A stretch of 64,000 nucleotides of DNA, taken from positions 4,945,501-5,009,500 of the forward strand of contig NZ_CP010429.1 in assembly GCF_000974425.1 (NCBI RefSeq), read 5' to 3'. Positions 1-64,000 of the stretch are shown here, one piece after another; position 1 is the first letter of the stretch, and every line of letters begins with the position of its first letter. The position numbers were made by a program, and so were the translations under genes. The notes beneath the pieces are model-generated. The model was given only the letters and a program-made list of their open reading frames with translations, searched no databases and had not been told where the DNA came from. The stretch comes from Spirosoma radiotolerans. Its GTDB lineage: Bacteria > Bacteroidota > Bacteroidia > Cytophagales > Spirosomataceae.

Positions 1-380
1 TGACGCCGGAAGGTATTGATATTTGCTGCATTTTCGGGCCCATAATATTTTTCGAGATAATCCAGGACCACTTTTTCGGACTCGCCCAGATCCCAGAGTT
101 TATGGTATTTCTGCATCCAGCGAATACGTTCCTGCCAGCCCGCCCGTGTAAAGCGATGCTGCAAAATAAGCTTGGATGAATGGCAGGCCGTACACTGCGC
201 TTTGACCATCATCAGGTTAGGGTCATTAATCATTCCCGATTCAGCATCAATTTTTACCGTATCGGCAGCCGACATTACTGAGCTGGTACCCAATGGCTTC
301 TGGCGAATGGAAACGTTTCGAAAACTGGCCAGGCTTATGACCAGGACGCCTATCAGAAAAAAAGCGGTTACATGCTTCAT
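1..380 (-). CDS. Small c-type cytochrome, probable electron acceptor of the adjacent sulfite dehydrogenase (SorB-like), partial
   Basis: An open minus-strand frame begins with ATG at 380 and runs off the left edge after about 126 codons. It starts with a hydrophobic signal segment (MKHVTAFFLIGVLVISLASF), so the product is exported. About 60 residues in there is a single heme c attachment motif, CTACH. The gene starts 57 bp after the stop of the upstream sulfite oxidase on the same strand, which is the arrangement of SorA/SorB enzymes, where the cytochrome takes electrons from the molybdenum centre. That pairing is inferred from position and the heme motif; the C-terminus with the distal heme ligand lies outside the window. 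Confidence 0.75.
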   Translation of the reverse strand, partial: MKHVTAFFLIGVLVISLASFRNVSIRQKPLGTSSVMSAADTVKIDAESGMINDPNLMMVKAQCTACHSSKLILQHRFTRAGWQERIRWMQKYHKLWDLGESEKVVLDYLEKYYGPENAANINTFRR

Positions 381-437
381 GGTGTTATAGGTTGTTCATT
401 AGTCTATAAGCTCACAGGCTACCCTTGAGCAGACGAG

Positions 438-1673
438 CTAGCTTGCTTTCACGGCAATTCGATGGCAGGCATTGTTGAGGTAACCACCAGGATTCCATTG
501 CGGAATAACTACCGGCTGTGCAACACCACTACTATCCGTAGCCCGTACCCACACTTCGTAATAACCCGGCTGGGGAAACGTCAGTTCGGTTGACCAGTGC
601 TGCCAGGCAAGTCGATTCCTGGGTGCCTGGAGTTTACTTTTTTGCCAGGTAGCGCCATAATCGATGGATGTCTCCACGGCACTCACCGTTCGATCGCCCG
701 CCCAGGCATGTCCCCGTAAAGCGAGGGGCTTCTTCAAATCGACCATTGCGCCCGTTTTGGGATACGTGATCAGCGACTTAACCGGCATCGACTCAATGAT
801 GCGGAAGTTCTCGGGCGTCTCTGGAATTTTCTCGCCCGGTTGTACAGGCCGAATGGGCATTCTATAACTGTGCCCTTCCATTTTGGCCCCATCGTGAATT
901 TTGTCCCGCACAGCAATCGTGTGCAGCCATTTGCCCGATACCGACGCTGGCCAGCCCCCAATCACTAACCGAAGTGGGTAGCCGTGCGCCAGCGGAATAT
1001 CCTTGCCGTTCAACGCCCAGGCAATGAGGGTTTCGTTTTCGAGGGCTTTTTTCATCGGTACGCCCCGTGAGATCGCCACTTTGGTGGGGTCCTGACTCAG
1101 ATGCGGATCTTTGCCATAATAACCAATGTAAACGGCATCATCTTTCAGCCCCACATCGTCCAGAATATCCTTCAGCCGAACACCAGTCCATTCTGCGCAG
1201 CTAACAGCCCCCTGACCCCAGGGGTTACCTGTCGTTTGCGGCTCGAATCCCGAGCGGCCGTTGCCCCCGCATTCAAGCACAAGCTGATAGGTGTAGGGCT
1301 TGAATCGTTTCTTAAGGTCGTTGAGCGTGTATGTTTTTGTCGTTTTTACCGACTCCCCTTTTATGGTCAACGTCCAGGTTTCAGGGTTAATGGGTTCGGT
1401 GGGAATCAGGCCGTTGTTGCGTATAAACATTTTTTCGACAGGCGTAACCGCGTCGTCCAGCAAATGAATGGGTGATTCCACATTCCAGGGCTTATCACCC
1501 AGCACTTTCATATCGGGGCTTTTTTCCTTCAGCGGGTCGTAGTCGAACCCCAGCGGTGTGTAAAAAGGCGGTATCCGGTCGGCAAAAACGATGTGAGAGC
1601 CAACCAACGTTGTGAGCGTAGCCAAAGCACTTTTCCGGAGAAACCCCCGCCGGTCGTGAATCTGGTGGTGCAT
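438..1673 (-). CDS. sorA: Periplasmic sulfite oxidase/dehydrogenase, molybdopterin subunit (SorA-like)
   Basis: 411 residues. The N-terminus carries a twin-arginine-like motif (DRRGFLRKSA) followed by a hydrophobic stretch, fitting Tat export of a folded Mo-cofactor enzyme. The sulfite oxidase core has the cofactor cysteine in LECGGNGR (about residue 135) and the downstream SCAEWTGVRLKDIL segment. Residues from about 290 to the end resemble the Mo-co dimerisation domain. In the SO family the enzyme oxidises sulfite to sulfate and passes electrons to a cytochrome c; the next gene on this strand encodes one. Length is normal for the family. A YedY-type methionine sulfoxide reductase is less likely because of the dimerisation domain and the cytochrome neighbour. 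Confidence 0.85.
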   Translation of the reverse strand: MHHQIHDRRGFLRKSALATLTTLVGSHIVFADRIPPFYTPLGFDYDPLKEKSPDMKVLGDKPWNVESPIHLLDDAVTPVEKMFIRNNGLIPTEPINPETWTLTIKGESVKTTKTYTLNDLKKRFKPYTYQLVLECGGNGRSGFEPQTTGNPWGQGAVSCAEWTGVRLKDILDDVGLKDDAVYIGYYGKDPHLSQDPTKVAISRGVPMKKALENETLIAWALNGKDIPLAHGYPLRLVIGGWPASVSGKWLHTIAVRDKIHDGAKMEGHSYRMPIRPVQPGEKIPETPENFRIIESMPVKSLITYPKTGAMVDLKKPLALRGHAWAGDRTVSAVETSIDYGATWQKSKLQAPRNRLAWQHWSTELTFPQPGYYEVWVRATDSSGVAQPVVIPQWNPGGYLNNACHRIAVKAS

Positions 1674-1953
1674 AGATTCAGTTTAGTTTTCTTGAGTAGA
1701 CAAAGTTGGCGAATACCAGCTTAACTATACGCATCCAGACTTTCGACTTTTTTGTTTTATGGAGCTTTAGCCCAACAAATCAAAAGGAATGCGTTGGTAG
1801 AGCGCTGCGCCAAGCCCTGTCGATAATTTTTTATCGCAAACTCAGCTAATACCGTATTATTAACGGGTTAACCAGCGTATTTAACAGTTCTTAACCAATA
1901 TCATCCCTAGGAAAGGCGTTTTGTAGTATCAATCGTTAACTGCTTTATGACTC

Positions 1954-2514
1954 ATGGATACGTCTCCGCAACCTGTTAAGAATGGCGATCTGTTGATTGC
2001 CGAACCCTACATGGGCGACAATAATTTTGAACGTAGTGTTGTCCTGATTTGCGAACATAATGCAGTTGGCACATTTGGCCTGGTACTGAATCAGCAGACC
2101 GATATTCACCTGGGCGATGTTATTGACGATATTCATACGGATTTACCGCTGTTTGTCGGTGGTCCTGTTCAGCAAAACACGCTTCATTTCATTCATCGCC
2201 GGCCCGATTTAATCGACGGTTCGATTCGTGTCGTTGATGATTTATACTGGAGTGGCGATTTTGAACAAATTAAACAGGCGGTCAACCTGGGTACCCTCAC
2301 CGAGCGGGATATCCGTTTCTTTATCGGCTATTCGGGCTGGAACGAAGGTCAGCTCAATAGCGAATTAGTGCAAAAAGCCTGGATTATAAGCCGCACAAAA
2401 GCTGATTTTCTGTTCGATACGCCAACATCCGAATTCTGGCGCGAAGTGTTGAAACGCAAGGGAGGTGAATACAAAGCCATTGCCCATTATCCCGTCGACC
2501 CCCGGCTCAATTAG
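1954..2514 (+). CDS. YqgE/AlgH family protein (DUF179)
   Basis: 186 residues, the usual length for this family. The diagnostic N-terminal pattern is present: a GDLLIAEPYMGD segment, then FERSVVLICEHNAVGTFGLV and the NQQ that follows. The FVGGPVQQNTLHFIH and IGYSGWNEGQL segments are also family hallmarks. The molecular function of YqgE is not established; AlgH was originally linked to alginate regulation in Pseudomonas. It is a lone plus-strand gene between the divergent sulfite oxidase and a beta-barrel gene. The ATG at 1954 directly precedes the conserved region. Confidence 0.88.
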   Translation: MDTSPQPVKNGDLLIAEPYMGDNNFERSVVLICEHNAVGTFGLVLNQQTDIHLGDVIDDIHTDLPLFVGGPVQQNTLHFIHRRPDLIDGSIRVVDDLYWSGDFEQIKQAVNLGTLTERDIRFFIGYSGWNEGQLNSELVQKAWIISRTKADFLFDTPTSEFWREVLKRKGGEYKAIAHYPVDPRLN

Positions 2515-2576
2515 CCTGTCAACGCAGCCGCACACCAAGGGTCTACAACGATTTCTTAACTTTTTTCACCAATTTT

Positions 2577-2608
2577 ACGGCGGTCCGACGTTTCGGGCGG
2601 GCCGCCGT
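2577..2608 (+). terminator. GC-rich hairpin after yqgE
   Basis: A 10-bp stem (ACGGCGGTCC pairing with GGGCCGCCGT, one G-U pair) lies about 60 bp after the yqgE stop. Only a short T stretch follows, so it is a weak intrinsic terminator candidate. Confidence 0.4.
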
Positions 2609-2658
2609 TTCAGATAAAAACTTGTTATTGAAGGCGACTCGCCTGTCAACAGTCCTGC

Positions 2659-3267
2659 ATGTATACATCTCGCTTACTATTTTTCTTTTTTTTAATGACA
2701 TCTCCCCTGCTCATCCGGGCACAAAGTGACAAACCGATTGGCGGCCATTTTGGAGTAAAGTTAGGGGCTTCATTCACTCAGGTGTCTATCTCGGGAACGA
2801 CTGTCAACATTCCCAAGCGAGCGTTAGAGCCTAACCTCGGTGTTATGTATCGATATCGGTATAACCGGTTGGTGCTGCAGCCCGAAGTGCTTCTGGCAGT
2901 TAAAGGCGGCACGTTTCAGCAGGAACAGGTCGGCGGGCGGTCAACCTCAAGTCATTCCTATTATTATGTGAGCGCCCCTATTCTGCTTGGGTATATTCCA
3001 ACCGAGGGCCTAACCATACAGGCAGGTCCAGAGTTTAGTTATGCGCTCAATTCGGGCTCAACGAACGGGCCTGGAGCTCAAAACGATCTGGGTGCCGTGT
3101 TGGGTGTTCATTATGATTTTCTGGATATGCTGAGCAAATTCAGCCTGCACATTCGCTACGTATACGGGTTCACCAATGTCTCCAATGAAGCAACAGCTTC
3201 TTATTACAACCGGAACTTACAGGTGAGTCTCGTTTATAACATTTTCCCTAAGAAAAAGAAAAAGTAG
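2659..3267 (+). CDS. Outer-membrane beta-barrel protein (PorT-like)
   Basis: 202 residues with a signal peptide ending near LLIRAQS. The rest alternates aromatic and small residues in amphipathic strands (GGHFGVKLGASFTQVSIS, YYVSAPILLGYIP, LTIQAGPEFSYALN) as in the outer-membrane beta-barrel family common in Bacteroidota. It ends with a strand followed by a lysine run. Function beyond an outer-membrane location cannot be told. It is a single gene upstream of nuoA, with a 190-bp gap, so co-transcription is doubtful. Confidence 0.75.
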   Translation: MYTSRLLFFFFLMTSPLLIRAQSDKPIGGHFGVKLGASFTQVSISGTTVNIPKRALEPNLGVMYRYRYNRLVLQPEVLLAVKGGTFQQEQVGGRSTSSHSYYYVSAPILLGYIPTEGLTIQAGPEFSYALNSGSTNGPGAQNDLGAVLGVHYDFLDMLSKFSLHIRYVYGFTNVSNEATASYYNRNLQVSLVYNIFPKKKKK

Positions 3268-3458
3268 GTCAGTTTGAGGGCGTTTCGATCCTTACGAATG
3301 CTACTTCTGATAAGCAAACCTGGCTGATGCAAAAGTGGTCCGTGAGGACACGAACCACGGAACGGGAACGCCAACTGCACAAATCACGGAAAAGCTTGCC
3401 GTGATAATGGCCCCCCTAAACCGTAAACGACAAACCACAAACCGTCAAACGCCCCCGC

Positions 3459-3926
3459 ATGCTTTCTGACTTCGGCATTATTCTTCTGTTTATTCTGGCG
3501 GCCTTCGCCTTTATTGCCGTCGTTCTGTTTGTGGCGCGTATGCTGCGCCCTGATAAGCCAAACATCGAGAAAAACAGCACCTACGAATCGGGCGAAGAGC
3601 CTGTCGGCAATGCTAACGTGCAGTTTAACATACGGTTTTACATTGTGGCTCTGGTTTTTGTTCTTTTCGATGTCGAGCTGGTTTTTCTGTTTCCCTGGGC
3701 TACAGTATTTGGCCAGGAACGGCTCATTGCTGAGACAGGTGGTTTGTGGGGTTGGTTTGCGCTTACTGAAGTTTTTCTGTTTGTTGCTATCCTGGCCTTA
3801 GGCCTTGCCTATGTGTGGGCAAAAGGTTACCTTGACTGGGTAAAACCGCAACCCAAGATCCCATCGGTGGAAACTAAAGTACCAGCTCAACTGTATCAGC
3901 AGGTAAACGAACGCTACAAACGCTGA
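3459..3926 (+). CDS. nuoA: NADH-quinone oxidoreductase subunit A
   Basis: 155 residues with three transmembrane segments (near residues 5-27, 65-88 and 100-122). The conserved acidic segment between TM1 and TM2 is present ([15 protein letters not shown]), as is the following [19 protein letters not shown], which contains the conserved FDVE. NuoA is a membrane-arm subunit of respiratory complex I at the junction with the peripheral arm. nuoB follows after 85 bp on the same strand, but no other nuo gene is in the window. Confidence 0.93.
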
Positions 3927-4011
3927 CGCGCTACGCACCAGTCAGGATCGTATTTGCGGAAGCGTTAGAGCTAACAGAATCGACAAGAACTTATTCATCG
4001 TTTGCCCAAGT

Positions 4012-4524
4012 ATGCCCCCTCAGACAACCGACAAAACCGGCGAAGCCAGCGTTATTCTGATGCATTCAGAAGACCTACTCAACTGGTCGCGTGAGAAATC
4101 AATGTGGCCAATGAGCTTTGGACTGGCCTGCTGCGCTATCGAAATGATGCAGGCTTTTGCCGCCAGTTACGACCTCGAACGGTTTGGTATTTTTCCGCGC
4201 CCTTCTCCCAGGCAGTCCGACATTATGATTGTGTCTGGCACGGTAACCTACAAGATGGCCGACCGTATCCGACGGCTCTATGAACAAATGGCCGAGCCTC
4301 GGTATGTTATTTCCATGGGCTCCTGTTCTAACTGTGGCGGCCCCTACTGGCAGCACGGGTACCATGTCGTAAAAGGCGTAGATCGAATCATTCCAGTCGA
4401 TGTATACGTACCGGGGTGCCCACCCCGACCGGAAGCGCTGATTGATGGCTTTCTGAAATTGCAGGAAAAAATCAGGACCGAACATCCGCTGTCTACGAAT
4501 AAAGACGAGCAGGCTAACTTCTAG
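4012..4524 (+). CDS. nuoB: NADH-quinone oxidoreductase subunit B (N2 cluster subunit)
   Basis: 170 residues. All ligands for the N2 tetranuclear iron-sulfur cluster are visible: the tandem cysteines in [10 protein letters not shown], the cysteines of [12 protein letters not shown], and the one in [11 protein letters not shown]. NuoB is the peripheral-arm subunit that passes electrons to quinone in complex I. It pairs with nuoA upstream; the next gene starts 4 bp after the stop but is an unrelated membrane protein rather than nuoC. Confidence 0.95.
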
Positions 4525-4528
4525 AAAC

Positions 4529-5473
4529 GTGAACGCACTACGCACATCCCTTCAACAAACACGACGTTCGTTTCGGCTACTATGGCTGATTTACGGCATC
4601 ACGCTAGTGATGGGGTTGCTGGTTGCTTTCCCGTTTTACAATACCCTTAAGGTAGAAGACCAGAATTCACTAGCCTTCATGAATCTGTTGAAGGGCTTCG
4701 ATTACACGATCTACTCGGACTTCATGCACCGGAGCGAACGCACCATTTCCCCGCTTATGAGTGTAGGTCGCTGGCTGGGCAGTCTCTATGTATTTCTGAG
4801 TCTATTTTTCGCAGGTGGCATCCTCCTGCGCTTTTCTCAACCGTACAATTTATTTAGCAGTGGGCTGTTCTGGCAGGGATGTGCGCATTATGTAGGTCGG
4901 TTTTTGCGCCTTTTTGGCGTCACAATGCTCTTTGTCGTGATTGGGGCTGGGCTGTGGCTGGTCATTGGCTCATTGGTCAGTGTCGCGGTCAACGATAGCT
5001 TTACCGAACGTGGCCTGTTCTGGATTGGCGCGGGCTTCTTTGCGCTCTTCGCCCTCACAGCTACCCTGTTTCTGTGCATTGGCGACTACGCAAAAGTGAT
5101 CATGTTTCGGGAAGATGAGCACAACGCCTTCCGCGCTTTCGGGCAGGCCGGGCGCCTGGTTCTAAAAAACCTGACCCGAACGTATGGCCTCTACTGGCTA
5201 ACGATTTTAGTAGGAACGGGCCTGTTCGGCATCTATTTTCTGCTCGATGACTTGATTCTAATGAGCAACTGGCCTACTATCCTGATCATGTTTGTTATTC
5301 AGCAGACGTTGATTTTTGCGCGGGTAGCCCTGAAAGTTTGGTGGTTAGGCACAGCGCACACCAGCTACGAGACGCTTCCCAAACCCCTGCCTACCCCTCG
5401 GCCATCGCCACTCGCCGTGCAAACGACCGAGCCCGAACCGGAGCCGCCATTGAGTCCGCGGCTTCCTGATTAG
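4529..5473 (+). CDS. Predicted six-pass membrane protein of unknown function
   Basis: 314 residues from a GTG start 4 bp after nuoB, so it is probably translated from the nuo mRNA. About six hydrophobic segments are visible (near residues 18-36, 85-103, 125-150, 165-190, 225-245 and 250-275). A cytoplasmic proline-rich tail follows (PKPLPTPRPSPL and further PEPEPP). I do not recognise the family. Proximity to nuoAB is the only hint of a link with the respiratory chain; it may simply be a passenger gene. Confidence 0.7.
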   Translation: MNALRTSLQQTRRSFRLLWLIYGITLVMGLLVAFPFYNTLKVEDQNSLAFMNLLKGFDYTIYSDFMHRSERTISPLMSVGRWLGSLYVFLSLFFAGGILLRFSQPYNLFSSGLFWQGCAHYVGRFLRLFGVTMLFVVIGAGLWLVIGSLVSVAVNDSFTERGLFWIGAGFFALFALTATLFLCIGDYAKVIMFREDEHNAFRAFGQAGRLVLKNLTRTYGLYWLTILVGTGLFGIYFLLDDLILMSNWPTILIMFVIQQTLIFARVALKVWWLGTAHTSYETLPKPLPTPRPSPLAVQTTEPEPEPPLSPRLPD

Positions 5474-5680
5474 TCGCTCAGCAACGCTTGTCAATACGAT
5501 CTAGATACCCCATTTCGTCAGAATCGGTATGGGCAAACCGGTGTAAACCGTTATAACTTAAGCGGCCTTTGGCATTTACAGCCGGATTTCGATTTCCTGA
5601 AGGCATTTCTACACAATCTTCTTTGGTCATTTCGTATACTTGCAGAACTGTTTCGCCTTTTAACTTCTGCTTTTTGCCGT

Positions 5681-6949
5681 ATGGCTATTCCTGCTGTTTC
5701 GCCTAAACCACATCCTCCCACCGTTGGGTACTTTGGCCTGCCCGTCATTGTAGCCGCCCTGGGTTACTTCGTCGATATTTATGATCTGCTTCTTTTTGGG
5801 ATCGTTCGGGTGCCCAGTCTGAAAGACCTTGGCCTTACCCCCGACCAAATCTCGACCGTTGGGGCTAGCATCATCAACTGGCAGATGGGTGGGCTGCTGC
5901 TCGGTGGGATTTTATGGGGCGTTATTGGCGACAAACGTGGGCGTCTTTCGGTGTTGTTCGGTAGTATCATTACCTACTCGGTTGCCAACATCGCCTGCGG
6001 CTTTGTCAAACACGTTACCTTTATGGACCCGGCTATGTACTACGCGCTGATGCGTTTCGTCGCGGGTATCGGGCTGGCTGGTGAGTTGGGCGCGGGCATC
6101 ACGCTCGTCAGTGAAGTGCTACCTAAAGAAAAACGTGCGATCGGCACATCGCTGGTAGCGGGTATTGGTCTTTTTGGCGCAGTAGTCGCTTATTTCACCG
6201 TAAAATTATTCGATTGGCAAACGGCTTTTTTTGTGGGCGGTGGCCTGGGCTTTGGTCTGTTGTTGCTGCGGGTAGGCGTGGTTGAATCAGGTATGTTCAA
6301 AGATGTGTCCGATCAGAAACACGTCAATCGGGGTGATTTTCTTTCATTTTTTACCAATGCCAGTCGACTGAGCCGCTACCTCAAATGCATTGGAATTGGG
6401 TTACCAACCTGGTTTGTGATCGGCATTCTGGCCACCTTCAGCAATGAGTTTGGCAAGGCGTTCGGCATTACCGAAGAAATTCAGCCAGGACTCGCCATTA
6501 TGTGGTGTTACGTTGGGCTGGCCACCGGCGATCTGGCCAGTGGATTTATCAGCCAGGCGATGGCTTCCCGCAAAAAAGGAGTTGCCCTGCTCATGGCCAT
6601 CGCGCTGGTATTCAGCCTCATCTATTTATATACAGGCATTAAGTCGTCTACCGTATTGTATGGTCTTTGTCTGGCCATGGGGTTTGGCATTGGCTACTGG
6701 GCCATGTTTGTCACGATCGGGGCCGAGCAGTTTGGCACCAACCTGCGCGCTACAGCGGCCACCACCGTGCCGAACATGGTACGTGGTCTGGTGATTCCGA
6801 TGACGCTAACCTACCAGTACCTCAAACCGTCGCTGGCGGTAATCAATGCCGGAGCCGTTGTTGGTCTGATCTGTTTCATCATCGGCTTTTACTCAATCTT
6901 GACCATTCCTGAAACCCACGGCAAGGATTTAAACTATCTGGAAGAATAG
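5681..6949 (+). CDS. MFS transporter (paralog 1)
   Basis: 422 residues with twelve predicted membrane segments. The signature loop between TM2 and TM3 is present as GVIGDKRGRLSVLFGS, matching MFS motif A (GxxxDxxGR). An acidic residue pair in TM1 (YFVDIYDLLLFG) and the AGIGLAGELGAGITLVSE segment in TM4-5 are shared with the two paralogs at 6979 and 10819. The substrate cannot be read from sequence. It lies 29 bp upstream of the second copy and is likely co-transcribed with it. Confidence 0.85.
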   Translation: MAIPAVSPKPHPPTVGYFGLPVIVAALGYFVDIYDLLLFGIVRVPSLKDLGLTPDQISTVGASIINWQMGGLLLGGILWGVIGDKRGRLSVLFGSIITYSVANIACGFVKHVTFMDPAMYYALMRFVAGIGLAGELGAGITLVSEVLPKEKRAIGTSLVAGIGLFGAVVAYFTVKLFDWQTAFFVGGGLGFGLLLLRVGVVESGMFKDVSDQKHVNRGDFLSFFTNASRLSRYLKCIGIGLPTWFVIGILATFSNEFGKAFGITEEIQPGLAIMWCYVGLATGDLASGFISQAMASRKKGVALLMAIALVFSLIYLYTGIKSSTVLYGLCLAMGFGIGYWAMFVTIGAEQFGTNLRATAATTVPNMVRGLVIPMTLTYQYLKPSLAVINAGAVVGLICFIIGFYSILTIPETHGKDLNYLEE

Positions 6950-6978
6950 TACCTAATCCTGTAAATCCTGGTTGATAA

Positions 6979-8220
6979 ATGCAAACTCTTTCTCCTCCCC
7001 ACGTTTCGTTCCGCCCGTTGTTTGCCTTGCCTGTCATTGTTTCGGCGCTGGGCTTCTTTGTCGACGTTTATGACATGCTGATTTTCAGCATCGTTCGGGT
7101 GCCAAGTCTGCAATCGCTGGGGCTGTCGGAAGCGGAAGTTTCGCAAGCGGGTACGTTTATCCTGAATTGCCAGCAGGCGGGTCTGGTGGTAGGTGGCTTT
7201 TTGTGGGGTGCTCTGGGTGACAAGCGCGGCCGAATGTCGGTCCTGTTTGGCAGTATCATTACCTATTCAGTCACAAACATTGCTTGTGGCTTTGTGCAGG
7301 ATGTCAATGTGTATGCCTTATTGCGGTTCGTCGCGGGTATTGGGCTGTCCGGCGAAATAGGCGCGGCTATGGTGCTCGTATCGGAAATACTCCCGAAAGC
7401 CATCCGAAGCTATGGCTCGTCGATGGTAGCGGGCATTGGGTATCTGGGCGCGGGTGTAGCGTATCTGACGGTTGAGTATTTTAACTGGCGAACGGCATTC
7501 TGGGTGGGCGGTGGCATGGGCATTGCCTTGTTGCTGCTGCGGGTAAGTGTGTTCGAATCCGGCGTTTTTAACCGCATGAAGACCGACCACAAAGAAGTCA
7601 GCCGTGGTAATTTTCTTTATTTCTTCAGTAGTTGGCCACAATTTATCAAATACATCCGGTGCGTATCCGTGGGCGTTCCAACCTGGTTCATAGTCGGCAT
7701 TCTGGCCACGTTTGCCAATGAATTTGGTCAGGCGCTGGGCATTGAGGAGGTTGTAAAGCCGGGTCGTTGCGTCATGATGATTTATGTTGGCTTAGCGGGT
7801 GGCGATCTGCTGTCAGGGCCCATAAGCCACTGGCTGCAATCACGCCTGAAAGCCATTACGGGGTTGTTGATTATGAGCGCCTTATTGAGTGGCATTTATT
7901 TGTTTGGCGGCATCAGGACAGCGAGCGGACTATACACGGTTTGCTTACTGGCTGGTTTCTGTACGGGCTATATTGCTATGTTTCTGACAATGGTTGCTGA
8001 GCTGTATGGCACCAACCTCCGCAATACGGCTACCACATCAGTGCCGAGCGTTGTCCGGGGCACCCTCATTCCAATGACCCTTTTGTTTCAATTTCTAAAG
8101 CCGTCAATGGGCGCTTTAGTGGCGGCCGGATTACTGGGTGTTGTGGTGTATGGCCTGTCTTTCTGGTCGCTCAGCCGCATGGAGGAAACATTCGGCAGGG
8201 ATTTGGATTTCGTAGAATGA
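6979..8220 (+). CDS. MFS transporter (paralog 2)
   Basis: 413 residues, twelve predicted membrane segments, clearly homologous to its upstream neighbour across the whole length. Shared blocks include FFVDVYDMLIFSIVRVPSL, GDKRGRMSVLFGSIITYS and PTWFIVGILATFANEFGQ. It contains several charged or polar intramembrane residues conserved among the three copies, which suggests a common substrate class. Tandem position 29 bp after paralog 1 indicates a local duplication. Substrate unknown. Confidence 0.85.
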   Translation: MQTLSPPHVSFRPLFALPVIVSALGFFVDVYDMLIFSIVRVPSLQSLGLSEAEVSQAGTFILNCQQAGLVVGGFLWGALGDKRGRMSVLFGSIITYSVTNIACGFVQDVNVYALLRFVAGIGLSGEIGAAMVLVSEILPKAIRSYGSSMVAGIGYLGAGVAYLTVEYFNWRTAFWVGGGMGIALLLLRVSVFESGVFNRMKTDHKEVSRGNFLYFFSSWPQFIKYIRCVSVGVPTWFIVGILATFANEFGQALGIEEVVKPGRCVMMIYVGLAGGDLLSGPISHWLQSRLKAITGLLIMSALLSGIYLFGGIRTASGLYTVCLLAGFCTGYIAMFLTMVAELYGTNLRNTATTSVPSVVRGTLIPMTLLFQFLKPSMGALVAAGLLGVVVYGLSFWSLSRMEETFGRDLDFVE

Positions 8221-8334
8221 CCATGAACCGCTCATCATTTTTCTAAACCGTTGCTCCAGAACAACGGCGTTTGACGAGCCTACCGACATCATTGGGTTGA
8301 CAGCTAAAGGTTTCCATTTAATCTTATCAATCCC

Positions 8335-8748
8335 ATGAAAACGTCCATCAAATTACTCGCTAGCGCCCTATTTGTAGCCCTAACCGTCTCTGTTTCATCG
8401 CCTGTTCTGGCCGATGATCACAAATCACAAAACAAAGTATTCTCAGCCGCCATGTTCCCGGCAGCCAATGCCAACAAGCTCTGGTTATGCCTGGAGAAAT
8501 ACAAAGCGGAGAACAAAATCAATCTGACGCTGATCAGCGAAAAGGGCGAGACCCTGTTTCAGGAAGTTCTGTGTGGAAAAAATAGTAAGCTAAATGCTTA
8601 CCGGCAACAATTCGACATGGGCGCACTTACCGATGGGAACTACACCTTTCGTATAACGGCAGGGACTCAAAAGGAAGAATTCTCGTTTAAACTCATTACA
8701 CCTGCCGTAGAGGCTATACAACCCACACGGCTTATTGCCATAAAATAA
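8335..8748 (+). CDS. Small secreted protein of unknown function
   Basis: 137 residues with a clear signal peptide (MKTSIKLLASALFVALTVSV, cleavage likely near VLADD). The mature part is about 110 residues and beta-rich. A segment near residues 55-110 (INLTLISEKGETLFQEVL, then GALTDGNYTFRITAG) reads like an Ig-like fold of the kind found in Bacteroidota secreted proteins. Two cysteines (LWLCLEK and VLCGKN) might form a disulfide. No family recognised. A strong terminator follows directly. Confidence 0.65.
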   Translation: MKTSIKLLASALFVALTVSVSSPVLADDHKSQNKVFSAAMFPAANANKLWLCLEKYKAENKINLTLISEKGETLFQEVLCGKNSKLNAYRQQFDMGALTDGNYTFRITAGTQKEEFSFKLITPAVEAIQPTRLIAIK

Positions 8749-8766
8749 GCGCTTCCTCCTTACATA

Positions 8767-8812
8767 CTATAGCAAAAAGGCACGGAATTGCTTCCGTGCC
8801 TTTTTGCTATAG
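8767..8812. terminator. Strong bidirectional intrinsic terminator
   Basis: Perfect 21-bp stem with a 4-base loop (TTGC). The arms contain GGCACGGAA and TTCCGTGCC, flanked inside the stem by an A5 run on the left and a T5 run on the right, so it can work on both strands. It ends the transcript of the small secreted protein 18 bp after its stop. Confidence 0.85.
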
Positions 8813-9003
8813 CTGATACTGACTGCGAGATGGTTTTGGGCTAACGGGCGACGGGAAAAGTCGCCCGATTCTGGCTGAATGCCTGTTGTCCCCTGGTACT
8901 GGTTCTATAAATCTGCAAATGATTTTATCCAACAGTAAGCCTATTTGGAGAATTAATTGCTTTTTTACAGGCTGAATCCAAAACTAATTCTATACGTGCT
9001 GAA

Positions 9004-10701
9004 ATGAACCAACTCAAACAAATAGACTACATTATTTTCCTCCTGTATTTCATTGGTGTCTCCTCCTACGGCTACTGGATTTACAAACGAAAACAAACAA
9101 CAAAGCTTGACACCAAAGATTTTTTTCTGGCCGAAGGGTCGTTAACCTGGTGGGCTATCGGAGCTTCAATGATTGCCTCCAACATTTCGGCTGAACAGTT
9201 CATTGGCATGTCGGGGAACGGCTTCACCTTCGGAGTGGCCGTGGCGGTATATGAGTGGTTTGCGGCTATTGCACTAATTATTGTGGCGGTCTGGTTCATG
9301 CCGATTTATCTCAAGAACCACATTTATACCATGCCGCAGTTTCTGAAAACGCGGTACAACGAAACGGTGAGTCTGATTATGGCCATTTTCTGGCTGTTCC
9401 TCTACGTGTTCGTTAATTTAACCTCTATTCTTTTCCTGGGCGCATTGGCCATCAGCACCTTAGTTGGGGGCGAATCGTTTCACCCGATTGTTATTGGCCT
9501 GAGTATCTTCGCTATCGTCATTACGCTGGGGGGTATGAAAGTCATTGGGTATACCGACGTTATTCAGGTGGCCGTTCTCATCATTGGCGGGCTGGTAACG
9601 TCTTACATTGCGCTGACGCTGGTGAGTCAGAAGTTTGGCCTGGGCAACGATGTGCTTGCGGGTTTCTCGGCCATGATGGGCGATGCGGACGATCACTTCC
9701 ACATGATTTTCGAAAAACCAGGTCCCAATACATCGCAGGTAGACATCAACAAATACCTGACGCTGCCCGGCCTCGCAATGTACTTTGCGGGTATCTGGAT
9801 TGTAAACCTGAATTACTGGGGCTGTAACCAGTATATTACCCAACGGGCGCTCGGTGCGGATTTGAAAACGGCTCGTACGGGTATTCTCTTTGCAGCCCTG
9901 CTGAAAATTTTTATGCCGCTGATCGTGATGCTGCCAGGCATTGCCGCTTACGTGCTGTATAAGAACGGAAGCCTGCAAAATGAAATGGCACCCGGCGGCA
10001 AACTCCTTGCCGACAATGCTTATTCGGCCATTCTTTCCTTCCTGCCCAATGGCCTGAAAGGTCTCTCGATGGCTGCTCTGACAGCGGCTATCGTCGCATC
10101 GCTGGCAGGTAAAGCCAACTCGATTTCGACCATTTTCACCCTCGATATTTATCAGAAGTACATCAAAAAAGACGCTAGCCAGACCCAACTGGTTTGGGTG
10201 GGCCGAATCACCATTTTCGCAGCGATGCTGCTCTCTATTGCCCTGACGTGGCAGGATGCGCTGGGTATTGGTCGCGAGGGTGGTTTCACCTTTATCCAGA
10301 AATACACGGGTTATCTGAGCCCGGCCATCTTCGCGGTGTTCATTCTGGGTTTCTTCTGGAAACGCACCACGGGATCGGCTGCCGTAGCGGGTATTCTTGG
10401 TGGATTTGGCTTGGCGGTGCTGTTCAATAACTTCGCACCCGCTTTGTTTGGTAATGAAACGATCCTGTACACGGCTTACCCGAATGGCAACGGTGGTTAC
10501 GAAATCCCCTTCCTGATCTGTATGGGCTGGGCATTTTTCTTCACGGTGCTGATGATGGTGGTTATAAGCCTGGTTGGGCCACGCATCAATCCAAAAGGAT
10601 TTGCGATTGACGCGAGCATGTTCCGTCTGAATCCATCAGCAACGGCGTTAGCGGTTATTATCATGCTGCTGATTACAGTTCTCTACGTCCGACTCTGGTA
10701 A
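9004..10701 (+). CDS. Sodium:solute symporter (SSS family, sugar-type)
   Basis: 565 residues with about fourteen membrane segments. The N-terminal part has the SSS hallmarks: a DFFLAEGSLTWWAIGASMIA segment followed by SNISAEQFIGMSG, as in vSGLT/SGLT-type sugar transporters. Later segments include YWGCNQYITQRALGADL, also typical of this branch. The family couples uptake of sugars or similar solutes to sodium. The gene stands between MFS paralogs 2 and 3, which hints that the cluster handles related organic solutes, but the substrate is not deducible. Confidence 0.88.
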   Translation: MNQLKQIDYIIFLLYFIGVSSYGYWIYKRKQTTKLDTKDFFLAEGSLTWWAIGASMIASNISAEQFIGMSGNGFTFGVAVAVYEWFAAIALIIVAVWFMPIYLKNHIYTMPQFLKTRYNETVSLIMAIFWLFLYVFVNLTSILFLGALAISTLVGGESFHPIVIGLSIFAIVITLGGMKVIGYTDVIQVAVLIIGGLVTSYIALTLVSQKFGLGNDVLAGFSAMMGDADDHFHMIFEKPGPNTSQVDINKYLTLPGLAMYFAGIWIVNLNYWGCNQYITQRALGADLKTARTGILFAALLKIFMPLIVMLPGIAAYVLYKNGSLQNEMAPGGKLLADNAYSAILSFLPNGLKGLSMAALTAAIVASLAGKANSISTIFTLDIYQKYIKKDASQTQLVWVGRITIFAAMLLSIALTWQDALGIGREGGFTFIQKYTGYLSPAIFAVFILGFFWKRTTGSAAVAGILGGFGLAVLFNNFAPALFGNETILYTAYPNGNGGYEIPFLICMGWAFFFTVLMMVVISLVGPRINPKGFAIDASMFRLNPSATALAVIIMLLITVLYVRLW

Positions 10702-10818
10702 GACGTTTCAAGTATACCAATTTAGCGGATGGACCGGATTGTCACTCGTAAAGCTTGTGATCGATCCGGTTCATCCGCTTACGGTACCCGGCTAGTTATC
10801 AATTCTCGTTCATTGCTT

Positions 10819-12054
10819 ATGCAAACCTCCCCCACCCAGCCTGTTTCCCTCCGTCCGTTATTTGCGCTGCCTGTCATTGTAGCCGCTCTTGGTTACTTTG
10901 TGGATGTATATGATCTGCTCCTGTTCAACATTGTGCGGGTGCCAAGCCTGAAGGAGTTGGGCCTGTCGGAAGCAGACATTTCGTTGACTGGTGGAAAGAT
11001 CCTCAATTTTCAACAGGCAGGTTTGTTACTGGGCGGCATTCTGTGGGGGATTCTGGGCGATAAACGGGGGCGTCTGTCGGTGCTGTTCGGCAGCATCATC
11101 ACGTATTCACTCGCCAACATTGCCTGTGGCTGGGTGCATGATCCGCAGGTATACGCTATTCTTCGCTTTGTGGCCGGACTGGGTTTGGCCGGGGAGTTAG
11201 GGGCCGGTATTACGTTGGTAAGCGAGATTTTACCCCCGCATCTGCGTGGCTACGGCTCGTCTTTGGTGGCAAGTGTTGGGCTGCTTGGCGCCGTAGTCGC
11301 CTACTTCACCGTCACGCTCTTCGATTGGCGGACAACGTACTTCATTGGCGGTAGCCTGGGACTGGGCTTGCTGATTTTGAGGGTGAGTGTGTTTGAATCG
11401 GGAATGTTCAAACGGGTACAGCAAACGGGCGTGGTGAGAGGTAATTTCTGGGCGCTGTTCCAGGGAGGTGAGCGGCTTCTGCGTTATCTGCGGTGCATGG
11501 GCCTTGCCCTGCCCACGTATCTCGTCATTGGCATTTTGGCCACCTTTGGCAATGAATTTGGTAAAGCACTGGGCATTACCGAAGCTATACAACCCGGTCG
11601 CTGCGTAATGTTCACGTATGTAGGCACCGTTGTTGGCGACTTAACGAGTGGATTGCTTAGTCAGTACCTACAATCCCGTCGGAAAGCCATTGGCCTGATG
11701 ATGAGCCTGACGTTCGTATTTGTCGTTATTTATTTGTTTGGCGGCATTAACTCATCCGGTGCTTTTTACGCCATTTGTGTCGCCATGGGCTTTGGCATTG
11801 GCTATATCGCTATGTTCCTGACCATTACGGCCGAAAGCTTCGGAACGAACCTTCGGGCTACAGCGACGACATCCGTTGCCAACAACGTGCGGGCTACGAC
11901 CTTACTAACGATTCCGGCTTTTCAGGCAATGAAACCAAGCCTTGGCGTCCTGGAAGCAGGCGCCGTTGTCACATTTTTTTGCTTCGCCATTGGCTACTGG
12001 TCATTGGCAACAATGGAAGAAACCTTTGGTAAAGAACTGGACTATAGTGAATAG
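10819..12054 (+). CDS. MFS transporter (paralog 3)
   Basis: About 411 residues from the ATG at 10819. An in-frame ATG at 10729 exists, but alignment with paralog 2, which begins with a similar MQT-S-P start, supports 10819; the extra 30 residues are hydrophilic and have no counterpart. The protein has twelve membrane segments and the GDKRGRLSVLFGSIITYS motif. It is closely similar to the two MFS genes upstream and lies about 117 bp after the sodium symporter. Substrate unknown. Confidence 0.85.
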   Translation: MQTSPTQPVSLRPLFALPVIVAALGYFVDVYDLLLFNIVRVPSLKELGLSEADISLTGGKILNFQQAGLLLGGILWGILGDKRGRLSVLFGSIITYSLANIACGWVHDPQVYAILRFVAGLGLAGELGAGITLVSEILPPHLRGYGSSLVASVGLLGAVVAYFTVTLFDWRTTYFIGGSLGLGLLILRVSVFESGMFKRVQQTGVVRGNFWALFQGGERLLRYLRCMGLALPTYLVIGILATFGNEFGKALGITEAIQPGRCVMFTYVGTVVGDLTSGLLSQYLQSRRKAIGLMMSLTFVFVVIYLFGGINSSGAFYAICVAMGFGIGYIAMFLTITAESFGTNLRATATTSVANNVRATTLLTIPAFQAMKPSLGVLEAGAVVTFFCFAIGYWSLATMEETFGKELDYSE

Positions 12055-12261
12055 CTGATGAAGGTAAGCGCGTAATTAGCTGCATAGTAGCCTTTAGCAG
12101 TAATAGCATAGACTTTATAACCCCGAAAGACATGGAACGATCAAACGTAATGATGTAATTATGCAGCTAAGCCAACTAAAAGCAGAAGTAAAGGCGTTTC
12201 TGAATGCCGTGATTCGAGGCTTGATCAAGATTGACGTCGTTTAAAAAGCAGCTCATCAACC

Positions 12262-13803
12262 CTATAAAACCGCCGTTTTATTGAACCAGGGGCGTTCCTG
12301 TTCCAACTGTCCGGCCAATCGAAGCAGGGTGGCTTCATCACCCGGCCGGGCGGCAAACATAACCCCAATCGGCAAACCTGCCGAATCGCCTTCATTCGAC
12401 CAATAAAGCGGCACTGACATGGATGGTTGTCCGGTCATGTTGGTGATAACCGCAAAGGATATGTAGCCCAGCGAGCGTTCGGCCAGGTCATTCACTGTTT
12501 TGCTGCCTTTCATGTATTTCAGCCCACCGAGCGAATCCACCAGTTTGAGCAAGCGCTTTTCTGATTCTGTGTTCTGAAACGTTCCAATAGCAATAGGCGG
12601 ACGGGGCAGCGTTGGCGTCAGGAACAGATCGTACGTCTCGTGCAATTGTCCCATACTCCGATTGAGCGTGTTCCAGCGACGTTTCTGGTAAGCGGCATCA
12701 GCCGCCGAGAAACCTTCGGCCAGCCGGGCCTGCGCCCACGTATTTAGTTCCACATCGTCACGCCGAACAGGTCTGCCCAGGTAATTACCCAACTCCCGAA
12801 GGGTAGCGGCCGTTTCGCTTAGCACATTCAGGAAAAAGGCCTCCGTGACCAGTGTCTTTTCATAAGGCAACGGCACCTCGTCAAGCGTATGACCCAGGCT
12901 TTCCAGCAAACGGGCGGCTTCCTGAACGGCCTTGATACAAACCGGGTCGATGGTTTGCGAAGGCATGAGCGCCTGTGTTGAGAAAGCAATTCGCAAAGTT
13001 CCCGGCTCCCGATCAACTTCGTCGGCAAACGGGCGTACGGGCGGAGCAATACCGTACGGGTCACCCGCCAAAGGTCGATACGTTGGTCCACCCGCCACCA
13101 CATCCAGCAAGCGGGCGCTATCCCGCACACTACGCGTGAGCGCATGAGCCGTCACGGCACCATTCCATAACTCGCCATACCGTGGACCAAGGGTAATGCG
13201 CCCCCGTGACGGTTTCAGGCCAAACAAGCCGCAACAGGACGCTGGAATACGAATGGAGCCCCCTCCATCGGAAGCCGTTGCCGCCGGAACGATTCCCGAT
13301 GCCACCGCCACCGCCGATCCGCCACTCGATCCGCCCGGTGAGTGAGTTGTTTTCCACGGATTTCGGGCAGGGCCGTACAACTTCGATTCGGTATAGGGCG
13401 TCAGGCCAAATTCGGGCGTATTGGTTTTACCGAAAAAAACGAGTCCGGCGGCTTTTAACCGCTTGATGAGTTCACTATCGGTTGTCGAGATATAGTTCTT
13501 GTAGCCTTCGCAACCCGACTTCATCGGTGTTCCGGCCCATTCAAACTCCAGATCTTTCAGCAAAAAGGGTACCCCACGAAAAGGCCCTGTCTCCGGCAGT
13601 TGGTTCGCCATCGCTCTTCCTTTGTCGTACAAGGGCGTAACGATAGCATTCAGTTGTGGATTGACGGCTTCGGCACGCGCAATGGCCGTTTCCAGTAGCT
13701 CCCCAGGCGACACCTCACCTGCACGAACCAGTTCAGCCAGCGCCGTTGCGTCGTGTTTAACATATTCTTTAAACGGCAGGGTTTGTGAGCGTGCTGGGTG
13801 CAT
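12262..13803 (-). CDS. Amidase (amidase signature family)
   Basis: 513 residues. The amidase signature region is intact: catalytic lysine in PFLLKDLE (about residue 90), the Gly/Ser-rich GGSSGGSAVAVASG stretch with the cis-Ser, and the nucleophilic serine region in ASDGGGSIRIPASCCG. These form the Ser-cisSer-Lys triad of the family, which hydrolyses carboxamides. There is no signal peptide, so it is cytoplasmic. The exact substrate cannot be assigned; GatA is unlikely because gatB/gatC are absent and the length and C-terminus fit catabolic amidases. Confidence 0.88.
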   Translation of the reverse strand: MHPARSQTLPFKEYVKHDATALAELVRAGEVSPGELLETAIARAEAVNPQLNAIVTPLYDKGRAMANQLPETGPFRGVPFLLKDLEFEWAGTPMKSGCEGYKNYISTTDSELIKRLKAAGLVFFGKTNTPEFGLTPYTESKLYGPARNPWKTTHSPGGSSGGSAVAVASGIVPAATASDGGGSIRIPASCCGLFGLKPSRGRITLGPRYGELWNGAVTAHALTRSVRDSARLLDVVAGGPTYRPLAGDPYGIAPPVRPFADEVDREPGTLRIAFSTQALMPSQTIDPVCIKAVQEAARLLESLGHTLDEVPLPYEKTLVTEAFFLNVLSETAATLRELGNYLGRPVRRDDVELNTWAQARLAEGFSAADAAYQKRRWNTLNRSMGQLHETYDLFLTPTLPRPPIAIGTFQNTESEKRLLKLVDSLGGLKYMKGSKTVNDLAERSLGYISFAVITNMTGQPSMSVPLYWSNEGDSAGLPIGVMFAARPGDEATLLRLAGQLEQERPWFNKTAVL

Positions 13804-13818
13804 ATGTTTAGTGTTTTA

Positions 13819-13846
13819 ATGGCGCAAGGCTGGAGCCTTGCGCCAT
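13819..13846. repeat. REP-like inverted repeat, copy 1
   Basis: A 13-bp perfect inverted repeat (ATGGCGCAAGGCT and AGCCTTGCGCCAT) with a 2-base centre. It sits between the GH130 stop and the amidase start. A near copy lies at 15012-15043, also just after a minus-strand gene's stop, so this looks like a dispersed palindromic element rather than a unique terminator. Confidence 0.6.
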
Positions 13847-13854
13847 CGTTTAGG

Positions 13855-14949
13855 CTACTGTTTCGCGACGGCTACACCGATTTTAGAATCGGCGGTGCCA
13901 TAATAGAGGAACCAGCGACCCCGAAAAGGAACCATTCCTTCCAGAAAACAAACCTGATTCACCTGCCCAACCATCTCATAAGGCTGGTCAGGCTTGATAA
14001 AATAGGTTTCCGACCGATCAAGCAATTTGGTTGGATCCTGTGCATCAAACAGAAGTTGGCCCCCAGCGTAAGCGCCTTCGGGCAAGGTTTTGTCGCCATT
14101 TTTAGCATCGTTCATGCCATTATAAATCAGCAGGATACCCTTAGCGGTTAACATAGCGAAAGGACCCGGCTCAATCAACCGAACATCGTGCTTTCCCTTT
14201 CTCGACTCAGCCGCTACCGTGGGCTGGCCCGTGCTGGATTCAAGCGGTGTCCAGTGCAGTAAATCGCTGGAAGTAGCCAGGCGAAGCTGCGGCTGATCTC
14301 CCCAATACATCCAGTATTTTCCATTGATCTTCTGCGCAACGAGCCGGCTACCGATTCGTTTACACACAATAGCACCCGATTTTGACCAGCTATCGCGGTA
14401 CTTACCGTTATCGACATCCCCAAAAATAAGTCCCTGTTTCGTCCAGTTCATCAGGTCGCGCGATGTTGCGACACAGAGCCGGGCTTTATCGCCGTCGTAG
14501 GATGTGTAGGTCATTATATACACACCATTAGGGCTTTCGACAACACGCGGATCTTCGCAACCGCCCTCCCATTCATACACTTTCATAGCGTCGTTGTTGG
14601 GATAGAATACCGGCTTCGGCATCCGCTTGAAGTGAATCCCGTCGGAACTGACCGCTAGCCCCAAACGTGACGTACCGCCCACACTCCGAACGGTATCCTC
14701 CGCCCGGTAAAGCATGTACACTTTATTGTTGCGAACCACCGCTGCCGGGTTGTACACATCTTTTTCTTCCCAGCGAACGTTCTTCTTTCGAATTGGGCAA
14801 TAGAACTCGGTATTGGCTTTAGCCTCTAGAATTGGGTTCTGTGCATTCTCCTTTCGAAATGGACCAAGCATCCAGGGCTTTTCGGGTTTGGGCTGAGCCA
14901 GCAGTAAGCTTGGCAGGAGAAGGAAAAATAAAGACGAACGATACATCAT
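13855..14949 (-). CDS. Secreted glycoside hydrolase/phosphorylase, GH130 family
   Basis: 364 residues with a signal peptide (MMYRSSLFFLLLPSLLLAQ). The five-bladed propeller family features are visible: NPAAVV near residue 69, MLYRAED, LGLAVSSDGIHF, GGCEDPRVV (about residue 130), and repeated DLMNWT/DLLHWT blades. GH130 enzymes act on beta-mannosides, either as phosphorylases or hydrolases. The exported location favours a hydrolase in the periplasm, because free phosphate is used mainly by cytoplasmic phosphorylases; this last step is inference. Confidence 0.75.
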   Translation of the reverse strand: MMYRSSLFFLLLPSLLLAQPKPEKPWMLGPFRKENAQNPILEAKANTEFYCPIRKKNVRWEEKDVYNPAAVVRNNKVYMLYRAEDTVRSVGGTSRLGLAVSSDGIHFKRMPKPVFYPNNDAMKVYEWEGGCEDPRVVESPNGVYIMTYTSYDGDKARLCVATSRDLMNWTKQGLIFGDVDNGKYRDSWSKSGAIVCKRIGSRLVAQKINGKYWMYWGDQPQLRLATSSDLLHWTPLESSTGQPTVAAESRKGKHDVRLIEPGPFAMLTAKGILLIYNGMNDAKNGDKTLPEGAYAGGQLLFDAQDPTKLLDRSETYFIKPDQPYEMVGQVNQVCFLEGMVPFRGRWFLYYGTADSKIGVAVAKQ

Positions 14950-15011
14950 GAAAAGATAAGGGCTTATTGATTAAAGCAAATAGTTGTCCGTAGATACTAG
15001 GAGAATGGCTT

Positions 15012-15043
15012 CGATGGCACAAGGTTAGAGCCTTGCGCCATCG
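15012..15043. repeat. REP-like inverted repeat, copy 2
   Basis: Imperfect inverted repeat (CGATGGCACAAGGT and GCCTTGCGCCATCG, one mismatch and one wobble) located just downstream of the M61 peptidase stop... on the GH130 side. It shares its arms with the element at 13819-13846. Confidence 0.55.
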
Positions 15044-15051
15044 CATCTCAA

Positions 15052-16635
15052 TTATTCCGCCACCACATTTTTACCGAGCTTATCTTCAGAGACAGCCTGT
15101 ACATGGCCATCTGACGTTGGTTTGATAAATGTCCCATTAAACCAGCGCGCCCGTTGCTGGCGACCTTCCAAGTCGTCTAATTCCAGCAAGCGAATACCGC
15201 CAGGCTGCTCAGAAGTAGGCTCTTCATACCCGATGAGTAAACCTACCCAGGCTAAGTATTCATTCAGTTTGGCTTCGAGGGGCTGGTTACCGAAGATGCA
15301 GAGATCATAATACCAATTCAGCGGTTCGCCCGCTACGAACTCGGTCACAGCGCGGTAATCATCCAGCGTATAGCCAATGAATGGCTTCCCAAAACGCTCC
15401 CACATGAGTCGCATGACATCGTCTAATGAGCGGGCGTGGTTGGTCAGCTGCCGTATGTGTAAGTCCAGAATCAGAGCCGCAATGGCGCCTTTATGATAAA
15501 CCGACACTTTCCGGTCGGGAACGCCCTTATCGTACCCATCGAGCCACAAATCCCAGGACGATTCGGTCAGCGACTGAAACGCCTGCCCGTTGTGCTCAAA
15601 ATGCCGTTTGAATAAGACCTGCAACTCTTTCAGGTACGCTTCATCCGAAAAAACGCCCGACTGCCGAAGCATCAGGTCACCGTAATAGGTCGTTACGCCC
15701 TCAGCGACAAAGCAGGTGGAAAAGTAATTTTCCTTCGTGAAATCGTACGGAAGCAATTCAGTGGGACGGATACGGATAATGTTCCAGGCATGAAACAACT
15801 CATGCGACGACACACCCAGTAAATCCTGATAAAGCCCTTCTCCCTCATCATTTGGGCCAAGCACCAGCATGGTCGAATTCCGGTGCTCGACGCCATGATA
15901 ATGAGGAACTGGCAAAATGAGCGTCAGGAAATGGTATTCCCGCTCGGGAAATTCCCCATAAAGTTCGAGTTGCCTGGCTGAAAACCGGCTGAAATCGTCA
16001 ATGATGCGCTGGGTATCGAAGGTAGGATTGCCGTCCGTTCGGCGACCACCCTGAATCCAGACATGAAACAGAATCCCATCTACATCGTACTGAATGTGCT
16101 GAATCACCGGTGCGGCAATCAGCGGACAGTCGACCAGTTCATAAAAATCCGCAGCCTGTAGTTGTCTGGTTCCGGTAGGATACGGGCTGGATTCGGCTAA
16201 TCCACAAGCAATTGTCCAGCTATCGGGAATGGCTAATTCGAGGGTGCACGGTTCCTGGATCCGGCCTTCTGCGTACAAACAGAGATTTACCGGGTTGACA
16301 TACAGGAGCGTATCACTAATAAAACTGCTGCCTGCATTTAGCTGATTAGGCGCAGCCAGCAAGGCATAATAATTGTACCGGACCACCAATTCAGAGACAC
16401 CGTTCGTCTGCACCCGCCAGCGATCTTTAGTCAGTTTATAAAAAACCAGGGGGTTCCCATCGCCATCAACCACCTCAAATCGTTGAATATTTTTGGCAAA
16501 CTGCTGTAATTCATAACGACCAGGGCGCCAGGCAGGCAATTGTAAGTCAACCGTTGGTGTGGTAATATCCGTCAATCGGGCATCAACAGCGATATAATGG
16601 GCGGCATGAGAGTCGGCAGACAAGCGATAGTGCAT
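15052..16635 (-). CDS. M61 family metallopeptidase (glycyl aminopeptidase-like)
   Basis: 527 residues. The zinc motif HELFH is at about residue 279, followed by AWNIIRIRP, as in the M61 family, and a second acidic zinc ligand is expected in the downstream FVAEGVTTYYGDL. The N-terminal 180 residues form the family's beta-rich domain. M61 members often have a C-terminal PDZ domain and about 600 residues; this one is shorter and no PDZ is evident. No signal peptide is obvious. A TAnnTTTG-type -7 box (TACTTTTG, minus strand, 16678-16671) lies about 36 bp upstream of the start. Confidence 0.82.
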   Translation of the reverse strand: MHYRLSADSHAAHYIAVDARLTDITTPTVDLQLPAWRPGRYELQQFAKNIQRFEVVDGDGNPLVFYKLTKDRWRVQTNGVSELVVRYNYYALLAAPNQLNAGSSFISDTLLYVNPVNLCLYAEGRIQEPCTLELAIPDSWTIACGLAESSPYPTGTRQLQAADFYELVDCPLIAAPVIQHIQYDVDGILFHVWIQGGRRTDGNPTFDTQRIIDDFSRFSARQLELYGEFPEREYHFLTLILPVPHYHGVEHRNSTMLVLGPNDEGEGLYQDLLGVSSHELFHAWNIIRIRPTELLPYDFTKENYFSTCFVAEGVTTYYGDLMLRQSGVFSDEAYLKELQVLFKRHFEHNGQAFQSLTESSWDLWLDGYDKGVPDRKVSVYHKGAIAALILDLHIRQLTNHARSLDDVMRLMWERFGKPFIGYTLDDYRAVTEFVAGEPLNWYYDLCIFGNQPLEAKLNEYLAWVGLLIGYEEPTSEQPGGIRLLELDDLEGRQQRARWFNGTFIKPTSDGHVQAVSEDKLGKNVVAE

Positions 16636-16705
16636 ACAGGTAAGAGCGAGTAGATTCGTACAAAAGTAACTCCCAGCTAATCAAATCGTTTTTATGAATT
16701 GAGGC

Positions 16706-16736
16706 TTGGTAAAATCGGAGCATTCTCCTATCTTTG
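16706..16736 (+). promoter_or_regulatory. Bacteroidota-type promoter of rpmH
   Basis: TTG at 16706-16708, 20 bp spacer, then TATCTTTG at 16729-16736, matching the -33/-7 consensus of Bacteroidota sigma factor promoters (TTG and TAnnTTTG). The rpmH start codon follows 43 bp later. Confidence 0.75.
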
Positions 16737-16778
16737 CGGACTCATTTGGAAAAATAAAGGTTTTAGGGAACATATATC

Positions 16779-16946
16779 ATGAAAAGAACGTACCAACCAT
16801 CGAACCGGAAGCGGAAAAACAAACACGGCTTCCGCGAGCGGATGGCCTCTGCTAATGGCCGTCAGGTTCTAGCTCGCCGTCGCGCCAAAGGCCGCCACAA
16901 GTTGACTGTCTCTGACGAGAAAAAAGGCGAACGCTTCAAAATTTAA
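16779..16946 (+). CDS. rpmH: 50S ribosomal protein L34
   Basis: 55 residues, starting [20 protein letters not shown] and ending GERFKI. The KRTYQPS start and the [21 protein letters not shown] and KLTVS blocks are the complete L34 signature. It is a basic protein of the large ribosomal subunit. It precedes rnpA by 82 bp on the same strand, the near-universal rpmH-rnpA pairing, and has its own promoter. Confidence 0.97.
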
Positions 16947-17028
16947 TCTGTTTTTGGTTTTCGGTTTATGGTTGACAGTACGACCAAACGTATGAACTAC
17001 CGTAAACTAGAACCCTCAAACCGAATTC

Positions 17029-17409
17029 ATGCCACAAACCTTTGCGAAATCTGAACGGCTTTGTAGCAAAAAAATCCTGAGTGAATTATTTAAAAAAGGT
17101 AGTACTTCCGTGCGGACGTTCTACCTTTTTCCGTTTCGGATGCTTTATATCCCCCAGTCCGAAACCAATCCGGACAGTGAGACATCCCCACCCGCCATTG
17201 TCATTACCGTTCCCAAACGTATCTTTAAACGAGCCGTTGACCGCAACCTGATCCGTCGTCGGGTTCGGGAAGCCTACCGCCTGAATAAAGATAAACTGGG
17301 GCCAGAAAAAACCCCACCCGCCTACATTGCCTTTCTTTATACGGCCAAACAAATAATTTCGTTTGAAGAGATAGAAAAAGGTATGAAATTAGCTTTAAAG
17401 AAAATGTAA
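17029..17409 (+). CDS. rnpA: Ribonuclease P protein component
   Basis: 126 residues. The RNase P protein signature is present as VPKRIFKRAVDRNLIRRRVREA (shown to family by the KRAVDRN and RRR elements), with the FYLFPFRMLY beta strand before it. The protein binds the RNA subunit and helps cleave the 5' leader of pre-tRNAs. It sits between rpmH and the S41 peptidase gene, an order commonly seen in Bacteroidota. Confidence 0.95.
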   Translation: MPQTFAKSERLCSKKILSELFKKGSTSVRTFYLFPFRMLYIPQSETNPDSETSPPAIVITVPKRIFKRAVDRNLIRRRVREAYRLNKDKLGPEKTPPAYIAFLYTAKQIISFEEIEKGMKLALKKM

Positions 17410-17474
17410 TGCGGATGGGTCGCCGATGCGGCCCGTGTATTTAGCTAACTGCGGGTTTCACTCGTACTACTCCT

Positions 17475-19133
17475 ATGCGCTTCTCGAAACGCCTTACCCT
17501 GTTAGCCTCCTCGGCCCTTGTGGCGGGTGGCATTGGCTTTTTTTCGTTCAAGACCGATGACCGGTTTTTCGAGATAGCCCGTAACCTCGATATTTATGCC
17601 ACGCTGTTTAAGGAACTCAACCTCTATTATGTCGATGAGGTGAACCCAAACCGCATGGTCAAAACCAGTATCGACGCCATGCTGAAAGCCCTCGATCCTT
17701 ACACGAACTTCTTCGCTGAAGACGAGATTGAGGACTACATGACCATGACCACCGGCCGCTACAACGGCATTGGCGCCCTAATTGGTCAGCGGCAGGGTAA
17801 AAGCATTGTCTTGATGGTATACGAAGGGACCCCCGCCGAAAAGTCCGGCCTGCAAATTGGCGATGAAGTAGTCAAAGTGGATGGCGTGGACCTGAAAGCT
17901 CGCAAAGACGCCGATCCCGGAAAGCTGCTAAAAGGGCAGAATAACACAGCGGTGAAACTGACCGTTCGACGGTATGGGCAAAAAGATCCGGTAGAGCTTA
18001 GTGTCATCCGCGATGTGGTAAAAATGACGAATGTGCCCTACTACGGCATGGTTTCCGACGATGTTGGCTATATTGATCTTAAGGATTTTACCGCCACAGC
18101 CTCTCGGGAGGTACGGACTGCGTTTCAGGAGCTGAAGGGCAAGGGCATGAAAAAACTCATTCTCGATGTCCGGGAAAACCCAGGTGGCTTGCTCAACATG
18201 GCCATCGACATCTCCAATATTTTTATTCCGAAGGATTCGGAGGTGGTCACAACGAAAGGGAAAGTGACGGAGTGGAACAAGACCTACACGGCCATGAACC
18301 CACCGCTGGACCTTGAGATGCCGATTGTTGTACTGACAAATAGCCATAGCGCATCAGCGGCCGAGATCGTATCCGGAGTAATTCAGGATTACGACCGGGG
18401 TGTATTGGTTGGCCAGCGCACGTACGGAAAAGGCCTTGTTCAGACCACCCGCGAGTTATCGTTTAATACCAAATTGAAAATCACCACGGCTAAGTACTAC
18501 ATTCCCAGCGGGCGTTGTATTCAGGCCATTGACTATAGCCATCGCAACCCGGATGGTAGCGTTGGCAAAATTCCGGATTCCCTCAAAACCGCGTTTAAAA
18601 CCAAAGCGGGTCGGGTCGTTTATGATGGTGGGGGTGTACTTCCCGATGTGGTTGTAGAAGCCCAAACGCCTTCGCCGGTAGCGCTCAGCTTAACCAACAA
18701 AGGCCTGATTTTTGACTATGCGGTGAAGTATCGCCACGAGCACGCCAGCATCAAGCCCGCCCGCGAGTTTCATCTGACGGATGCTGAATACAGCGAATTT
18801 GCCAAGTGGCTGGGCGATAAAGAGTATGATTACACCACCCAGGTAGAGAAAGACCTCGGCACACTCGAAGCGTCGGCTAAGAAAGAAAAATACTTCGATC
18901 AGATTCAGGATCAGCTCAAGTCGCTTAAAACGAAAATGTCGCACAGCAAAGATGCCGATCTGAACACGTTCAAGCTTGAACTGAAAACGCTTCTGGAGCA
19001 GGAAATAGCGGGTCATTATTATCTGCAAAAAGGGCTTAAAGAAGCCTCGTTCTCAACAGACCCCGAAATGAAAGCGGCTCTCGACTTATTTAAAGACATG
19101 CCCCGCTACGGGACAATTTTGAAAGGGAAATAA
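17475..19133 (+). CDS. C-terminal processing peptidase (S41 family) with PDZ domain
   Basis: 552 residues. An N-terminal signal or anchor helix (LTLLASSALVAGGIGFFSF) is followed by a helical region, a PDZ domain (about residues 95-165, GTPAEKSGLQIGDEVVKVDG), and the S41 catalytic domain. The catalytic serine is in SHSASAAEIVSG and the lysine in QRTYGKGLVQTT. An additional C-terminal helical domain of about 170 residues is present. Periplasmic tail-specific proteases of this type trim or degrade envelope proteins. It starts 65 bp after rnpA and is probably co-transcribed. Confidence 0.92.
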   Translation: MRFSKRLTLLASSALVAGGIGFFSFKTDDRFFEIARNLDIYATLFKELNLYYVDEVNPNRMVKTSIDAMLKALDPYTNFFAEDEIEDYMTMTTGRYNGIGALIGQRQGKSIVLMVYEGTPAEKSGLQIGDEVVKVDGVDLKARKDADPGKLLKGQNNTAVKLTVRRYGQKDPVELSVIRDVVKMTNVPYYGMVSDDVGYIDLKDFTATASREVRTAFQELKGKGMKKLILDVRENPGGLLNMAIDISNIFIPKDSEVVTTKGKVTEWNKTYTAMNPPLDLEMPIVVLTNSHSASAAEIVSGVIQDYDRGVLVGQRTYGKGLVQTTRELSFNTKLKITTAKYYIPSGRCIQAIDYSHRNPDGSVGKIPDSLKTAFKTKAGRVVYDGGGVLPDVVVEAQTPSPVALSLTNKGLIFDYAVKYRHEHASIKPAREFHLTDAEYSEFAKWLGDKEYDYTTQVEKDLGTLEASAKKEKYFDQIQDQLKSLKTKMSHSKDADLNTFKLELKTLLEQEIAGHYYLQKGLKEASFSTDPEMKAALDLFKDMPRYGTILKGK

Positions 19134-19135
19134 AT

Positions 19136-19624
19136 TAGAACACAGATTCTTATGATTTTTAAGATTAGTTATGATCTTTTCGATCGTTGGTAAAAACTTT
19201 GCGTTTATGCTGCGGTTGACGACCAAAATTAAGTAGCAGGCCCACTTCAATATTAGTGGCTTTGAGATAATTAGTGAGCTGCGCTTCATGTTCAGGCGCT
19301 AGTCCATCAGCAGCTTTTAATTCGACTATAACGCAACTATTAATGATTAAATCTGCATAGTATACACCAACTTTCTCGCTATCATAAAAAACATCAATAG
19401 GCTGTTGGGCTATGCAGACTAGCCCTATTTTGCGCAGTTCAATACGCATTGCATTTTCATAAACCTTTTCTAAAAAACAATATCCCAGGGTGTTGTAAAC
19501 CTTATAAAAAGATTTTAATATTAATTGCGTAATGTCAGAGTGCTGGTAGTTACTATTCATAACTATTAAGATACTTACTAAAAATCATAAAAGCATCTTA
19601 ACAATCTTAAAAATCAGTGTTCTA
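19136..19624. mobile_element. Inverted-repeat-bounded cassette carrying a GxxExxY gene
   Basis: The 489-bp segment begins TAGAACACAGA at 19136 and ends with CAGTGTTCTA at 19624. The arms match in inverted orientation in two blocks: TAGAACAC (8 bp) and GATTTTTAAGATT (13 bp), the left arm having nine extra bases between them. The segment starts 2 bp after the S41 stop and ends 5 bp before the lutC stop, and it is more AT-rich than both neighbours. This looks like a non-autonomous inserted unit; no transposase is encoded. Confidence 0.55.
19165..19560 (-). CDS. GxxExxY family protein
   Basis: 131 residues. The naming motif appears near residue 26 as GYCFLEKVYENAM, in the place of the usual G-x-x-(F)-L-E-x-x-Y. 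The DLIINSCVIVELKA segment resembles the D...ExK core of PDDEXK-type nucleases, and the protein ends with the basic FGRQPQHKRKV. The biological role of the family is unknown; nuclease-like activity is inferred from the fold assignment of the family. Base composition is AT-rich compared with neighbours, and the gene is flanked by inverted repeats. Confidence 0.85.
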   Translation of the reverse strand: MNSNYQHSDITQLILKSFYKVYNTLGYCFLEKVYENAMRIELRKIGLVCIAQQPIDVFYDSEKVGVYYADLIINSCVIVELKAADGLAPEHEAQLTNYLKATNIEVGLLLNFGRQPQHKRKVFTNDRKDHN

Positions 19625-19629
19625 TCCTA

Positions 19630-20214
19630 TCAAGGCAATAGATACACCACCAGCGAGCGGGCACCGTGGGCACCAATGACCAGACTTTGTTCAATATCAG
19701 CCGTTTTAGACGGGCCACAGATAAACGTTCCGAAGCCGGTATCATCGACAGTCAACAATTTGTATGCGTCGTGCATGTTGGGCACAATAGTCGACTGCCG
19801 AATGATGATGACCAAAAACTGGGTAATCATCGGCACGGCCCGCTGAGGAATCTGACGTTCATCCACCCAGATAGCCGCGTTCTCTGCTACTGCCAACGGC
19901 CCTTCGATAATGGCCAGATTTAACCCGGATAGCTCATGCGGATCACTGACGTTCATGGTCACATCGGCCAGTTCAGACAGTTCCGGGCAGGCCGTCGCTA
20001 CATTCGTCAGATTAGGATACTTCTTCCGTATATCATCTTTAATCGCTTCATAATTAGGCACAATGACCGCGGCACCTCCCACAAATGTGAGTACGTCGAT
20101 AAATTGCTTCGTCAGGTCTGGAAATACCGACGTAAAGGTGAACTGAGTGGGAATGGGGCGTAAGTCTGGCTGATTAGCCTGAATATTAGCCAGCATCTGA
20201 TCGCGGGTGGTCAT
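19630..20214 (-). CDS. lutC: Lactate utilization protein C (LUD domain)
   Basis: 194 residues of the LUD family. Segments such as EGPLAVAENAAIWVDE and the C-terminal FGTFICGPSKTADIEQSLVIG, followed by GAHGARSL, are the recognisable family blocks. LutC works with LutA and LutB in oxidising L-lactate to pyruvate. Its start codon overlaps the lutB stop (ATGA-type, 20211-20214), so the two are translationally coupled. Confidence 0.88.
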   Translation of the reverse strand: MTTRDQMLANIQANQPDLRPIPTQFTFTSVFPDLTKQFIDVLTFVGGAAVIVPNYEAIKDDIRKKYPNLTNVATACPELSELADVTMNVSDPHELSGLNLAIIEGPLAVAENAAIWVDERQIPQRAVPMITQFLVIIIRQSTIVPNMHDAYKLLTVDDTGFGTFICGPSKTADIEQSLVIGAHGARSLVVYLLP

Positions 20215-21590
20215 GCTTTCTTCTGATTAACGTACCAATCATGGAAACTTTCGGCGGGGGGCTCGGGCATATCCCGTTGATTGTACCAGGGATTAAGGCC
20301 GTTTTCGACCGTGATCGGCGCGAACCGCAGGACACCCCGCCCTACTTTACCCGCCATCCGGTATAAGCGGGGCGACTCCAGCACGGTGGCCATCGCTTTC
20401 ATAGCCACGGTTTTGGTCGTAGGGCCGTAGCCTTCCTGCATCAATACCTGCCGCCATTTATACAGTTGCTCATGAATATCAATCTTAACCGGACATACGT
20501 TGGAACACGACCCGCAAAGCGTGGAGGCAAATGGCAGATCGGCATTTTGTTTCATGTCCAGATTCGGAGCCAGGATAGACCCGATTGGCCCGGCCACGGC
20601 GCTGTGGTAACTAAACCCACCTGACCGCCGATAAACGGGACAGGTATTGAGGCAAGCTGCACACCGGATGCATTTGAGCGAATTACGAAAATCAGGCCGA
20701 CCCAGTTGGCGACTCCGCCCGTTATCCACAATAACGATATGCATCTCCTGGCCCGACCTGGGCCGGTGGAAATGACTGGAAAATGTTGTAATAGGCTGGC
20801 CCGTAGCCGAACGAGCCAGCAACCGCAAAAATACGCCCAGATGTTCAGCACGGGGGATGACCTTTTCAAAACCCATAGCGGCAATGTGCACATCGGCCAG
20901 ATGAGCGCCCATATCGGCATTGCCCTCGTTGGTACACACCACAAATCCACCCGTTTCGGCAATGGCAAAGTTGACGCCCGTCAGCGCTACTTTTCGCGTC
21001 AGGAATGTCTCCCGCAGGTGTTGCCGGGCCGCTTCGGTCAGATATTGCGGGTCGGTCGCGCCTTTGTCGGTACCCAGATGCTGGTGAAAGGTTTCGCCCA
21101 CATCGGCTTTGGTCAGGTGAATGGCGGGCAAGACAATATGGGAAGGTGGTTCGCCCCGCATCTGCACAATTCGCTCGCCCAGATCGCTGTCAATGACGTC
21201 GATTCCCTTGTCAATCAGGTATTTGTTCAAGTGGCATTCTTCTGTCAGCATCGACTTCGACTTCACCAGTTGAGTAGCGCCTGCCTGCTGAATGATCTGG
21301 TGGATGATCGCGTTGTGTTCCTCACCGTCGGCTGCCCAGTGGACCTTGATGCCGTTACGGATCGCATTTTGCTCGAACTGGATCAGCAGATCGTGCATGT
21401 TGGAGAGCACATGGTTTTTTATCTGCGAGGCAGCCTCGCGTAGCTGCTCCCATTCGGGTATCTGGGCTACAGCCCGGTCGCGTTTGGTGCGCACAAACCA
21501 AAGCGTTTCGTCGTGCCAGTCGACTTTGGCTTCGTTTTTATTGAATTCGACAGCTGCGTCGGCATGATCTAAGGTAAGCTGTTTGTTCAT
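20211..21590 (-). CDS. lutB: Lactate utilization iron-sulfur protein B
   Basis: 459 residues. An N-terminal LUD domain (about residues 65-290) is followed by two cysteine clusters for [4Fe-4S] centres: CIRCAACLNTCPVY at about 310 and CGSCSNVCPVKIDIH at about 360. The C-terminal tail matches the LutB extension. LutB is the electron-transfer core of the LutABC complex for lactate oxidation. It is flanked by lutA upstream and lutC downstream on the same strand; an unusual long hairpin separates it from lutA. Confidence 0.92.
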   Translation of the reverse strand: MNKQLTLDHADAAVEFNKNEAKVDWHDETLWFVRTKRDRAVAQIPEWEQLREAASQIKNHVLSNMHDLLIQFEQNAIRNGIKVHWAADGEEHNAIIHQIIQQAGATQLVKSKSMLTEECHLNKYLIDKGIDVIDSDLGERIVQMRGEPPSHIVLPAIHLTKADVGETFHQHLGTDKGATDPQYLTEAARQHLRETFLTRKVALTGVNFAIAETGGFVVCTNEGNADMGAHLADVHIAAMGFEKVIPRAEHLGVFLRLLARSATGQPITTFSSHFHRPRSGQEMHIVIVDNGRSRQLGRPDFRNSLKCIRCAACLNTCPVYRRSGGFSYHSAVAGPIGSILAPNLDMKQNADLPFASTLCGSCSNVCPVKIDIHEQLYKWRQVLMQEGYGPTTKTVAMKAMATVLESPRLYRMAGKVGRGVLRFAPITVENGLNPWYNQRDMPEPPAESFHDWYVNQKKA

Positions 21591-21615
21591 CAGGTTTTGT
21601 TGTTTTAAAACCAGT

Positions 21616-21666
21616 TGACCACCCCCGACTCCCTCCTTTTTTCAAGGAGGGAGTCGGGGGTGGTCA
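21616..21666. repeat. 23-bp perfect hairpin between lutA and lutB
   Basis: Arms at 21616-21638 and 21644-21666 are perfectly complementary (they contain CCACCCCCGACTCCCTCC), with a 5-base loop. It starts 5 bp after the lutA stop and ends 25 bp before the lutB start. No T run follows on the minus strand, so it is not a classical terminator; it may reduce or stabilise the downstream message, or be a dispersed repeat. Confidence 0.75.
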
Positions 21667-21670
21667 GTTT

Positions 21671-22405
21671 CTAAAGTGTCGCTGTCAAAATCTCTGCGAT
21701 GTGTTTGACCTGTACAGTTGAATTTGCCCGTTTCAGAATGCCTTCCATGTGCATCAGACACGAGACGTCTACGCCGGTAATGTAGTTTACACCATGACGC
21801 AGGTGATCGGCCACGCGATCTTTGCCCATTTTTACCGAAACGGCTTCTTCCGTTACGCAGAATGTGCCACCAAAACCACAACACTCATCGCGCCGGTCAA
21901 GCTGCACCAGCTCCAGCCCGTTCACCAGGTTGAGTAACTGCACGGGCTTCGAAAAGGGTGGTGCCACCAGCTCCGACATTTGCGCCAGCCCTAACCCACG
22001 CTGGCCATGGCAACTCTGGTGCAGGCCCACCTTATAGGGAAACGTAGCGTTCAGCGCCGAAACGTGCAGAATATCCGTCAAAAATTCAGTAAGTTCATAC
22101 ACTCGCGACCGGATGCCCTTGGCAACCTCTTCGTTGACCGAATGCAGGTGGTGTTTAATATGCAACGTGCAACTTCCCGACGGCGAAACGATGTACTCAT
22201 AGTCGGCAAAATTGCGAACGAAGTTCTCGTTACAGCCCCCCGTCAAATGCTCAAAGCCAGAGTTTGCCATGGGCTGACCGCAACAGGTCTGCTGGAGTGG
22301 ATACGACACCTCGCACCCAACTTTTTCCAGTAGATTAAGCGTAGCAATCGCTACTTTTGGATAGAACTGGTCAATGTAACAAGGAATAAACAGGCCAACT
22401 TTCAT
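21671..22405 (-). CDS. lutA: Lactate utilization protein A (CCG-domain)
   Basis: 244 residues with the two CCG (heterodisulfide reductase-like) cysteine motifs: QQTCCGQPMANSGF at about residue 40 and RRDECCGFGGTFCV at about residue 172. Such motifs bind an iron-sulfur cluster. LutA is the first gene of the lutABC operon for L-lactate oxidation. A TACATTTG -7 box lies on the minus strand at 22473-22466, about 60 bp upstream, but no good -33 box is seen. Confidence 0.92.
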   Translation of the reverse strand: MKVGLFIPCYIDQFYPKVAIATLNLLEKVGCEVSYPLQQTCCGQPMANSGFEHLTGGCNENFVRNFADYEYIVSPSGSCTLHIKHHLHSVNEEVAKGIRSRVYELTEFLTDILHVSALNATFPYKVGLHQSCHGQRGLGLAQMSELVAPPFSKPVQLLNLVNGLELVQLDRRDECCGFGGTFCVTEEAVSVKMGKDRVADHLRHGVNYITGVDVSCLMHMEGILKRANSTVQVKHIAEILTATL

Positions 22406-23040
22406 GTTCGATTCAGACTAACAGTTCCCAAAAAGCATCGGGTAAAACAGGGCGGCTTTACTCAACAAATGTAAAGAACATAAAACTACATCCTTCCTGT
22501 ACTTTCCCAGTCAAAAGGCATTCATAAAGAAACGTTACTCTCTGCCCGCTATTACTTAGCTTGCCCTCGGTTGCTCTGCGGTTGTAGGGACAGAGCAACC
22601 GTCAGGTTAAAGATTTGATTGACTATAAGGGTGAGCTTTCCTTGTCTTTGTCCTCACTTAAGTACAAGGCAAAAGTGCTATGACCGTTTTGTAATCAGCC
22701 TGATTGAGCTACATATCCTGCAAGTAGTCTGGTTTCCAGCAAAACATACTCAGACACCATAACCAACGGCTGGATCGGCATAGAATCGCCGGAGAAAGCG
22801 CATACATAGCTGGAGTTTTTTTATATCGATTCGGTTAGCTAACGATTCGTTCCAGGGCACGGCTTTAAGGGCTCAAGCCAGCATGGGAGACATTGAGCAA
22901 GGCGGTGAGCGACTGACCTAACAGGCGCAGTCGTCGTTAGTCGATGGGCACATGGAGATTTACTTGGCGCACAACGCTTGCTGTCTGTCTTGTATGAGGA
23001 GAGAGCCTAAACATTCTGCCGGGCCGCCGGGCGGTTCAGA
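22406..23040. other. 635-bp gap between lutA and a divergent-facing SDR gene's end
   Basis: No convincing gene. It holds the lutA promoter region at its left, a hairpin at 22568-22601 (11-bp stem CGGTTGCTCTG, 12-base loop) and, near 22880-23010, a plus-strand stretch that reads like protein but is broken by stops (for example GDIEQGGERLT then a stop). The latter may be an old gene remnant; I could not recognise it. Confidence 0.4.
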
Positions 23041-23754
23041 CTACCACGTAGCCTCTCGCTTATCATGCCAGAATTTACCGGTTTCAGACTGAGGAGCTTC
23101 CGTAGCCAGCCATACAATCGTTTCAGCTCCCTTTTCAACAGGCCGGCTGGCGCTGGAACCGCCCATGTCGGTGCGTACCCAGCCAGGATCAACGCAGTTG
23201 ACAGCAATGTTCTGTCCTCTTAGGGCACCGGCGAATTGCCTGGTTACGGCATTGAGCGCCGTTTTGGAAATGCTGTAAGCGGGTGCATAGGTACCCATGC
23301 CAGCTAATGAGCCAGCCCCACTCGAAACATTGATGACTCGGGCGCCAGCATGACTTTTCTGTAAATGCTCTAGAAAATACTGAATGACCATAATCGGTCC
23401 GGAAACATTCGTTTTCAAGGTTCGATCCAGCATTTCCGGATTCAGGTCGATAATATTCTCGCCATGATCTTCCAGAACGGCCGCGTTATTGATCAACACA
23501 TCCAGATGATCAGCCTTTTGGGACAGGGTTCCACAGGCTGTTCGGATGCTAACTGGGTCTGTTACATCGAGTTGAATGAACGTTACCTCATAGCCTTGTT
23601 GACAAAGCTCTTCGGCGGCCTCCCGCCCTTTGGTTATGTCGCGGGCACCGATAAAAACGGCAAACCCATGCTGGGCTAATTGCCGGGCAATTTCTTTACC
23701 GATTCCCTTATTGGCTCCCGTAATGAGGGCAGTGCGCTGGTGTTCCGTTTTCAT
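23041..23754 (-). CDS. Short-chain dehydrogenase/reductase (carbonyl reductase-like)
   Basis: 237 residues of classical SDR type. The NAD(P)-binding motif TGANKGIG is near residue 12, the structural NNAA motif near residue 90, the catalytic serine in INVSSGAGS and the Y-x-x-x-K as YSISK near residue 159. PGWVRTDMGG follows, as in plant/bacterial carbonyl reductases. Substrate unknown. It is a stand-alone minus-strand gene with a 146-bp divergent gap to the beta-barrel gene at 23901. Confidence 0.88.
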   Translation of the reverse strand: MKTEHQRTALITGANKGIGKEIARQLAQHGFAVFIGARDITKGREAAEELCQQGYEVTFIQLDVTDPVSIRTACGTLSQKADHLDVLINNAAVLEDHGENIIDLNPEMLDRTLKTNVSGPIMVIQYFLEHLQKSHAGARVINVSSGAGSLAGMGTYAPAYSISKTALNAVTRQFAGALRGQNIAVNCVDPGWVRTDMGGSSASRPVEKGAETIVWLATEAPQSETGKFWHDKREATW

Positions 23755-23900
23755 AGTTACTGATTTACTCTCCTTTACTTACTCCACTTCCGGGTAAAAT
23801 GTTTGTAAAAATAACCGTATCCTCAAACTCATTAACCGTTCCCTAAGTGCTGTTGTATAAATTAGTAGATTAGCAGCTAATCTTACAAAGTCAATTCCTA

Positions 23901-24713
23901 ATGAAGTATTTAATGAATTCGCTTTCTTGTTTTTTGGCGCTTACACTTCTGCCTGTTGGACTATCCATAGCACAGAGTACATCAACGACGCCAACGAGTA
24001 CGACCACATCGGGCAGTACAAACCGCATGCAGGATCTATACGATGAACATCACGGCATTAACAGAAAAAAAGCAACGACAACCAATGCGCCCGCTGTTTC
24101 GCCAACTGAAAAGTCTGCTACTGACCAATCAACTGTGGACAGGAGTCCGTCGAGCCAGGCATCGATGGATGGGAGTACATCCCGCACCCGAATTGGTATT
24201 CGGGGTGGTGTAACCTATCCGTTCTTCACGGAAAAGCCAGTAGGTGTTGATCCAGTTCTGGGCTTTGTGGGTGGACTAACGTTTAATTTTGGGACTGGTA
24301 CTGTATCGTTTCAACCGGAAGTCAATTATACGCGATACAGTCAAAAAGTAAACGCATTTGGCTTCACCACAAAAAGAGCGAATGATGTTTTAGAAGTACC
24401 TTTACTCCTAAAAATATCCTCAGGAACTTATGCAGGAAACCGTTTCTTTCTGAATGTAGGCCCTTATGCCGCCTACGCCATGAGTGCCAGTGAAGACGGC
24501 AAGAAAATATCGCTCGATGGGACCAAAGGGCGATTTGGATTTGGCGCGGCAGCCGGTGTTGGCGCAGCTATAAAAGCTGGTCCAGGTCACGTGACGGTCG
24601 AAGTCAGAGGTTTGTATCCGCTGGGTAATACCGATAGTGGATTCAATACCGATTCAAAAACAATTTTTGGGCAAGGAACGCTCGGTTATATATTTCCCCT
24701 GGGTGGTCAGTAA
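23901..24713 (+). CDS. Outer-membrane beta-barrel protein with Ser/Thr-rich N-terminal linker
   Basis: 270 residues. A signal peptide (about residues 1-25, ending SIAQS) is followed by a low-complexity Thr/Ser-rich linker to about residue 95. The barrel then begins with TRIGIRGGVTYPFF and contains FNFGTGTVSFQPEVNYTRYS and further amphipathic strands to the C-terminus. It belongs to the general Bacteroidota outer-membrane beta-barrel group; specific function unknown. A strong hairpin terminator follows 30 bp after the stop. Confidence 0.75.
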   Translation: MKYLMNSLSCFLALTLLPVGLSIAQSTSTTPTSTTTSGSTNRMQDLYDEHHGINRKKATTTNAPAVSPTEKSATDQSTVDRSPSSQASMDGSTSRTRIGIRGGVTYPFFTEKPVGVDPVLGFVGGLTFNFGTGTVSFQPEVNYTRYSQKVNAFGFTTKRANDVLEVPLLLKISSGTYAGNRFFLNVGPYAAYAMSASEDGKKISLDGTKGRFGFGAAAGVGAAIKAGPGHVTVEVRGLYPLGNTDSGFNTDSKTIFGQGTLGYIFPLGGQ

Positions 24714-24742
24714 ATAACGAAATTTCTCATAGAGTGGGTTTT

Positions 24743-24778
24743 AAAATGGCGACGACCGGTTGATCGTCGCCATTTTTG
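24743..24778. terminator. Bidirectional terminator between convergent genes
   Basis: 13-bp perfect stem (AAAATGGCGACGA and TCGTCGCCATTTT) with an 8-base loop, A run on the left and T5 on the right. It separates the plus-strand beta-barrel gene from the minus-strand DUF2807 gene. Confidence 0.8.
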
Positions 24779-24803
24779 TTTTTCCATGAAAAAGTACAGG
24801 CGC

Positions 24804-25526
24804 TCAGCTTTGCTTCCGAATCTTCGATAGGCCCGTCGCTTCCTGCGACGTTACTGATGGATTACCGGTGTAATTGACGGTACTAACCCCATCGGCTGAA
24901 GCTGACAAGGTTTCCGTAACATGAATATCGGCCCGGCTAGCTCCATCGGCCCGGACGCTGGCGCGGGCAATCGTTAATTTGTCAGCGTTTAGTTTACCCG
25001 CCCCCGACAATCGGATATCAGCTTCAGTAGCCGTTCCCTGTAAATTAGCCTGCGAACCTTCTTTCACCGTTAACTTCAGACTTTTCGTTGAAACGGGTGC
25101 GGTCAGGCGACTACCGGTTTCAACAGTTGTCGTTAATTTGCTGCTCTCGATCGGCAAATCAGACTCGACGCTGCAGCCTGTGCTAACCAAAAGTTCATTG
25201 AGTTTAGCTACGTGAATGGTTACGGTCACCCCTTTTGTTTGATTGAAGCTTTTGTTTTTGTCCAGCATAACCGTCAGTTCGCCGTTTTTCACTTCTGTCA
25301 CCACATGCTCTAGGATGTTGCTTTCTCCTTCCAACTCGGCCATGCTGGCATTACCGGCTGCGATGTGAACACGCATGCCTACCCGGACTGTTAATTTGTT
25401 GAAACTACCGATGGTGCGTTGCTGCTTTACAATCTGGCCATTGCCGGTGATCGTATTTTGGGCATAAACGATCTGCGTCAGAAACGTAGTTAAGGCAATA
25501 AAGAAAGTTGTTGTTAGCGTTTTCAT
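24804..25526 (-). CDS. Head-GIN domain protein (DUF2807)
   Basis: 240 residues with a signal peptide (ending IVYAQN). The mature part begins with TGNGQIVKQQRTIGSFNKL and repeats beta-helical turns such as LTVRVGMRVHI, LLVSTGCSVESD and DIRLSGAGKLNAD, the pattern of the DUF2807 right-handed beta-helix family common in Bacteroidota. Its function is not known; an envelope or adhesive role is guesswork. Confidence 0.82.
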   Translation of the reverse strand: MKTLTTTFFIALTTFLTQIVYAQNTITGNGQIVKQQRTIGSFNKLTVRVGMRVHIAAGNASMAELEGESNILEHVVTEVKNGELTVMLDKNKSFNQTKGVTVTIHVAKLNELLVSTGCSVESDLPIESSKLTTTVETGSRLTAPVSTKSLKLTVKEGSQANLQGTATEADIRLSGAGKLNADKLTIARASVRADGASRADIHVTETLSASADGVSTVNYTGNPSVTSQEATGLSKIRKQS

Positions 25527-25649
25527 ATCCGGGAAGCTAAAGGTTCTATTTATATATACAGGGTAAAGATGATCATTATAGACTGGCGTTGCTTCGTTGG
25601 TGAAAAATAGAACGAAGTCCGGTGGATGTTTGGGATAACATCAGGCCGC

Positions 25650-26492
25650 TCACACAAACTCCATACTCTTATTCCATAAGTCAGCGGCCCGTTTGTTTGT
25701 CAGATCATTGTGTTTAACTGACTTAGGTTTTGCATCAGCGAAAAAGCCACCTGAGCCACCCGATTTTCCATCTGTTTTACTTAGTACCGCCAGTGGTGCC
25801 GTCGCTAAATAAACGGATGTTTCGGCTCCCCGCTCCGGTGTCCGCATGAAAGGGCGCGCCAGGCTCATAAGCAAGCTAATGCCACCCGTAAAATTGCTAC
25901 CGAAACCGGAATTGACTACGCCCGGATGTACGGAATAGGCCGTAATACCGGAATCGGCATATCGGTTGGCCAGCTCTTTTGTAAACAATATATTGGCCAG
26001 CTTACCATCGCCATACGCCGATAGAATGGATAACTTTGGGTCCCGCTGAAAAAACCGGGATGCATTGCCCAGACCATACGCAGCAGATGACAGGTTAATG
26101 ATACGAGCCTCGCCGGATGCCTTGAGCAAATCAAGCAGGTGATACGTCAATATAAAATGACCGATGTGATTGGCATAAAACGATTTTTCGACGTTATCAA
26201 CAAATTCAATTCGATCTGGCGAGTAACCTGCATTATTGATCAGTACATCCAGCGTCTGGTGTGTCCGCTTGACCTGCTCGGCCGCCCGACGGACGGAGTC
26301 AGCATCGGTCAGATCGGCCAGCAACAGGTCAACCGTTATAGCGGAGTTAATCCGTTGCAGAACATTCACAGCCTCTTCTCCTTTCGCCTTATTGCGGCAA
26401 AGTAAAATTAGGTTGAAACCTTTCCGGGCCAACGCTTTTGCCGTTGCCAGACCAATACCCACGTTTGCGCCTGTAATCAATGCCGTTTTCAT
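25650..26492 (-). CDS. Short-chain dehydrogenase (retinol dehydrogenase-like)
   Basis: 280 residues. TGANVGIG at residues 7-14 binds the nucleotide, NNAGYSPD is near 88, the catalytic serine is in INLSSAAYGLG and the Y-x-x-x-K appears as YGDGK near residue 165. The overall layout, with CRNKAKGEEA after the second strand (NADP preference) and VHPGVVNSGFG, is like that of the retinol-dehydrogenase-like SDRs. Substrate unknown. A 54-bp palindrome upstream at 26526 isolates it from the MarR transcript. Confidence 0.87.
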   Translation of the reverse strand: MKTALITGANVGIGLATAKALARKGFNLILLCRNKAKGEEAVNVLQRINSAITVDLLLADLTDADSVRRAAEQVKRTHQTLDVLINNAGYSPDRIEFVDNVEKSFYANHIGHFILTYHLLDLLKASGEARIINLSSAAYGLGNASRFFQRDPKLSILSAYGDGKLANILFTKELANRYADSGITAYSVHPGVVNSGFGSNFTGGISLLMSLARPFMRTPERGAETSVYLATAPLAVLSKTDGKSGGSGGFFADAKPKSVKHNDLTNKRAADLWNKSMEFV

Positions 26493-26525
26493 GAATAGCG
26501 ATTTATGAATAATTCCCGTATAAAA

Positions 26526-26579
26526 AAACAGATTCGAGCAGACTAGTTCATCGATGAACTAGTCTGCTCGAATCTGTTT
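26526..26579 (-). terminator. 54-bp perfect palindrome, terminator on the minus strand
   Basis: The sequence is fully self-complementary over 54 bp (centre ATCGAT at 26550-26555). On the minus strand it is followed by a run of seven T, as needed for intrinsic termination, while the plus side lacks a T run. It would end a transcript coming from the marR gene and the fragment at 26719. Confidence 0.75.
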
Positions 26580-26718
26580 GAAAAGGCAGTGCTCTTACTG
26601 GAAATGCTAAACGGAGGTGGTCATGGATGAAAACGGACAGTCTAGGAATCTACCAATAAAGGACGGTATCCAATCTGCGTTGTTTCTCATGTATGTTCGC
26701 AAAGCTCTGAGCGACACG

Positions 26719-26934
26719 CTAGAACATCAATTTCCAACCATTAAAGAACAGGTCTTTTCCTGGCTGACCCGACCAGGCGTGCTGATCAGCAGGCTCCTGA
26801 ACATCGTGTTGATTCGTGTCCTTTTGCACAACAATGGCCGAAATGCCTTTTTTAGCCAATGAGCGGCAAATGTCTTTCGTGGTTTCCGTCGCATTACTGC
26901 TGACTAGTCCAATAGTTTCTTCGTTCGTTTTCAT
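26719..26934 (-). pseudogene. Decayed short-chain dehydrogenase fragment
   Basis: A 72-codon minus-strand frame starts MKTNEETIGLVSSNATET and continues KDICRSLAKKGISAIVV with QKD. It lines up with the first 33 residues of the neighbouring SDRs (compare KEIARQLAQHGFAVFIGARD), but the TGxxxGxG nucleotide motif is replaced by SSNATETT and the rest of the enzyme is missing. I take it as a remnant of an SDR once controlled by the adjacent MarR protein. It could alternatively be a small unrelated gene. Confidence 0.5.
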
Positions 26935-26947
26935 GGCGTTTGGTTTG

Positions 26948-26963
26948 TTGTATGTGCAAACAA
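26948..26963 (-). promoter_or_regulatory. MarR operator candidate, copy 2
   Basis: TTGTATGTGCAAACAA, identical 16/16 to the site overlapping the marR promoter at 27490-27505. It is an imperfect palindrome (12 of 16 positions symmetric) and lies 13 bp upstream of the SDR fragment's start. Confidence 0.6.
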
Positions 26964-26988
26964 TCTTTTTAGTAAATTTTATTGCGGC

Positions 26989-27447
26989 CTAGCCCAGTGC
27001 CTGAGCCGCTTTAAACACCTGTTGCGTTAACCGGCAAACATCCGTTTCTCCGATTAGCTCCGAGTAGTGTTTTCCTACCCGATCCCAGGCTTCAGCAATT
27101 TCCGGTTGAAGGGCAATGCCTTCACTTGTTGGGTAAATCAGCGTTTTCTTTCCTTCTGACTCCCGCCGGACCAACTGTTTCTGTTCCAGTTTCTCGACCA
27201 GGCGAGTAATCGTTGATGGCGTCAAATAAAGCGTTTCACTTAATTCGGATGGCGTTATGCCTGGTTGACCAACTACTTCACACAACATATAAGCGTGCGA
27301 ATAGCACAGACCAAACCGACCAAATTCTTCATCGCCGATGGCCGTAATAGCTCTCGATAGTGCATTGGCTGAAAACAGCAGGCAGGCACTGAAGCGCGTT
27401 ACGGATTTTTCTTCATCGGCAAGGATAACTGTTTTTTCGTCCGTCAT
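26989..27447 (-). CDS. MarR family transcriptional regulator
   Basis: 152 residues. The winged-helix core is clear: helix-turn-helix around GITPSELSETLYLTPSTITRLV, then the wing LEQKQLVRRESEGKKTLIYPT. MarR dimers bind short palindromes and usually repress nearby genes and themselves until a small ligand is bound. Here an imperfect palindrome overlaps its own promoter and the same 16 bp recur just upstream of the neighbouring SDR remnant, so autorepression and control of that locus are likely. Confidence 0.88.
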   Translation of the reverse strand: MTDEKTVILADEEKSVTRFSACLLFSANALSRAITAIGDEEFGRFGLCYSHAYMLCEVVGQPGITPSELSETLYLTPSTITRLVEKLEQKQLVRRESEGKKTLIYPTSEGIALQPEIAEAWDRVGKHYSELIGETDVCRLTQQVFKAAQALG

Positions 27448-27470
27448 TACGTCCTTCTAAAAGTATGCTA

Positions 27471-27505
27471 CAAAGATAGAGCACGTTATTTGTATGTGCA
27501 AACAA
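27471..27505 (-). promoter_or_regulatory. marR promoter with overlapping operator
   Basis: On the minus strand TTTG (27502-27499), a 20-bp spacer and TATCTTTG (27478-27471) form a consensus Bacteroidota promoter. The palindrome TTGTTTGCACATACAA (27505-27490) covers the -33 element, the position expected for an autorepressor. The start codon follows 23 bp after the -7 box. Confidence 0.75.
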
Positions 27506-27611
27506 GAATTAGAAAAAATTTAGTAAATAATAAGTGGTATGTGACGCACATGAGCATTATCGCTTAATTACCAGCCACTTACTATTTACAGTCATAAAGC
27601 CTAAACTCTTT

Positions 27612-28541
27612 TTATTTTCTTGGCAAATGAATTTCTGCCATCATGCAGCGGGCAGACCCGCCCCCGTTACCCTCAATCATAGACAGGTCGAAGTGAAATA
27701 GGGTAGCATAGTCGTCCAGCAGATCAATCTGTTTGGGCGTTAGGGACTCATAAGCCCGTGTAGACATAACCAGTAATTTCTGGCCTTTCTGCGTTTGTAC
27801 CATAAGCATGTTCCCGGCAAAACTGGCCATCTGCTCCAGCGAAATATCGATAACGCGCTTCTTTAGCTTCTCCAGTTCCTGACGTACCATCAGTCGCTCG
27901 TCGGGGTCACTTATCGCAGCCAGGCAGACCACGGCAAAGGTATCGGCAATGCACATGAGCACGTTGGTATGGTAAATAGGCTTCCCACCTGCATCCGCTG
28001 AGTGGAAGGATACCGTCCGATAGCCAGTCTGTTTACTAAACTCAGCCAGTACGTCGGGGTGCGTTCGGGGAGAGAGACTGGCGAAAGCGACACGGTGCAT
28101 CCGGTCAAGTACCAGACTGCCGGTCCCTTCCAGAAACTTACCTTCCTGTTCAAAATGCGTCAGGTCAACGACTTTAGCGACATGGTAGTGTTTGGCCAGA
28201 TCGTCGATGATATCCTGCCGACGTTCGAGACGCCGGTTTTCAGCTTGCATCGGATAGAGGACGACTGTTCCGCTGGCATGAAAGGAAACCCAGTTGTTCG
28301 GAAAAATCGAATCGGGTGTATAGGGCTCAGCCGTATCGTCATAGATCACTATGTCCACCCCGATGGCCCGAAGCTGACCAGCCATTTCATCGAATTCACG
28401 TCGGGCATCTTCCTGAGCTATGTCCTTTGTTTGGGCAGCCAGTTTAATATCCTGAAATGCATTCGACTCGGCCGTTTCGGTGTTAAAACCAAAATTGACC
28501 GGACGAATCATCAAGATTCGGGAAGTAGCCTGTGATTGCAT
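27612..28541 (-). CDS. ctlX: Amidinotransferase/arginine deiminase-related protein, CtlX-like (citrulline utilization)
   Basis: 309 residues of the guanidine-modifying enzyme superfamily. Visible are the N-terminal ILMIRPVNFGFN, the acidic DSIFPNNWVSFH segment, the EGTGSLVLDR segment, a histidine in IYHTNVLMCI and the nucleophilic cysteine near the C-terminus in GNGGGSARCMMAEIHLP. These match the citrulline-utilisation type CtlX proteins, which are thought to hydrolyse citrulline. It lies 153 bp downstream of the arginine deiminase-like gene on the same strand. Confidence 0.82.
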   Translation of the reverse strand: MQSQATSRILMIRPVNFGFNTETAESNAFQDIKLAAQTKDIAQEDARREFDEMAGQLRAIGVDIVIYDDTAEPYTPDSIFPNNWVSFHASGTVVLYPMQAENRRLERRQDIIDDLAKHYHVAKVVDLTHFEQEGKFLEGTGSLVLDRMHRVAFASLSPRTHPDVLAEFSKQTGYRTVSFHSADAGGKPIYHTNVLMCIADTFAVVCLAAISDPDERLMVRQELEKLKKRVIDISLEQMASFAGNMLMVQTQKGQKLLVMSTRAYESLTPKQIDLLDDYATLFHFDLSMIEGNGGGSARCMMAEIHLPRK

Positions 28542-28694
28542 ATACTGAGTAGTAAATGAGTAGGAATCGTAAAGTTGTTAGGCCAATAAAGGCTAAATCT
28601 TCTGCAAATTAGCACCTGGCTGGCATTTTGACAATGATTTTCGAAGGGCTAGCCCATTCATGAAATCCCTCAGCCGCTTTCCCGGCTTCTCCCC

Positions 28695-30200
28695 TCATAG
28701 CTCCTCCCGAAAAAGGGGTAAGCTCATGCAGTGAGAGCCACCCCGCGCCCGGCTTAGCTCGGCCGACGGCAGCATGATAAATGTATTTTCAATGGTTTCG
28801 GGAGAGGATTCGCCCCGTTCAAACCGGTCGAGCAGTTTAGCCGCGCCAATCACTTCGAAACCCGCATTTCGAAACGCATCGGCGGTTTTCTCATTCCGAT
28901 CGTACCCCACAACGACGCCATCTTTGAGCGCCAGAAGGTTGCACGAATCGGTCCATTGCTCACGGGCCCCAAAGGGAAACTCGTTATTCCCGGAATAGAT
29001 AAACTGGATCGGTTCGGTGGCTCCAAGGTCATTTTTACTAATGTCGGCCAGTAGATCTTCGAGGTTTTCAATTTCGACGGGCTTATGTTCCTGCCCTTTG
29101 CGGAACTGCATAATCCGCAGATCTTCCGATACATCTTTCGGCGCAAAGAAGTGAATAACATCGCGTTTTTGGCCTTCATCGCCCGTACGCGCCAACGACC
29201 CCAGTAATACCCACACATTTCGTTTTACCTGCGTAAAAACGGTGTCGATGTGCATGTAATCACGCTTCTTGGGAATCTGAAGAATCGTAACTTTATCAAC
29301 TACTCCCTTATTGAATACAAGTCGCATCACCTGCTGAGCCGCGTATAAGGTCGTCCGTTCGCTAACGCCAACAATCAGGTGTCGCTTCCCAATCATCATC
29401 ACGTCGCCCCCTTCGAGGGTTGTGCGGGTAACATCGCGCTTTGTATCTGCATCTGGGAGCAAAAAGGCGTGCTCATTATCAGGAATCTCCAGTATTTTAT
29501 CCTGATAATCAACAAAGAGTGGATGATTGAAGAAAATATACTGCGCCAGCAGAGCCTCGCGGGTGCGGGCCAGTTTAGCGGGTTTATTAAGCAGAATATG
29601 GTCGTTAATAACAATACCAATGTCGCGCGTAAAAATAAAATTAGGCAGGGGTGCAAACAGCATCGTCAGATCAGGCAGCGAGCCGGAAATCATGATTTTC
29701 GCCAGTTCGACCGGTTCATACTGACTCAGGTGCTGCTGGGTTCGAAACGACGTCCGTTCGATTCCGCATATGGCCGCAATCAGCCGGGTTTTGATGACTT
29801 CGTCCGCGAGGATATCGGAAAGCAAGCACTGAATGTCAACGACTTTATCTGACTTAAAATAATTGGCATGGTCGGGCTTAAAAAACGACCGATCAGAATC
29901 AGGCCCAAGATCCGCAATTTTCCCTTTTACCTTATCGGGGTCCAGAAAGTATAACAGAATCTTAACGTAATAATCGTATTCATGACGGCGCATCATATCC
30001 AAATGCACGATGTCTTCAAAAAGCCAATCCTGCGCCTTTGACGGTACTACTTTGCCCAACCCCCGATCGGGGCTATGGATAAGCAACCGCCTTAACGTAC
30101 CAATTTCCGATGATACATGGATGCGTGACGCACGATGAGCCTGCTTATCGTCCTGTCTAGTCACCAGTTCGGTAACAGCATTAGTTTCTCGGTTCTCCAT
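28695..30200 (-). CDS. Arginine deiminase family protein
   Basis: 501 residues, longer than classical arginine deiminases (about 410). The key family motifs are present: FTRD near residue 190, LEGGDVMMIG, the active-site MHIDTVFTQV near 318 and the C-terminal nucleophile in GGSHCMSLPL. The reaction expected is hydrolysis of arginine to citrulline and ammonia. The extra length is an N-terminal helical region and an insertion after the MHIDTVF motif. With the CtlX-like gene downstream, arginine could be converted by two successive deimination-type steps; no arcB or arcC is present, so ATP generation by the classical pathway is not indicated. Confidence 0.78.
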   Translation of the reverse strand: MENRETNAVTELVTRQDDKQAHRASRIHVSSEIGTLRRLLIHSPDRGLGKVVPSKAQDWLFEDIVHLDMMRRHEYDYYVKILLYFLDPDKVKGKIADLGPDSDRSFFKPDHANYFKSDKVVDIQCLLSDILADEVIKTRLIAAICGIERTSFRTQQHLSQYEPVELAKIMISGSLPDLTMLFAPLPNFIFTRDIGIVINDHILLNKPAKLARTREALLAQYIFFNHPLFVDYQDKILEIPDNEHAFLLPDADTKRDVTRTTLEGGDVMMIGKRHLIVGVSERTTLYAAQQVMRLVFNKGVVDKVTILQIPKKRDYMHIDTVFTQVKRNVWVLLGSLARTGDEGQKRDVIHFFAPKDVSEDLRIMQFRKGQEHKPVEIENLEDLLADISKNDLGATEPIQFIYSGNNEFPFGAREQWTDSCNLLALKDGVVVGYDRNEKTADAFRNAGFEVIGAAKLLDRFERGESSPETIENTFIMLPSAELSRARGGSHCMSLPLFREEL

Positions 30201-30496
30201 ATATCCATTCGACTTTATACCCTTTAGCAGGCTTCAATTGCAAGGTACTCGTTTGCATTAGGAAATAAAAAGCTCTGGGCATGCCGTCAACTTTTTGTCC
30301 ATAAAGATGTGCCAGGAATTACTGGAGAGTCAATATATATAGCTCCATACTAGCTTTAGCTACGAACTAGAGCATACTACAATATACCATATAACATATT
30401 TAGTAACACTAAAACGCAGTTTTAATGAAGAATGGCACACAGTTTGAGTGGGGGTACGCATAGCAACAATTTCATACTGTGTTATACATATCTTTC

Positions 30497-33400
30497 ATGA
30501 AAATACACATCAATAAGGTAGGGCCGGCCAAGCAAACAGGTTCTTTTGCAATGGATTACCGGCACACAAATGGCCTTTTTAGAACGTATGAATTAAATTT
30601 TTTCCTTAAAAGATTGGTGCTCCTTTTTAGCCTGTTAATAGGCCTGAGTAGACCAGCGGGTGCCCAAACCACGGCGAATTCCGTTACCCTAACCAATTTT
30701 GCCGACAAATCGCAGGCCACCCAGGGTCAGACGATCACGCATACGTTGGTTTTAACAAACACGGGCACAACTACTGTAAATGGCCTTGTTGTTCGCGATT
30801 CGATTTCAACTGGCCTGCGTTACGTACCTAATACGTCATCTACCCCTCCCGGCACTACGTTCACAGTTGGCGTACCTATCAGTACATGGTCGGTAGCATC
30901 GTTAAGCGCAGGGCAGAGTCTAAGTCTGACCTACCAGGCAGTTGCCGATAGTTCAGGCGTATTGTATAGCCTAGCGACCATCCCCGGCGATACGGCGGCA
31001 TCGTGCACATCCATTCCAATTAAAGTTTGTGAGGGCGATACGTATCTTTTTCAACTAACCGCCCCGGCCGGACGAAGCAGTTATCAATGGTTCAAGAATG
31101 GAGTAGAAATTACCGGTCAAACCACGCGTGTATTGAACGTAAGCGCACCCGGTAGCTATAGTTTGGCCGTTGATAATACGACTGGTAAATGTCCGGACTT
31201 TTCCCTTTGTCCTTTTATTATCGAGCAATACGCATTACCTGCTTTTCAGGCCAGCGTGCTACCAGCAAGCTGTTCGGGCTCTACAGCACAGGCTAATGGG
31301 CAAATCAAATTAACGGGCTTCGGTGCTACGAATACCTATCAGTATTCTGAAGGAACAGACTTTAATCCGTCGGCGTCTTTGTCTGGAACGCCAGTTGTTA
31401 TTCCTTCTGATGGCCTAATTGCATCGAATCTACCAAACCCAGTAACGAACAAAACGTATACCATCCGGGTCTACAACGAATCGGGCTGTTACGTAGAGAA
31501 AACAGTAACCCTGGTTCCAGCATCCTGTTGTAGTCTTGTCGCCACAGCGACTCCCGGTACCTGTGATGTAGTGACTAACACGTTTTCCAATACGGTGGCT
31601 GTTACCGTCGTCAATCCCACGGCAGGTGTCCTCACCATCAATGATGGGCCGCTTAGTCAAACAGTAGCGACAACGGGCAGCGGTACAGTGACGGCTGTTT
31701 TTACGGGTATTACATCAGACGGGAGTACTCATACCGTAACAGCCAGTCTAGCGGGCTGTTCCAGCACTTCAGCCACCTACACCGCCCCGGCCTCCTGCTC
31801 GGTGGCTCCGGCCCAGCCCAGCCTGGCCCTCAGTGTGAGCCCAGGCACCTGTGTGCCGGCCACTAACCAGTACACCCTCTCGGGCACCATCAGCCTGAGT
31901 GCTGCCCTGGCCGCCACCCTCACCCTCACCGATGGGACCAGCTCAACCACCCTGGCCGTGACGGCCGGCCAGACCAGCGCCCCCTTCACTCTGGATGGAC
32001 TGCTCTCAGGCTCAGGCTCCCACACCCTCACCGTCAGTGGAGCGGGCTATGCCCAAACCTCGGCCACTTACACCGCCCCGGCCTCTTGCTCGGTGGCCCC
32101 GGCCCAGCCCAGCCTGGCCCTCAGTGTGAGCCTAGGCGCCTGTGTGCCAGCCACTAACCAGTACACCCTCTCAGGCACCATCAGCCTGAGTGCTGCCCTG
32201 GCCGCCACTCTCACCCTCACCGATGGGACCAGCTCGACCACCCTGGCCGTGACGGCCGGCCAGACCAGTGCTCCCTTCACCCTGGATGGACTGCTCTCAG
32301 GCTCAGGCTCCCACACCCTCACCGTCAGTGGAGCGGGCTATGCTCAGGTAGCAGCTAGCTACACCGCCCCGGCGTCTTGCTCGGTGGCTCCGGCCCAGCC
32401 CAGCCTGGCCCTCAGTGTGAACCCCGGCGCCTGTGTGCCGGCCACCAACCAGTACACCCTCTCGGGCACCATCAGCCTGAGTGCTGCCCTGGCCGCCACC
32501 CTCACCCTCACCGATGGGACCAGCTCAACCACCCTGGCCGTGACGGCCGGCCAGACCAGTGCCCCCTTCACTCTGGATGGACTGCTCTCAGGCTCAGGCT
32601 CCCACACCCTCACCGTCAGTGGAGCGGGCTATGCCCAAACCTCGGCCACTTACACCGCCCCGGCCTCCTGCTCGGTGGCTCCGGCCCAGCCCAGCCTGGC
32701 CCTCAGTGTGAACCCCGGCGCCTGTGTGCCGGCCACCAACCAGTACACCCTCTCGGGCACCATCAGCCTGAGTGCTGCCCTGGCCGCCACCCTCACCCTC
32801 ACCGATGGGACCAGCTCAACCACCCTGGCCGTGACGGCCGGCCAGACCAGTGCCCCCTTCACTCTGGATGGACTGCTCTCAGGCTCAGGCTCCCACACCC
32901 TCACCGTCAGTGGAGCGGGCTATGCCCAAACCTCGGCCACTTACACCGCCCCGGCCTCCTGCTCGGTGGCTCCGGCCCAGCCCAGCCTGGCCCTCAGTGT
33001 GAGCCCAGGCGCCTGTGTGCCAGCCACCAACCAGTACACCCTCTCGGGCACCATCAGCCTGAGTGCTGCCCTGGCCGCCACCCTCACCCTCACCGATGGG
33101 ACCAGCTCGACCACCCTGGCCGTGACGGCCGGCCAGACCAGTGCCCCCTTCACCCTGGATGGACTGCTCTCAGGCTCAGGCTCCCACACCCTCACCGTCA
33201 GTGGAGCGGGCTATGCTCAGGTAGCAGCTAGCTACACCGCCCCGGCGTCTTGCTCGGTGGCTCCGGCCCAGCCCAGCCTGGCCCTCAGTGTGAACCCCGG
33301 CGCCTGTGTGCCGGCCACCAACCAGTACACCCTCTCGGGCACCATCAGCCTGAGTGCTGCCCTGGCCGCCACCCTCACCCTCACCGATGGGACCAGCTCA

Positions 33401-36400
33401 ACCACCCTGGCCGTGACGGCCGGCCAGACCAGTGCCCCCTTCACTCTGGATGGACTGCTCTCAGGCTCAGGCTCCCACACCCTCACCGTCAGTGGAGCGG
33501 GCTATGCCCAAACCTCGGCCACTTACACCGCCCCGGCCTCCTGCTCGGTGGCTCCGGCCCAGCCCAGCCTGGCCCTCAGTGTGAACCCCGGCGCCTGTGT
33601 GCCGGCCACCAACCAGTACACCCTCTCGGGCACCATCAGCCTGAGTGCTGCCCTGGCCGCCACCCTCACCCTCACCGATGGGACCAGCTCAACCACCCTG
33701 GCCGTGACGGCCGGCCAGACCAGTGCCCCCTTCACTCTGGATGGACTGCTCTCAGGCTCAGGCTCCCACACCCTCACCGTCAGTGGAGCGGGCTATGCCC
33801 AAACCTCGGCCACTTACACCGCCCCGGCCTCCTGCTCGGTGGCTCCGGCCCAGCCCAGCCTGGCCCTCAGTGTGAACCCCGGCGCCTGTGTGCCGGCCAC
33901 CAACCAGTACACCCTCTCGGGCACCATCAGCCTGAGTGCTGCCCTGGCCGCCACCCTCACCCTCACCGATGGGACCAGCTCAACCACCCTGGCCGTGACG
34001 GCCGGCCAGACCAGTGCCCCCTTCACTCTGGATGGACTGCTCTCAGGCTCAGGCTCCCACACCCTCACCGTCAGTGGAGCGGGCTATGCCCAAACCTCGG
34101 CCACTTACACCGCCCCGGCCTCCTGCTCGGTGGCTCCGGCCCAGCCCAGCCTGGCCCTCAGTGTGAACCCCGGCGCCTGTGTGCCGGCCACCAACCAGTA
34201 CACCCTCTCGGGCACCATCAGCCTGAGTGCTGCCCTGGCCGCCACCCTCACCCTCACCGATGGGACCAGCTCAACCACCCTGGCCGTGACGGCCGGCCAG
34301 ACCAGTGCCCCCTTCACTCTGGATGGACTGCTCTCAGGCTCAGGCTCCCACACCCTCACCGTCAGTGGAGCGGGCTATGCCCAAACCTCGGCCACTTACA
34401 CCGCCCCGGCCTCCTGCTCGGTGGCTCCGGCCCAGCCCAGCCTGGCCCTCAGTGTGAACCCCGGCGCCTGTGTGCCGGCCACCAACCAGTACACCCTCTC
34501 GGGCACCATCAGCCTGAGTGCTGCCCTGGCCGCCACCCTCACCCTCACCGATGGGACCAGCTCAACCACCCTGGCCGTGACGGCCGGCCAGACCAGTGCC
34601 CCCTTCACTCTGGATGGACTGCTCTCAGGCTCAGGCTCCCACACCCTCACCGTCAGTGGAGCGGGCTATGCTCAGGTAGCAGCTAGCTACACCGCCCCGG
34701 CGTCTTGCTCGGTGGCTCCGGCCCAGCCCAGCCTGGCCCTCAGTGTGAGCCCAGGCGCCTGTGTGCCAGCCACCAACCAGTACACCCTCTCGGGCACCAT
34801 CAGCCTGAGTGCTGCCCTGGCCGCCACCCTCACCCTCACCGATGGGACCAGCTCAACCACCCTGGCCGTGACGGCCGGCCAGACCAGTGCTCCCTTCACC
34901 CTGGATGGACTGCTCTCAGGCTCAGGCTCCCACACCCTCACCGTCAGTGGAGCGGGCTATGCCCAAACCTCGGCCACTTACACCGCCCCGGCCTCCTGCT
35001 CGGTGGCTCCGGCCCAGCCCAGCCTGGCCCTCAGTGTGAGCCCAGGCGCCTGTGTGCCAGCCACCAACCAGTACACCCTCTCGGGCACCATCAGCCTGAG
35101 TGCTGCCCTGGCCGCCACCCTCACCCTCACCGATGGGACCAGCTCGACCACCCTGGCCGTGACGGCCGGCCAGACCAGTGCCCCCTTCACTCTGGATGGA
35201 CTGCTCTCAGGTTCAAGCTCCCACACCCTCACCGTCAGTGGAGCGGGCTATGCTCAGGTAGCAGCTAGCTATACCGCCCCGGCCTCCTGCTCGGTGGCCC
35301 CGGCTTTATCGGGCTTAACGCTGAGCGTGGTAGATCCCGGCGTTTGCAATCCAGGGAGCAATCTTTACACCTCAACTGGCGTCATTGCCCTCGCGAATGC
35401 CCCAGCAGGCATGGCTACCGTAACCGATGGGACAACCACTACGTCCGTTTTGATTAGTGCCGGTGCTACCTCAGTGGCTTATAGCCTAACCGGTTTACCG
35501 AGCGGTTCGGGGGCACATACTGTGACGGTCTATTTTGTCAGCCAATCCGCCAGTACTACCTATGTTGCTCCTGAATCCTGTACTGTTGCTTCGTCAGTTC
35601 CAGCGGTCGTTGCTCTTAAGCAAGTAGTTGATAAATCAAGAGCTAAAATTGGTGAATTGATAAGCTACACCATTGTGCTCACCAACACAGGTGTTGGTTC
35701 AGCGACTGCAACAACCGTTCAGCTAACAAAAGCAGCCGGATTAGTTTATGTCGCCAACTCGGCTATTCCACCAGCCGGTACTACCTTTAACCCAGGGGTC
35801 ACAGTCAGCAGTTGGACAATAGCCTCAATTAGCGCCGGGCAAAGTCTAAGCTTGACCTATCAGGCTATGGCTGACAGCTCAGGTATCTTCCAGAACACAG
35901 CTTCCATTCCCGGCGATACGGCCAGGGTCTGTACCTCTATACCCGCTAAGGTTTGTGTGGGGGAAAGTTACCTATTCCGGCTAACAGCCGCTCCGGGACG
36001 CAGTCAGTATCTGTGGTCCCGCACCTTCCAAGGAGTGACTACCCAACTGACGAGCTTCACCACCAACGTGCTCGAAGTCACCCAACCCGGAGAATACAAG
36101 CTAACGGTGGATAATCAGGTAGGGCAGTGTCCTGATTTCAGCTGTTGTCCCTTTATTGTGGAAGAAGATAGCCTGCCCACATTCCAGGCCAGCGCCCGCC
36201 CTGCCACCTGTGTCGGCAGCACCGCACAAGCCAACGGCCAGTTGGTCATCAGTGGCTTTCAGCCCAGCTACACCTACCAGTACTCAGTAGGCAGCAGCTT
36301 CAATGAAGCAGCCTCTTCGTCGGGAGTCGCCAAAGCCATACCGGCGGGTGGAGTGCTGACCAGCGCCCTGGCGAATCCGGCCACTGCACAAGCCTACACC

Positions 36401-36544
36401 ATTCGGGTCTACAATGCCTCGGGCTGTTATCGAGACATAACAGTATTGCTGATACCGGCGGTGTGTGGTTGTCCGGCCGATGTGTGTGTGCCGTTCGTCA
36501 TTAATCAGACGAAGCGAGCCCGGCGCATTAGCGACCCACATTAA
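30497..36544 (+). CDS. Giant secreted surface protein with DUF11, Ig-like and twelve 97-residue tandem repeats
   Basis: About 2,015 residues. GTG at 30479 and ATGs at 30497 and 30551 are possible starts; the signal peptide (LVLLFSLLIGLSRPAGAQ) follows the last one. Order: a DUF11-type domain, an Ig/PKD-like block with EGDTYLFQLTAPAGRSSYQW, one diverged repeat, twelve near-identical 97-residue units, one diverged unit, then a second DUF11 and Ig-like pair. Each unit has two cysteines (SCSVAPAQ and CVPATNQ). The end is CVPFVINQTKRARRISDPH. It is probably cell-surface exposed; adhesion is inference. Upstream and downstream genes are unrelated, and a strong terminator follows. Confidence 0.85.
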   Translation: MKIHINKVGPAKQTGSFAMDYRHTNGLFRTYELNFFLKRLVLLFSLLIGLSRPAGAQTTANSVTLTNFADKSQATQGQTITHTLVLTNTGTTTVNGLVVRDSISTGLRYVPNTSSTPPGTTFTVGVPISTWSVASLSAGQSLSLTYQAVADSSGVLYSLATIPGDTAASCTSIPIKVCEGDTYLFQLTAPAGRSSYQWFKNGVEITGQTTRVLNVSAPGSYSLAVDNTTGKCPDFSLCPFIIEQYALPAFQASVLPASCSGSTAQANGQIKLTGFGATNTYQYSEGTDFNPSASLSGTPVVIPSDGLIASNLPNPVTNKTYTIRVYNESGCYVEKTVTLVPASCCSLVATATPGTCDVVTNTFSNTVAVTVVNPTAGVLTINDGPLSQTVATTGSGTVTAVFTGITSDGSTHTVTASLAGCSSTSATYTAPASCSVAPAQPSLALSVSPGTCVPATNQYTLSGTISLSAALAATLTLTDGTSSTTLAVTAGQTSAPFTLDGLLSGSGSHTLTVSGAGYAQTSATYTAPASCSVAPAQPSLALSVSLGACVPATNQYTLSGTISLSAALAATLTLTDGTSSTTLAVTAGQTSAPFTLDGLLSGSGSHTLTVSGAGYAQVAASYTAPASCSVAPAQPSLALSVNPGACVPATNQYTLSGTISLSAALAATLTLTDGTSSTTLAVTAGQTSAPFTLDGLLSGSGSHTLTVSGAGYAQTSATYTAPASCSVAPAQPSLALSVNPGACVPATNQYTLSGTISLSAALAATLTLTDGTSSTTLAVTAGQTSAPFTLDGLLSGSGSHTLTVSGAGYAQTSATYTAPASCSVAPAQPSLALSVSPGACVPATNQYTLSGTISLSAALAATLTLTDGTSSTTLAVTAGQTSAPFTLDGLLSGSGSHTLTVSGAGYAQVAASYTAPASCSVAPAQPSLALSVNPGACVPATNQYTLSGTISLSAALAATLTLTDGTSSTTLAVTAGQTSAPFTLDGLLSGSGSHTLTVSGAGYAQTSATYTAPASCSVAPAQPSLALSVNPGACVPATNQYTLSGTISLSAALAATLTLTDGTSSTTLAVTAGQTSAPFTLDGLLSGSGSHTLTVSGAGYAQTSATYTAPASCSVAPAQPSLALSVNPGACVPATNQYTLSGTISLSAALAATLTLTDGTSSTTLAVTAGQTSAPFTLDGLLSGSGSHTLTVSGAGYAQTSATYTAPASCSVAPAQPSLALSVNPGACVPATNQYTLSGTISLSAALAATLTLTDGTSSTTLAVTAGQTSAPFTLDGLLSGSGSHTLTVSGAGYAQTSATYTAPASCSVAPAQPSLALSVNPGACVPATNQYTLSGTISLSAALAATLTLTDGTSSTTLAVTAGQTSAPFTLDGLLSGSGSHTLTVSGAGYAQVAASYTAPASCSVAPAQPSLALSVSPGACVPATNQYTLSGTISLSAALAATLTLTDGTSSTTLAVTAGQTSAPFTLDGLLSGSGSHTLTVSGAGYAQTSATYTAPASCSVAPAQPSLALSVSPGACVPATNQYTLSGTISLSAALAATLTLTDGTSSTTLAVTAGQTSAPFTLDGLLSGSSSHTLTVSGAGYAQVAASYTAPASCSVAPALSGLTLSVVDPGVCNPGSNLYTSTGVIALANAPAGMATVTDGTTTTSVLISAGATSVAYSLTGLPSGSGAHTVTVYFVSQSASTTYVAPESCTVASSVPAVVALKQVVDKSRAKIGELISYTIVLTNTGVGSATATTVQLTKAAGLVYVANSAIPPAGTTFNPGVTVSSWTIASISAGQSLSLTYQAMADSSGIFQNTASIPGDTARVCTSIPAKVCVGESYLFRLTAAPGRSQYLWSRTFQGVTTQLTSFTTNVLEVTQPGEYKLTVDNQVGQCPDFSCCPFIVEEDSLPTFQASARPATCVGSTAQANGQLVISGFQPSYTYQYSVGSSFNEAASSSGVAKAIPAGGVLTSALANPATAQAYTIRVYNASGCYRDITVLLIPAVCGCPADVCVPFVINQTKRARRISDPH
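31793..35284 (+). repeat. Twelve tandem 291-bp direct repeats
   Basis: Twelve in-frame units of exactly 291 bp (12 x 291 = 3,492). Units differ mainly at two spots: the SPGT/SLGA/NPGA/SPGA turn and the TSAT or VAAS linker. Linker order is T-V-T-T-V-T-T-T-T-V-T-V for TSAT (T) or VAAS (V). Several central units (6 to 9) look identical at the base level, including third positions. The array is much more GC-rich than the flanks. Confidence 0.95.
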
Positions 36545-36598
36545 TCAAGCGCTTACCCATAAGCGACTTGTCAGAGTCCTCAATAAACGTAAAGGAGT

Positions 36599-36657
36599 AA
36601 AAACTCCTGCTGTGTACGATCCAAGACCGTTTTGGTCGGTACACAGCAGGAGTTTTT
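36599..36657 (+). terminator. Terminator after the surface protein
   Basis: 19-bp perfect stem (AAAAACTCCTGCTGTGTAC and its complement at 36639-36657) with a 21-base loop that can form a small inner stem; the right arm ends in T5. It lies 55 bp after the stop and isolates the suf genes. Confidence 0.85.
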
Positions 36658-36785
36658 TGATTATCAATCAATAAGCTGAATGTAGGCCAACTTTTAACTA
36701 CCCGATTTTGTTATCCAACAGCACAGATGCCATTTCATCTGTTAACTTTGCGGCTTTATTTAGCGCGGTCACGATACAACCTATT

Positions 36786-37541
36786 ATGTTATCCATCAGT
36801 AATTTACATGCCTCCATCGGCGAAAAAGAGATATTGAGAGGCCTCAACCTGGAAGTCAACCCCGGTGAGGTTCACGCGATTATGGGACCTAATGGTGCTG
36901 GAAAAAGCACATTGGCTTCGGTACTGGCCGGTCGTGAAGACTATGATGTAACGAGTGGCAGCGTGGTATTTGATGGCAAAGACTTATTAGATATGGCACC
37001 TGAAGAACGGGCCGCCGAAGGTATTTTTCTAGCTTTTCAGTACCCAATTGAGATTCCGGGCGTCAGCACAACCAACTTCCTGAAAACAGCCCTTAACGAA
37101 ATTCGTAAGTACCGCGGTCAGGAATCACTTGATGCAGTCCAGTTTCTGAAGTTGATGAAAGAGAAGATGAAGTTCGTCAACATCGACCAGTCGCTGCTGA
37201 GCCGCTCCCTGAACGAAGGCTTTTCGGGTGGGGAGAAAAAACGGAACGAGATCTTCCAAATGGCGATGCTCGAACCGAAACTGGCTATTCTTGACGAGAC
37301 GGATTCAGGTTTGGATATCGACGCACTACGGATTGTGGCCGATGGGGTCAACAAGCTTCGGTCACCAGAACGGTCAACCATCGTTGTAACCCACTATCAG
37401 CGCTTATTGGATTATATTGTGCCCGACTATGTACACGTGTTATACAAAGGTCGCATCGTCAAATCGGGACCGAAGGAATTAGCCCTTGAATTGGAAGAGA
37501 AAGGATACGACTGGATAAAGGCGGAAGCCGAAGCCATCTGA
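36786..37541 (+). CDS. sufC: Fe-S cluster assembly ATPase SufC
   Basis: About 252 residues from ATG 36786. A TTG 26 codons upstream is open, but SufC homologs begin at MLSISNLHASIGE. Walker A is GPNGAGKST, the signature motif is FSGGEKKRNE and Walker B is LAILDETDSGLDID, the usual SufC variant. SufC is the ABC ATPase of the SufBCD scaffold that builds iron-sulfur clusters. TAACTTTG at 36743-36750 is a possible -7 box. sufD follows after 86 bp; sufB is not upstream. Confidence 0.95.
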   Translation: MLSISNLHASIGEKEILRGLNLEVNPGEVHAIMGPNGAGKSTLASVLAGREDYDVTSGSVVFDGKDLLDMAPEERAAEGIFLAFQYPIEIPGVSTTNFLKTALNEIRKYRGQESLDAVQFLKLMKEKMKFVNIDQSLLSRSLNEGFSGGEKKRNEIFQMAMLEPKLAILDETDSGLDIDALRIVADGVNKLRSPERSTIVVTHYQRLLDYIVPDYVHVLYKGRIVKSGPKELALELEEKGYDWIKAEAEAI

Positions 37542-37627
37542 TGTATGATCTATTATATATGATGTATGCTATAGTTTATATAATACATCATACATCATAC
37601 ACTCTTATACATCATATTTAAAAACGA

Positions 37628-38953
37628 ATGACTCCCTCTTACGCATCATATAACGATTTTAAAGAGCAGTTGCTGGCGTCTTTTCGGGACAACGAAGAGC
37701 GCATGAACGGCGAACGAAAATCGCCTTTACACCAGCTTCGGCGGTCGGCCCTGAAACAGTTTGAGCAGCTGGGATTCCCGACAATTCGGCACGAAGAGTG
37801 GAAATACTCGAATGTCAACGGTCTGCTTAAAGAGGAGTTTGGCCTCGATACGACATCTACGCTGACAGCCGAAGACCTTAGCCCGCTTGAAATACCGAAT
37901 CTCGACGGTAATATTCTTTATTTTATCAACGGCATTTACCATCCTGAACTGTCGCGCATCATTAGTCCGGCCAATCAGGTAAAGATTACAAGTTTTGCTG
38001 AAGCGATAAAGACTGACCCTGATTTTATAGGTTCGCATTTTGCCAGCTATGCCGATTATCAGGACAGTGCGTTTACCGCCCTGAACACCGCCATGGCCAG
38101 CGATGGTGTCGTTATTCGGGTTCCCGATAATACCACCGTCGAGCAGCCCATTATCCTGCGTTTCATTACCGACACACGCGAAAAAAATATTGCCTCGCAG
38201 CCTCGTAATCTGGTGGTTATTGGCAAGAACGCCGAAGTGATGATGGCTGAGTCTTACCGGACACTGGGCGAGAAAACCAGCTTTGTCAATGTTGTAACGG
38301 AAGTCGTGCTCGAACGCGATGCCCGGATGCAGTACTACAAAGTGCTGAATGAAACGGAGAATGCCTATCACATTGGTACCACGCAGGTGAGCCAGTCCGA
38401 TAATAGCCACTTCTATTCGGCTTCGATAACGCTTAATGGCAGCTTCGTTCGGAACAACCTGAACATTGTCCTGAACGGCCAACACGCCGAAGCCTTTATG
38501 TATGGTCTATACATGCCCAACGGCCGGCAACACGTAGACAACCACACCCTTGTGGACCACGCGATGCCAAATTCGTACAGTAATGAACTCTATAAAGGCA
38601 TTCTGGACGATAACAGCACGGGCGTTTTCAACGGTAAAATCTTCGTTCGGCCCGACGCGCAGAAAACCAATGCCTACCAGTCGTGTAAGAACGTGGTGCT
38701 GTCGCCGGGTGCTTCGATGAACACCAAGCCGCAACTGGAAATTTATGCCGACGACGTAAAATGTTCGCATGGCACTACAACCGGTCAGTTGAATGACGAA
38801 GCGCTGTTTTACATGCGTTCGCGCGGTATTCCAAAAGATGAAGCCAGAACGTTATTGCTATATGCCTTCTCGCAGGACGTGCTGAGCCAGATCAAAATTG
38901 CACCTATTCGCGAGTATCTGGAAGGAGTTGTTCGTGAAAAATTGACGAAATAG
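37628..38953 (+). CDS. sufD: Fe-S cluster assembly protein SufD
   Basis: 441 residues. The N-terminal HEEWKYSNVNGLLKEEF and the C-terminal beta-helix with KCSHGTTTGQLNDEALFYMR and the SRGIPKDEARTLLLYAF block are typical SufD. It forms the SufB-SufC-SufD scaffold. The preceding gap (37542-37627) is AT-rich and full of GATGTATGAT-like repeats. A clear terminator follows 23 bp after the stop, so the sufCD transcript ends here. Confidence 0.93.
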   Translation: MTPSYASYNDFKEQLLASFRDNEERMNGERKSPLHQLRRSALKQFEQLGFPTIRHEEWKYSNVNGLLKEEFGLDTTSTLTAEDLSPLEIPNLDGNILYFINGIYHPELSRIISPANQVKITSFAEAIKTDPDFIGSHFASYADYQDSAFTALNTAMASDGVVIRVPDNTTVEQPIILRFITDTREKNIASQPRNLVVIGKNAEVMMAESYRTLGEKTSFVNVVTEVVLERDARMQYYKVLNETENAYHIGTTQVSQSDNSHFYSASITLNGSFVRNNLNIVLNGQHAEAFMYGLYMPNGRQHVDNHTLVDHAMPNSYSNELYKGILDDNSTGVFNGKIFVRPDAQKTNAYQSCKNVVLSPGASMNTKPQLEIYADDVKCSHGTTTGQLNDEALFYMRSRGIPKDEARTLLLYAFSQDVLSQIKIAPIREYLEGVVREKLTK

Positions 38954-38976
38954 GTCCGTTTTCTAGTAGTTTTTGT

Positions 38977-39008
38977 GGTGTCGGGTTCGTAAACCCGACA
39001 CCTTTTTT
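38977..39008 (+). terminator. Terminator after sufD
   Basis: 11-bp perfect stem GGTGTCGGGTT with CGTA loop and AACCCGACACC, followed by six T. Separates sufCD from the gene at 39016. Confidence 0.85.
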
Positions 39009-39015
39009 ATTTCCC

Positions 39016-39933
39016 ATGCGACTTCTCTACCTACTTGTCTGCTTATCACTCACCTGCTCCATTCAGGCGCAGAAGGTTCAGTTTGTCTTCGAGGGCGACT
39101 CGATCACGATGCCGCTGGTGCGTGATAGTCTGCGGGGGATTTCGGGTCTTGAAATTGTTTCAACTACGGGCGAGTGGCATCTGGTGAGCGACCGAGGCTG
39201 GCACTACACCTTTTCGGCCATCAAGACCATCCGTGATCTGAGCGATGGTAGCCATCTCATAAAAGCAAAAAAAACGCCTTATTGGTTTGAAAGCGTTCGC
39301 TTTAATGCCCAGACCGGAACTTACTTCTGGACCGACGAACACGAATATGTCACGTCTGTTCAATATGGAAAAACCATACGCGACAGTGCCGCACAGGTGC
39401 TATTGAAAATCCCGTTACCTGGCCCCAACAAAGGGCTCGAAGGGCTGGCATTGACGCCATTGGGAGCGCTTTGGGTTGCTCCAGAAGCGGGTTGGGAAGG
39501 CGAAACCCATATGAGCCAGGATACAATCACATTTTTCCGATACCCGAATCCACTTGCTTCCGATCCGGTTGTAGAGCGGTATGCCTACCCCATCGATCGG
39601 TGTCCTTTTGCACAGGGGGAGGAACGCATCGGCGGAATTTCTGAAATCATAGCGGTTGACGAGACTCGCCTGCTGGTCCTGGAACGATGTTACGATGCCG
39701 CCCAAAAACGCGTGACGGCCAATCTCTATCTGGCAACGCCGGATCAATCTACCCATACGCTACGCAAAGAACTAGCCTTCGATTTCAATCGTCAGTTTCC
39801 GGGCACCGTTTGTAATCTGGAAGCAATGGCTTGGGCCGACGAACAGCACCAGACGCTGGTTGTCATGGCCGATGATAACTTTCGGGTCAACAAGACCCTG
39901 CGCAATCAGGTCATCGTTTTAAAAAGACGGTAG
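39016..39933 (+). CDS. Secreted esterase-like/phytase-like propeller protein
   Basis: 305 residues with a signal peptide ending CSIQAQK. The blocks SGLEIVSTTGEWHLVSDRG, NKGLEGLALTPLGALWVAPE, GGISEIIAVDETRLLVLERC and CNLEAMAWADE with VMADDNF are those of the phytase-like propeller family (pfam13449 type). Enzymatic activity is not established for most members. It sits between sufD and sufS but is preceded by a terminator and has no known iron-sulfur role, so it is most likely a passenger gene. Confidence 0.75.
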   Translation: MRLLYLLVCLSLTCSIQAQKVQFVFEGDSITMPLVRDSLRGISGLEIVSTTGEWHLVSDRGWHYTFSAIKTIRDLSDGSHLIKAKKTPYWFESVRFNAQTGTYFWTDEHEYVTSVQYGKTIRDSAAQVLLKIPLPGPNKGLEGLALTPLGALWVAPEAGWEGETHMSQDTITFFRYPNPLASDPVVERYAYPIDRCPFAQGEERIGGISEIIAVDETRLLVLERCYDAAQKRVTANLYLATPDQSTHTLRKELAFDFNRQFPGTVCNLEAMAWADEQHQTLVVMADDNFRVNKTLRNQVIVLKRR

Positions 39934-40029
39934 CATTCATACGAACCTAACAGCCCGCTATTTACGTTTTAAGAGTAACCTTTGGGTGAATGGCTCAATC
40001 ATTCAACCTCTTTTCGATACGAACACATT

Positions 40030-41268
40030 ATGCAATCAGCGATAGAAACAACCCTCGATATTCAGCAGATCCGCCGGGATTTTCCCATTCTCGATCAACA
40101 GGTGAACGGTCGGCCGCTGGTTTATTTCGATAATGCAGCCACGAACCAGAAGCCAACAGCGGTAATCAATGCGCTAACCGGCTATTATGAAGGATACAAT
40201 GCCAACATTCACCGGGGTATCCATTACCTGGCCGAAAAAGCTACGGCCGCCTTTGAAGCCTCCCGGCGGGCAGTGCAGGAGTTTCTTAACGCCAAACACT
40301 GGCAGGAAATTATTTTCACCCACGGCACCACTGATAGCATTAATCTAGTAGCGCAGAGTTACGGACGCCGGTTTCTGAAAGAGGGCGACGAGATCATCAT
40401 CTCAACAATGGAGCACCACTCCAACATTGTGCCCTGGCAAATGCTGTGCGAAGAAAAAGGATGCATCCTCAAAGTCATCCCCGTAAACGACGCCGGTGAA
40501 CTGATTCTGGAAGAATACGAAAAACTTCTGTCAGAACGCACCAAATTCGTTTCCTGTGTTCACGTTTCCAATTCACTCGGAACGGTCAACCCCGTCAAAA
40601 CGATCATCGACAAAGCGCACGCCGTTGGCGCGGTTGTGTTGATTGATGGCGCACAGGCCAGTTCGCACCTTGACCTCGACGTTCAGGCACTCGACGCTGA
40701 TTTTTACGCCTTGTCGGCCCACAAGCTTTATGGCCCAACGGGCATGGGTGTTCTATATGGCAAAAAAGAACTTCTCGACTCCATGCCTCCCTACCGGGGC
40801 GGTGGCGAAATGATCAAGGAAGTGACATTTGCCAAAACGACCTACAACGAGATCCCTTACAAGTTTGAAGCGGGGACGCCCAACATTGCGGATGTTATTG
40901 CCGTTAAAACGGCCCTTGAATACATGGCTGGTTTAGGAAAAGAGAACATTGCAGCTCACGAAAACGACCTGCTTCAATATGCTACTGAGCAATTGAGCGA
41001 GTTGGATGGACTGCGTATCATTGGGCAGGCAAAGCATAAAATCGGCGTAATTTCCTTTGTCCTGGATGGCATTCACCATCAGGATACGGGCGTTATTCTG
41101 GATCAACAGGGTATTGCCGTTCGCACGGGCCACCACTGCACGCAACCGCTCATGCAGCGCTTCGGCATTGCCGGAACTACGCGGGCGTCATTTGCGGTTT
41201 ATAACACCAAAGATGAAGTTGACCGGCTTGTTCAGGGTCTTCGCCGGGTTCAGAAAATGATGCTTTGA
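40030..41268 (+). CDS. sufS: Cysteine desulfurase SufS
   Basis: About 412 residues from ATG 40030 (an in-frame upstream ATG at 39982 adds 16 residues not found in the family). The PLP-binding lysine is in ALSAHKLYGPTG, and the catalytic cysteine in the RTGHHCTQPLM loop is of the group II (SufS) type. The enzyme releases sulfur from cysteine for iron-sulfur assembly and passes it to SufE, encoded 43 bp downstream. Confidence 0.95.
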   Translation: MQSAIETTLDIQQIRRDFPILDQQVNGRPLVYFDNAATNQKPTAVINALTGYYEGYNANIHRGIHYLAEKATAAFEASRRAVQEFLNAKHWQEIIFTHGTTDSINLVAQSYGRRFLKEGDEIIISTMEHHSNIVPWQMLCEEKGCILKVIPVNDAGELILEEYEKLLSERTKFVSCVHVSNSLGTVNPVKTIIDKAHAVGAVVLIDGAQASSHLDLDVQALDADFYALSAHKLYGPTGMGVLYGKKELLDSMPPYRGGGEMIKEVTFAKTTYNEIPYKFEAGTPNIADVIAVKTALEYMAGLGKENIAAHENDLLQYATEQLSELDGLRIIGQAKHKIGVISFVLDGIHHQDTGVILDQQGIAVRTGHHCTQPLMQRFGIAGTTRASFAVYNTKDEVDRLVQGLRRVQKMML

Positions 41269-41311
41269 CATGGTACAGCTAAACGACCGGCCTGAAATTG
41301 AAAAGAAATAA

Positions 41312-41755
41312 ATGACTATTAACGAGAAGCAGGACGAGATTATAGAGGAATTTGACTTGTTCGAAGACCAGCTCGACAAGACACAATACATTATTGATTT
41401 GGGCAAAAAGCTACCGCCGATGCCTGATTCAAAAAAAACGGATGAGAACCGGATTATGGGCTGTCAATCAAAAGTTTGGGTCGATGCTGAACTGAAAGAT
41501 GATGATCAAACCGGCGCCCGGCTGTACTTTTATGGAGACAGTGAACAAACAGCCCAAATTTCGAAAGGATTAGTTGGCTTGCTGATTCGGGTTCTTTCGG
41601 GCGAAAAACCCGAAGACATCGCCAACGCCGATTTGTACTTTATTCCACGCGTAGGAATGGGCAATCTGATTACATCGTTACGGGCTGGTGGATTAGCTTC
41701 GATGATTGAGCGAATGAAAGCCTTCGGCCGCGCATACACTGAAAAAACTGTTTAA
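41312..41755 (+). CDS. sufE: Cysteine desulfuration protein SufE
   Basis: 147 residues. The sulfur-accepting cysteine is in ENRIMGCQSKVWV near residue 50, and the C-terminal GMGNLITSLRAGGLASMIER block is typical of SufE. It takes persulfide from SufS and hands it to the SufBCD scaffold. Spacing of 43 bp from sufS and 8 bp to the next gene indicates one operon. Confidence 0.93.
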   Translation: MTINEKQDEIIEEFDLFEDQLDKTQYIIDLGKKLPPMPDSKKTDENRIMGCQSKVWVDAELKDDDQTGARLYFYGDSEQTAQISKGLVGLLIRVLSGEKPEDIANADLYFIPRVGMGNLITSLRAGGLASMIERMKAFGRAYTEKTV

Positions 41756-41763
41756 CCGTTGTC

Positions 41764-42075
41764 ATGACAGACGAAGAATTAAAAGAACAAGTTGTACTAG
41801 CCCTGAAGGGTGTTTACGACCCTGAGATCCCGGTAGATGTGTATGAGTTAGGCCTCATCTACGACATCAAGATATTCCCGGTCAACAATGTGTATATCCT
41901 GATGACACTGACGTCACCGTCGTGTCCATCGGCAGGCTCCATTCCGGCTGAAATTGAAGAGAAAGTACGGGCTATAGACGGCGTTAGCGATGTGAGTGTT
42001 GAACTGACGTTCGATCCACCGTATTCAACCGAGCTGATGTCGGAAGTAGCAAAACTGGAACTTGGCTTTATGTAA
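41764..42075 (+). CDS. DUF59 / MIP18-type iron-sulfur maturation protein (SufT-like)
   Basis: 103 residues. The family pattern is clear: YDPEIPVDVYELGLIYDI, then TLTSPSCPSAGSIPAEIEEKV with the conserved cysteine, and ELTFDPPYS near the end. Such proteins assist iron-sulfur cluster maturation and are regularly placed at the end of Bacteroidota suf clusters. It starts 8 bp after sufE. Confidence 0.9.
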   Translation: MTDEELKEQVVLALKGVYDPEIPVDVYELGLIYDIKIFPVNNVYILMTLTSPSCPSAGSIPAEIEEKVRAIDGVSDVSVELTFDPPYSTELMSEVAKLELGFM

Positions 42076-42144
42076 AAAAACAGTTGTAAGCCTGCGCAAT
42101 GCATAAACTTATAACTCACTAACTTCGACTAAATTTAACCAATT

Positions 42145-42576
42145 ATGTATCCTCCTCATTTGCTTATCCCCATGCGGGAAGACCTGACAAGCGTTGGGTT
42201 TGAAGAATTGACCACTGCCGAAGACGTAGTGGAGACAATGGAAAATACCCCGGGCACCATGCTCGTTGTGGTAAACTCGGTTTGTGGCTGTGCGGCCGGC
42301 GCTGCTCGCCCAGGTGTAAAAGCGGCTCTGGCAGCCAGTCCGGTTAAACCAGACAAAATGGTGTCTGTTTTTGCGGGTGGCGATCTGGAAGCTACCGCTA
42401 AAATGCGGGAATACTTACTGCCTTACCCGCCATCGTCACCAGCAATTGGCATTTTTAAAGATGGTGATCTGGTACATTTCATCGAGCGGCACCACATTGA
42501 AGGTCGTTCGGCGCAAATGATTGCTCAACATCTCGAAATGGCGTTGGAAGAGTTCTGTACGCCAGCAAACGCATAA
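42145..42576 (+). CDS. BrxA/BrxB family bacilliredoxin (YphP/YqiW)
   Basis: 143 residues. The diagnostic C-G-C motif is in VVNSVCGCAAGAARPGV near residue 50, and the C-terminal PSSPAIGIFKDGDLVHFIERH block matches the family. Bacilliredoxins remove bacillithiol from protein cysteines. Placed 69 bp after the DUF59 gene, at the end of the suf cluster, it may protect iron-sulfur or sulfur-transfer cysteines; that link is inference. Confidence 0.88.
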   Translation: MYPPHLLIPMREDLTSVGFEELTTAEDVVETMENTPGTMLVVVNSVCGCAAGAARPGVKAALAASPVKPDKMVSVFAGGDLEATAKMREYLLPYPPSSPAIGIFKDGDLVHFIERHHIEGRSAQMIAQHLEMALEEFCTPANA

Positions 42577-42587
42577 GGTAATCATTG

Positions 42588-42639
42588 CAAGAATCCGATG
42601 CTAAGCTACATCTGTAGCTTAGCATCGGATTCTTGTTTT
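42588..42639. terminator. Perfect 23-bp hairpin between convergent genes
   Basis: Arms 42588-42610 and 42613-42635 are perfectly complementary (containing ATCCGATGCTAAGC), with TTTT following on the plus strand. It ends the suf/bacilliredoxin transcript and faces the stop of eboC at 42638. Confidence 0.85.
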
Positions 42640-43579
42640 AGGTTACGGCAAAAATTTTCGCCAGAAACCGCGACAGCGGTAATAGGCAAAATACCAACAT
42701 AGCCAGCGGAAAAGACGCGAAAGAAGCCACCCAGGCCGCATTCATGACAATGAGCGATAGCACCCCCGCCCGCACTGCCAGGCCGATATTTCGCCCAACG
42801 GGTTCTTTTACAGCCCGCCAGAGTGGCGGAAAAATATAGTAACCAAACAAAAGCAGGAAAGGTAAAGCCGTACCCAACTGTTGTTGCCGTTGAGCCAGAG
42901 CCGCTACACAGCCAATGACAAGGGCATACAGGATACCGGCAAACCGTAAGGTAGTGGGACTCCCCCCATGCACCTCCCCCCGACTAATCATGGTAATTGC
43001 GGCAATGTAGGCGATCGGTACGATCCCGACCCACGCCCAGGGCAATACCTGATCGGGCAAAATACTGACGCCGAGCAACAGATTCAGTCCCCGACAGAGG
43101 CCCATGTTGACTGGACCCAGCCAATTGTGATGTTTACCAAACCGGTCATACACAAGCGATGCCACACTGATTCCAATCGCGAGGAAGCCTGCCGTTTGAT
43201 TGACTAGAAATGAGCAAACAATACCAATGACCAGCAGCAAAGCCCCCAATAAAGCAGCGGTAGATTTACTGACAATTCCACTCGGAATAGGGCGTTCCGG
43301 ACGCTCGACGGCATCCAGTTCAGCATCAAAAACATCGTTGAATACGACCCCCCCGCCATATAATCCAACGGTGGCCAAACAAAGCCAGCCCACTGGCGCC
43401 GGAGCCGGGTCAAACACCTGAAAATAACCCGCAATAGCCATACCCGCCAGCACATCGGCAACGGCCGTAACCAGGTTAGCCGGGCGGGTAAGGGAGAGAA
43501 GCGCTTTGAAATTTTTCAAGGATGAAGGGTGAATGATAAATGATGAACGATAAATGATTTTAGATTCATCATTTGTCAT
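42638..43579 (-). CDS. eboC: EboC-like UbiA-family prenyltransferase
   Basis: 313 residues from ATG 43579, one base after the eboB stop. The UbiA motif with two Asp groups is visible as FNDVFDAELD near residue 90, and the second Asp region is in VYDRFGKHHN. About eight membrane segments. The first 23 residues look like translated intergenic filler, and a TTG at 43519 aligns better with the start of the conserved KNFKALLSLTRPANL, so the true start is uncertain. The ebo cluster role is thought to involve a membrane-transported metabolite, with EboC as its prenyltransferase. Confidence 0.75.
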   Translation of the reverse strand: MTNDESKIIYRSSFIIHPSSLKNFKALLSLTRPANLVTAVADVLAGMAIAGYFQVFDPAPAPVGWLCLATVGLYGGGVVFNDVFDAELDAVERPERPIPSGIVSKSTAALLGALLLVIGIVCSFLVNQTAGFLAIGISVASLVYDRFGKHHNWLGPVNMGLCRGLNLLLGVSILPDQVLPWAWVGIVPIAYIAAITMISRGEVHGGSPTTLRFAGILYALVIGCVAALAQRQQQLGTALPFLLLFGYYIFPPLWRAVKEPVGRNIGLAVRAGVLSLIVMNAAWVASFASFPLAMLVFCLLPLSRFLAKIFAVT

Positions 43580-43580
43580 T

Positions 43581-44513
43581 CTATTTTATGATTGTGGATT
43601 CTTTATCAACCCGTGGGGCCTGTCCACCGCGCAGGATTGAGCTGCCATTGAAGCGTTGACTTTGATCGACACCCATTGGCTGGGTGAGTTCGTCGAGGCT
43701 AAGCTGCCCGCTTTGGGCAAAAGCCGTGATGGCATTGGTGAAGGTAACCAGCTTAATGGCCTCGTCTGAAATACCCCGCTGTTTCATTAAAGCGGCCGTT
43801 TTGGGCACCGCCAGCGGGTCGCTGATGCCCCAGTCGGCGGCTGAGTTGATCATAATCCGCTCCGGGCCATACTGCTTTACAATGTCTACCATCCGCTCAT
43901 TTCCCATTTTCGTAAACGGATAAATGGTAAAGCCTGCCCAGAAACCCCGGTCCAGTACTTCGCGCACCGTTTCCTCATTATTATGATCGACAATCACCAT
44001 GCCGGGCGCAATACCGTGCTCGATGGCAATATCCATACTGCGGCTGGTTCCCTGCTTTTTGTCGCGGTGGGGGGTGTGAATCTGAACCGGCAGATTGGCT
44101 TCTTTGGCAAGCTCCAGCTGAGCCCGGTAATATTTATCTTCGGCGGGTGTCTGGTCATCGAAGCCAATCTCCCCAACGCCTACCACACCTTCTTTATAGA
44201 TAAATAAAGGCAGGATTTCCATAACCTGCTCCGCTAATTCTTCCTGATTGGCTTCTTTGGAGTTTAATCCAATGGTGCAATAATGCCGAATACCGAACTG
44301 AGAAGCCCTAAACCGCTCCCACCCGACCAGACTGGCGAAATAATCGCGAAACGAATCGATACCTGTCCGGGGCTGACCTAACCAGAAAGCCGGTTCAATT
44401 AGGGCCACCACACCCGCATCGGCCATAGCCTGATAATCGTCGGTGGTCCGGGAGGTCATGTGGACGTGCATGTCGAAAAAAGACATGCCACGAATTGAAT
44501 CCATAAAATCCAT
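43581..44513 (-). CDS. eboB: EboB-like TatD-family metal-dependent hydrolase
   Basis: 310 residues. The H-x-H metal motif is near the start, FFDMHVHMTSRTT. Other conserved segments are GVVGVGEIGFDDQT, with the acidic ligand, and VQIHTPHRD. TatD-like enzymes of the amidohydrolase superfamily bind metals with such histidines. It is immediately upstream of eboC, with a 1-bp spacing, and together they represent the EboB/EboC pair of the ebo cluster. Substrate unknown. Confidence 0.8.
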   Translation of the reverse strand: MDFMDSIRGMSFFDMHVHMTSRTTDDYQAMADAGVVALIEPAFWLGQPRTGIDSFRDYFASLVGWERFRASQFGIRHYCTIGLNSKEANQEELAEQVMEILPLFIYKEGVVGVGEIGFDDQTPAEDKYYRAQLELAKEANLPVQIHTPHRDKKQGTSRSMDIAIEHGIAPGMVIVDHNNEETVREVLDRGFWAGFTIYPFTKMGNERMVDIVKQYGPERIMINSAADWGISDPLAVPKTAALMKQRGISDEAIKLVTFTNAITAFAQSGQLSLDELTQPMGVDQSQRFNGSSILRGGQAPRVDKESTIIK

Positions 44514-44750
44514 AATTGTACTACGTTAAGGCATTAAGCAAGCGTCAATAGCGTTGTAAAGTTCCGCAAAAAATAGCCCCCTTCTGCACGTTTTTTAGCA
44601 ACATTTAATCCTGATCAACAAACTTCACTCTAGTCTATTCGTTTTATAGATAGAGCTTTTAGGGAGTCATTCTCGCGTTGGCCGTCGGCTTATACAAGTA
44701 GTAAGATTCTTTATAAAAACTCGACAATTAACCGTACAACAAATGCAACC

Positions 44751-45428
44751 ATGAAGACGCATCATCAACGTAAAGTAGGAAAGTGGAAACTTGGGGCAGT
44801 TTTACTGCTTCTGGGCGTTGGCGGATTGACATCCTGCCGCGAAAATGCGGTCAACGACCTGAGCCCCGCCGATAGTCCAGTTTATATTACAAACTACGAC
44901 CGCTCGGTTAACTTCGGCCAGTATAAAACGTTTAGTCTGCCCGACTCGGTCATCATTGAGTCGAACGATTCGTATAGCATGACTCAAACGGATGTTTCAG
45001 GCCGATTTGTAACGAATGTAGCCAATGCCCTGACAGCAAAGGGATTCCGGCGGGTAAATCGAGGTGAAAACGCCGATTTGGGGGTAGCTATTATTCGGGT
45101 CAATAACCAGTATACGGGCGTTGCCTCCGACCCTTATTCGTACTATTCGAACTACTGGGGAGGGGGATTCGGAGGCTTTGGCGGGTATGGCTATTACCCT
45201 TATTACCCGAGCTACTACACCTACCAGGTTACGGATCAATACTGGGAAATTCAGATTGTCGATCTGAAAAATCGCCCCGCAACGGGCACCACGGGCTCAA
45301 CACAAGCCCAGTTAAATGTCATTTATGACGCCACTATCCGCGGCACCGACATCACCGATCAGCAAGCAGTCGACACAGCCGTGACCGCTATTTTTAACCA
45401 ATCGCCTTATTTGAAGGCCACAGAATAA
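44751..45428 (+). CDS. DUF4136 lipoprotein
   Basis: 225 residues with a lipoprotein signal (LLLGVGGLTSCRE, Cys near residue 29). The family's YDRSVNFGQYKTFSLPDS block follows, with a Gly/Tyr-rich stretch (FGGFGGYGYYPYYPSYY) in the middle. DUF4136 proteins are usually outer-membrane or periplasmic lipoproteins of unknown function. It overlaps the pattern of an operon with the barrel gene 6 bp downstream, and both are on the opposite strand to the ebo genes on either side. Confidence 0.85.
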   Translation: MKTHHQRKVGKWKLGAVLLLLGVGGLTSCRENAVNDLSPADSPVYITNYDRSVNFGQYKTFSLPDSVIIESNDSYSMTQTDVSGRFVTNVANALTAKGFRRVNRGENADLGVAIIRVNNQYTGVASDPYSYYSNYWGGGFGGFGGYGYYPYYPSYYTYQVTDQYWEIQIVDLKNRPATGTTGSTQAQLNVIYDATIRGTDITDQQAVDTAVTAIFNQSPYLKATE

Positions 45429-45434
45429 GCACGT

Positions 45435-46097
45435 ATGAAACCGATCATAGCCTTCGTTGCCCTGATGGCGTTAACAACAACGACCTGGGCACAGTATCAG
45501 AACGACAATAAAGGAAACTACAATTTCCCATCGCCTTATCAGGAATATGTAACGTTCAACATTTCGGCCCGGTATGGGGTCGCTTTCCCGATGGGCGGCA
45601 CTAAAGGGTATATTGATAAGGTATCGCCAACGAATCTAGCGTTGGACGGTGAATGGCTCTTTCCGAAGCGATTCTCCATTGGCCTCAAAACGGGTTACCA
45701 ATACAACAAGCAGCGTCTTCCTCGTCAGGTCTACGAATATGACAATCAGTCTATTTCGGCAGTGCAAACGCGTACGCTGTCGGTCATTCCGGCCATGGTT
45801 TCCCTATCCTATTACTTTGCCGATAATGCCGCAGCCCTCCGGCCGTATGTGCAGTTTGCTGGTGGTGGTGCCTATGTGGATTACACAAACTACTTCGGAA
45901 CGCTGGCCGATCAATCGCATGGTTTTAAAGGTGCGATTGCACCCGCTGTTGGTGTAAAGTATTATGGCAAGCGTGAACAGGGTTTAGGGGCTGAGATTCA
46001 GGCCCAGTACCAGAATGTTTTCTTCAACTATGACCTGTTGAAAAATAACAGCCCTTCGTTGATGCTGTCGGCCGGCATATCGTACCGGTTCTATTAG
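45435..46097 (+). CDS. Outer-membrane beta-barrel protein
   Basis: 220 residues, signal peptide MKPIIAFVALMALTTTTWAQ. The mature protein is built of barrel strands such as FNISARYGVAFPMGGTKGY, FSIGLKTGYQYN and LMLSAGISYRFY at the end, typical of an OmpA/OmpW-like small barrel. It is 6 bp after the DUF4136 lipoprotein gene and probably co-expressed, suggesting an outer-membrane pair. Confidence 0.78.
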   Translation: MKPIIAFVALMALTTTTWAQYQNDNKGNYNFPSPYQEYVTFNISARYGVAFPMGGTKGYIDKVSPTNLALDGEWLFPKRFSIGLKTGYQYNKQRLPRQVYEYDNQSISAVQTRTLSVIPAMVSLSYYFADNAAALRPYVQFAGGGAYVDYTNYFGTLADQSHGFKGAIAPAVGVKYYGKREQGLGAEIQAQYQNVFFNYDLLKNNSPSLMLSAGISYRFY

Positions 46098-46152
46098 GTT
46101 TTTGGTTTGTAGTTTACGGTTGGCTAACGCATTTGTATTGCCTTCGACCATT

Positions 46153-46232
46153 CATGGCCTGTGTCCTCACAGGCTATTTTTCGAACCAAACTAATGCTGA
46201 CGCAAGAATGGCCCGTGGGGACACAGGCCATG
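46153..46232. repeat. 80-bp inverted repeat element with GTGTCC core
   Basis: Arms CATGGCCTGTGTCC (46153-46166) and GGACACAGGCCATG (46219-46232) are perfect complements, extended by a mostly matching CACAGGC/GCCCGTG part. A related core (CCGTGAGGACAC) occurs at about 3340. It may be a dispersed palindromic element. Confidence 0.55.
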
Positions 46233-46301
46233 GATATGGTAACACTCCGCCGTCATTTAACTACCAACCGTAAACCACAAACTGTAAACCAAGAACCGCC
46301 A

Positions 46302-46976
46302 TTACATCAACTCACCAATATGGTCAGGCAAACTACGCCCGGCAGCCCGGCGTTCGGCAGCGTAATCGGCCAGCGTCTGAGCAAGTCGGGCGTTTTTACG
46401 ATCCTGCAGGCCGGTAATCTGTGTCACATCCTTGTCGGTGAAAAACGCTTTCATGATCAACTGATTCCAGGCCGCTTCACTGAAGTAGTCGGCAGGAAAA
46501 GGATTATGAAGCATAATCGCTGACTGAACATCAGCGATGTTGTTGCGGATACCTTCAGTGGCCTGAAACGTCCACGCTTCGGGATAGGCCAGCACGGGCA
46601 ACGCCGAATAAAGCGCGACCAATTCGTTCAACTCCCCGGCTTTGAATAGTTCACTGATCGTTTTCACATACGTATTCTGATTGTCAGCCGGGAGTTGCAG
46701 CAGCCACCAAACCCGCGCCAGCCGATCTAACGTCCAGCCATCAACTGTAAATCCTGGGCGAACCCGTTGCAGCGCAAATTGTATGTCAGCCGGTACATTG
46801 ATAGGTTGTTTCCCAACGAAACGGGGAATGGCCGTAAACACACGATAAAATACAGCGACTTGCTGCTTCTCATTGAAGGCATCGGCCTGTTGTTTAAGAT
46901 AGCTTACTGCCTTTTCAGAATTGGGTTGCTGTTCAAGCAAATAGAACAGCGTTTGACTCATTGTAAGAATATTCAT
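46302..46976 (-). CDS. eboA: EboA-domain protein
   Basis: 224 residues. Recognised by the all-helical EboA blocks: GWTLDRLARVWWLL near residue 75, YSALPVLAYPE, RNNIADVQSAIMLHNPFP, and the C-terminal LQDRKNARLAQTLADYAAER. No enzymatic motif is visible; the function is unknown even in cyanobacteria, where ebo genes are needed for scytonemin-type pigment precursor export. It lies 57 bp downstream of xerC on the same strand, away from the other ebo genes. Confidence 0.85.
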   Translation of the reverse strand: MNILTMSQTLFYLLEQQPNSEKAVSYLKQQADAFNEKQQVAVFYRVFTAIPRFVGKQPINVPADIQFALQRVRPGFTVDGWTLDRLARVWWLLQLPADNQNTYVKTISELFKAGELNELVALYSALPVLAYPEAWTFQATEGIRNNIADVQSAIMLHNPFPADYFSEAAWNQLIMKAFFTDKDVTQITGLQDRKNARLAQTLADYAAERRAAGRSLPDHIGELM

Positions 46977-47033
46977 GGGACAAAAAATAACAGGAATCCA
47001 AGCCGGTTATGACGCACATCCACCCAATCTAAT

Positions 47034-47939
47034 TTAGCGCTTGGCCTTTGGATGGGCCTGATCGTACGTCTTCTTCAACTGTTCCAGGCTGGTATGTGTA
47101 TAAATCTGCGTGGCGGCTAAACTACTGTGTCCAAGCAAATCTTTAATGGCGTTTAAGTCGGCTCCCCGATTGAGCAGGTGCGTGGCAAAGGAGTGACGCA
47201 ACACGTGCGGGCTTTTCTTTTCAAGCGTCGTGACCAGCGTCAGGTGCCGGGTCACTATGCGTTGAATCAGCATAGCGTATGCCGGAACGCCCTTGTCACT
47301 CACAATCAAATGCACACGATCTGCCTGGCCCAGAAACGTTTCCTCTTTTAGCCGACTGTATTGTTGGATGAGCGCAAACAGAGGGTCGGTCAGGGGAATG
47401 ATCCGGTGCTTATTCCGCTTGCCCAGCACCGTAATTGTCTTTTCATAGAGGTTTACATCAACTGTTTTCAGGCCCGTTAGCTCACTTAGCCGGATGCCCG
47501 TCCCATACAGTAATTCGAGTACCAGTTTATCGCGCACCCCCTCAAAGGTATCGGGAAAATCGACATCGCTAAGCAACATGTCCATTGGCTTTTCCTCCAC
47601 GTACTGGGGCAGTTTCTTACTGGTTTTCAACGCCTGAATTTTCGACATTGGATCGAAGTCAATCACTTTTCGGCGAAGTAAAAAACCAAAGAAAGCGCGA
47701 AGTGTCGCGATTTTCCGGTTTACGGACGATTTATCGGTTTTCCCTTCCACCAGGCTCACGATCCAGGAGCGAACGTGCCGAAAATCAGCAAGTTCGGGTT
47801 GGCCGATGTTGCACTCAGTAAGGAGAAACGTGCAAAATTGCTCTAAATCCTTCGTATACGCGGTTAGGGTATGATGGCTGAGTCGTTTTTCGAACCGAAT
47901 GTGCTGCAGGAAGTCCTGACCCAGTTGTGTTTGATCCAT
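47034..47939 (-). CDS. xerC: Tyrosine recombinase XerC/XerD
   Basis: 301 residues. The N-terminal SAM-like DNA-binding domain is followed by the catalytic domain with the R-H-x-x-R-Y set: Arg in LELLYGTGIRLSELTGL, the His-x-x-Arg in PHVLRHSFATHLL, His in DLLGHSSLAATQIY and the nucleophilic tyrosine in IYTHT. It resolves chromosome dimers in partnership with another Xer. Location just downstream of rpsU is a housekeeping position in Bacteroidota, so it is not a mobile-element integrase. Confidence 0.9.
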   Translation of the reverse strand: MDQTQLGQDFLQHIRFEKRLSHHTLTAYTKDLEQFCTFLLTECNIGQPELADFRHVRSWIVSLVEGKTDKSSVNRKIATLRAFFGFLLRRKVIDFDPMSKIQALKTSKKLPQYVEEKPMDMLLSDVDFPDTFEGVRDKLVLELLYGTGIRLSELTGLKTVDVNLYEKTITVLGKRNKHRIIPLTDPLFALIQQYSRLKEETFLGQADRVHLIVSDKGVPAYAMLIQRIVTRHLTLVTTLEKKSPHVLRHSFATHLLNRGADLNAIKDLLGHSSLAATQIYTHTSLEQLKKTYDQAHPKAKR

Positions 47940-48063
47940 TTGATTCCATTGAGTTTATCAGGTCAAATTTACTCATCTTGCGCTGATGAATCGGCTTAAA
48001 GTTACAACTCAACAGACAGGCGCCAATGTTCATGCAAATCCGTGAAATCACAAAAATCCGGAT

Positions 48064-48097
48064 AAAAAAAAGCAGCAAGCATGGCTGCTTACTGCTT
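48064..48097 (-). terminator. Terminator of rpsU
   Basis: On the minus strand AAGCAGTAAGCA, a GCCA loop and TGCTTGCTGCTT form a 12-bp stem (one wobble), followed by T7. It lies about 90 bp after the rpsU stop and upstream of xerC. Confidence 0.75.
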
Positions 48098-48187
48098 CTG
48101 TGTCGTGTCATACCATTTGGCGATTCATCCTCGTTGACTGCGCATTCAACGATTCATCCACAACCAACTTCACACCACCAAACAATC

Positions 48188-48385
48188 CTATTGCTCGGTG
48201 TGATTGCCGTACATGCGTTCTTTGTACGTGGCTTTGATGATCTCTGTGCGACGCTTGATGGATGGCTTCTGGAAAGCTGTCCGCGACCGCAACTGCCGCA
48301 ACACACCCGTCTTCTCAAATTTCTTTTTGAAGCGTTTTAGGGCCTTGTCGATCGACTCGTTGTCTTTTACGTTAATGATAAGCAT
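48188..48385 (-). CDS. rpsU: 30S ribosomal protein S21
   Basis: 65 residues, starting MLIINVKDNESIDKALKRFK. The KALKRFKKKFEKTGVLRQLR segment is the S21 core (S21 is a small basic protein of the 30S subunit involved in translation initiation), and the tail RRTEIIKATYKERMYG is as expected. A divergent promoter overlaps that of the Ppx gene. Confidence 0.95.
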   Translation of the reverse strand: MLIINVKDNESIDKALKRFKKKFEKTGVLRQLRSRTAFQKPSIKRRTEIIKATYKERMYGNHTEQ

Positions 48386-48421
48386 GTTCTAAATATTCTG
48401 TTTTAGCTAAAAACCGGACGG

Positions 48422-48452
48422 CAAAGGTAATAGATTTGCAACTATGAAACAA
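48422..48452 (-). promoter_or_regulatory. rpsU promoter
   Basis: TTG (48452-48450), 20-bp spacer, TACCTTTG (48429-48422) on the minus strand. On the plus strand TAGATTTG at 48431-48438 is a possible -7 box for the divergent ppx gene. The -33 of rpsU lies inside the first codons of ppx. Confidence 0.7.
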
Positions 48453-49370
48453 GCCATTATCGACTTAGGTACCAATACATTTCATCTGCTGATCGTTGAG
48501 AAAAACGGCTCCGCATATACAACTCTGTTTCGGGAAAGCCTGCCCGCCAAAATTGGACAGGCCGGTATCAATCAGGGCTTCATTACCGAGGAGGGCATTG
48601 GGCGGGCGTTGGGCGTTCTAACGTACTTCCGGCAGGTGCTCGACCAGCACGGCGTCGATCCGGGTCAGGTGATTGCCACGGGCACGAGTGCCATTCGCGT
48701 TGCCCGTAATCAGGCTGAATTCATTGACCGGGTTCGGGAAGCAACCGGCATTCCGATTATCGTTATTTCGGGCGAGCAGGAGGCCGATTATATCTATCAG
48801 GGCGTACGGGCAGCGGGTGCACTGGACGAGGCTACCTCACTCGTCATCGATATTGGTGGCGGCAGCGTTGAATTTATTCTGGGCAATCAAGCACGGACGT
48901 TCTGGAAACAAAGTTTTGAAATAGGCGGACAGCGTCTGCGGGAACGATTTATGACTACGGACCCGATCAACTCCGGCAGTATTCGTCGGCTCCACGACTA
49001 TTTTCAGGAAAACTTGCTACCGCTGGCCAATGCGATCCACCAATACCAGCCCACGGTTCTGGTTGGCTCATCGGGTTCGTTCGACACGCTGGTCGATATA
49101 TGGTCCATGCACGAATACGGTCACCTGCCCAGCTCCGCCCAATCGTCATTTACCTTGCCTGTCAGTGAGTTTTATCGGGTCTATGAACTACTCATCACCC
49201 GAAATCATGCTGAGCGGATGCAGATTCCCGGTATGATCGAACTGCGCGTTGATATGATTGTCGTTGCCGTTTGCCTGATCGACTACGTCCTGAAAACCTA
49301 CGGCATATCACAAATCAGAACCTCCACCTACTCCCTGAAAGAGGGCGTTCTGGCTTCGCTCCAAGGTTAA
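48444..49370 (+). CDS. Ppx/GppA phosphatase
   Basis: 308 residues. The ASKHA-fold phosphatase motifs are IDLGTNTFHLLI at the start, ATGTSAIRVARN, ISGEQEADYIYQGV and VIDIGGGSVEFIL near residue 140. Ppx/GppA enzymes hydrolyse polyphosphate or pppGpp. This protein has only the two-lobed catalytic core, about 300 residues, without the C-terminal HD-type domain of E. coli Ppx, as in many Bacteroidota. Confidence 0.9.
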   Translation: MKQAIIDLGTNTFHLLIVEKNGSAYTTLFRESLPAKIGQAGINQGFITEEGIGRALGVLTYFRQVLDQHGVDPGQVIATGTSAIRVARNQAEFIDRVREATGIPIIVISGEQEADYIYQGVRAAGALDEATSLVIDIGGGSVEFILGNQARTFWKQSFEIGGQRLRERFMTTDPINSGSIRRLHDYFQENLLPLANAIHQYQPTVLVGSSGSFDTLVDIWSMHEYGHLPSSAQSSFTLPVSEFYRVYELLITRNHAERMQIPGMIELRVDMIVVAVCLIDYVLKTYGISQIRTSTYSLKEGVLASLQG

Positions 49371-49371
49371 T

Positions 49372-49408
49372 GGTTTTACCAAACGGCCTCTGTCTGTTTG
49401 GTAAAACC
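49372..49408 (+). terminator. Hairpin after ppx
   Basis: 13-bp perfect stem GGTTTTACCAAAC and GTTTGGTAAAACC with an 11-base loop, just after the stop codon; no T run follows, so termination strength is unsure. Confidence 0.55.
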
Positions 49409-49505
49409 TGATCCATATTATCAGAACGGGTAAGTTTATCCGCAAACAAGCTTTTACTTTCTGATACACATCCCTGTCAAACACCTTCGATAAGCCAGTG
49501 AGGAA

Positions 49506-50510
49506 ATGAAAGCCGAAACCAACGAACGCTCGTCTTACAGTAACTTAATTTACACGGCCCTCATTATTTCGGCCGTAGCCATAGCCCTTACCTTTCCGGA
49601 GCCATTCACCAAAATAGGCGACTTCCCGCTGAAGAAATTGATTGTTCCGCTGCTGCAGATTATTATGCTCGGCATGGGCACAACCATGTCGATTAAAGAT
49701 TTTGAAGGGGTTATCAAGCAGCCGCGGGCAGTATTTGTGGGTGTCTCGTGTCATTTTCTTATCATGCCTTTGCTGGGATTTACCTTGGCTAATGTCTTCA
49801 AGTTTCCGCCCGAAATTGCAGCTGGCGTGGTGCTGATCGGCTGTTCGCCTAGCGGGCTGGCTTCAAATGTGATGTGCTTTATTGCTAAGGCAAACGTGCC
49901 CCTGTCCATCACCGTAACAACCTTATCGACCCTGCTGGCCCCTTTCCTGATGCCTGCCCTGATGACGCTGCTGGCGGGCCAGTTTATCGAGATCTCCTTC
50001 TTAAAAATGATGGTCGAGATTATGGAGATCGTCATTTTGCCGGTTATAATCGGCCTAGCACTGAACCGTATTTTTCATAAGTCAGCCGTCATTTTAAACC
50101 GAATCATGCCCCTGATTTCAATGGCCGGCATTGTCCTGATTGTCGCCATCATTACGGCGGCTGGACGGGATAGTTTACTGACCGTGGGCTGGACATTAGC
50201 CCTTTGCGTGTTGATTCATAACCTGACGGGTTTCACCTTGGGCTACTGGAGTGCCCGTATATTCGGTATGGACGAGCAGAGCTGTCGTACCGTCGCTATT
50301 GAAGTTGGCTTACAGAACGGCGGATTAGCCTCGGGCATTGCGGTTCAAATGGGCAAAGTAGCTACCGTGGGCCTTGCGCCTGCCCTATTCGGCCCGATTA
50401 TGAACACAACTGGTTCACTACTGGCTACCTATTGGAGTCAGCATCCACCTAAAGAGGTGCTGGATACTGAAGCAACGCCCATTAAGTCGGTGTCTTCTCA
50501 AGATATTTGA
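49506..50510 (+). CDS. Bile acid:sodium symporter (BASS) family transporter
   Basis: 334 residues with about ten membrane segments. The family blocks are LLQIIMLGMGTTMSIKDF, VVLIGCSPSGLASNVMCFIA and VEVGLQNGGLASGIA-like EVGLQNGGLAS near residue 258. BASS proteins import organic anions with sodium; bacterial members include pantoate and other acid carriers, so the name does not fix the substrate. Stand-alone gene between ppx and a MarR operon. Confidence 0.87.
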   Translation: MKAETNERSSYSNLIYTALIISAVAIALTFPEPFTKIGDFPLKKLIVPLLQIIMLGMGTTMSIKDFEGVIKQPRAVFVGVSCHFLIMPLLGFTLANVFKFPPEIAAGVVLIGCSPSGLASNVMCFIAKANVPLSITVTTLSTLLAPFLMPALMTLLAGQFIEISFLKMMVEIMEIVILPVIIGLALNRIFHKSAVILNRIMPLISMAGIVLIVAIITAAGRDSLLTVGWTLALCVLIHNLTGFTLGYWSARIFGMDEQSCRTVAIEVGLQNGGLASGIAVQMGKVATVGLAPALFGPIMNTTGSLLATYWSQHPPKEVLDTEATPIKSVSSQDI

Positions 50511-50582
50511 GTATTATCTTGTGTTTACTTCTCATGAAAAGCTATTAATCTGATAACCGGCTTAATAGCTTTTTTCGGCCGC

Positions 50583-50618
50583 CCAAAGTTGCATATACAA
50601 CTTTGGTGCTTATTTTTA
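50583..50618 (+). promoter_or_regulatory. MarR promoter with palindromic operator
   Basis: CCAAAGTTG-N6-CAACTTTGG (50583-50606) is a perfect 9-bp inverted repeat with a further symmetric ATAT centre. TTG of the left arm (50589-50591), a 19-bp spacer and TATTTTTA (50611-50618) form a near-consensus promoter, so the operator covers the -33 element. The -7 box is only 4 bp from the ATG. Confidence 0.65.
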
Positions 50619-50622
50619 CGAT

Positions 50623-51069
50623 ATGTACGCCGACCACACTGATAATAATCGCAACTCACCTGAAACCTATTGTGTTGCTGGTCGGCTGCGGATGCTGGCG
50701 CGGGTCGTAACGGGACGATACAATGATGCGTTTGTGTCTGAGGGCGTTACGTTTGCACAGGCGGGTTTGCTTATGCGGATTTTTGCCCAACCGGGCGTGC
50801 GGCAGGCGGAGTTGTCCAAATTGCTTCAGATTGAAAAATCAGCCATGAGCCGCGATGTCCAGTTGCTCCAGAAAAACGGCTGGCTCACCGATAACCTTCG
50901 TAATGGTCTGTTTCTGACTGAGGAAGGTCGGGCGTTAGCCAAACGATGCCACAAAATATGGAAGGTACTCAATGAACAGATTCGCCTGAAACTGGGACCC
51001 GATGCCATTGATGGCCTGACGGCTTTTTCGGCTAATGTACTGACTAAACTTTTATCCCCAACTGATTAA
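50623..51069 (+). CDS. MarR family transcriptional regulator
   Basis: 148 residues. Winged-helix core: GVTFAQAGLLMRIFAQPGVR, ELSKLLQIEKSAMSRDVQLL and the wing GWLTDNLRNGLFLTEEG. It is a different subtype from the MarR at 26989. The operator overlaps its promoter, so it likely represses itself and the three downstream genes, which follow with gaps of 11, 27 and 6 bp. Confidence 0.85.
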   Translation: MYADHTDNNRNSPETYCVAGRLRMLARVVTGRYNDAFVSEGVTFAQAGLLMRIFAQPGVRQAELSKLLQIEKSAMSRDVQLLQKNGWLTDNLRNGLFLTEEGRALAKRCHKIWKVLNEQIRLKLGPDAIDGLTAFSANVLTKLLSPTD

Positions 51070-51080
51070 ACCCTACCACC

Positions 51081-51536
51081 ATGACCACCGAACTCATAAC
51101 CCAGCTATGGCAATTTAACCAAGGGGCTGCATCAGGCGCCATTCGTAAGCTTACACCCGAAAATTTTAGAAATCGCCTGACACCCGAAACCGCTTCGGCC
51201 GGCTTTGTTGCCCTGCATTCTGCCGAGATAATGCACCGGTTAGCGACCATGTTATTCGGACGCGAACTGGGTATTGAACTACAGGCAGTTGGTGGTGTTT
51301 CAGACGACGGAAAGCTCCTCGATCTGGCAGCGGTTAAGCAGCTGGTTGAAGATAGTTACGCCATGATTGCTGACCACATTCAGCAAACAAGCGACACGCA
51401 ATGGGCTGAACGGGTACAATCTCCCTTTGGGGAGGTGTCGCGGCTGCAGCTTCTTACCTTCCTGATGCACCACAACTCCTACCATGCCGGACAAATTGCG
51501 CAGGCAATCAAAAAAGGAAAAGAGTTTGCCCTGTGA
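51081..51536 (+). CDS. DinB family protein
   Basis: 151 residues, a four-helix DinB-like fold. The metal-binding histidines are visible: HSAEIMHRL near residue 50 and HHNSYHAGQIAQ near the C-terminus. DinB-like proteins include thiol transferases (bacillithiol- or mycothiol-dependent) but function here is unknown. A bacilliredoxin elsewhere in the window indicates bacillithiol may exist in this cell. Second gene of the MarR operon. Confidence 0.82.
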   Translation: MTTELITQLWQFNQGAASGAIRKLTPENFRNRLTPETASAGFVALHSAEIMHRLATMLFGRELGIELQAVGGVSDDGKLLDLAAVKQLVEDSYAMIADHIQQTSDTQWAERVQSPFGEVSRLQLLTFLMHHNSYHAGQIAQAIKKGKEFAL

Positions 51537-51563
51537 TCTAACAACTGTATCTATCTACTCACT

Positions 51564-52094
51564 ATGACACCCGCTTTTCTGCAAACCAACCGTCGGGAAT
51601 CGTTCAAATCATGGCGATTTCGTCAATTCATGAACTGGTATCCGATGTATTTCGGAACGGGCGGTAAAATCCTGTTCTGGTCGGGTGACTCACGGGAAGT
51701 TCACTTGCGGCTGCGTCGAAATCTGTGGACCTATAATTATGTTGGGACCATTTTTGGCGGCAGTATGTTTGCGGCTGCCGACCCGTTTTACATGCTGATG
51801 CTTCTTCGGATTTTGGGCAACCAATACGTGGTCTGGGATAAAACGGGCAGTATCCGCTTTCGAAAACCGGGCCGGCAAACACTGTATGCCCGCTTTGAAA
51901 TCACCGACGAACAACTGATTACCGTACGGCAGGCCGTGGCAGAAAATGGGCAAACAGAGCAGACCTTTACTTTGCAATGGCTGAATGCTGACGGGGTTGT
52001 TCACGCGCAAATCGAACGACTTTGCTACGTTGCCGATAAAAAGCACTACGAAGAACGGAAGAACGACAGACAACAGTCACGGTTTCAACGCTGA
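51564..52094 (+). CDS. DUF4442 hotdog-fold protein
   Basis: 176 residues. Segments NWYPMYFGTGGKILFWSGD, NLWTYNYVGTIFGGSMFAAA with DPFYMLML, and the long strand region (YARFEITDEQL) follow the DUF4442 hotdog pattern, related to acyl-CoA thioesterases. The activity is not shown for this family. Third gene of the MarR operon, starting 27 bp after DinB. Confidence 0.82.
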   Translation: MTPAFLQTNRRESFKSWRFRQFMNWYPMYFGTGGKILFWSGDSREVHLRLRRNLWTYNYVGTIFGGSMFAAADPFYMLMLLRILGNQYVVWDKTGSIRFRKPGRQTLYARFEITDEQLITVRQAVAENGQTEQTFTLQWLNADGVVHAQIERLCYVADKKHYEERKNDRQQSRFQR

Positions 52095-52100
52095 GCGCCT

Positions 52101-52784
52101 ATGGCCACCGAACATCACCTGACCGTCCCACGAACGGCCCGTTATTATACGCTTGGCGAACTGAGTCCAGCGACAACGCACGTCTGGTTCTGCCTGCATG
52201 GCTTCGGCCAGCTGGCCACGTATTTCGGCCGGAAATTTACTAATCTGGCTGATGGCAATACGTTCGTTATTCTACCGGAAGGCTTATCCCGCTCCTATCT
52301 GGATGGTACATACAGTCGGGTTGGCGCATCCTGGCTCACGCGGGAGGACAAAGAACACGAAATCAGTGATTTCCTAAGCTATTTAAACACCTTATATGCC
52401 AGCGTTCTGAATGGAAGAGAGCCGTCAAGTCTTCATATTACGGTACTGGGTTTCTCACAGGGCGCGGCTGTTGCCTGTCGCTGGCTCAACCAGCCTGGTA
52501 ATTTGGCAAACCGACTTCGCGTGGACCGGCTGATCTTATGGGCGGGCTACTTCCCGAATGGCCTGCGTGAGCTAATCGACCCCGCCAAATTAGCGGCTAT
52601 TGACACGCATTATGTCTATGGCCGCCAGGATGAATACATTGTCCAGATGGACGATGCAAAGGGTTATCTGAACCGTATACAAGCCGATTTGCCAGCGCTA
52701 AAAATGACGGCGTTTGACGGTGGACACAAGGTAGAGACCGAGGTGCTGCAACAGTTAGTGGCTAGATCGAAGCTTGTTTCGTAA
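52101..52784 (+). CDS. Serine carboxylesterase/phospholipase, alpha/beta hydrolase
   Basis: 227 residues. Alpha/beta hydrolase of the phospholipase/carboxylesterase type: FCLHGFGQLA oxyanion loop, nucleophile in VLGFSQGAAVACRW, Asp in YGRQDEYIVQ and His in FDGGHKVETE. No signal peptide. Last gene of the MarR-DinB-DUF4442 operon, 6 bp after DUF4442; together the four might deal with acyl or thiol stress, but that is inference. Its last 30 bp overlap the end of the convergent gene. Confidence 0.85.
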   Translation: MATEHHLTVPRTARYYTLGELSPATTHVWFCLHGFGQLATYFGRKFTNLADGNTFVILPEGLSRSYLDGTYSRVGASWLTREDKEHEISDFLSYLNTLYASVLNGREPSSLHITVLGFSQGAAVACRWLNQPGNLANRLRVDRLILWAGYFPNGLRELIDPAKLAAIDTHYVYGRQDEYIVQMDDAKGYLNRIQADLPALKMTAFDGGHKVETEVLQQLVARSKLVS

Positions 52785-53531
52785 TTTTTGTAAAAACCCG
52801 GGCTTTTGCACATATTTTACACCGCCTGTGACAACGACTTCGCCCAACATTTGCAAATCTTCAGCCAGAATGACATCTACTTGCCGCTTTTGCGTTAGAT
52901 CAAGCTGTATCTCCTGAGATACATACCCAATCGCTCCTACCTTTAAGATAATTTTATCGGACTGATAGTCTACTAAAAAAATTTTGAACAGACCGTCAAC
53001 GTCTGTTGTGACTTGTTTATCTGTTCCTTTTGCCAGAAGTATTACACTTGGCAAAGGACTCAAGCCGTTTCTTTCGGTAACCCGACCGGTAACCACCCAG
53101 GTGGTATCAGTGCAAACTCGAGTCTCGTCGTTGTTCTTAACGCTGGTACGATCAGTCAACGCCGTAAGTGCTCTCGTTTCATTCTTGAACCCGTTTTTAT
53201 TTGCTACCAGTTTTGGCTCTCCATAAGCCGTGCTCCAACTCATCAATCCAGCCGTTATTAGTCCTAACCAGCGCTGTTTTATTGATTTATTGGGCGCGCT
53301 AGGTGTGTGAACTAGCACTCTATTCAATTGCTTACTTAAAAATCGACCGCATACGTTCTCTTTTTTACTCAAAAAGTATGACACAAGCTGCGCATCGTTC
53401 ATAGCGGTGAAATCAACTACCGTTTTTTGGCAACTATTGCAGAAGCAGCCCTCTGCTACAGAATCCATCTCTTGCCAAGACTCGGAACAAGGAACCGGTA
53501 ACTCAAGCCGAATGTGTTCAGTAACAGCCAT
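52755..53531 (-). CDS. Carboxypeptidase-like regulatory domain protein with N-terminal cysteine motif
   Basis: 258 residues from ATG 53531; an upstream in-frame start at 53618 would add 29 residues, but the conserved MAVTEHIRLELPVPCSESW is a better start. The N-terminal part has a CFCNSCQKTVVDF cysteine motif, as in a Bacteroidota family of membrane-linked proteins, then a helix near residue 105 (LGLITAGLMSWSTAYG) and a carboxypeptidase-regulatory-like Ig domain (VTGRVTERNGLSPLPSVI). It ends with a VVTGGVKYVQ stretch. Function unknown. Confidence 0.7.
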   Translation of the reverse strand: MAVTEHIRLELPVPCSESWQEMDSVAEGCFCNSCQKTVVDFTAMNDAQLVSYFLSKKENVCGRFLSKQLNRVLVHTPSAPNKSIKQRWLGLITAGLMSWSTAYGEPKLVANKNGFKNETRALTALTDRTSVKNNDETRVCTDTTWVVTGRVTERNGLSPLPSVILLAKGTDKQVTTDVDGLFKIFLVDYQSDKIILKVGAIGYVSQEIQLDLTQKRQVDVILAEDLQMLGEVVVTGGVKYVQKPGFLQKLRNKLRSSH

Positions 53532-53604
53532 GATTTTAAGTTTGATTTCGAGTTGAAAGTAGCTCTTTTTAGCTATAAGCTCCTCGTTGGATTGCCCAGT
53601 CAGT

Positions 53605-54420
53605 CTACGACAATCCAAACCGCTGATTCACCATTGCAAAAAACTCTTCGTTGCTCATGCTTTTCCAGGCACCATATAACGCTTGCGCATCCTGTCCGGC
53701 CACATACCGTATTTGGTCGGTGTCGTCGGTAGCGGCCTGATAAATGACCTCGGCAATCTGATCAGCGGTTGAGTAGTTGGCAGCATTCGTACCAAAGGCG
53801 GCAAACACTTTCTCCAGTGCCGCGTCATACACGCTTGCGCCGTCCATTGTCCGTTGTAACGAACGGGTAGCAAAATCAGTGATTACGCCACCGGGCGCAA
53901 CGACCTTAACCCGAATGTTGAACGGGCGAAGTTCATAATTCAGTGACTCCGATAGCCCGTCAACCCCAAATTTAGTGGCGTGGTAAATCGAGTTGAAAGG
54001 TAAGCCGACCAGACCGCCAATTGACGTAATATTGATGATGGTGCCCCCGCCTATGGCGCGGAAATTGGGCAACAGTGCTTTAATGGTTCGCATCACCCCA
54101 AACATATTGGTGTTGAATTGATCCATAACTTTCTCCTCCGATGCCGTTTCCAGTGGCCCCGCCAACCCATAACCTGCGTTGTTCAGCAGCACATCGATGT
54201 GTTGCCAGTCGGCCAGCGCCTGCTCGACCGCCTGGGTTACGCTGTCGGTCTGAGTTACATCAAGGGCGTACACTTTAATAGTCGGATACTGCTGTAACTC
54301 GTTCTCATGCTGTGGGTTACGCATAGTTGCGGCAACGTTCCAACCTTGTTTGGAAAATAAAATAGCTGCGGCTTTGCCAATGCCCGACGACGCTCCCGTT
54401 ATGAAAATTGTCTTTGCCAT
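53605..54420 (-). CDS. Short-chain dehydrogenase/reductase
   Basis: 271 residues. TGASSGIG near residue 8, NNAGYGLAG near 85, catalytic serine in INITSIGGL and the Y-x-x-x-K as YHATK near 152. It is of the SDR type often annotated as oxidoreductase; substrate unknown. The histidine kinase gene at 54447 ends 26 bp upstream of its start, on the same strand, so they might be co-transcribed. Confidence 0.87.
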   Translation of the reverse strand: MAKTIFITGASSGIGKAAAILFSKQGWNVAATMRNPQHENELQQYPTIKVYALDVTQTDSVTQAVEQALADWQHIDVLLNNAGYGLAGPLETASEEKVMDQFNTNMFGVMRTIKALLPNFRAIGGGTIINITSIGGLVGLPFNSIYHATKFGVDGLSESLNYELRPFNIRVKVVAPGGVITDFATRSLQRTMDGASVYDAALEKVFAAFGTNAANYSTADQIAEVIYQAATDDTDQIRYVAGQDAQALYGAWKSMSNEEFFAMVNQRFGLS

Positions 54421-54446
54421 GGTTATTTATTCGACGATATACGCCC

Positions 54447-56534
54447 TCATACGGGCAGGTAGATACTGAATTTTGCGCCAAATCCCGGTTGGCTCATGGC
54501 GGAGATGGCCCCTCCGTGATTTGTTACTACCTTTTGGCAGATAGCTAATCCAACACCAGTACCGGCAAATTCATTCCTGCCATGCAGCCGCTGAAAAACC
54601 TGAAAAATACGGTCAGCGTACTTCTCATCAAAACCAATGCCGTTGTCAGTGATTTCTATTGAATGATAGGCGGCCGTCTGCCGGGTAGGTTTCACACCAG
54701 CGGGTAAATCTTCTAACTGGACAACACCCACATGGACCCTAATTTGAGGAGAAACGTCCTGCCGTCGAAACTTGAGCGCATTTGAGAAAAGGTTCTGAAA
54801 CAATTGACCCAATTGCGAGGCATCGCCCAATACCGTTGGTAGCGGATCTATCTCAATTTGCGCATTCGTTTCGTCAATAGCAACCGACAAATTTTCGAGC
54901 GCTTCGCCAACAACCCGAGAGAGCGATACCCGAGCGGCTGGTGCCGGGCTAGTCGAGATGCGCGAGAATGCCAATAAATCCTTTATCAACAGCGACATAC
55001 GGCTGGCGGCAACCTGCATCCGTTCCAGATAAACAAGTTCATCGCCCGATGACGAAAACGCATAGCGCGTTTTGAGCAGATCACTAAACTGCTGAATCTT
55101 GCGTAAGGGTTCCTGCAGGTCGTGGCTGGCAATGTAGGCAAACTGTTCCAAATTCTGGTTGGAACGGGTAAGATGCTGATTGGATTCAGCAAGTCCCTGA
55201 TTCGCTTCGGTCAGTTCCTCGTTAGTAGCGGCTAGTTCTTCATTGGTAGCCGCCAGTTCTTCAATTGTGGCGGCTAGTTCTTCGTTCGTTATCTCTAACT
55301 CTTCAGTACGCTCTCTAACCTGTTGTTCCAGTGCCAGTTGAAGTCTTCTCTGCTCAGTAACATCCTGGGCACTCCCACTTAATGTAATAGGGGTCCCCTT
55401 TTCATTGTAGAATAACTGGGCCTGTGTATGAATGATTCGCACCTGACCCGTAAGCCGGTTGATGATTGGATGCTCGTTTTCATAACGACCGGATGAACCC
55501 GGCTGAATAACGGAATCGATGGTGTAGGCAACCATATTCCGATATTCGACAGGCACCGTATCTAAGGCTTCATCCAGCGTTTTGGTCTCAGCAGTAAAAC
55601 CAAGCCAGCCCATAAACCGCTTCGAATAACTGAATGTGTTTGTTTCAATATCCAAGCTCCAGGTCGCCAACTCAGCCAGTTCGATCGCTCCCCGAAGGGT
55701 TTCTTCTGTATTTATTAGCCTCCGATTCGCCAATACCCGGTCGGTCACATCAACCGCCATGTTCAGGATGGCATAAACGTTTCCTTCTTCGTTGGTGAGA
55801 GGCTGGTAGGTGAATGTAAACCAAAAGCTTTGCAGACGTCCATCCACCACCAGATATACCTCCTGCTCGTCGGTTTGGTATGCGACATTGGTGTCATAAA
55901 CCTGTTCCAGCAAGCCAATAAAGGGTTGACCCTCCAGTTCGGGCAGGGCCTCGGCCAGTTTCATGCCGATGACCGCAGGCGTTTTTCCCCACACCTTAAT
56001 CATGGTATCATTGGCCATGTCAATAATAAGCTCCCGCGTTGCGTAAACACCAATTGCAAACGGAGCCTCCTTAATCAATCCCCTGAACCGCTGTTCGCTT
56101 AGTTCAATACGCTGGCGAGATAGGACGTCCTCGGTAACATCCTGTGCAACTCCCGAAAATCTGAACACTTCGCCTGCCTCGTTAGCATAGCTCCGTCCCA
56201 TAAAGCGAACCCAGCGCAGACGGCCATCTCTGGCACCAATTGTGCGATAGGTAACATCATACTCACCACTGCCCTGAGGGTCAATGGCTAGTTGTACGGC
56301 TTGATTTACTCGGTCTATATCATCGGGATGAATATGCCGGACAGCCTGATCATAGAGAATTTGATTGCTCTGAGCCATGCCATATAATTCCTGACAGCGC
56401 TCGTCCCAGTGCACTATAGACGTTGCCGGGTCTACTTCCCAAACGCCAAGCCGGGCTGCCTTCAAGGCAAAATTTACATCTAAACGCTCGTTGAGGGCCT
56501 TGTCTTGATTATATGGCTTTTGCTCGCCAGTCAT
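54447..56534 (-). CDS. PAS-domain sensor histidine kinase
   Basis: 695 residues. Three PAS-type domains occupy about residues 20-135, 150-265 and 280-395. A heptad coiled coil follows (about 400-470, with repeated AATNEEL). The HisKA domain has the phosphoacceptor histidine in IASHDLQEPLRKI (about 480), and the ATPase has N, G1 (DNGIGF), F and G2 (GTGVGLAIC) boxes. No membrane segment is visible, so it senses cytoplasmic signals. No response regulator is adjacent; an orphan kinase. Confidence 0.9.
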   Translation of the reverse strand: MTGEQKPYNQDKALNERLDVNFALKAARLGVWEVDPATSIVHWDERCQELYGMAQSNQILYDQAVRHIHPDDIDRVNQAVQLAIDPQGSGEYDVTYRTIGARDGRLRWVRFMGRSYANEAGEVFRFSGVAQDVTEDVLSRQRIELSEQRFRGLIKEAPFAIGVYATRELIIDMANDTMIKVWGKTPAVIGMKLAEALPELEGQPFIGLLEQVYDTNVAYQTDEQEVYLVVDGRLQSFWFTFTYQPLTNEEGNVYAILNMAVDVTDRVLANRRLINTEETLRGAIELAELATWSLDIETNTFSYSKRFMGWLGFTAETKTLDEALDTVPVEYRNMVAYTIDSVIQPGSSGRYENEHPIINRLTGQVRIIHTQAQLFYNEKGTPITLSGSAQDVTEQRRLQLALEQQVRERTEELEITNEELAATIEELAATNEELAATNEELTEANQGLAESNQHLTRSNQNLEQFAYIASHDLQEPLRKIQQFSDLLKTRYAFSSSGDELVYLERMQVAASRMSLLIKDLLAFSRISTSPAPAARVSLSRVVGEALENLSVAIDETNAQIEIDPLPTVLGDASQLGQLFQNLFSNALKFRRQDVSPQIRVHVGVVQLEDLPAGVKPTRQTAAYHSIEITDNGIGFDEKYADRIFQVFQRLHGRNEFAGTGVGLAICQKVVTNHGGAISAMSQPGFGAKFSIYLPV

Positions 56535-57021
56535 TGATAAAAAATTAGTGTTTATAGTACAGTAACGCCTTAATATAGTTTTGGGTTTTCAAGTTCTTCA
56601 TTTCATTCAGACAGATAAGGGCTGATAATTTTAATTGAGCAATATACCCTGAGGTATAAACAATAAGTAAACCCCACGTGGGTACAGACAACTAGCCGCC
56701 AACGCTTATACGTAAGCTTATCGTGACCAGTTTCGATAGACGGAATTAAACTAGAAAGAAACTTCGGGGATATTGACAGAAGTAGATCGCAGGACGTTTA
56801 CCTTTTAAATCTTCCTGCCACTATAAGCTAAAACCAGACTCTTGTAGAAGAATCTGGCCTGGCCATTTATATATACGTGAGAAGCTAGGATTACCTCGTT
56901 TGTGCAGTTAACAGAAAACCTAACTAATGTAGGCCATGCGTAGTTTATTTACCTCCCTTGGTCGTACAAGCTGGCTGATATAAACGTGTGCTCTGTTAGC
57001 TGCTATTATTTTACCCAACTA
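56535..57021. other. 487-bp AT-rich intergenic region upstream of the kinase
   Basis: No coding frame is convincing. Visible are small palindromes: TATACC-N4-GGTATA at 56643-56658 and CCCACGTGGG at 56673-56682. The kinase promoter should lie here, but no TAnnTTTG box was found at good spacing. Confidence 0.4.
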
Positions 57022-57318
57022 TTACATTAATAACAATTTACAGACAAACCCTAATACAGTTAACCCGGCGATGACACCAGCCGAAAACAGCCAGCTTTCT
57101 TTTCGTGTCAGACTATACATTAAATGGTTGTTTTCATCCAATCCAACGACGTCTCTACCCGATACCCAGTATGATGATGGCTCATCCATCGAGTAACACG
57201 AATATGTCTCCTGACTGATGGCTAATAGCTCATCCAGCTTACGACTATTTCCATGTTGATTAGCTGATATAACGACAGTTGACAAAGCAGGGCGGATGAT
57301 TGAAATAGCAGGGTTCAT
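57022..57318 (-). CDS. Small protein with C-terminal membrane anchor, unknown
   Basis: 98 residues; hydrophilic N-terminal 75 residues, with a tyrosine/serine-rich segment (ETYSCYSMDEPSSYWVSGRD), then one hydrophobic helix at the very end (LFSAGVIAGLTVLGFVCKLLLM), so probably tail-anchored in the inner membrane. No family recognised and no neighbour suggests a role. It lies in the AT-rich stretch at 56.5-59 kb. Confidence 0.45.
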   Translation of the reverse strand: MNPAISIIRPALSTVVISANQHGNSRKLDELLAISQETYSCYSMDEPSSYWVSGRDVVGLDENNHLMYSLTRKESWLFSAGVIAGLTVLGFVCKLLLM

Positions 57319-57707
57319 GAGTGTACGTTTATGCCTTAGTGCTTAGTGGTTTATGCGAGCGATTTATAGTACAAGATTGATAAATAATGAGCCGAAGAAG
57401 CCTGCCTTTTCGATGAACTGTCGGTTTTGCCCGTTTTTTGGTTGAAAAGTCAGGAAACTGCAGTTTTTAACAGATCTGTGGTTATCCTTAAAAAGCGGTA
57501 CGTCAGTATTGTTTTTATTTTACGCAAAATGTGAGAGAAAGACTACAGAGAGTCATTTGAGATAATTTGAAAACAAAATACCGCTCTTAGTGGTCGGCAG
57601 ATAAAAAAAAGAGCCCTGACTTTATAGCCAGAGCTCTTTGCACGCGCAGAGTAGCCTACGTGTTAGGTCTTTACTTAAACAGAACGGCGGGTTCTGAAAG
57701 CACGTGG
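57319..57707. other. 389-bp gap with terminator of the downstream minus-strand gene
   Basis: Holds the terminator at 57603-57639 and otherwise no gene. The sequence is AT-rich. Confidence 0.4.
57603..57639 (-). terminator. Intrinsic terminator on the minus strand
   Basis: Minus strand AAAGAGCTCTGGCT, ATAA loop, AGTCAGGGCTCTTT (14-bp stem with two wobbles), followed by T8. It lies about 70 bp after the stop of the gene at 57708 and supports that gene as real. Confidence 0.75.
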
Positions 57708-58091
57708 TTAGACCACAAACCGACTTATGTTCAATTCCTGTTGATGACGCGCCCAGATTAAGTCCCGCTTTGCCTGAAAAGACATGGACACTTCCTTCGA
57801 CTCCTGCGATTCAGCAGCCAGTATGGCCGATTGATCCAAGATACTCAATGACCCCACCTGACGCCGAATATGTCTGTAATTTTCCCGAACCTGTTCAACG
57901 GCCTGGCTCTCAAGCCTATAATGTTGCTTCCACTCCTGAACATGCCGCTGAAGAAGTTGCACCCAGGTTAGGGTAGCCTCTTCTGAGCCTGGCGTGATGG
58001 AAGACACATTCATCTCAATAGTCTGTTGCCGATAAGCACCCAGCAACTGGTTAAATGCATCACTAGTCATAATTACCTTGTAGTAATTCAA
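57708..58091 (-). CDS. Hypothetical helical protein
   Basis: 127 residues, mostly helical and Gln/Glu-rich (VQLLQRHVQEWKQHYRLES, then QAVEQVRENYRHIRRQVG), without signal or membrane segment. No family recognised. A proper terminator downstream supports expression. The overlapping plus-strand frame (57704-57976) lacks such signs. Confidence 0.5.
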   Translation of the reverse strand: MNYYKVIMTSDAFNQLLGAYRQQTIEMNVSSITPGSEEATLTWVQLLQRHVQEWKQHYRLESQAVEQVRENYRHIRRQVGSLSILDQSAILAAESQESKEVSMSFQAKRDLIWARHQQELNISRFVV

Positions 58092-58446
58092 CGGAGCTTA
58101 CTTTAAATCAAGAATCTCCGCTTTTTGCTTGTTCGTAACAAAGTTAATAAACGGAGACGTGCTTTTTCATAGATTGACTAAACGGTATGATTCTAGCCTA
58201 TTTTGGCTGTTTTTGGCTATAAATTCCTTTCCTTTATTTGGCTTAATCAATGTTACACTAATTCCATATATTAACTAAATTACATACCAGTATTTTTTTA
58301 ATAATATAATAATATATACTCAGTGACCATGGTAACAATATAGAGTCTAAACATATGTGGCAGTAACTATTTTTATACATCAAGTTATCAGGTGAATCTT
58401 CTGTTAACGGGCCCTCATTCTGGAGGCTTTGTCAACAACAAAGGAC
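58092..58446. other. 355-bp AT-rich region with likely divergent promoters
   Basis: Lies between divergent genes at 57708 and 58447. It contains long A/T runs, notably around 58300-58330, but no motif I could fix. Confidence 0.4.
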
Positions 58447-58719
58447 ATGAACACAATAAACAAACAGAACAAGGCGCATCTGGAAGAACAGAAATACAGG
58501 CTTGAACATAACCTGGCCAATAGCCGCAAGTTTCTGGCTTTTTTTGAATCGAGGTTACCGAAAGGATATAGCGAGTTGAGTGCCAGCGATTTTACGTCCG
58601 ATTTACAAAGTCAGTTTGCGGAGTCAGCCTACAGCCACAAACAGCTGATAGCCATGCTGGAAATCTACCGCAACGAGGTCATAAAAGCATTGGCACCCTA
58701 TACACAGCAGGTTGATTAA
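58447..58719 (+). CDS. Hypothetical helical protein
   Basis: 90 residues from ATG 58447 (a TTG at 58429 adds six). Predicted all-helical with a charged start (NKQNKAHLEEQKYRLEHNLA). No signal or membrane segment and no family recognised. A hairpin terminator follows at 58794-58822. Part of the AT-rich orphan-gene patch. Confidence 0.5.
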   Translation: MNTINKQNKAHLEEQKYRLEHNLANSRKFLAFFESRLPKGYSELSASDFTSDLQSQFAESAYSHKQLIAMLEIYRNEVIKALAPYTQQVD

Positions 58720-58793
58720 TCGAAAGGACCCATTTATTGACCAACTGATACAGAAGCAGATAGGGTCGTTTTCATATAGAAAGCCCAAAAAAG

Positions 58794-58822
58794 AATTAAC
58801 GCAGAAATATCCTGCGTTAATT
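58794..58822 (+). terminator. Hairpin terminator candidate
   Basis: AATTAACGCAG with CTGCGTTAATT (11-bp perfect stem, 7-base loop), then TTTTTAATTTTA about 15 bp on. Located 75 bp after the preceding stop. Confidence 0.55.
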
Positions 58823-59015
58823 ACCCAATTCATTCTTTTTAATTTTAGTTACAAACTAAGAGAAATTAAAATGAATTGTATGTATGCCGCCAAACTATTT
58901 CTAAAGTAACGCTCACAAGCGATCAATTGTGACTACTTGCGTTAGGCAATACTCATAGTTTGACAAAAAATTATTTCTTTCCACAAACAAGATTTACTGT
59001 CAGCTTAGGGGTTTC

Positions 59016-59528
59016 TTATTCTTCCCGTTTCTTAATCGTCTGCACAACCTTTCCGTTTTCAACCAGCCTTGTTTTCAATACTGTCTGTTTAGGAATCATC
59101 ACGACTAACATTGGCTGTACAGCTTCCGGTAATGGCGATTTGGTCAGAATGGTATCAGCCATACGTATATAGCGCACCGTTAAAGTTGAATCTTGCACAA
59201 ATATTTTGCTTACAGAGAGCTTTGGTGGCGTTTTGGTCGAAGGCAAGGCAATTCCGATGGCCATTTCTTTGTCAAAATTGGGAGCATCGCGTTTACGAAC
59301 TGAACCTGTTGAAACAGGTTGAAACACCTGACTGAACGTTTCGGCTTGCTCAAAGACAAAAAGTGTGGGCTTCCCTTTGATTACGGGCGCATCGGGGTTG
59401 AGGGTATAGCCTGTCAGTAAACGGTACGTCAGGTTCACTTGGGCGAGAACGAATAAACTGGAAAACAGACCGATAGCGACAAGAAGAGGAATGCGTAAAT
59501 GGCGATAAAATGAAGCAAAAGAGGACAT
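59016..59528 (-). CDS. Secreted protein of unknown function
   Basis: About 170 residues from ATG 59528 (a TTG two codons upstream is less likely). A signal peptide or anchor (LRIPLLVAIGLFSSLFVLAQV) leads into a mature part that mentions no known domain; segments such as KPTLFVFEQAETFSQVFQ and IGIALPSTKTPPKLSVSKI suggest beta strands. No family recognised. It is downstream of the lipoprotein at 59637 on the same strand, with a 108-bp gap. Confidence 0.55.
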   Translation of the reverse strand: MSSFASFYRHLRIPLLVAIGLFSSLFVLAQVNLTYRLLTGYTLNPDAPVIKGKPTLFVFEQAETFSQVFQPVSTGSVRKRDAPNFDKEMAIGIALPSTKTPPKLSVSKIFVQDSTLTVRYIRMADTILTKSPLPEAVQPMLVVMIPKQTVLKTRLVENGKVVQTIKKREE

Positions 59529-59636
59529 AATCAAACAAAAACTAAATGATAACCATACTTGGTTAACGTCCGACTAAGCCATTCGGTGTATAGGTGCTCA
59601 GAAAAAAGCCGTTGGAAAACTTATCGCTGGAAATGA

Positions 59637-60191
59637 CTAGTTCTGCTTGGCTTCCGAATTAAGCGGATTCTGAACGGTCATGCCCGCGACATTGAAGCAT
59701 GAATTCATATTATCGCTCTTGCACTCAAATAAATCAAACGATTCGACGCCCTTATCCAGCCGTTCGAAATAGAGCACAAACACCACTTTTTCGTCATTCT
59801 TGATTTCGCGGCTATCCGGCGACATAGGAATGCCTTCCGTCTTCACCAATGCATACGTGCGCTTACCATCGGCCGACGCCAGCACCGCCTTAGGGTTGAA
59901 CGAAATGTTGCTGGTGCCGTAGTAATTGCTATACCGATCGTCCTTGTTTTTGCCAAACGTCATATACAGTACTGTGTAGCTAGCCGTCAGGCGAATGTCC
60001 GTCACACGAATATCGGGATCCTGTGCATGGCCAAGCCCGCCTTGTGGATCGGGATAGAGCCGGGGCATAACCGCCGATACTGGCTGATTGGGCTGGTAGT
60101 ATTCAGCACCATCGGCCGGCGCATTTGTGGCTACGGGCCGGGTCGACGTACAGGCAGAGACCAACAGAATGAGGGCGACGAGGGCTTTCAT
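59637..60191 (-). CDS. Lipoprotein of unknown function downstream of eboF
   Basis: 184 residues with a lipobox (LVSAC, Cys 14). The mature part is beta-rich with two more cysteines near the end (FECKSDNMNSCFN). No family recognised. It starts 39 bp after the eboF stop on the same strand, so it may share the eboDEF transcript, but it is not a known ebo component. Confidence 0.6.
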   Translation of the reverse strand: MKALVALILLVSACTSTRPVATNAPADGAEYYQPNQPVSAVMPRLYPDPQGGLGHAQDPDIRVTDIRLTASYTVLYMTFGKNKDDRYSNYYGTSNISFNPKAVLASADGKRTYALVKTEGIPMSPDSREIKNDEKVVFVLYFERLDKGVESFDLFECKSDNMNSCFNVAGMTVQNPLNSEAKQN

Positions 60192-60230
60192 AAAGTTAAA
60201 TTACGTGCTTTCGTCCAAATAACCAACAAC

Positions 60231-61634
60231 TTAGCTCGTCTGTTTTTCAACTATTCCGACGGATAGCGTCTCCCATATTTTATCGTATACTTCCGTGGCT
60301 GTCAACGTCTTGCCCACGTTCTGGCTGCTCACAAAAACAGGGTGGTGTTCGGGAGCGGTCCCGATTCGCCCATGTGATCCTTTCACGAGGGTGGCATCCA
60401 GCGAAATGACGTTCATCAGATACCGGAACCCAAGCAGTTTACGACCTAACTTATACCCCGCTTTTAGTTTGATAAACGGATTGGTTTGGTCCATGAACAT
60501 CTCGACGGGATCATAGCCGGGCTTTTGATGGATAGCTACCAGCCGGGCAAAGTCGGGGGCGCGGGCATCATCGAGCCAGTAGTAGTAGGTAAACCAGCTA
60601 TCGGCATCGGCGACCACCACCAGATCGCCGGAGCGTTCATGATCGATGTGGTACTGCTTCTGCTGCTCTTTATCCAGCACGAGTTCAATGCCGGGTGTTT
60701 TTTCCAGCAACGCCCGAACTTTACTGAAGACAGATTGGTCGTTGATATACACGTGGGCAATCTGGTGATCAGGCGTAGCGAAAGCGGGCGAAGCACCCGC
60801 GTCGAACAATTCCAGGCCACGCTCCTCCCGGTAGCGGATCATGCCTGCTTCGCGTAGAATCCGATTGATATGAATGGGTTTGCTGACGTTCGTTATCCCA
60901 TATTCCGACAGAACGATGATTTCGGCGTTCTGCTGTTCATAGTACTGAATCAGGTCACGGCAAACATCGTCGATTTCCCGTAAGTCATTGCTAATTTTTG
61001 AGAAATCCTGCCCGGACGCGGGACCGCCAAACTTCTGCAGGCAATAATCGAGGTGGGGCAGGTAAATTAGCGTCAGGGTCGGGTTGTGCCATTTATCAAC
61101 CAGCATAGAGGCATCGGCAATCCAGCGGGTGCTCTTAATCGTTGTGGCCGGCCCCCAGAACTGGAAGAGCGGAAATGTTCCCAATTCGTTCGTGAGTCGG
61201 TCGCGCAGGTCGCCGGGCTGGGTGTAGCAATCGGGGATCTTCATGCCGTCGGATGGGTACTGCGGCCGGGGCGTAGCTGAATAATCGGCCGACGAATACA
61301 TGTTATACCACCAGAACATTTTCGAGACCGTAAAATTGGGGTCCAGCTTTTTGGCCCGTTCCCAGATCTTTTCCCCGGCAACGAGTTTGTTCGATTGTTT
61401 CCAGAATTTCACTTCTGAATCCGTCCGATCATACCAGCCATTGCCAACGATACCGGTTTCGCTGGGCCATTTGCCCGTTACGTAGGTAGACTGCACCGAC
61501 GTTGTCAGGGCGGGAAGCATTGGGGCAATGGTCGCCTGGTTTTTACCGGCAAACCACTGTTTCAGAAAAGGCGTATGCTCGCCAATCAGCGAATACGACA
61601 AACCTACAACGTCGAGGACTACGGTCTTTTTCAT
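60231..61634 (-). CDS. eboF: EboF-like type I phosphodiesterase/nucleotide pyrophosphatase family protein
   Basis: 467 residues. The alkaline-phosphatase-superfamily core is seen as VLDVVGLSYSL at the start, with the nucleophile threonine in PALTTSVQSTYVTGKWP, the LIYLPHLDYCLQ block and VLSEYGITNVSKPIHINRIL. Metal-binding residues near GDLVVVADADSWF and SHGRIG also fit. In ebo clusters this is the phosphodiesterase-like member; its substrate is unknown. It is 53 bp after eboE. Confidence 0.78.
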   Translation of the reverse strand: MKKTVVLDVVGLSYSLIGEHTPFLKQWFAGKNQATIAPMLPALTTSVQSTYVTGKWPSETGIVGNGWYDRTDSEVKFWKQSNKLVAGEKIWERAKKLDPNFTVSKMFWWYNMYSSADYSATPRPQYPSDGMKIPDCYTQPGDLRDRLTNELGTFPLFQFWGPATTIKSTRWIADASMLVDKWHNPTLTLIYLPHLDYCLQKFGGPASGQDFSKISNDLREIDDVCRDLIQYYEQQNAEIIVLSEYGITNVSKPIHINRILREAGMIRYREERGLELFDAGASPAFATPDHQIAHVYINDQSVFSKVRALLEKTPGIELVLDKEQQKQYHIDHERSGDLVVVADADSWFTYYYWLDDARAPDFARLVAIHQKPGYDPVEMFMDQTNPFIKLKAGYKLGRKLLGFRYLMNVISLDATLVKGSHGRIGTAPEHHPVFVSSQNVGKTLTATEVYDKIWETLSVGIVEKQTS

Positions 61635-61647
61635 AATGATGAATCAG

Positions 61648-61700
61648 GAGTGAAGAATGATATATGCTATACCAGACACGGTATCCATCATTCTTCACTC
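61648..61700. repeat. 14-bp inverted repeat spanning the eboE stop
   Basis: GAGTGAAGAATGAT (61648-61661) and ATCATTCTTCACTC (61687-61700) are perfect complements, with a smaller ATACC/GGTAT stem inside. It covers the eboE stop and the eboE-eboF junction, so it could affect expression of eboF. Confidence 0.6.
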
Positions 61701-62923
61701 ATCGTTATTTTAAGCACCCACTTCATTTCCCGCTCAATTGAATCGACCAGGCTTTTCTTTAAATCCTCCGGCAGTACGCCCCATGTATAAGTTTCGACCT
61801 CCAGTTGATTGGTAAACATCCGATCGGCCTGCAACTGGAGCACCTCCCGAATATCGTCCTGGGTGGATGTCAGCACACCATAATCCGACACAAAAAGCGG
61901 AACATGAAAATGCGCCCTCCATTCGGCATGCGTCTCATTAAATCCAGCCAATGCGTCGGGCAAATCGGGAAAGCGAACCAACTCACCAGCCTGCGTTCGA
62001 GCCACCACCTGGTGCAGGTACGTCGGTTCGTTAAATTCTCCAAACGCCTGCCGAACCGTTTCGCGCTCATTGGCTGCTATGGGGAACTCCGCTTTTAAAG
62101 CCGCGCTAATCTGAATTTTACCGACGCGCAAACCATAATTTTTGAGTTTATCCAGCACTTCAGCCGGACGTTCGTAGCCCACCGCAAAATGGCAGACATC
62201 ATAACACAACCGAACATGCTCACAGATGATAGCCTCGGCTTCTTCATCAGTGAGCCCAAATTCTTCGCTTAACTGCTCAATGCCCATTGGCAGCAGATAG
62301 TCGGTAAACCAGCGAATGAACTCGTCGGCCGTTTCAATAACGCCGTCTGGTTCCGGCTCCAGATCCAGGTGCATGAGCCGGTCAGTTTGTTTTCTTAGAC
62401 GGACCAGATCCGCCACAACCTCAAGTACATTTTGGGTCGTTTGGGAAAAGATATAGTCGCGGGCGGCCGGTTGCTCCCACTCAAACCAGTGCCGGTAAGT
62501 CAGTGGCGAGGTAGACACGCCCCCCTGAATGGGATTCCCCAGTTCGTCGACCGGCAACAGAACGGATAAGATGCGAAACAGCCGTTTGGTGTATTCCACT
62601 CGGGCTTCGGTGGTCCAGTCGGGGGCATGCACCTGATCCTTGACAACGACGTCATGAAAGCCCCCGAATGGAAAGCCGTTCATGGTAAAGACGTAACAGT
62701 CGTTTTGCGCTAACCAATGTTGAAAAGCAACCAGATTTTCGGGAATTTCCAGTTCCTCGCTTGCTATATTCGACAGGCGCAACCCAATACCAAAGGGAGC
62801 TTCTGGCGACAGTCGTTGCTTCAATTCCGGAACGGCCTGTTGCAGGGCCATAAAATGGTCCGCCCAGGTTTCACCAGCATGAATATTCGTGCAATAGCCG
62901 AGATGGCCGAGGGAAGTTTTCAT
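61688..62923 (-). CDS. eboE: EboE-like TIM-barrel (xylose isomerase-like) protein
   Basis: 411 residues of the AP-endonuclease-2/xylose-isomerase TIM-barrel superfamily. The conserved HAGETWADHF is near the start; metal-ligand type segments include MNGFPFGGFHD, LDLEPEPDGVIE, YDVCHFAVGYE and RVHFHVPLF-like RAHFHVPLF. Length fits EboE. It overlaps no gene: eboD ends 10 bp upstream and eboF starts 53 bp downstream, one operon. Confidence 0.8.
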   Translation of the reverse strand: MKTSLGHLGYCTNIHAGETWADHFMALQQAVPELKQRLSPEAPFGIGLRLSNIASEELEIPENLVAFQHWLAQNDCYVFTMNGFPFGGFHDVVVKDQVHAPDWTTEARVEYTKRLFRILSVLLPVDELGNPIQGGVSTSPLTYRHWFEWEQPAARDYIFSQTTQNVLEVVADLVRLRKQTDRLMHLDLEPEPDGVIETADEFIRWFTDYLLPMGIEQLSEEFGLTDEEAEAIICEHVRLCYDVCHFAVGYERPAEVLDKLKNYGLRVGKIQISAALKAEFPIAANERETVRQAFGEFNEPTYLHQVVARTQAGELVRFPDLPDALAGFNETHAEWRAHFHVPLFVSDYGVLTSTQDDIREVLQLQADRMFTNQLEVETYTWGVLPEDLKKSLVDSIEREMKWVLKITMSEE

Positions 62924-62933
62924 ACGAGAAAAC

Positions 62934-64000
62934 CTACAGGGTTTCAGACACCTTGTAGGTTTGAAAAGCTAATGAATCTGTTTTTCGTAACGTGGCAATG
63001 GCCTGCCGAATACGGTCGGCGTCCATCTCGTGCACTTCTACTCCCTGCCCAAGGCCCTTCAGGAGCATAATGGTCAGCTGGCCGCCCAAATGTTCGCGAA
63101 ATTCGGAAAGTCCTTTCAATACCCCGGCGCTATTGTCGGCATCGAGCATGGGCTGGTAAAGAGCAAAGCCAAGTGTGCGGAGTGTCGTCAGAATACGGTT
63201 CGTATCCGATTCAGTAAGCCAGCCAAGTTGCTGTGAGTATAGGCTATCAAGCGCAATACCAATGGCAACTGCTTCGCCGTGCCGAATCTCGAAGTTGGTG
63301 AGCTGTTCCAGTTTGTGTGCGCTCCAGTGGCCAAAATCAAGCGGCCGGGAGGAACCCATTTCAAACGGATCACCACCTGCAATATGCTGTAAGTGCATCT
63401 CGGCGCACCGATGAACGAGGTATTGCATCGCCGGCATGTCGCGGGCGGCCAATTCCTCGGCATGTGCTTCAATCCATTCGAAAAACGGCCTGTCCTTGAT
63501 AAGCGCCACTTTAATGGCTTCGGCGATACCCGCCCGCCAGTCGCGATCATCGAGTGTCGTTAGAAACTGGCTGTCATTGAACACAGCTACGGGCGGGACG
63601 AAGGTGCCGAGAAAATTTTTCTTTGCCCGGTAATTGACGCCATTTTTAACGCCCACTCCCGAGTCGTTCTGCGAAAGCACCGTTGTCGGAATTCGAATAT
63701 GGCGAATACCGCGGTGTGAAATAGCAGCCGCATAACCCACCAGATCCAGCACCGAACCGCCCCCGATAGCCGCCACATACGAATGACGATCAATACCATA
63801 ACGATCAACAGCATCAACAATCTGCTCGACAAAATCGGAGTCATTTTTGGCTATTTCACCCCCCGGAATAACCAGAAAGTCAGCCAAAAGATCCACAAGA
63901 TCAGCGTGTTTGGCAAAGTACGTCCGAATATCATCCTGTACATCCGGGTGCGTATCAACAACGCCTGAATCCATAATAAACAGAAGCTTTTTCCGCGTAT
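62934..64000 (-). CDS. eboD: EboD-like 3-dehydroquinate synthase family protein, partial
   Basis: At least 355 residues; the frame stays open to the right edge, and the eight codons before the internal ATG at 63974 (reading KKLLFIMDSGV) fit the conserved beginning of the family, so the real start is outside. Metal ligands of dehydroquinate synthase are kept: Glu in AGIAEAIKVALI, His in FGHWSAHKLE and His in RHGEAVAIG. The nucleotide motif is AAIGGGSVLDLVG. It belongs to the ebo-type sedoheptulose/DHQS-like branch rather than to the shikimate pathway enzyme; that distinction is by context. Confidence 0.82.
   Translation of the reverse strand, partial: TRKKLLFIMDSGVVDTHPDVQDDIRTYFAKHADLVDLLADFLVIPGGEIAKNDSDFVEQIVDAVDRYGIDRHSYVAAIGGGSVLDLVGYAAAISHRGIRHIRIPTTVLSQNDSGVGVKNGVNYRAKKNFLGTFVPPVAVFNDSQFLTTLDDRDWRAGIAEAIKVALIKDRPFFEWIEAHAEELAARDMPAMQYLVHRCAEMHLQHIAGGDPFEMGSSRPLDFGHWSAHKLEQLTNFEIRHGEAVAIGIALDSLYSQQLGWLTESDTNRILTTLRTLGFALYQPMLDADNSAGVLKGLSEFREHLGGQLTIMLLKGLGQGVEVHEMDADRIRQAIATLRKTDSLAFQTYKVSETL

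Follow-up and report, generated by a model that had tools for sequence, protein, structure and literature searches.

The complete ebo gene set of Spirosoma radiotolerans was probably clustered in an ancestor and split by chromosomal inversions

The ebo pathway is widespread, and its operon structure is one of the principal clues to what it does. In Bacteroidota and in eustigmatophyte plastids, the ebo genes form an operon in the order A-B-C-D-E-F (PMC5133447). Split sets are reported in section 3.2 of the same paper: eboA lies apart in Arenibacter, eboE-F lie apart in Adhaeribacter aquaticus, and the genes are unclustered in Planctomycetes. In Nostoc punctiforme, each of the single ebo deletions tested (A, B, C, E, and F) is described as keeping the scytonemin monomer from the periplasm (PMC6282210), and the EDB cluster of Pseudomonas fluorescens NZI7 is said to contain the full ebo set (PMC6282210, section 8). 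The main text of PMC5133447 does not name Spirosoma, and among the matches listed in a literature search for Spirosoma and ebo, none deals with ebo in this genus by title or abstract.

Here, we describe the ebo genes in a window (the whole stretch of DNA that was analysed, 64,000 nucleotides) of the 7.03-Mb, one-contig genome of Spirosoma radiotolerans. The set is complete, and all six genes are single-copy and lie on the minus strand. The original prediction of a complete minus-strand set is confirmed by the open reading frames (ORFs), which coincide with those first proposed, by profile matches, and by homology to compact clusters. The genes are as follows:
42638..43579, minus strand, eboC, UbiA-type membrane prenyltransferase (NF035940, PF01040)
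43581..44513, minus strand, eboB, TatD-like metallo-dependent hydrolase (PF01026), single copy
46302..46976, minus strand, eboA, matching the domain model NF035938, with NF035937 under the cut-off
60231..61634, minus strand, eboF, phosphodiesterase/pyrophosphatase-like protein (PF01663, 209.4 bits)
61688..62923, minus strand, eboE, TIM-barrel protein (NF035939)
62934..64000 (to 64157 in the window frame), minus strand, eboD, sugar phosphate cyclase of the DHQ-synthase superfamily (PRK06203, PF01761, PF24621)

The eboD gene is cut by the window edge and runs 157 bases beyond it; the whole gene (L003:9434-10657, equal to G000:C1:5008434-5009657) encodes 407 aa. EboC and EboE score well above the cut-off of 250 bits of their NCBIfam models (409.5 bits for NF035940 and 493.5 bits for NF035939, respectively), and the EboA domain reaches 166.4 bits against a cut-off of 50 (NF035938). 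EboA falls short of the stricter family model NF035937 (208.2 bits, cut-off 320) and is still called EboA because the domain model is matched. EboD scores 561.5 bits with PRK06203 (cut-off 333). The profile matches of EboB, EboD, and EboF include no ebo-specific model; these proteins belong to the right superfamilies (TatD, DHQ-synthase, and phosphodiesterase models) and are orthologous to genes of compact clusters. Their putative identity is thus based on homology to such clusters: the best tblastn matches of the six proteins are collinear in the order A-B-C-D-E-F, on one strand and within ≤9 kb, in 53 of the 80 named loci. The UbiA, TatD-like, and DHQS-like assignments hold (PF01040, PF01026, and PF01761/PRK06203). 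No further ebo copies are found elsewhere in the genome at the thresholds used: A, E, and B give one match each; B, C, D, and F give one match each at E ≤ 1e-60; and the EboC profile has one match above its cut-off and two weaker ones below.

The genes lie in three pieces (A, B-C, and D-E-F) spread over 21 kb, without operon-type physical clustering, and 13.3 kb separate eboA from eboF. We consider, with a probability of roughly 85%, that this is an ordinary, complete ebo set that would have been clustered in the ancestor and split by chromosomal inversions. The gene-order comparison in related genomes that had been proposed finds the split genus-wide in Spirosoma and the set compact in near outgroups.

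The gap between eboA and eboB holds a pair of genes:
44751-45428, plus strand, gene for a DUF4136 protein (PF13590)
45435-46097, plus strand, second gene of the pair ("OMP"), without a Pfam match and taken for an outer-membrane protein gene

The pair occupies the same place between eboA and eboB in Larkinella and g26. Homologues of OMP are present in 14 of the 26 genomes searched; in three of these (the window's, Fibrisoma, and Larkinella) they lie between A and B, and in Rudanella and other genera they sit away from ebo. The pair as an extra ebo part is ruled out by these homologues away from ebo (OMP being the gene searched), and the prediction that it is unrelated to ebo holds on the same evidence. 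It is an older insertion between eboA and eboB.

The split between eboC and eboD has a different apparent origin. In Larkinella and g26, the order is SUF-brxA / (GT, seen in g26)-sdr2...ppx-xerC-A-(OMP/DUF4136)-B-C-D-E-F, and in Spirosoma it is SUF-brxA / C-B-(DUF4136/OMP)-A-xerC-ppx...sdr2-GT / D-E-F. One inversion would explain the Spirosoma order, with putative breaks between brxA and GT and between eboC and eboD. The latter two genes are adjacent in 0/36 Spirosoma and 0/2 Fibrisoma genomes and in 8/8 near outgroups (6/6 Larkinella plus g26 and 2/2 Rudanella); eboA and eboB likewise adjoin in 0/36 Spirosoma, and the predicted dispersal, with a single operon unlikely, is therefore borne out. 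Both of the new junctions expected from one inversion are seen: eboC adjoins brxA in 23/36 Spirosoma, 2/2 Fibrisoma, and 0/8 near outgroups, and eboD adjoins GT in 27/36 and sdr2 in 7/36 Spirosoma genomes. The eboB and eboC genes remain neighbours in 32/36. Where A and E share a contig (24/36), E lies upstream of A in 21, of which 14 have the two genes on opposite strands, the arrangement predicted by one inversion. These counts come from related genomes and so are not independent. In Larkinella plus g26, the next mapped gene within 3 kb of brxA is GT or sdr2 in three of six genomes, with the caveat that GT is mapped in only two of the six. Against the inversion, eboD lies beside GT or sdr2 in neither of the two Fibrisoma genomes. 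The breakpoint is located as follows:
42577..42637, no strand, putative first-inversion breakpoint where brxA meets eboC; a perfect inverted repeat of 23 nt occupies 42588-42635

This repeat is terminator-like and lies between convergent genes. Apart from it, eboA is followed by two hairpins, and a 30-nt pair with 80% identity has its arms separated by 13 kb, one of them within coding DNA. Inverted repeats are unconvincing as the motor of the inversions, as these are local hairpins plus a single 80% pair.

A third witness, the flank behind eboF, gives no support for the inversion: 8 of 58 outgroup ORFs match the fetched Spirosoma and Fibrisoma DNA, all at 46-49% and at one edge of one genome. 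Since most of these ORFs are without a match, the right flank behind eboF has changed too. Different DNA behind eboF is also what would be expected if D-E-F had moved as a block next to GT, by transposition or by excision and re-insertion, without a GT-to-eboC inversion, and D-E-F is displaced further in several genomes, with distances from eboA of as much as 3.45 Mb, which points the same way. Such a move would, however, leave the direction of xerC-A-B-C unchanged relative to SUF-brxA, yet this direction is reversed, with eboC next to brxA in the 23 genomes counted above; we regard it as improbable.

Two further origins had been offered by the original prediction. Breakage of the cluster by insertions is a correct description of the A-B gap, with its DUF4136/OMP pair, and of later gaps such as the one that separates eboE from eboF by 3.7-4.6 kb in 5/36 Spirosoma genomes. 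It does not describe the split between C and D, where the large gap is attributed to inversion: after an insertion, D-E-F would still lie on the strand of C and downstream of it, and this is contradicted by the reversed block and by E lying upstream of A in 21 of the 24 linked cases. As the cause of the split as a whole, insertion is exceedingly unlikely. Independent acquisition of the three pieces and their separate assembly could be read from their separation, as many Spirosoma genomes carry them at separate, even distant, sites or on separate contigs. It is scarcely credible, because all six genes form a cluster in the near outgroups, with xerC, ppx, and sdr2 as shared neighbours in Larkinella and g26; because the 53 collinear loci hold all six in order; and because the concatenated ebo tree (FastTree) places Spirosoma with Fibrisoma, Rudanella, and Larkinella, with support of 0.36 for the Spirosoma node. 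Rudanella has its compact cluster elsewhere, without the DUF4136/OMP pair, yet branches inside this group, and therefore needs a loss or a relocation.

An inversion origin also bears on the strand of the three pieces. Their shared strand had been predicted and is observed, but it would be the result of a second inversion and not the ancestral operon order. The segment concerned is:
54422..64000, on to ~66317 in the window frame, no strand, putative second-inversion segment, defined by alignment to the genome G133

Window positions 53612-54421 align forward to G133, up to base 19398 there, and positions 59015-66317 align reversed from base 19564, which is adjoining DNA in G133; pieces of the PAS kinase are reversed too. 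Genomes G133 and G125 keep the unflipped order; G140 does so too, with xerC as the reference because eboA is assembled on a different contig there. The window's genome forms a clade with G133, G126, G004, and G128 (support 0.999 in the concatenated ebo tree). The shared strand of D-E-F and A-B-C would thus be secondary, because the second inversion flipped D-E-F back.

The history read from comparative gene order would comprise three steps. First, before the lineages of Larkinella and Spirosoma diverged, the DUF4136/OMP pair would have been inserted between A and B. The block GT-sdr2-ppx-xerC-eboA to eboC would then have been inverted in the common ancestor of Spirosoma and Fibrisoma, parting eboABC from eboDEF. 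Last, another inversion of ~12-17 kb between sdr1 and a PAS histidine kinase, specific to the lineage of the window, would have returned D-E-F to the A-B-C strand.

Two small genes lie behind eboF:
59016-59534, minus strand, hM, a small gene that is a neighbour in Spirosoma and Fibrisoma
59637-60191, minus strand, hL, a lipoprotein-like protein gene with homologues away from ebo in other genera

The hL gene adjoins eboF in 33/36 Spirosoma, 2/2 Fibrisoma, and 0/8 near outgroups, which first made it attractive as a new ebo part. This candidate is weakened by its homologues away from ebo and by its matches in 99 of 121 genomes, many of them weak and in longer proteins, including genomes without ebo. 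Judged by gene context, hM and hL are probably hitchhikers.

The dispersed genes are well conserved. All six are kept in 32/32 near-complete Spirosoma genomes, and eboE and eboF each occur in 36/36. The same 14 of the 121 genomes of the family lack both EboA and EboE, so the set is kept or lost as a module; EboC is under its cut-off in 13 of those 14 and in two others. Purifying selection on the ebo genes appears strong, with dN/dS of 0.008-0.083 in the 17 of 18 ebo comparisons for which it was computable and dS saturated in many pairs. The dispersed genes might instead be relics of a pathway that has ceased to function as one unit in this genus; retention of all six, strong purifying selection, and the promoter-like element described below make this very unlikely. 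It is probable that the six proteins still serve a single pathway.

The motif TAnnTTTG, a promoter-like -7 element, lies ≤100 bp before eboD in 31/36 Spirosoma genomes (4.0 expected by shuffling) and 2/2 Fibrisoma (0.3 expected), against 7/53 compact clusters (5.8 expected). It precedes eboC, eboE, and eboF in 0/35, 0/36, and 0/36 Spirosoma genomes, respectively, and neither eboA nor eboB in the window's own genome, and a complete -33/-7 promoter precedes eboD in 0/36. The element may predate the split because it is present in 3/9 near outgroups (0.8 expected). We infer a promoter immediately upstream of eboD that would drive D-E-F and another, for B-C, in the gap between the divergent eboB and DUF4136 genes; eboA would be transcribed with, or just behind, xerC. 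D-E-F would likely perform sugar or cyclitol chemistry and A-B-C a membrane prenyl-carrier step. A more tentative idea, which we hold to be doubtful, is that the break separates two working halves of ebo, A-B-C at the membrane and D-E-F for soluble sugar/cyclitol chemistry, which in Spirosoma and Fibrisoma would be separately controlled yet kept or lost together, with D-E-F under its own promoter since the inversion. If true, Spirosoma would be a natural dissection of ebo into submodules.

Uncoupled yet kept, the ebo genes of Spirosoma suggest that close linkage and a single transcript are unneeded, and their joint loss elsewhere in the family suggests that they still act together. The split also means that pieces could be deleted with a lower risk of polar effects. 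The locus is, in addition, a traceable case of operon evolution, with the outgroup order, two successive inversions, and a promoter-like element upstream of the gene made first in its piece.

Compared with known systems, the Spirosoma set has the same six families as the operon of Bacteroidota and plastids (PMC5133447), whose order is also the ancestral order of the outgroups; it differs in the split by inversion into A, B-C, and D-E-F, with D-E-F on either strand, genus-wide. The Nostoc punctiforme cluster shares the EboA, B, C, E, and F families and has eboD nearby in the opposite direction, but it is cyanobacterial and tied to scytonemin (PMC6282210); the function of the Spirosoma set is inferred. 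The NZI7 EDB set is described as belonging to a larger cluster that is linked with resistance to grazing by nematodes (PMC6282210). Arenibacter, Adhaeribacter, and Planctomycetes likewise have a complete or near-complete set without a single operon, apparently listed without a mechanism in section 3.2 of PMC5133447, whereas the Spirosoma break between C and D is found in 36/36 genomes and in 2/2 Fibrisoma and its origin by inversion is traceable. Split ebo sets are thus already in print; a genus-wide split by inversion would be a further form of them.

The window spans positions 4945501-5009500 of the Spirosoma radiotolerans genome, a single contig of 7.03 Mb, in which the six ebo genes are encoded by the following open reading frames (ORFs).

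42638-43579, minus strand: eboC, ORF, family model over its cut-off
43581-44513, minus strand: eboB, ORF, expected superfamily
46302-46976, minus strand: eboA, ORF, EboA domain model over its cut-off
60231-61634, minus strand: eboF, ORF, expected superfamily
61688-62923, minus strand: eboE, ORF, family model over its cut-off
62934 to 64157 (window frame, beyond the window edge), minus strand: eboD, ORF, expected superfamily

The eboA protein falls under the cut-off of the stricter model NF035937, though its EboA domain passes. The orthology of EboB, EboD, and EboF is argued from gene order, because in 53 of the 80 named loci all six window proteins are collinear (A-F), share a strand, and span no more than 9 kb. 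No second copy of any ebo gene was detected in the window's genome at the thresholds used. The original prediction of a complete, scattered minus-strand ebo set is thus borne out by six ORFs, family models, and single copies. The nearest matches of the window EboE in named genomes, in a scan that may omit the record of the window's own genome, include records of Spirosoma, 80-88% identical. At the eboB-eboC junction (43519-43578), EboC gains an N-terminal extension from a short, imperfect repeat; its profile match starts at residue 27, and the matches found in the other 34 genomes start no earlier than residue 11. The OMP gene and eboA converge on 46097-46300, where terminator-like nested inverted repeats (32 nt, 84%; 27 nt, 85%) are located. 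Adjoining the SUF genes, 30479-36544 (plus strand) encodes a surface-type protein of 2021 aa, in which about a dozen near-identical repeats of ~100 aa were counted by eye.

In the family sample of 121 genomes (the window's and 120 others), EboA and EboE are each present in 107, the same 14 genomes being without both. EboC exceeds its cut-off in 106; it falls below in 13 of those 14 and in two fragmented assemblies (G010 and G067), and the remaining genome of the 14, G025 (66% complete), has an EboC piece over the cut-off. Outside Spirosoma, A and E occur together in 97 sampled genomes. In 88 of these the two genes share a strand, and E lies downstream of A at a distance of 3.5-7.0 kb; the other nine comprise two Fibrisoma genomes, two more (G054 and G056) with A on a different contig, and five assemblies fragmented into ~200-890 contigs. 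Among the 36 Spirosoma genomes, A, D, E, and F were found in all and B and C in 35, the genome without them (G140) being an 80% complete assembly of ~1030 contigs; all six genes are present in 32/32 Spirosoma genomes with completeness of 90% or more and contamination of 5% or less. No Spirosoma genome has A and E close together: they share a contig in 24/36, spaced 10 kb to 3.45 Mb, and lie on separate contigs in 12/36.

Gene order was mapped by tblastn of the window's genes on stretches of 47 family genomes (36 Spirosoma, 2 Fibrisoma, 4 Larkinella, 2 of the outgroup genus g26, 2 Rudanella, and G063); adjacency means at most 3 kb apart without another mapped gene between, and contig ends mask some adjacencies. 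The order in Larkinella and g26 is SUF genes-brxA, then sdr2, then ppx-xerC-A-[OMP-DUF4136]-B-C-D-E-F, with SUF genes and brxA absent from the mapped stretch of G026; of this group, only the two g26 genomes yielded a mapped GT, which in G048 lies between brxA and sdr2. The typical Spirosoma order is SUF-brxA-C-B-[DUF4136-OMP]-A-xerC-ppx ... sdr2-GT-D-E-F, in which the GT-to-eboC block is reversed between brxA and eboD. The eboC-eboD adjacency is seen in 0/36 Spirosoma and 0/2 Fibrisoma genomes, 6/6 Larkinella and g26, and 2/2 Rudanella. The eboC-brxA adjacency is present in 23/36 Spirosoma and 2/2 Fibrisoma, and eboD adjoins GT in 27 and sdr2 in seven Spirosoma genomes; the 13 without eboC-brxA include further-rearranged genomes and contig ends. 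Less in keeping with a simple inversion, the outgroup DNA behind eboF is not shared with Spirosoma, so the right side of D-E-F has also changed. The original prediction held a single operon unlikely, which stands; in place of the insertions or separate assembly that it offered as causes, gene order indicates that the set was broken by inversion.

A second inversion followed in the window's lineage, whose relatives were taken from two trees (G140 in the first only). D-E-F lies on the strand opposite to A-B-C in the relatives G133 and G125, and likewise in G140, judged from xerC (its eboA is on another contig). Window 53612-54421 aligns forward to 18589-19398 of G133, and 59015-66317 aligns in reverse orientation to 26927-19564; the distance between the ends 54421 and 66317 is 11.9 kb in the window frame and 166 bases in G133. 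PAS kinase pieces (window 54484-55290) are reversed in G133, at 36174-35370. From these alignments, the segment from sdr2 to the PAS kinase was therefore flipped in the window's lineage. Inside this inverted segment, a stretch of ~2.5 kb (56535-59015) from the PAS kinase to the small gene hM holds few convincing genes and is possibly a rearrangement scar. A similar flip occurs in five genomes of a clade with support 1.0 (G089, G123, G124, G131, G142, and G145, the last split over contigs) and looks independent of the window's by tree placement. The eboB-eboC adjacency is kept in 32/36 Spirosoma genomes; it was also broken in some, because in G068 and G135 (and G138, by contig evidence) eboC is still beside brxA and eboB moved with the rest. 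The set is broken further in five Spirosoma genomes (G121, G123, G124, G132, and G136), with an eboE-eboF gap of 3.7-4.6 kb; a contig end also separates D from E in G132. The eboD of G144 (G144:C1:4449257-4450440) matches in two overlapping pieces, indicating a frameshift in the gene or the assembly.

Trees were built with FastTree from concatenated ebo proteins or neighbour genes, with few outgroups as root; the printed support of the Spirosoma node is 0.36, and re-rooting may move such labels. In Rudanella, A-F form a compact cluster that lacks the DUF4136/OMP pair and sits at another location, yet this genus branches inside. The eboB-F genes of a locus labelled Flavobacterium (L059, sp. SUN052 contig17) group with Rudanella, and no eboA match over 100 bits was found within the fetched stretch; this locus reflects either transfer or a wrong label.

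The ebo genes are under strong purifying selection, with dN/dS of 0.008-0.083 against G133, G004, and G125 (computed for 17 of 18 comparisons, all but one of eboD; dS is often saturated), and neighbour genes give much the same values. TAnnTTTG is the -7 element of Bacteroidota promoters.

Genomes with TAnnTTTG at most 100 bp upstream (expected from shuffles in brackets). Near outgroups and compact clusters overlap partly as sets, and related genomes are not independent.
eboD: Spirosoma 31/36 (4.0); Fibrisoma 2/2 (0.3); near outgroups 3/9 (0.8); compact clusters 7/53 (5.8)
eboA: Spirosoma 16/36 (1.5); Fibrisoma 2/2 (0.0); near outgroups 6/9 (0.2); compact clusters 10/53 (3.9)
eboB: Spirosoma 9/35 (3.2); Fibrisoma 0/2; near outgroups 3/9 (0.7); compact clusters 7/53 (3.2)
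eboC: Spirosoma 0/35; compact clusters 1/53 (1.6)
eboE: Spirosoma 0/36; compact clusters 1/53 (1.6)
eboF: Spirosoma 0/36; compact clusters 9/53 (2.5)

Against a promoter reading count the full -33/-7 pattern, found within 250 bp before eboD in 0/36 Spirosoma genomes, and the lack of TAnnTTTG before eboA and eboB in the window's genome. There the motif does precede eboD, 12 bp ahead of the first ATG; the real start may be the ATG at codon 13.

In Nostoc punctiforme, scytonemin is reported to be lost on in-frame deletion of any one of eboA, B, C, E, and F, the monomer staying in the cytoplasm; the authors propose a lipid carrier and a possible membrane complex of A, B, and C, and count sugar chemistry, probably the formation of a cyclitol, as part of what the ebo enzymes do (PMC6282210). 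An EboC-group prenyltransferase is described as farnesylating quinoline-like aromatics, 8-HQA best (PMC9235831), and an isoprenoid-cyclitol product has been suggested for ebo (PMC5133447). By analogy, the Spirosoma set would do the same kind of work. The eboC-eboD split falls on the border between the proposed A-B-C membrane complex and the remaining genes, a match that may be chance, because one event fixed this split and eboA and eboB were parted earlier. Split ebo sets are already in print; the value of the Spirosoma case lies mainly in its clear history and its natural dissection of the pathway.
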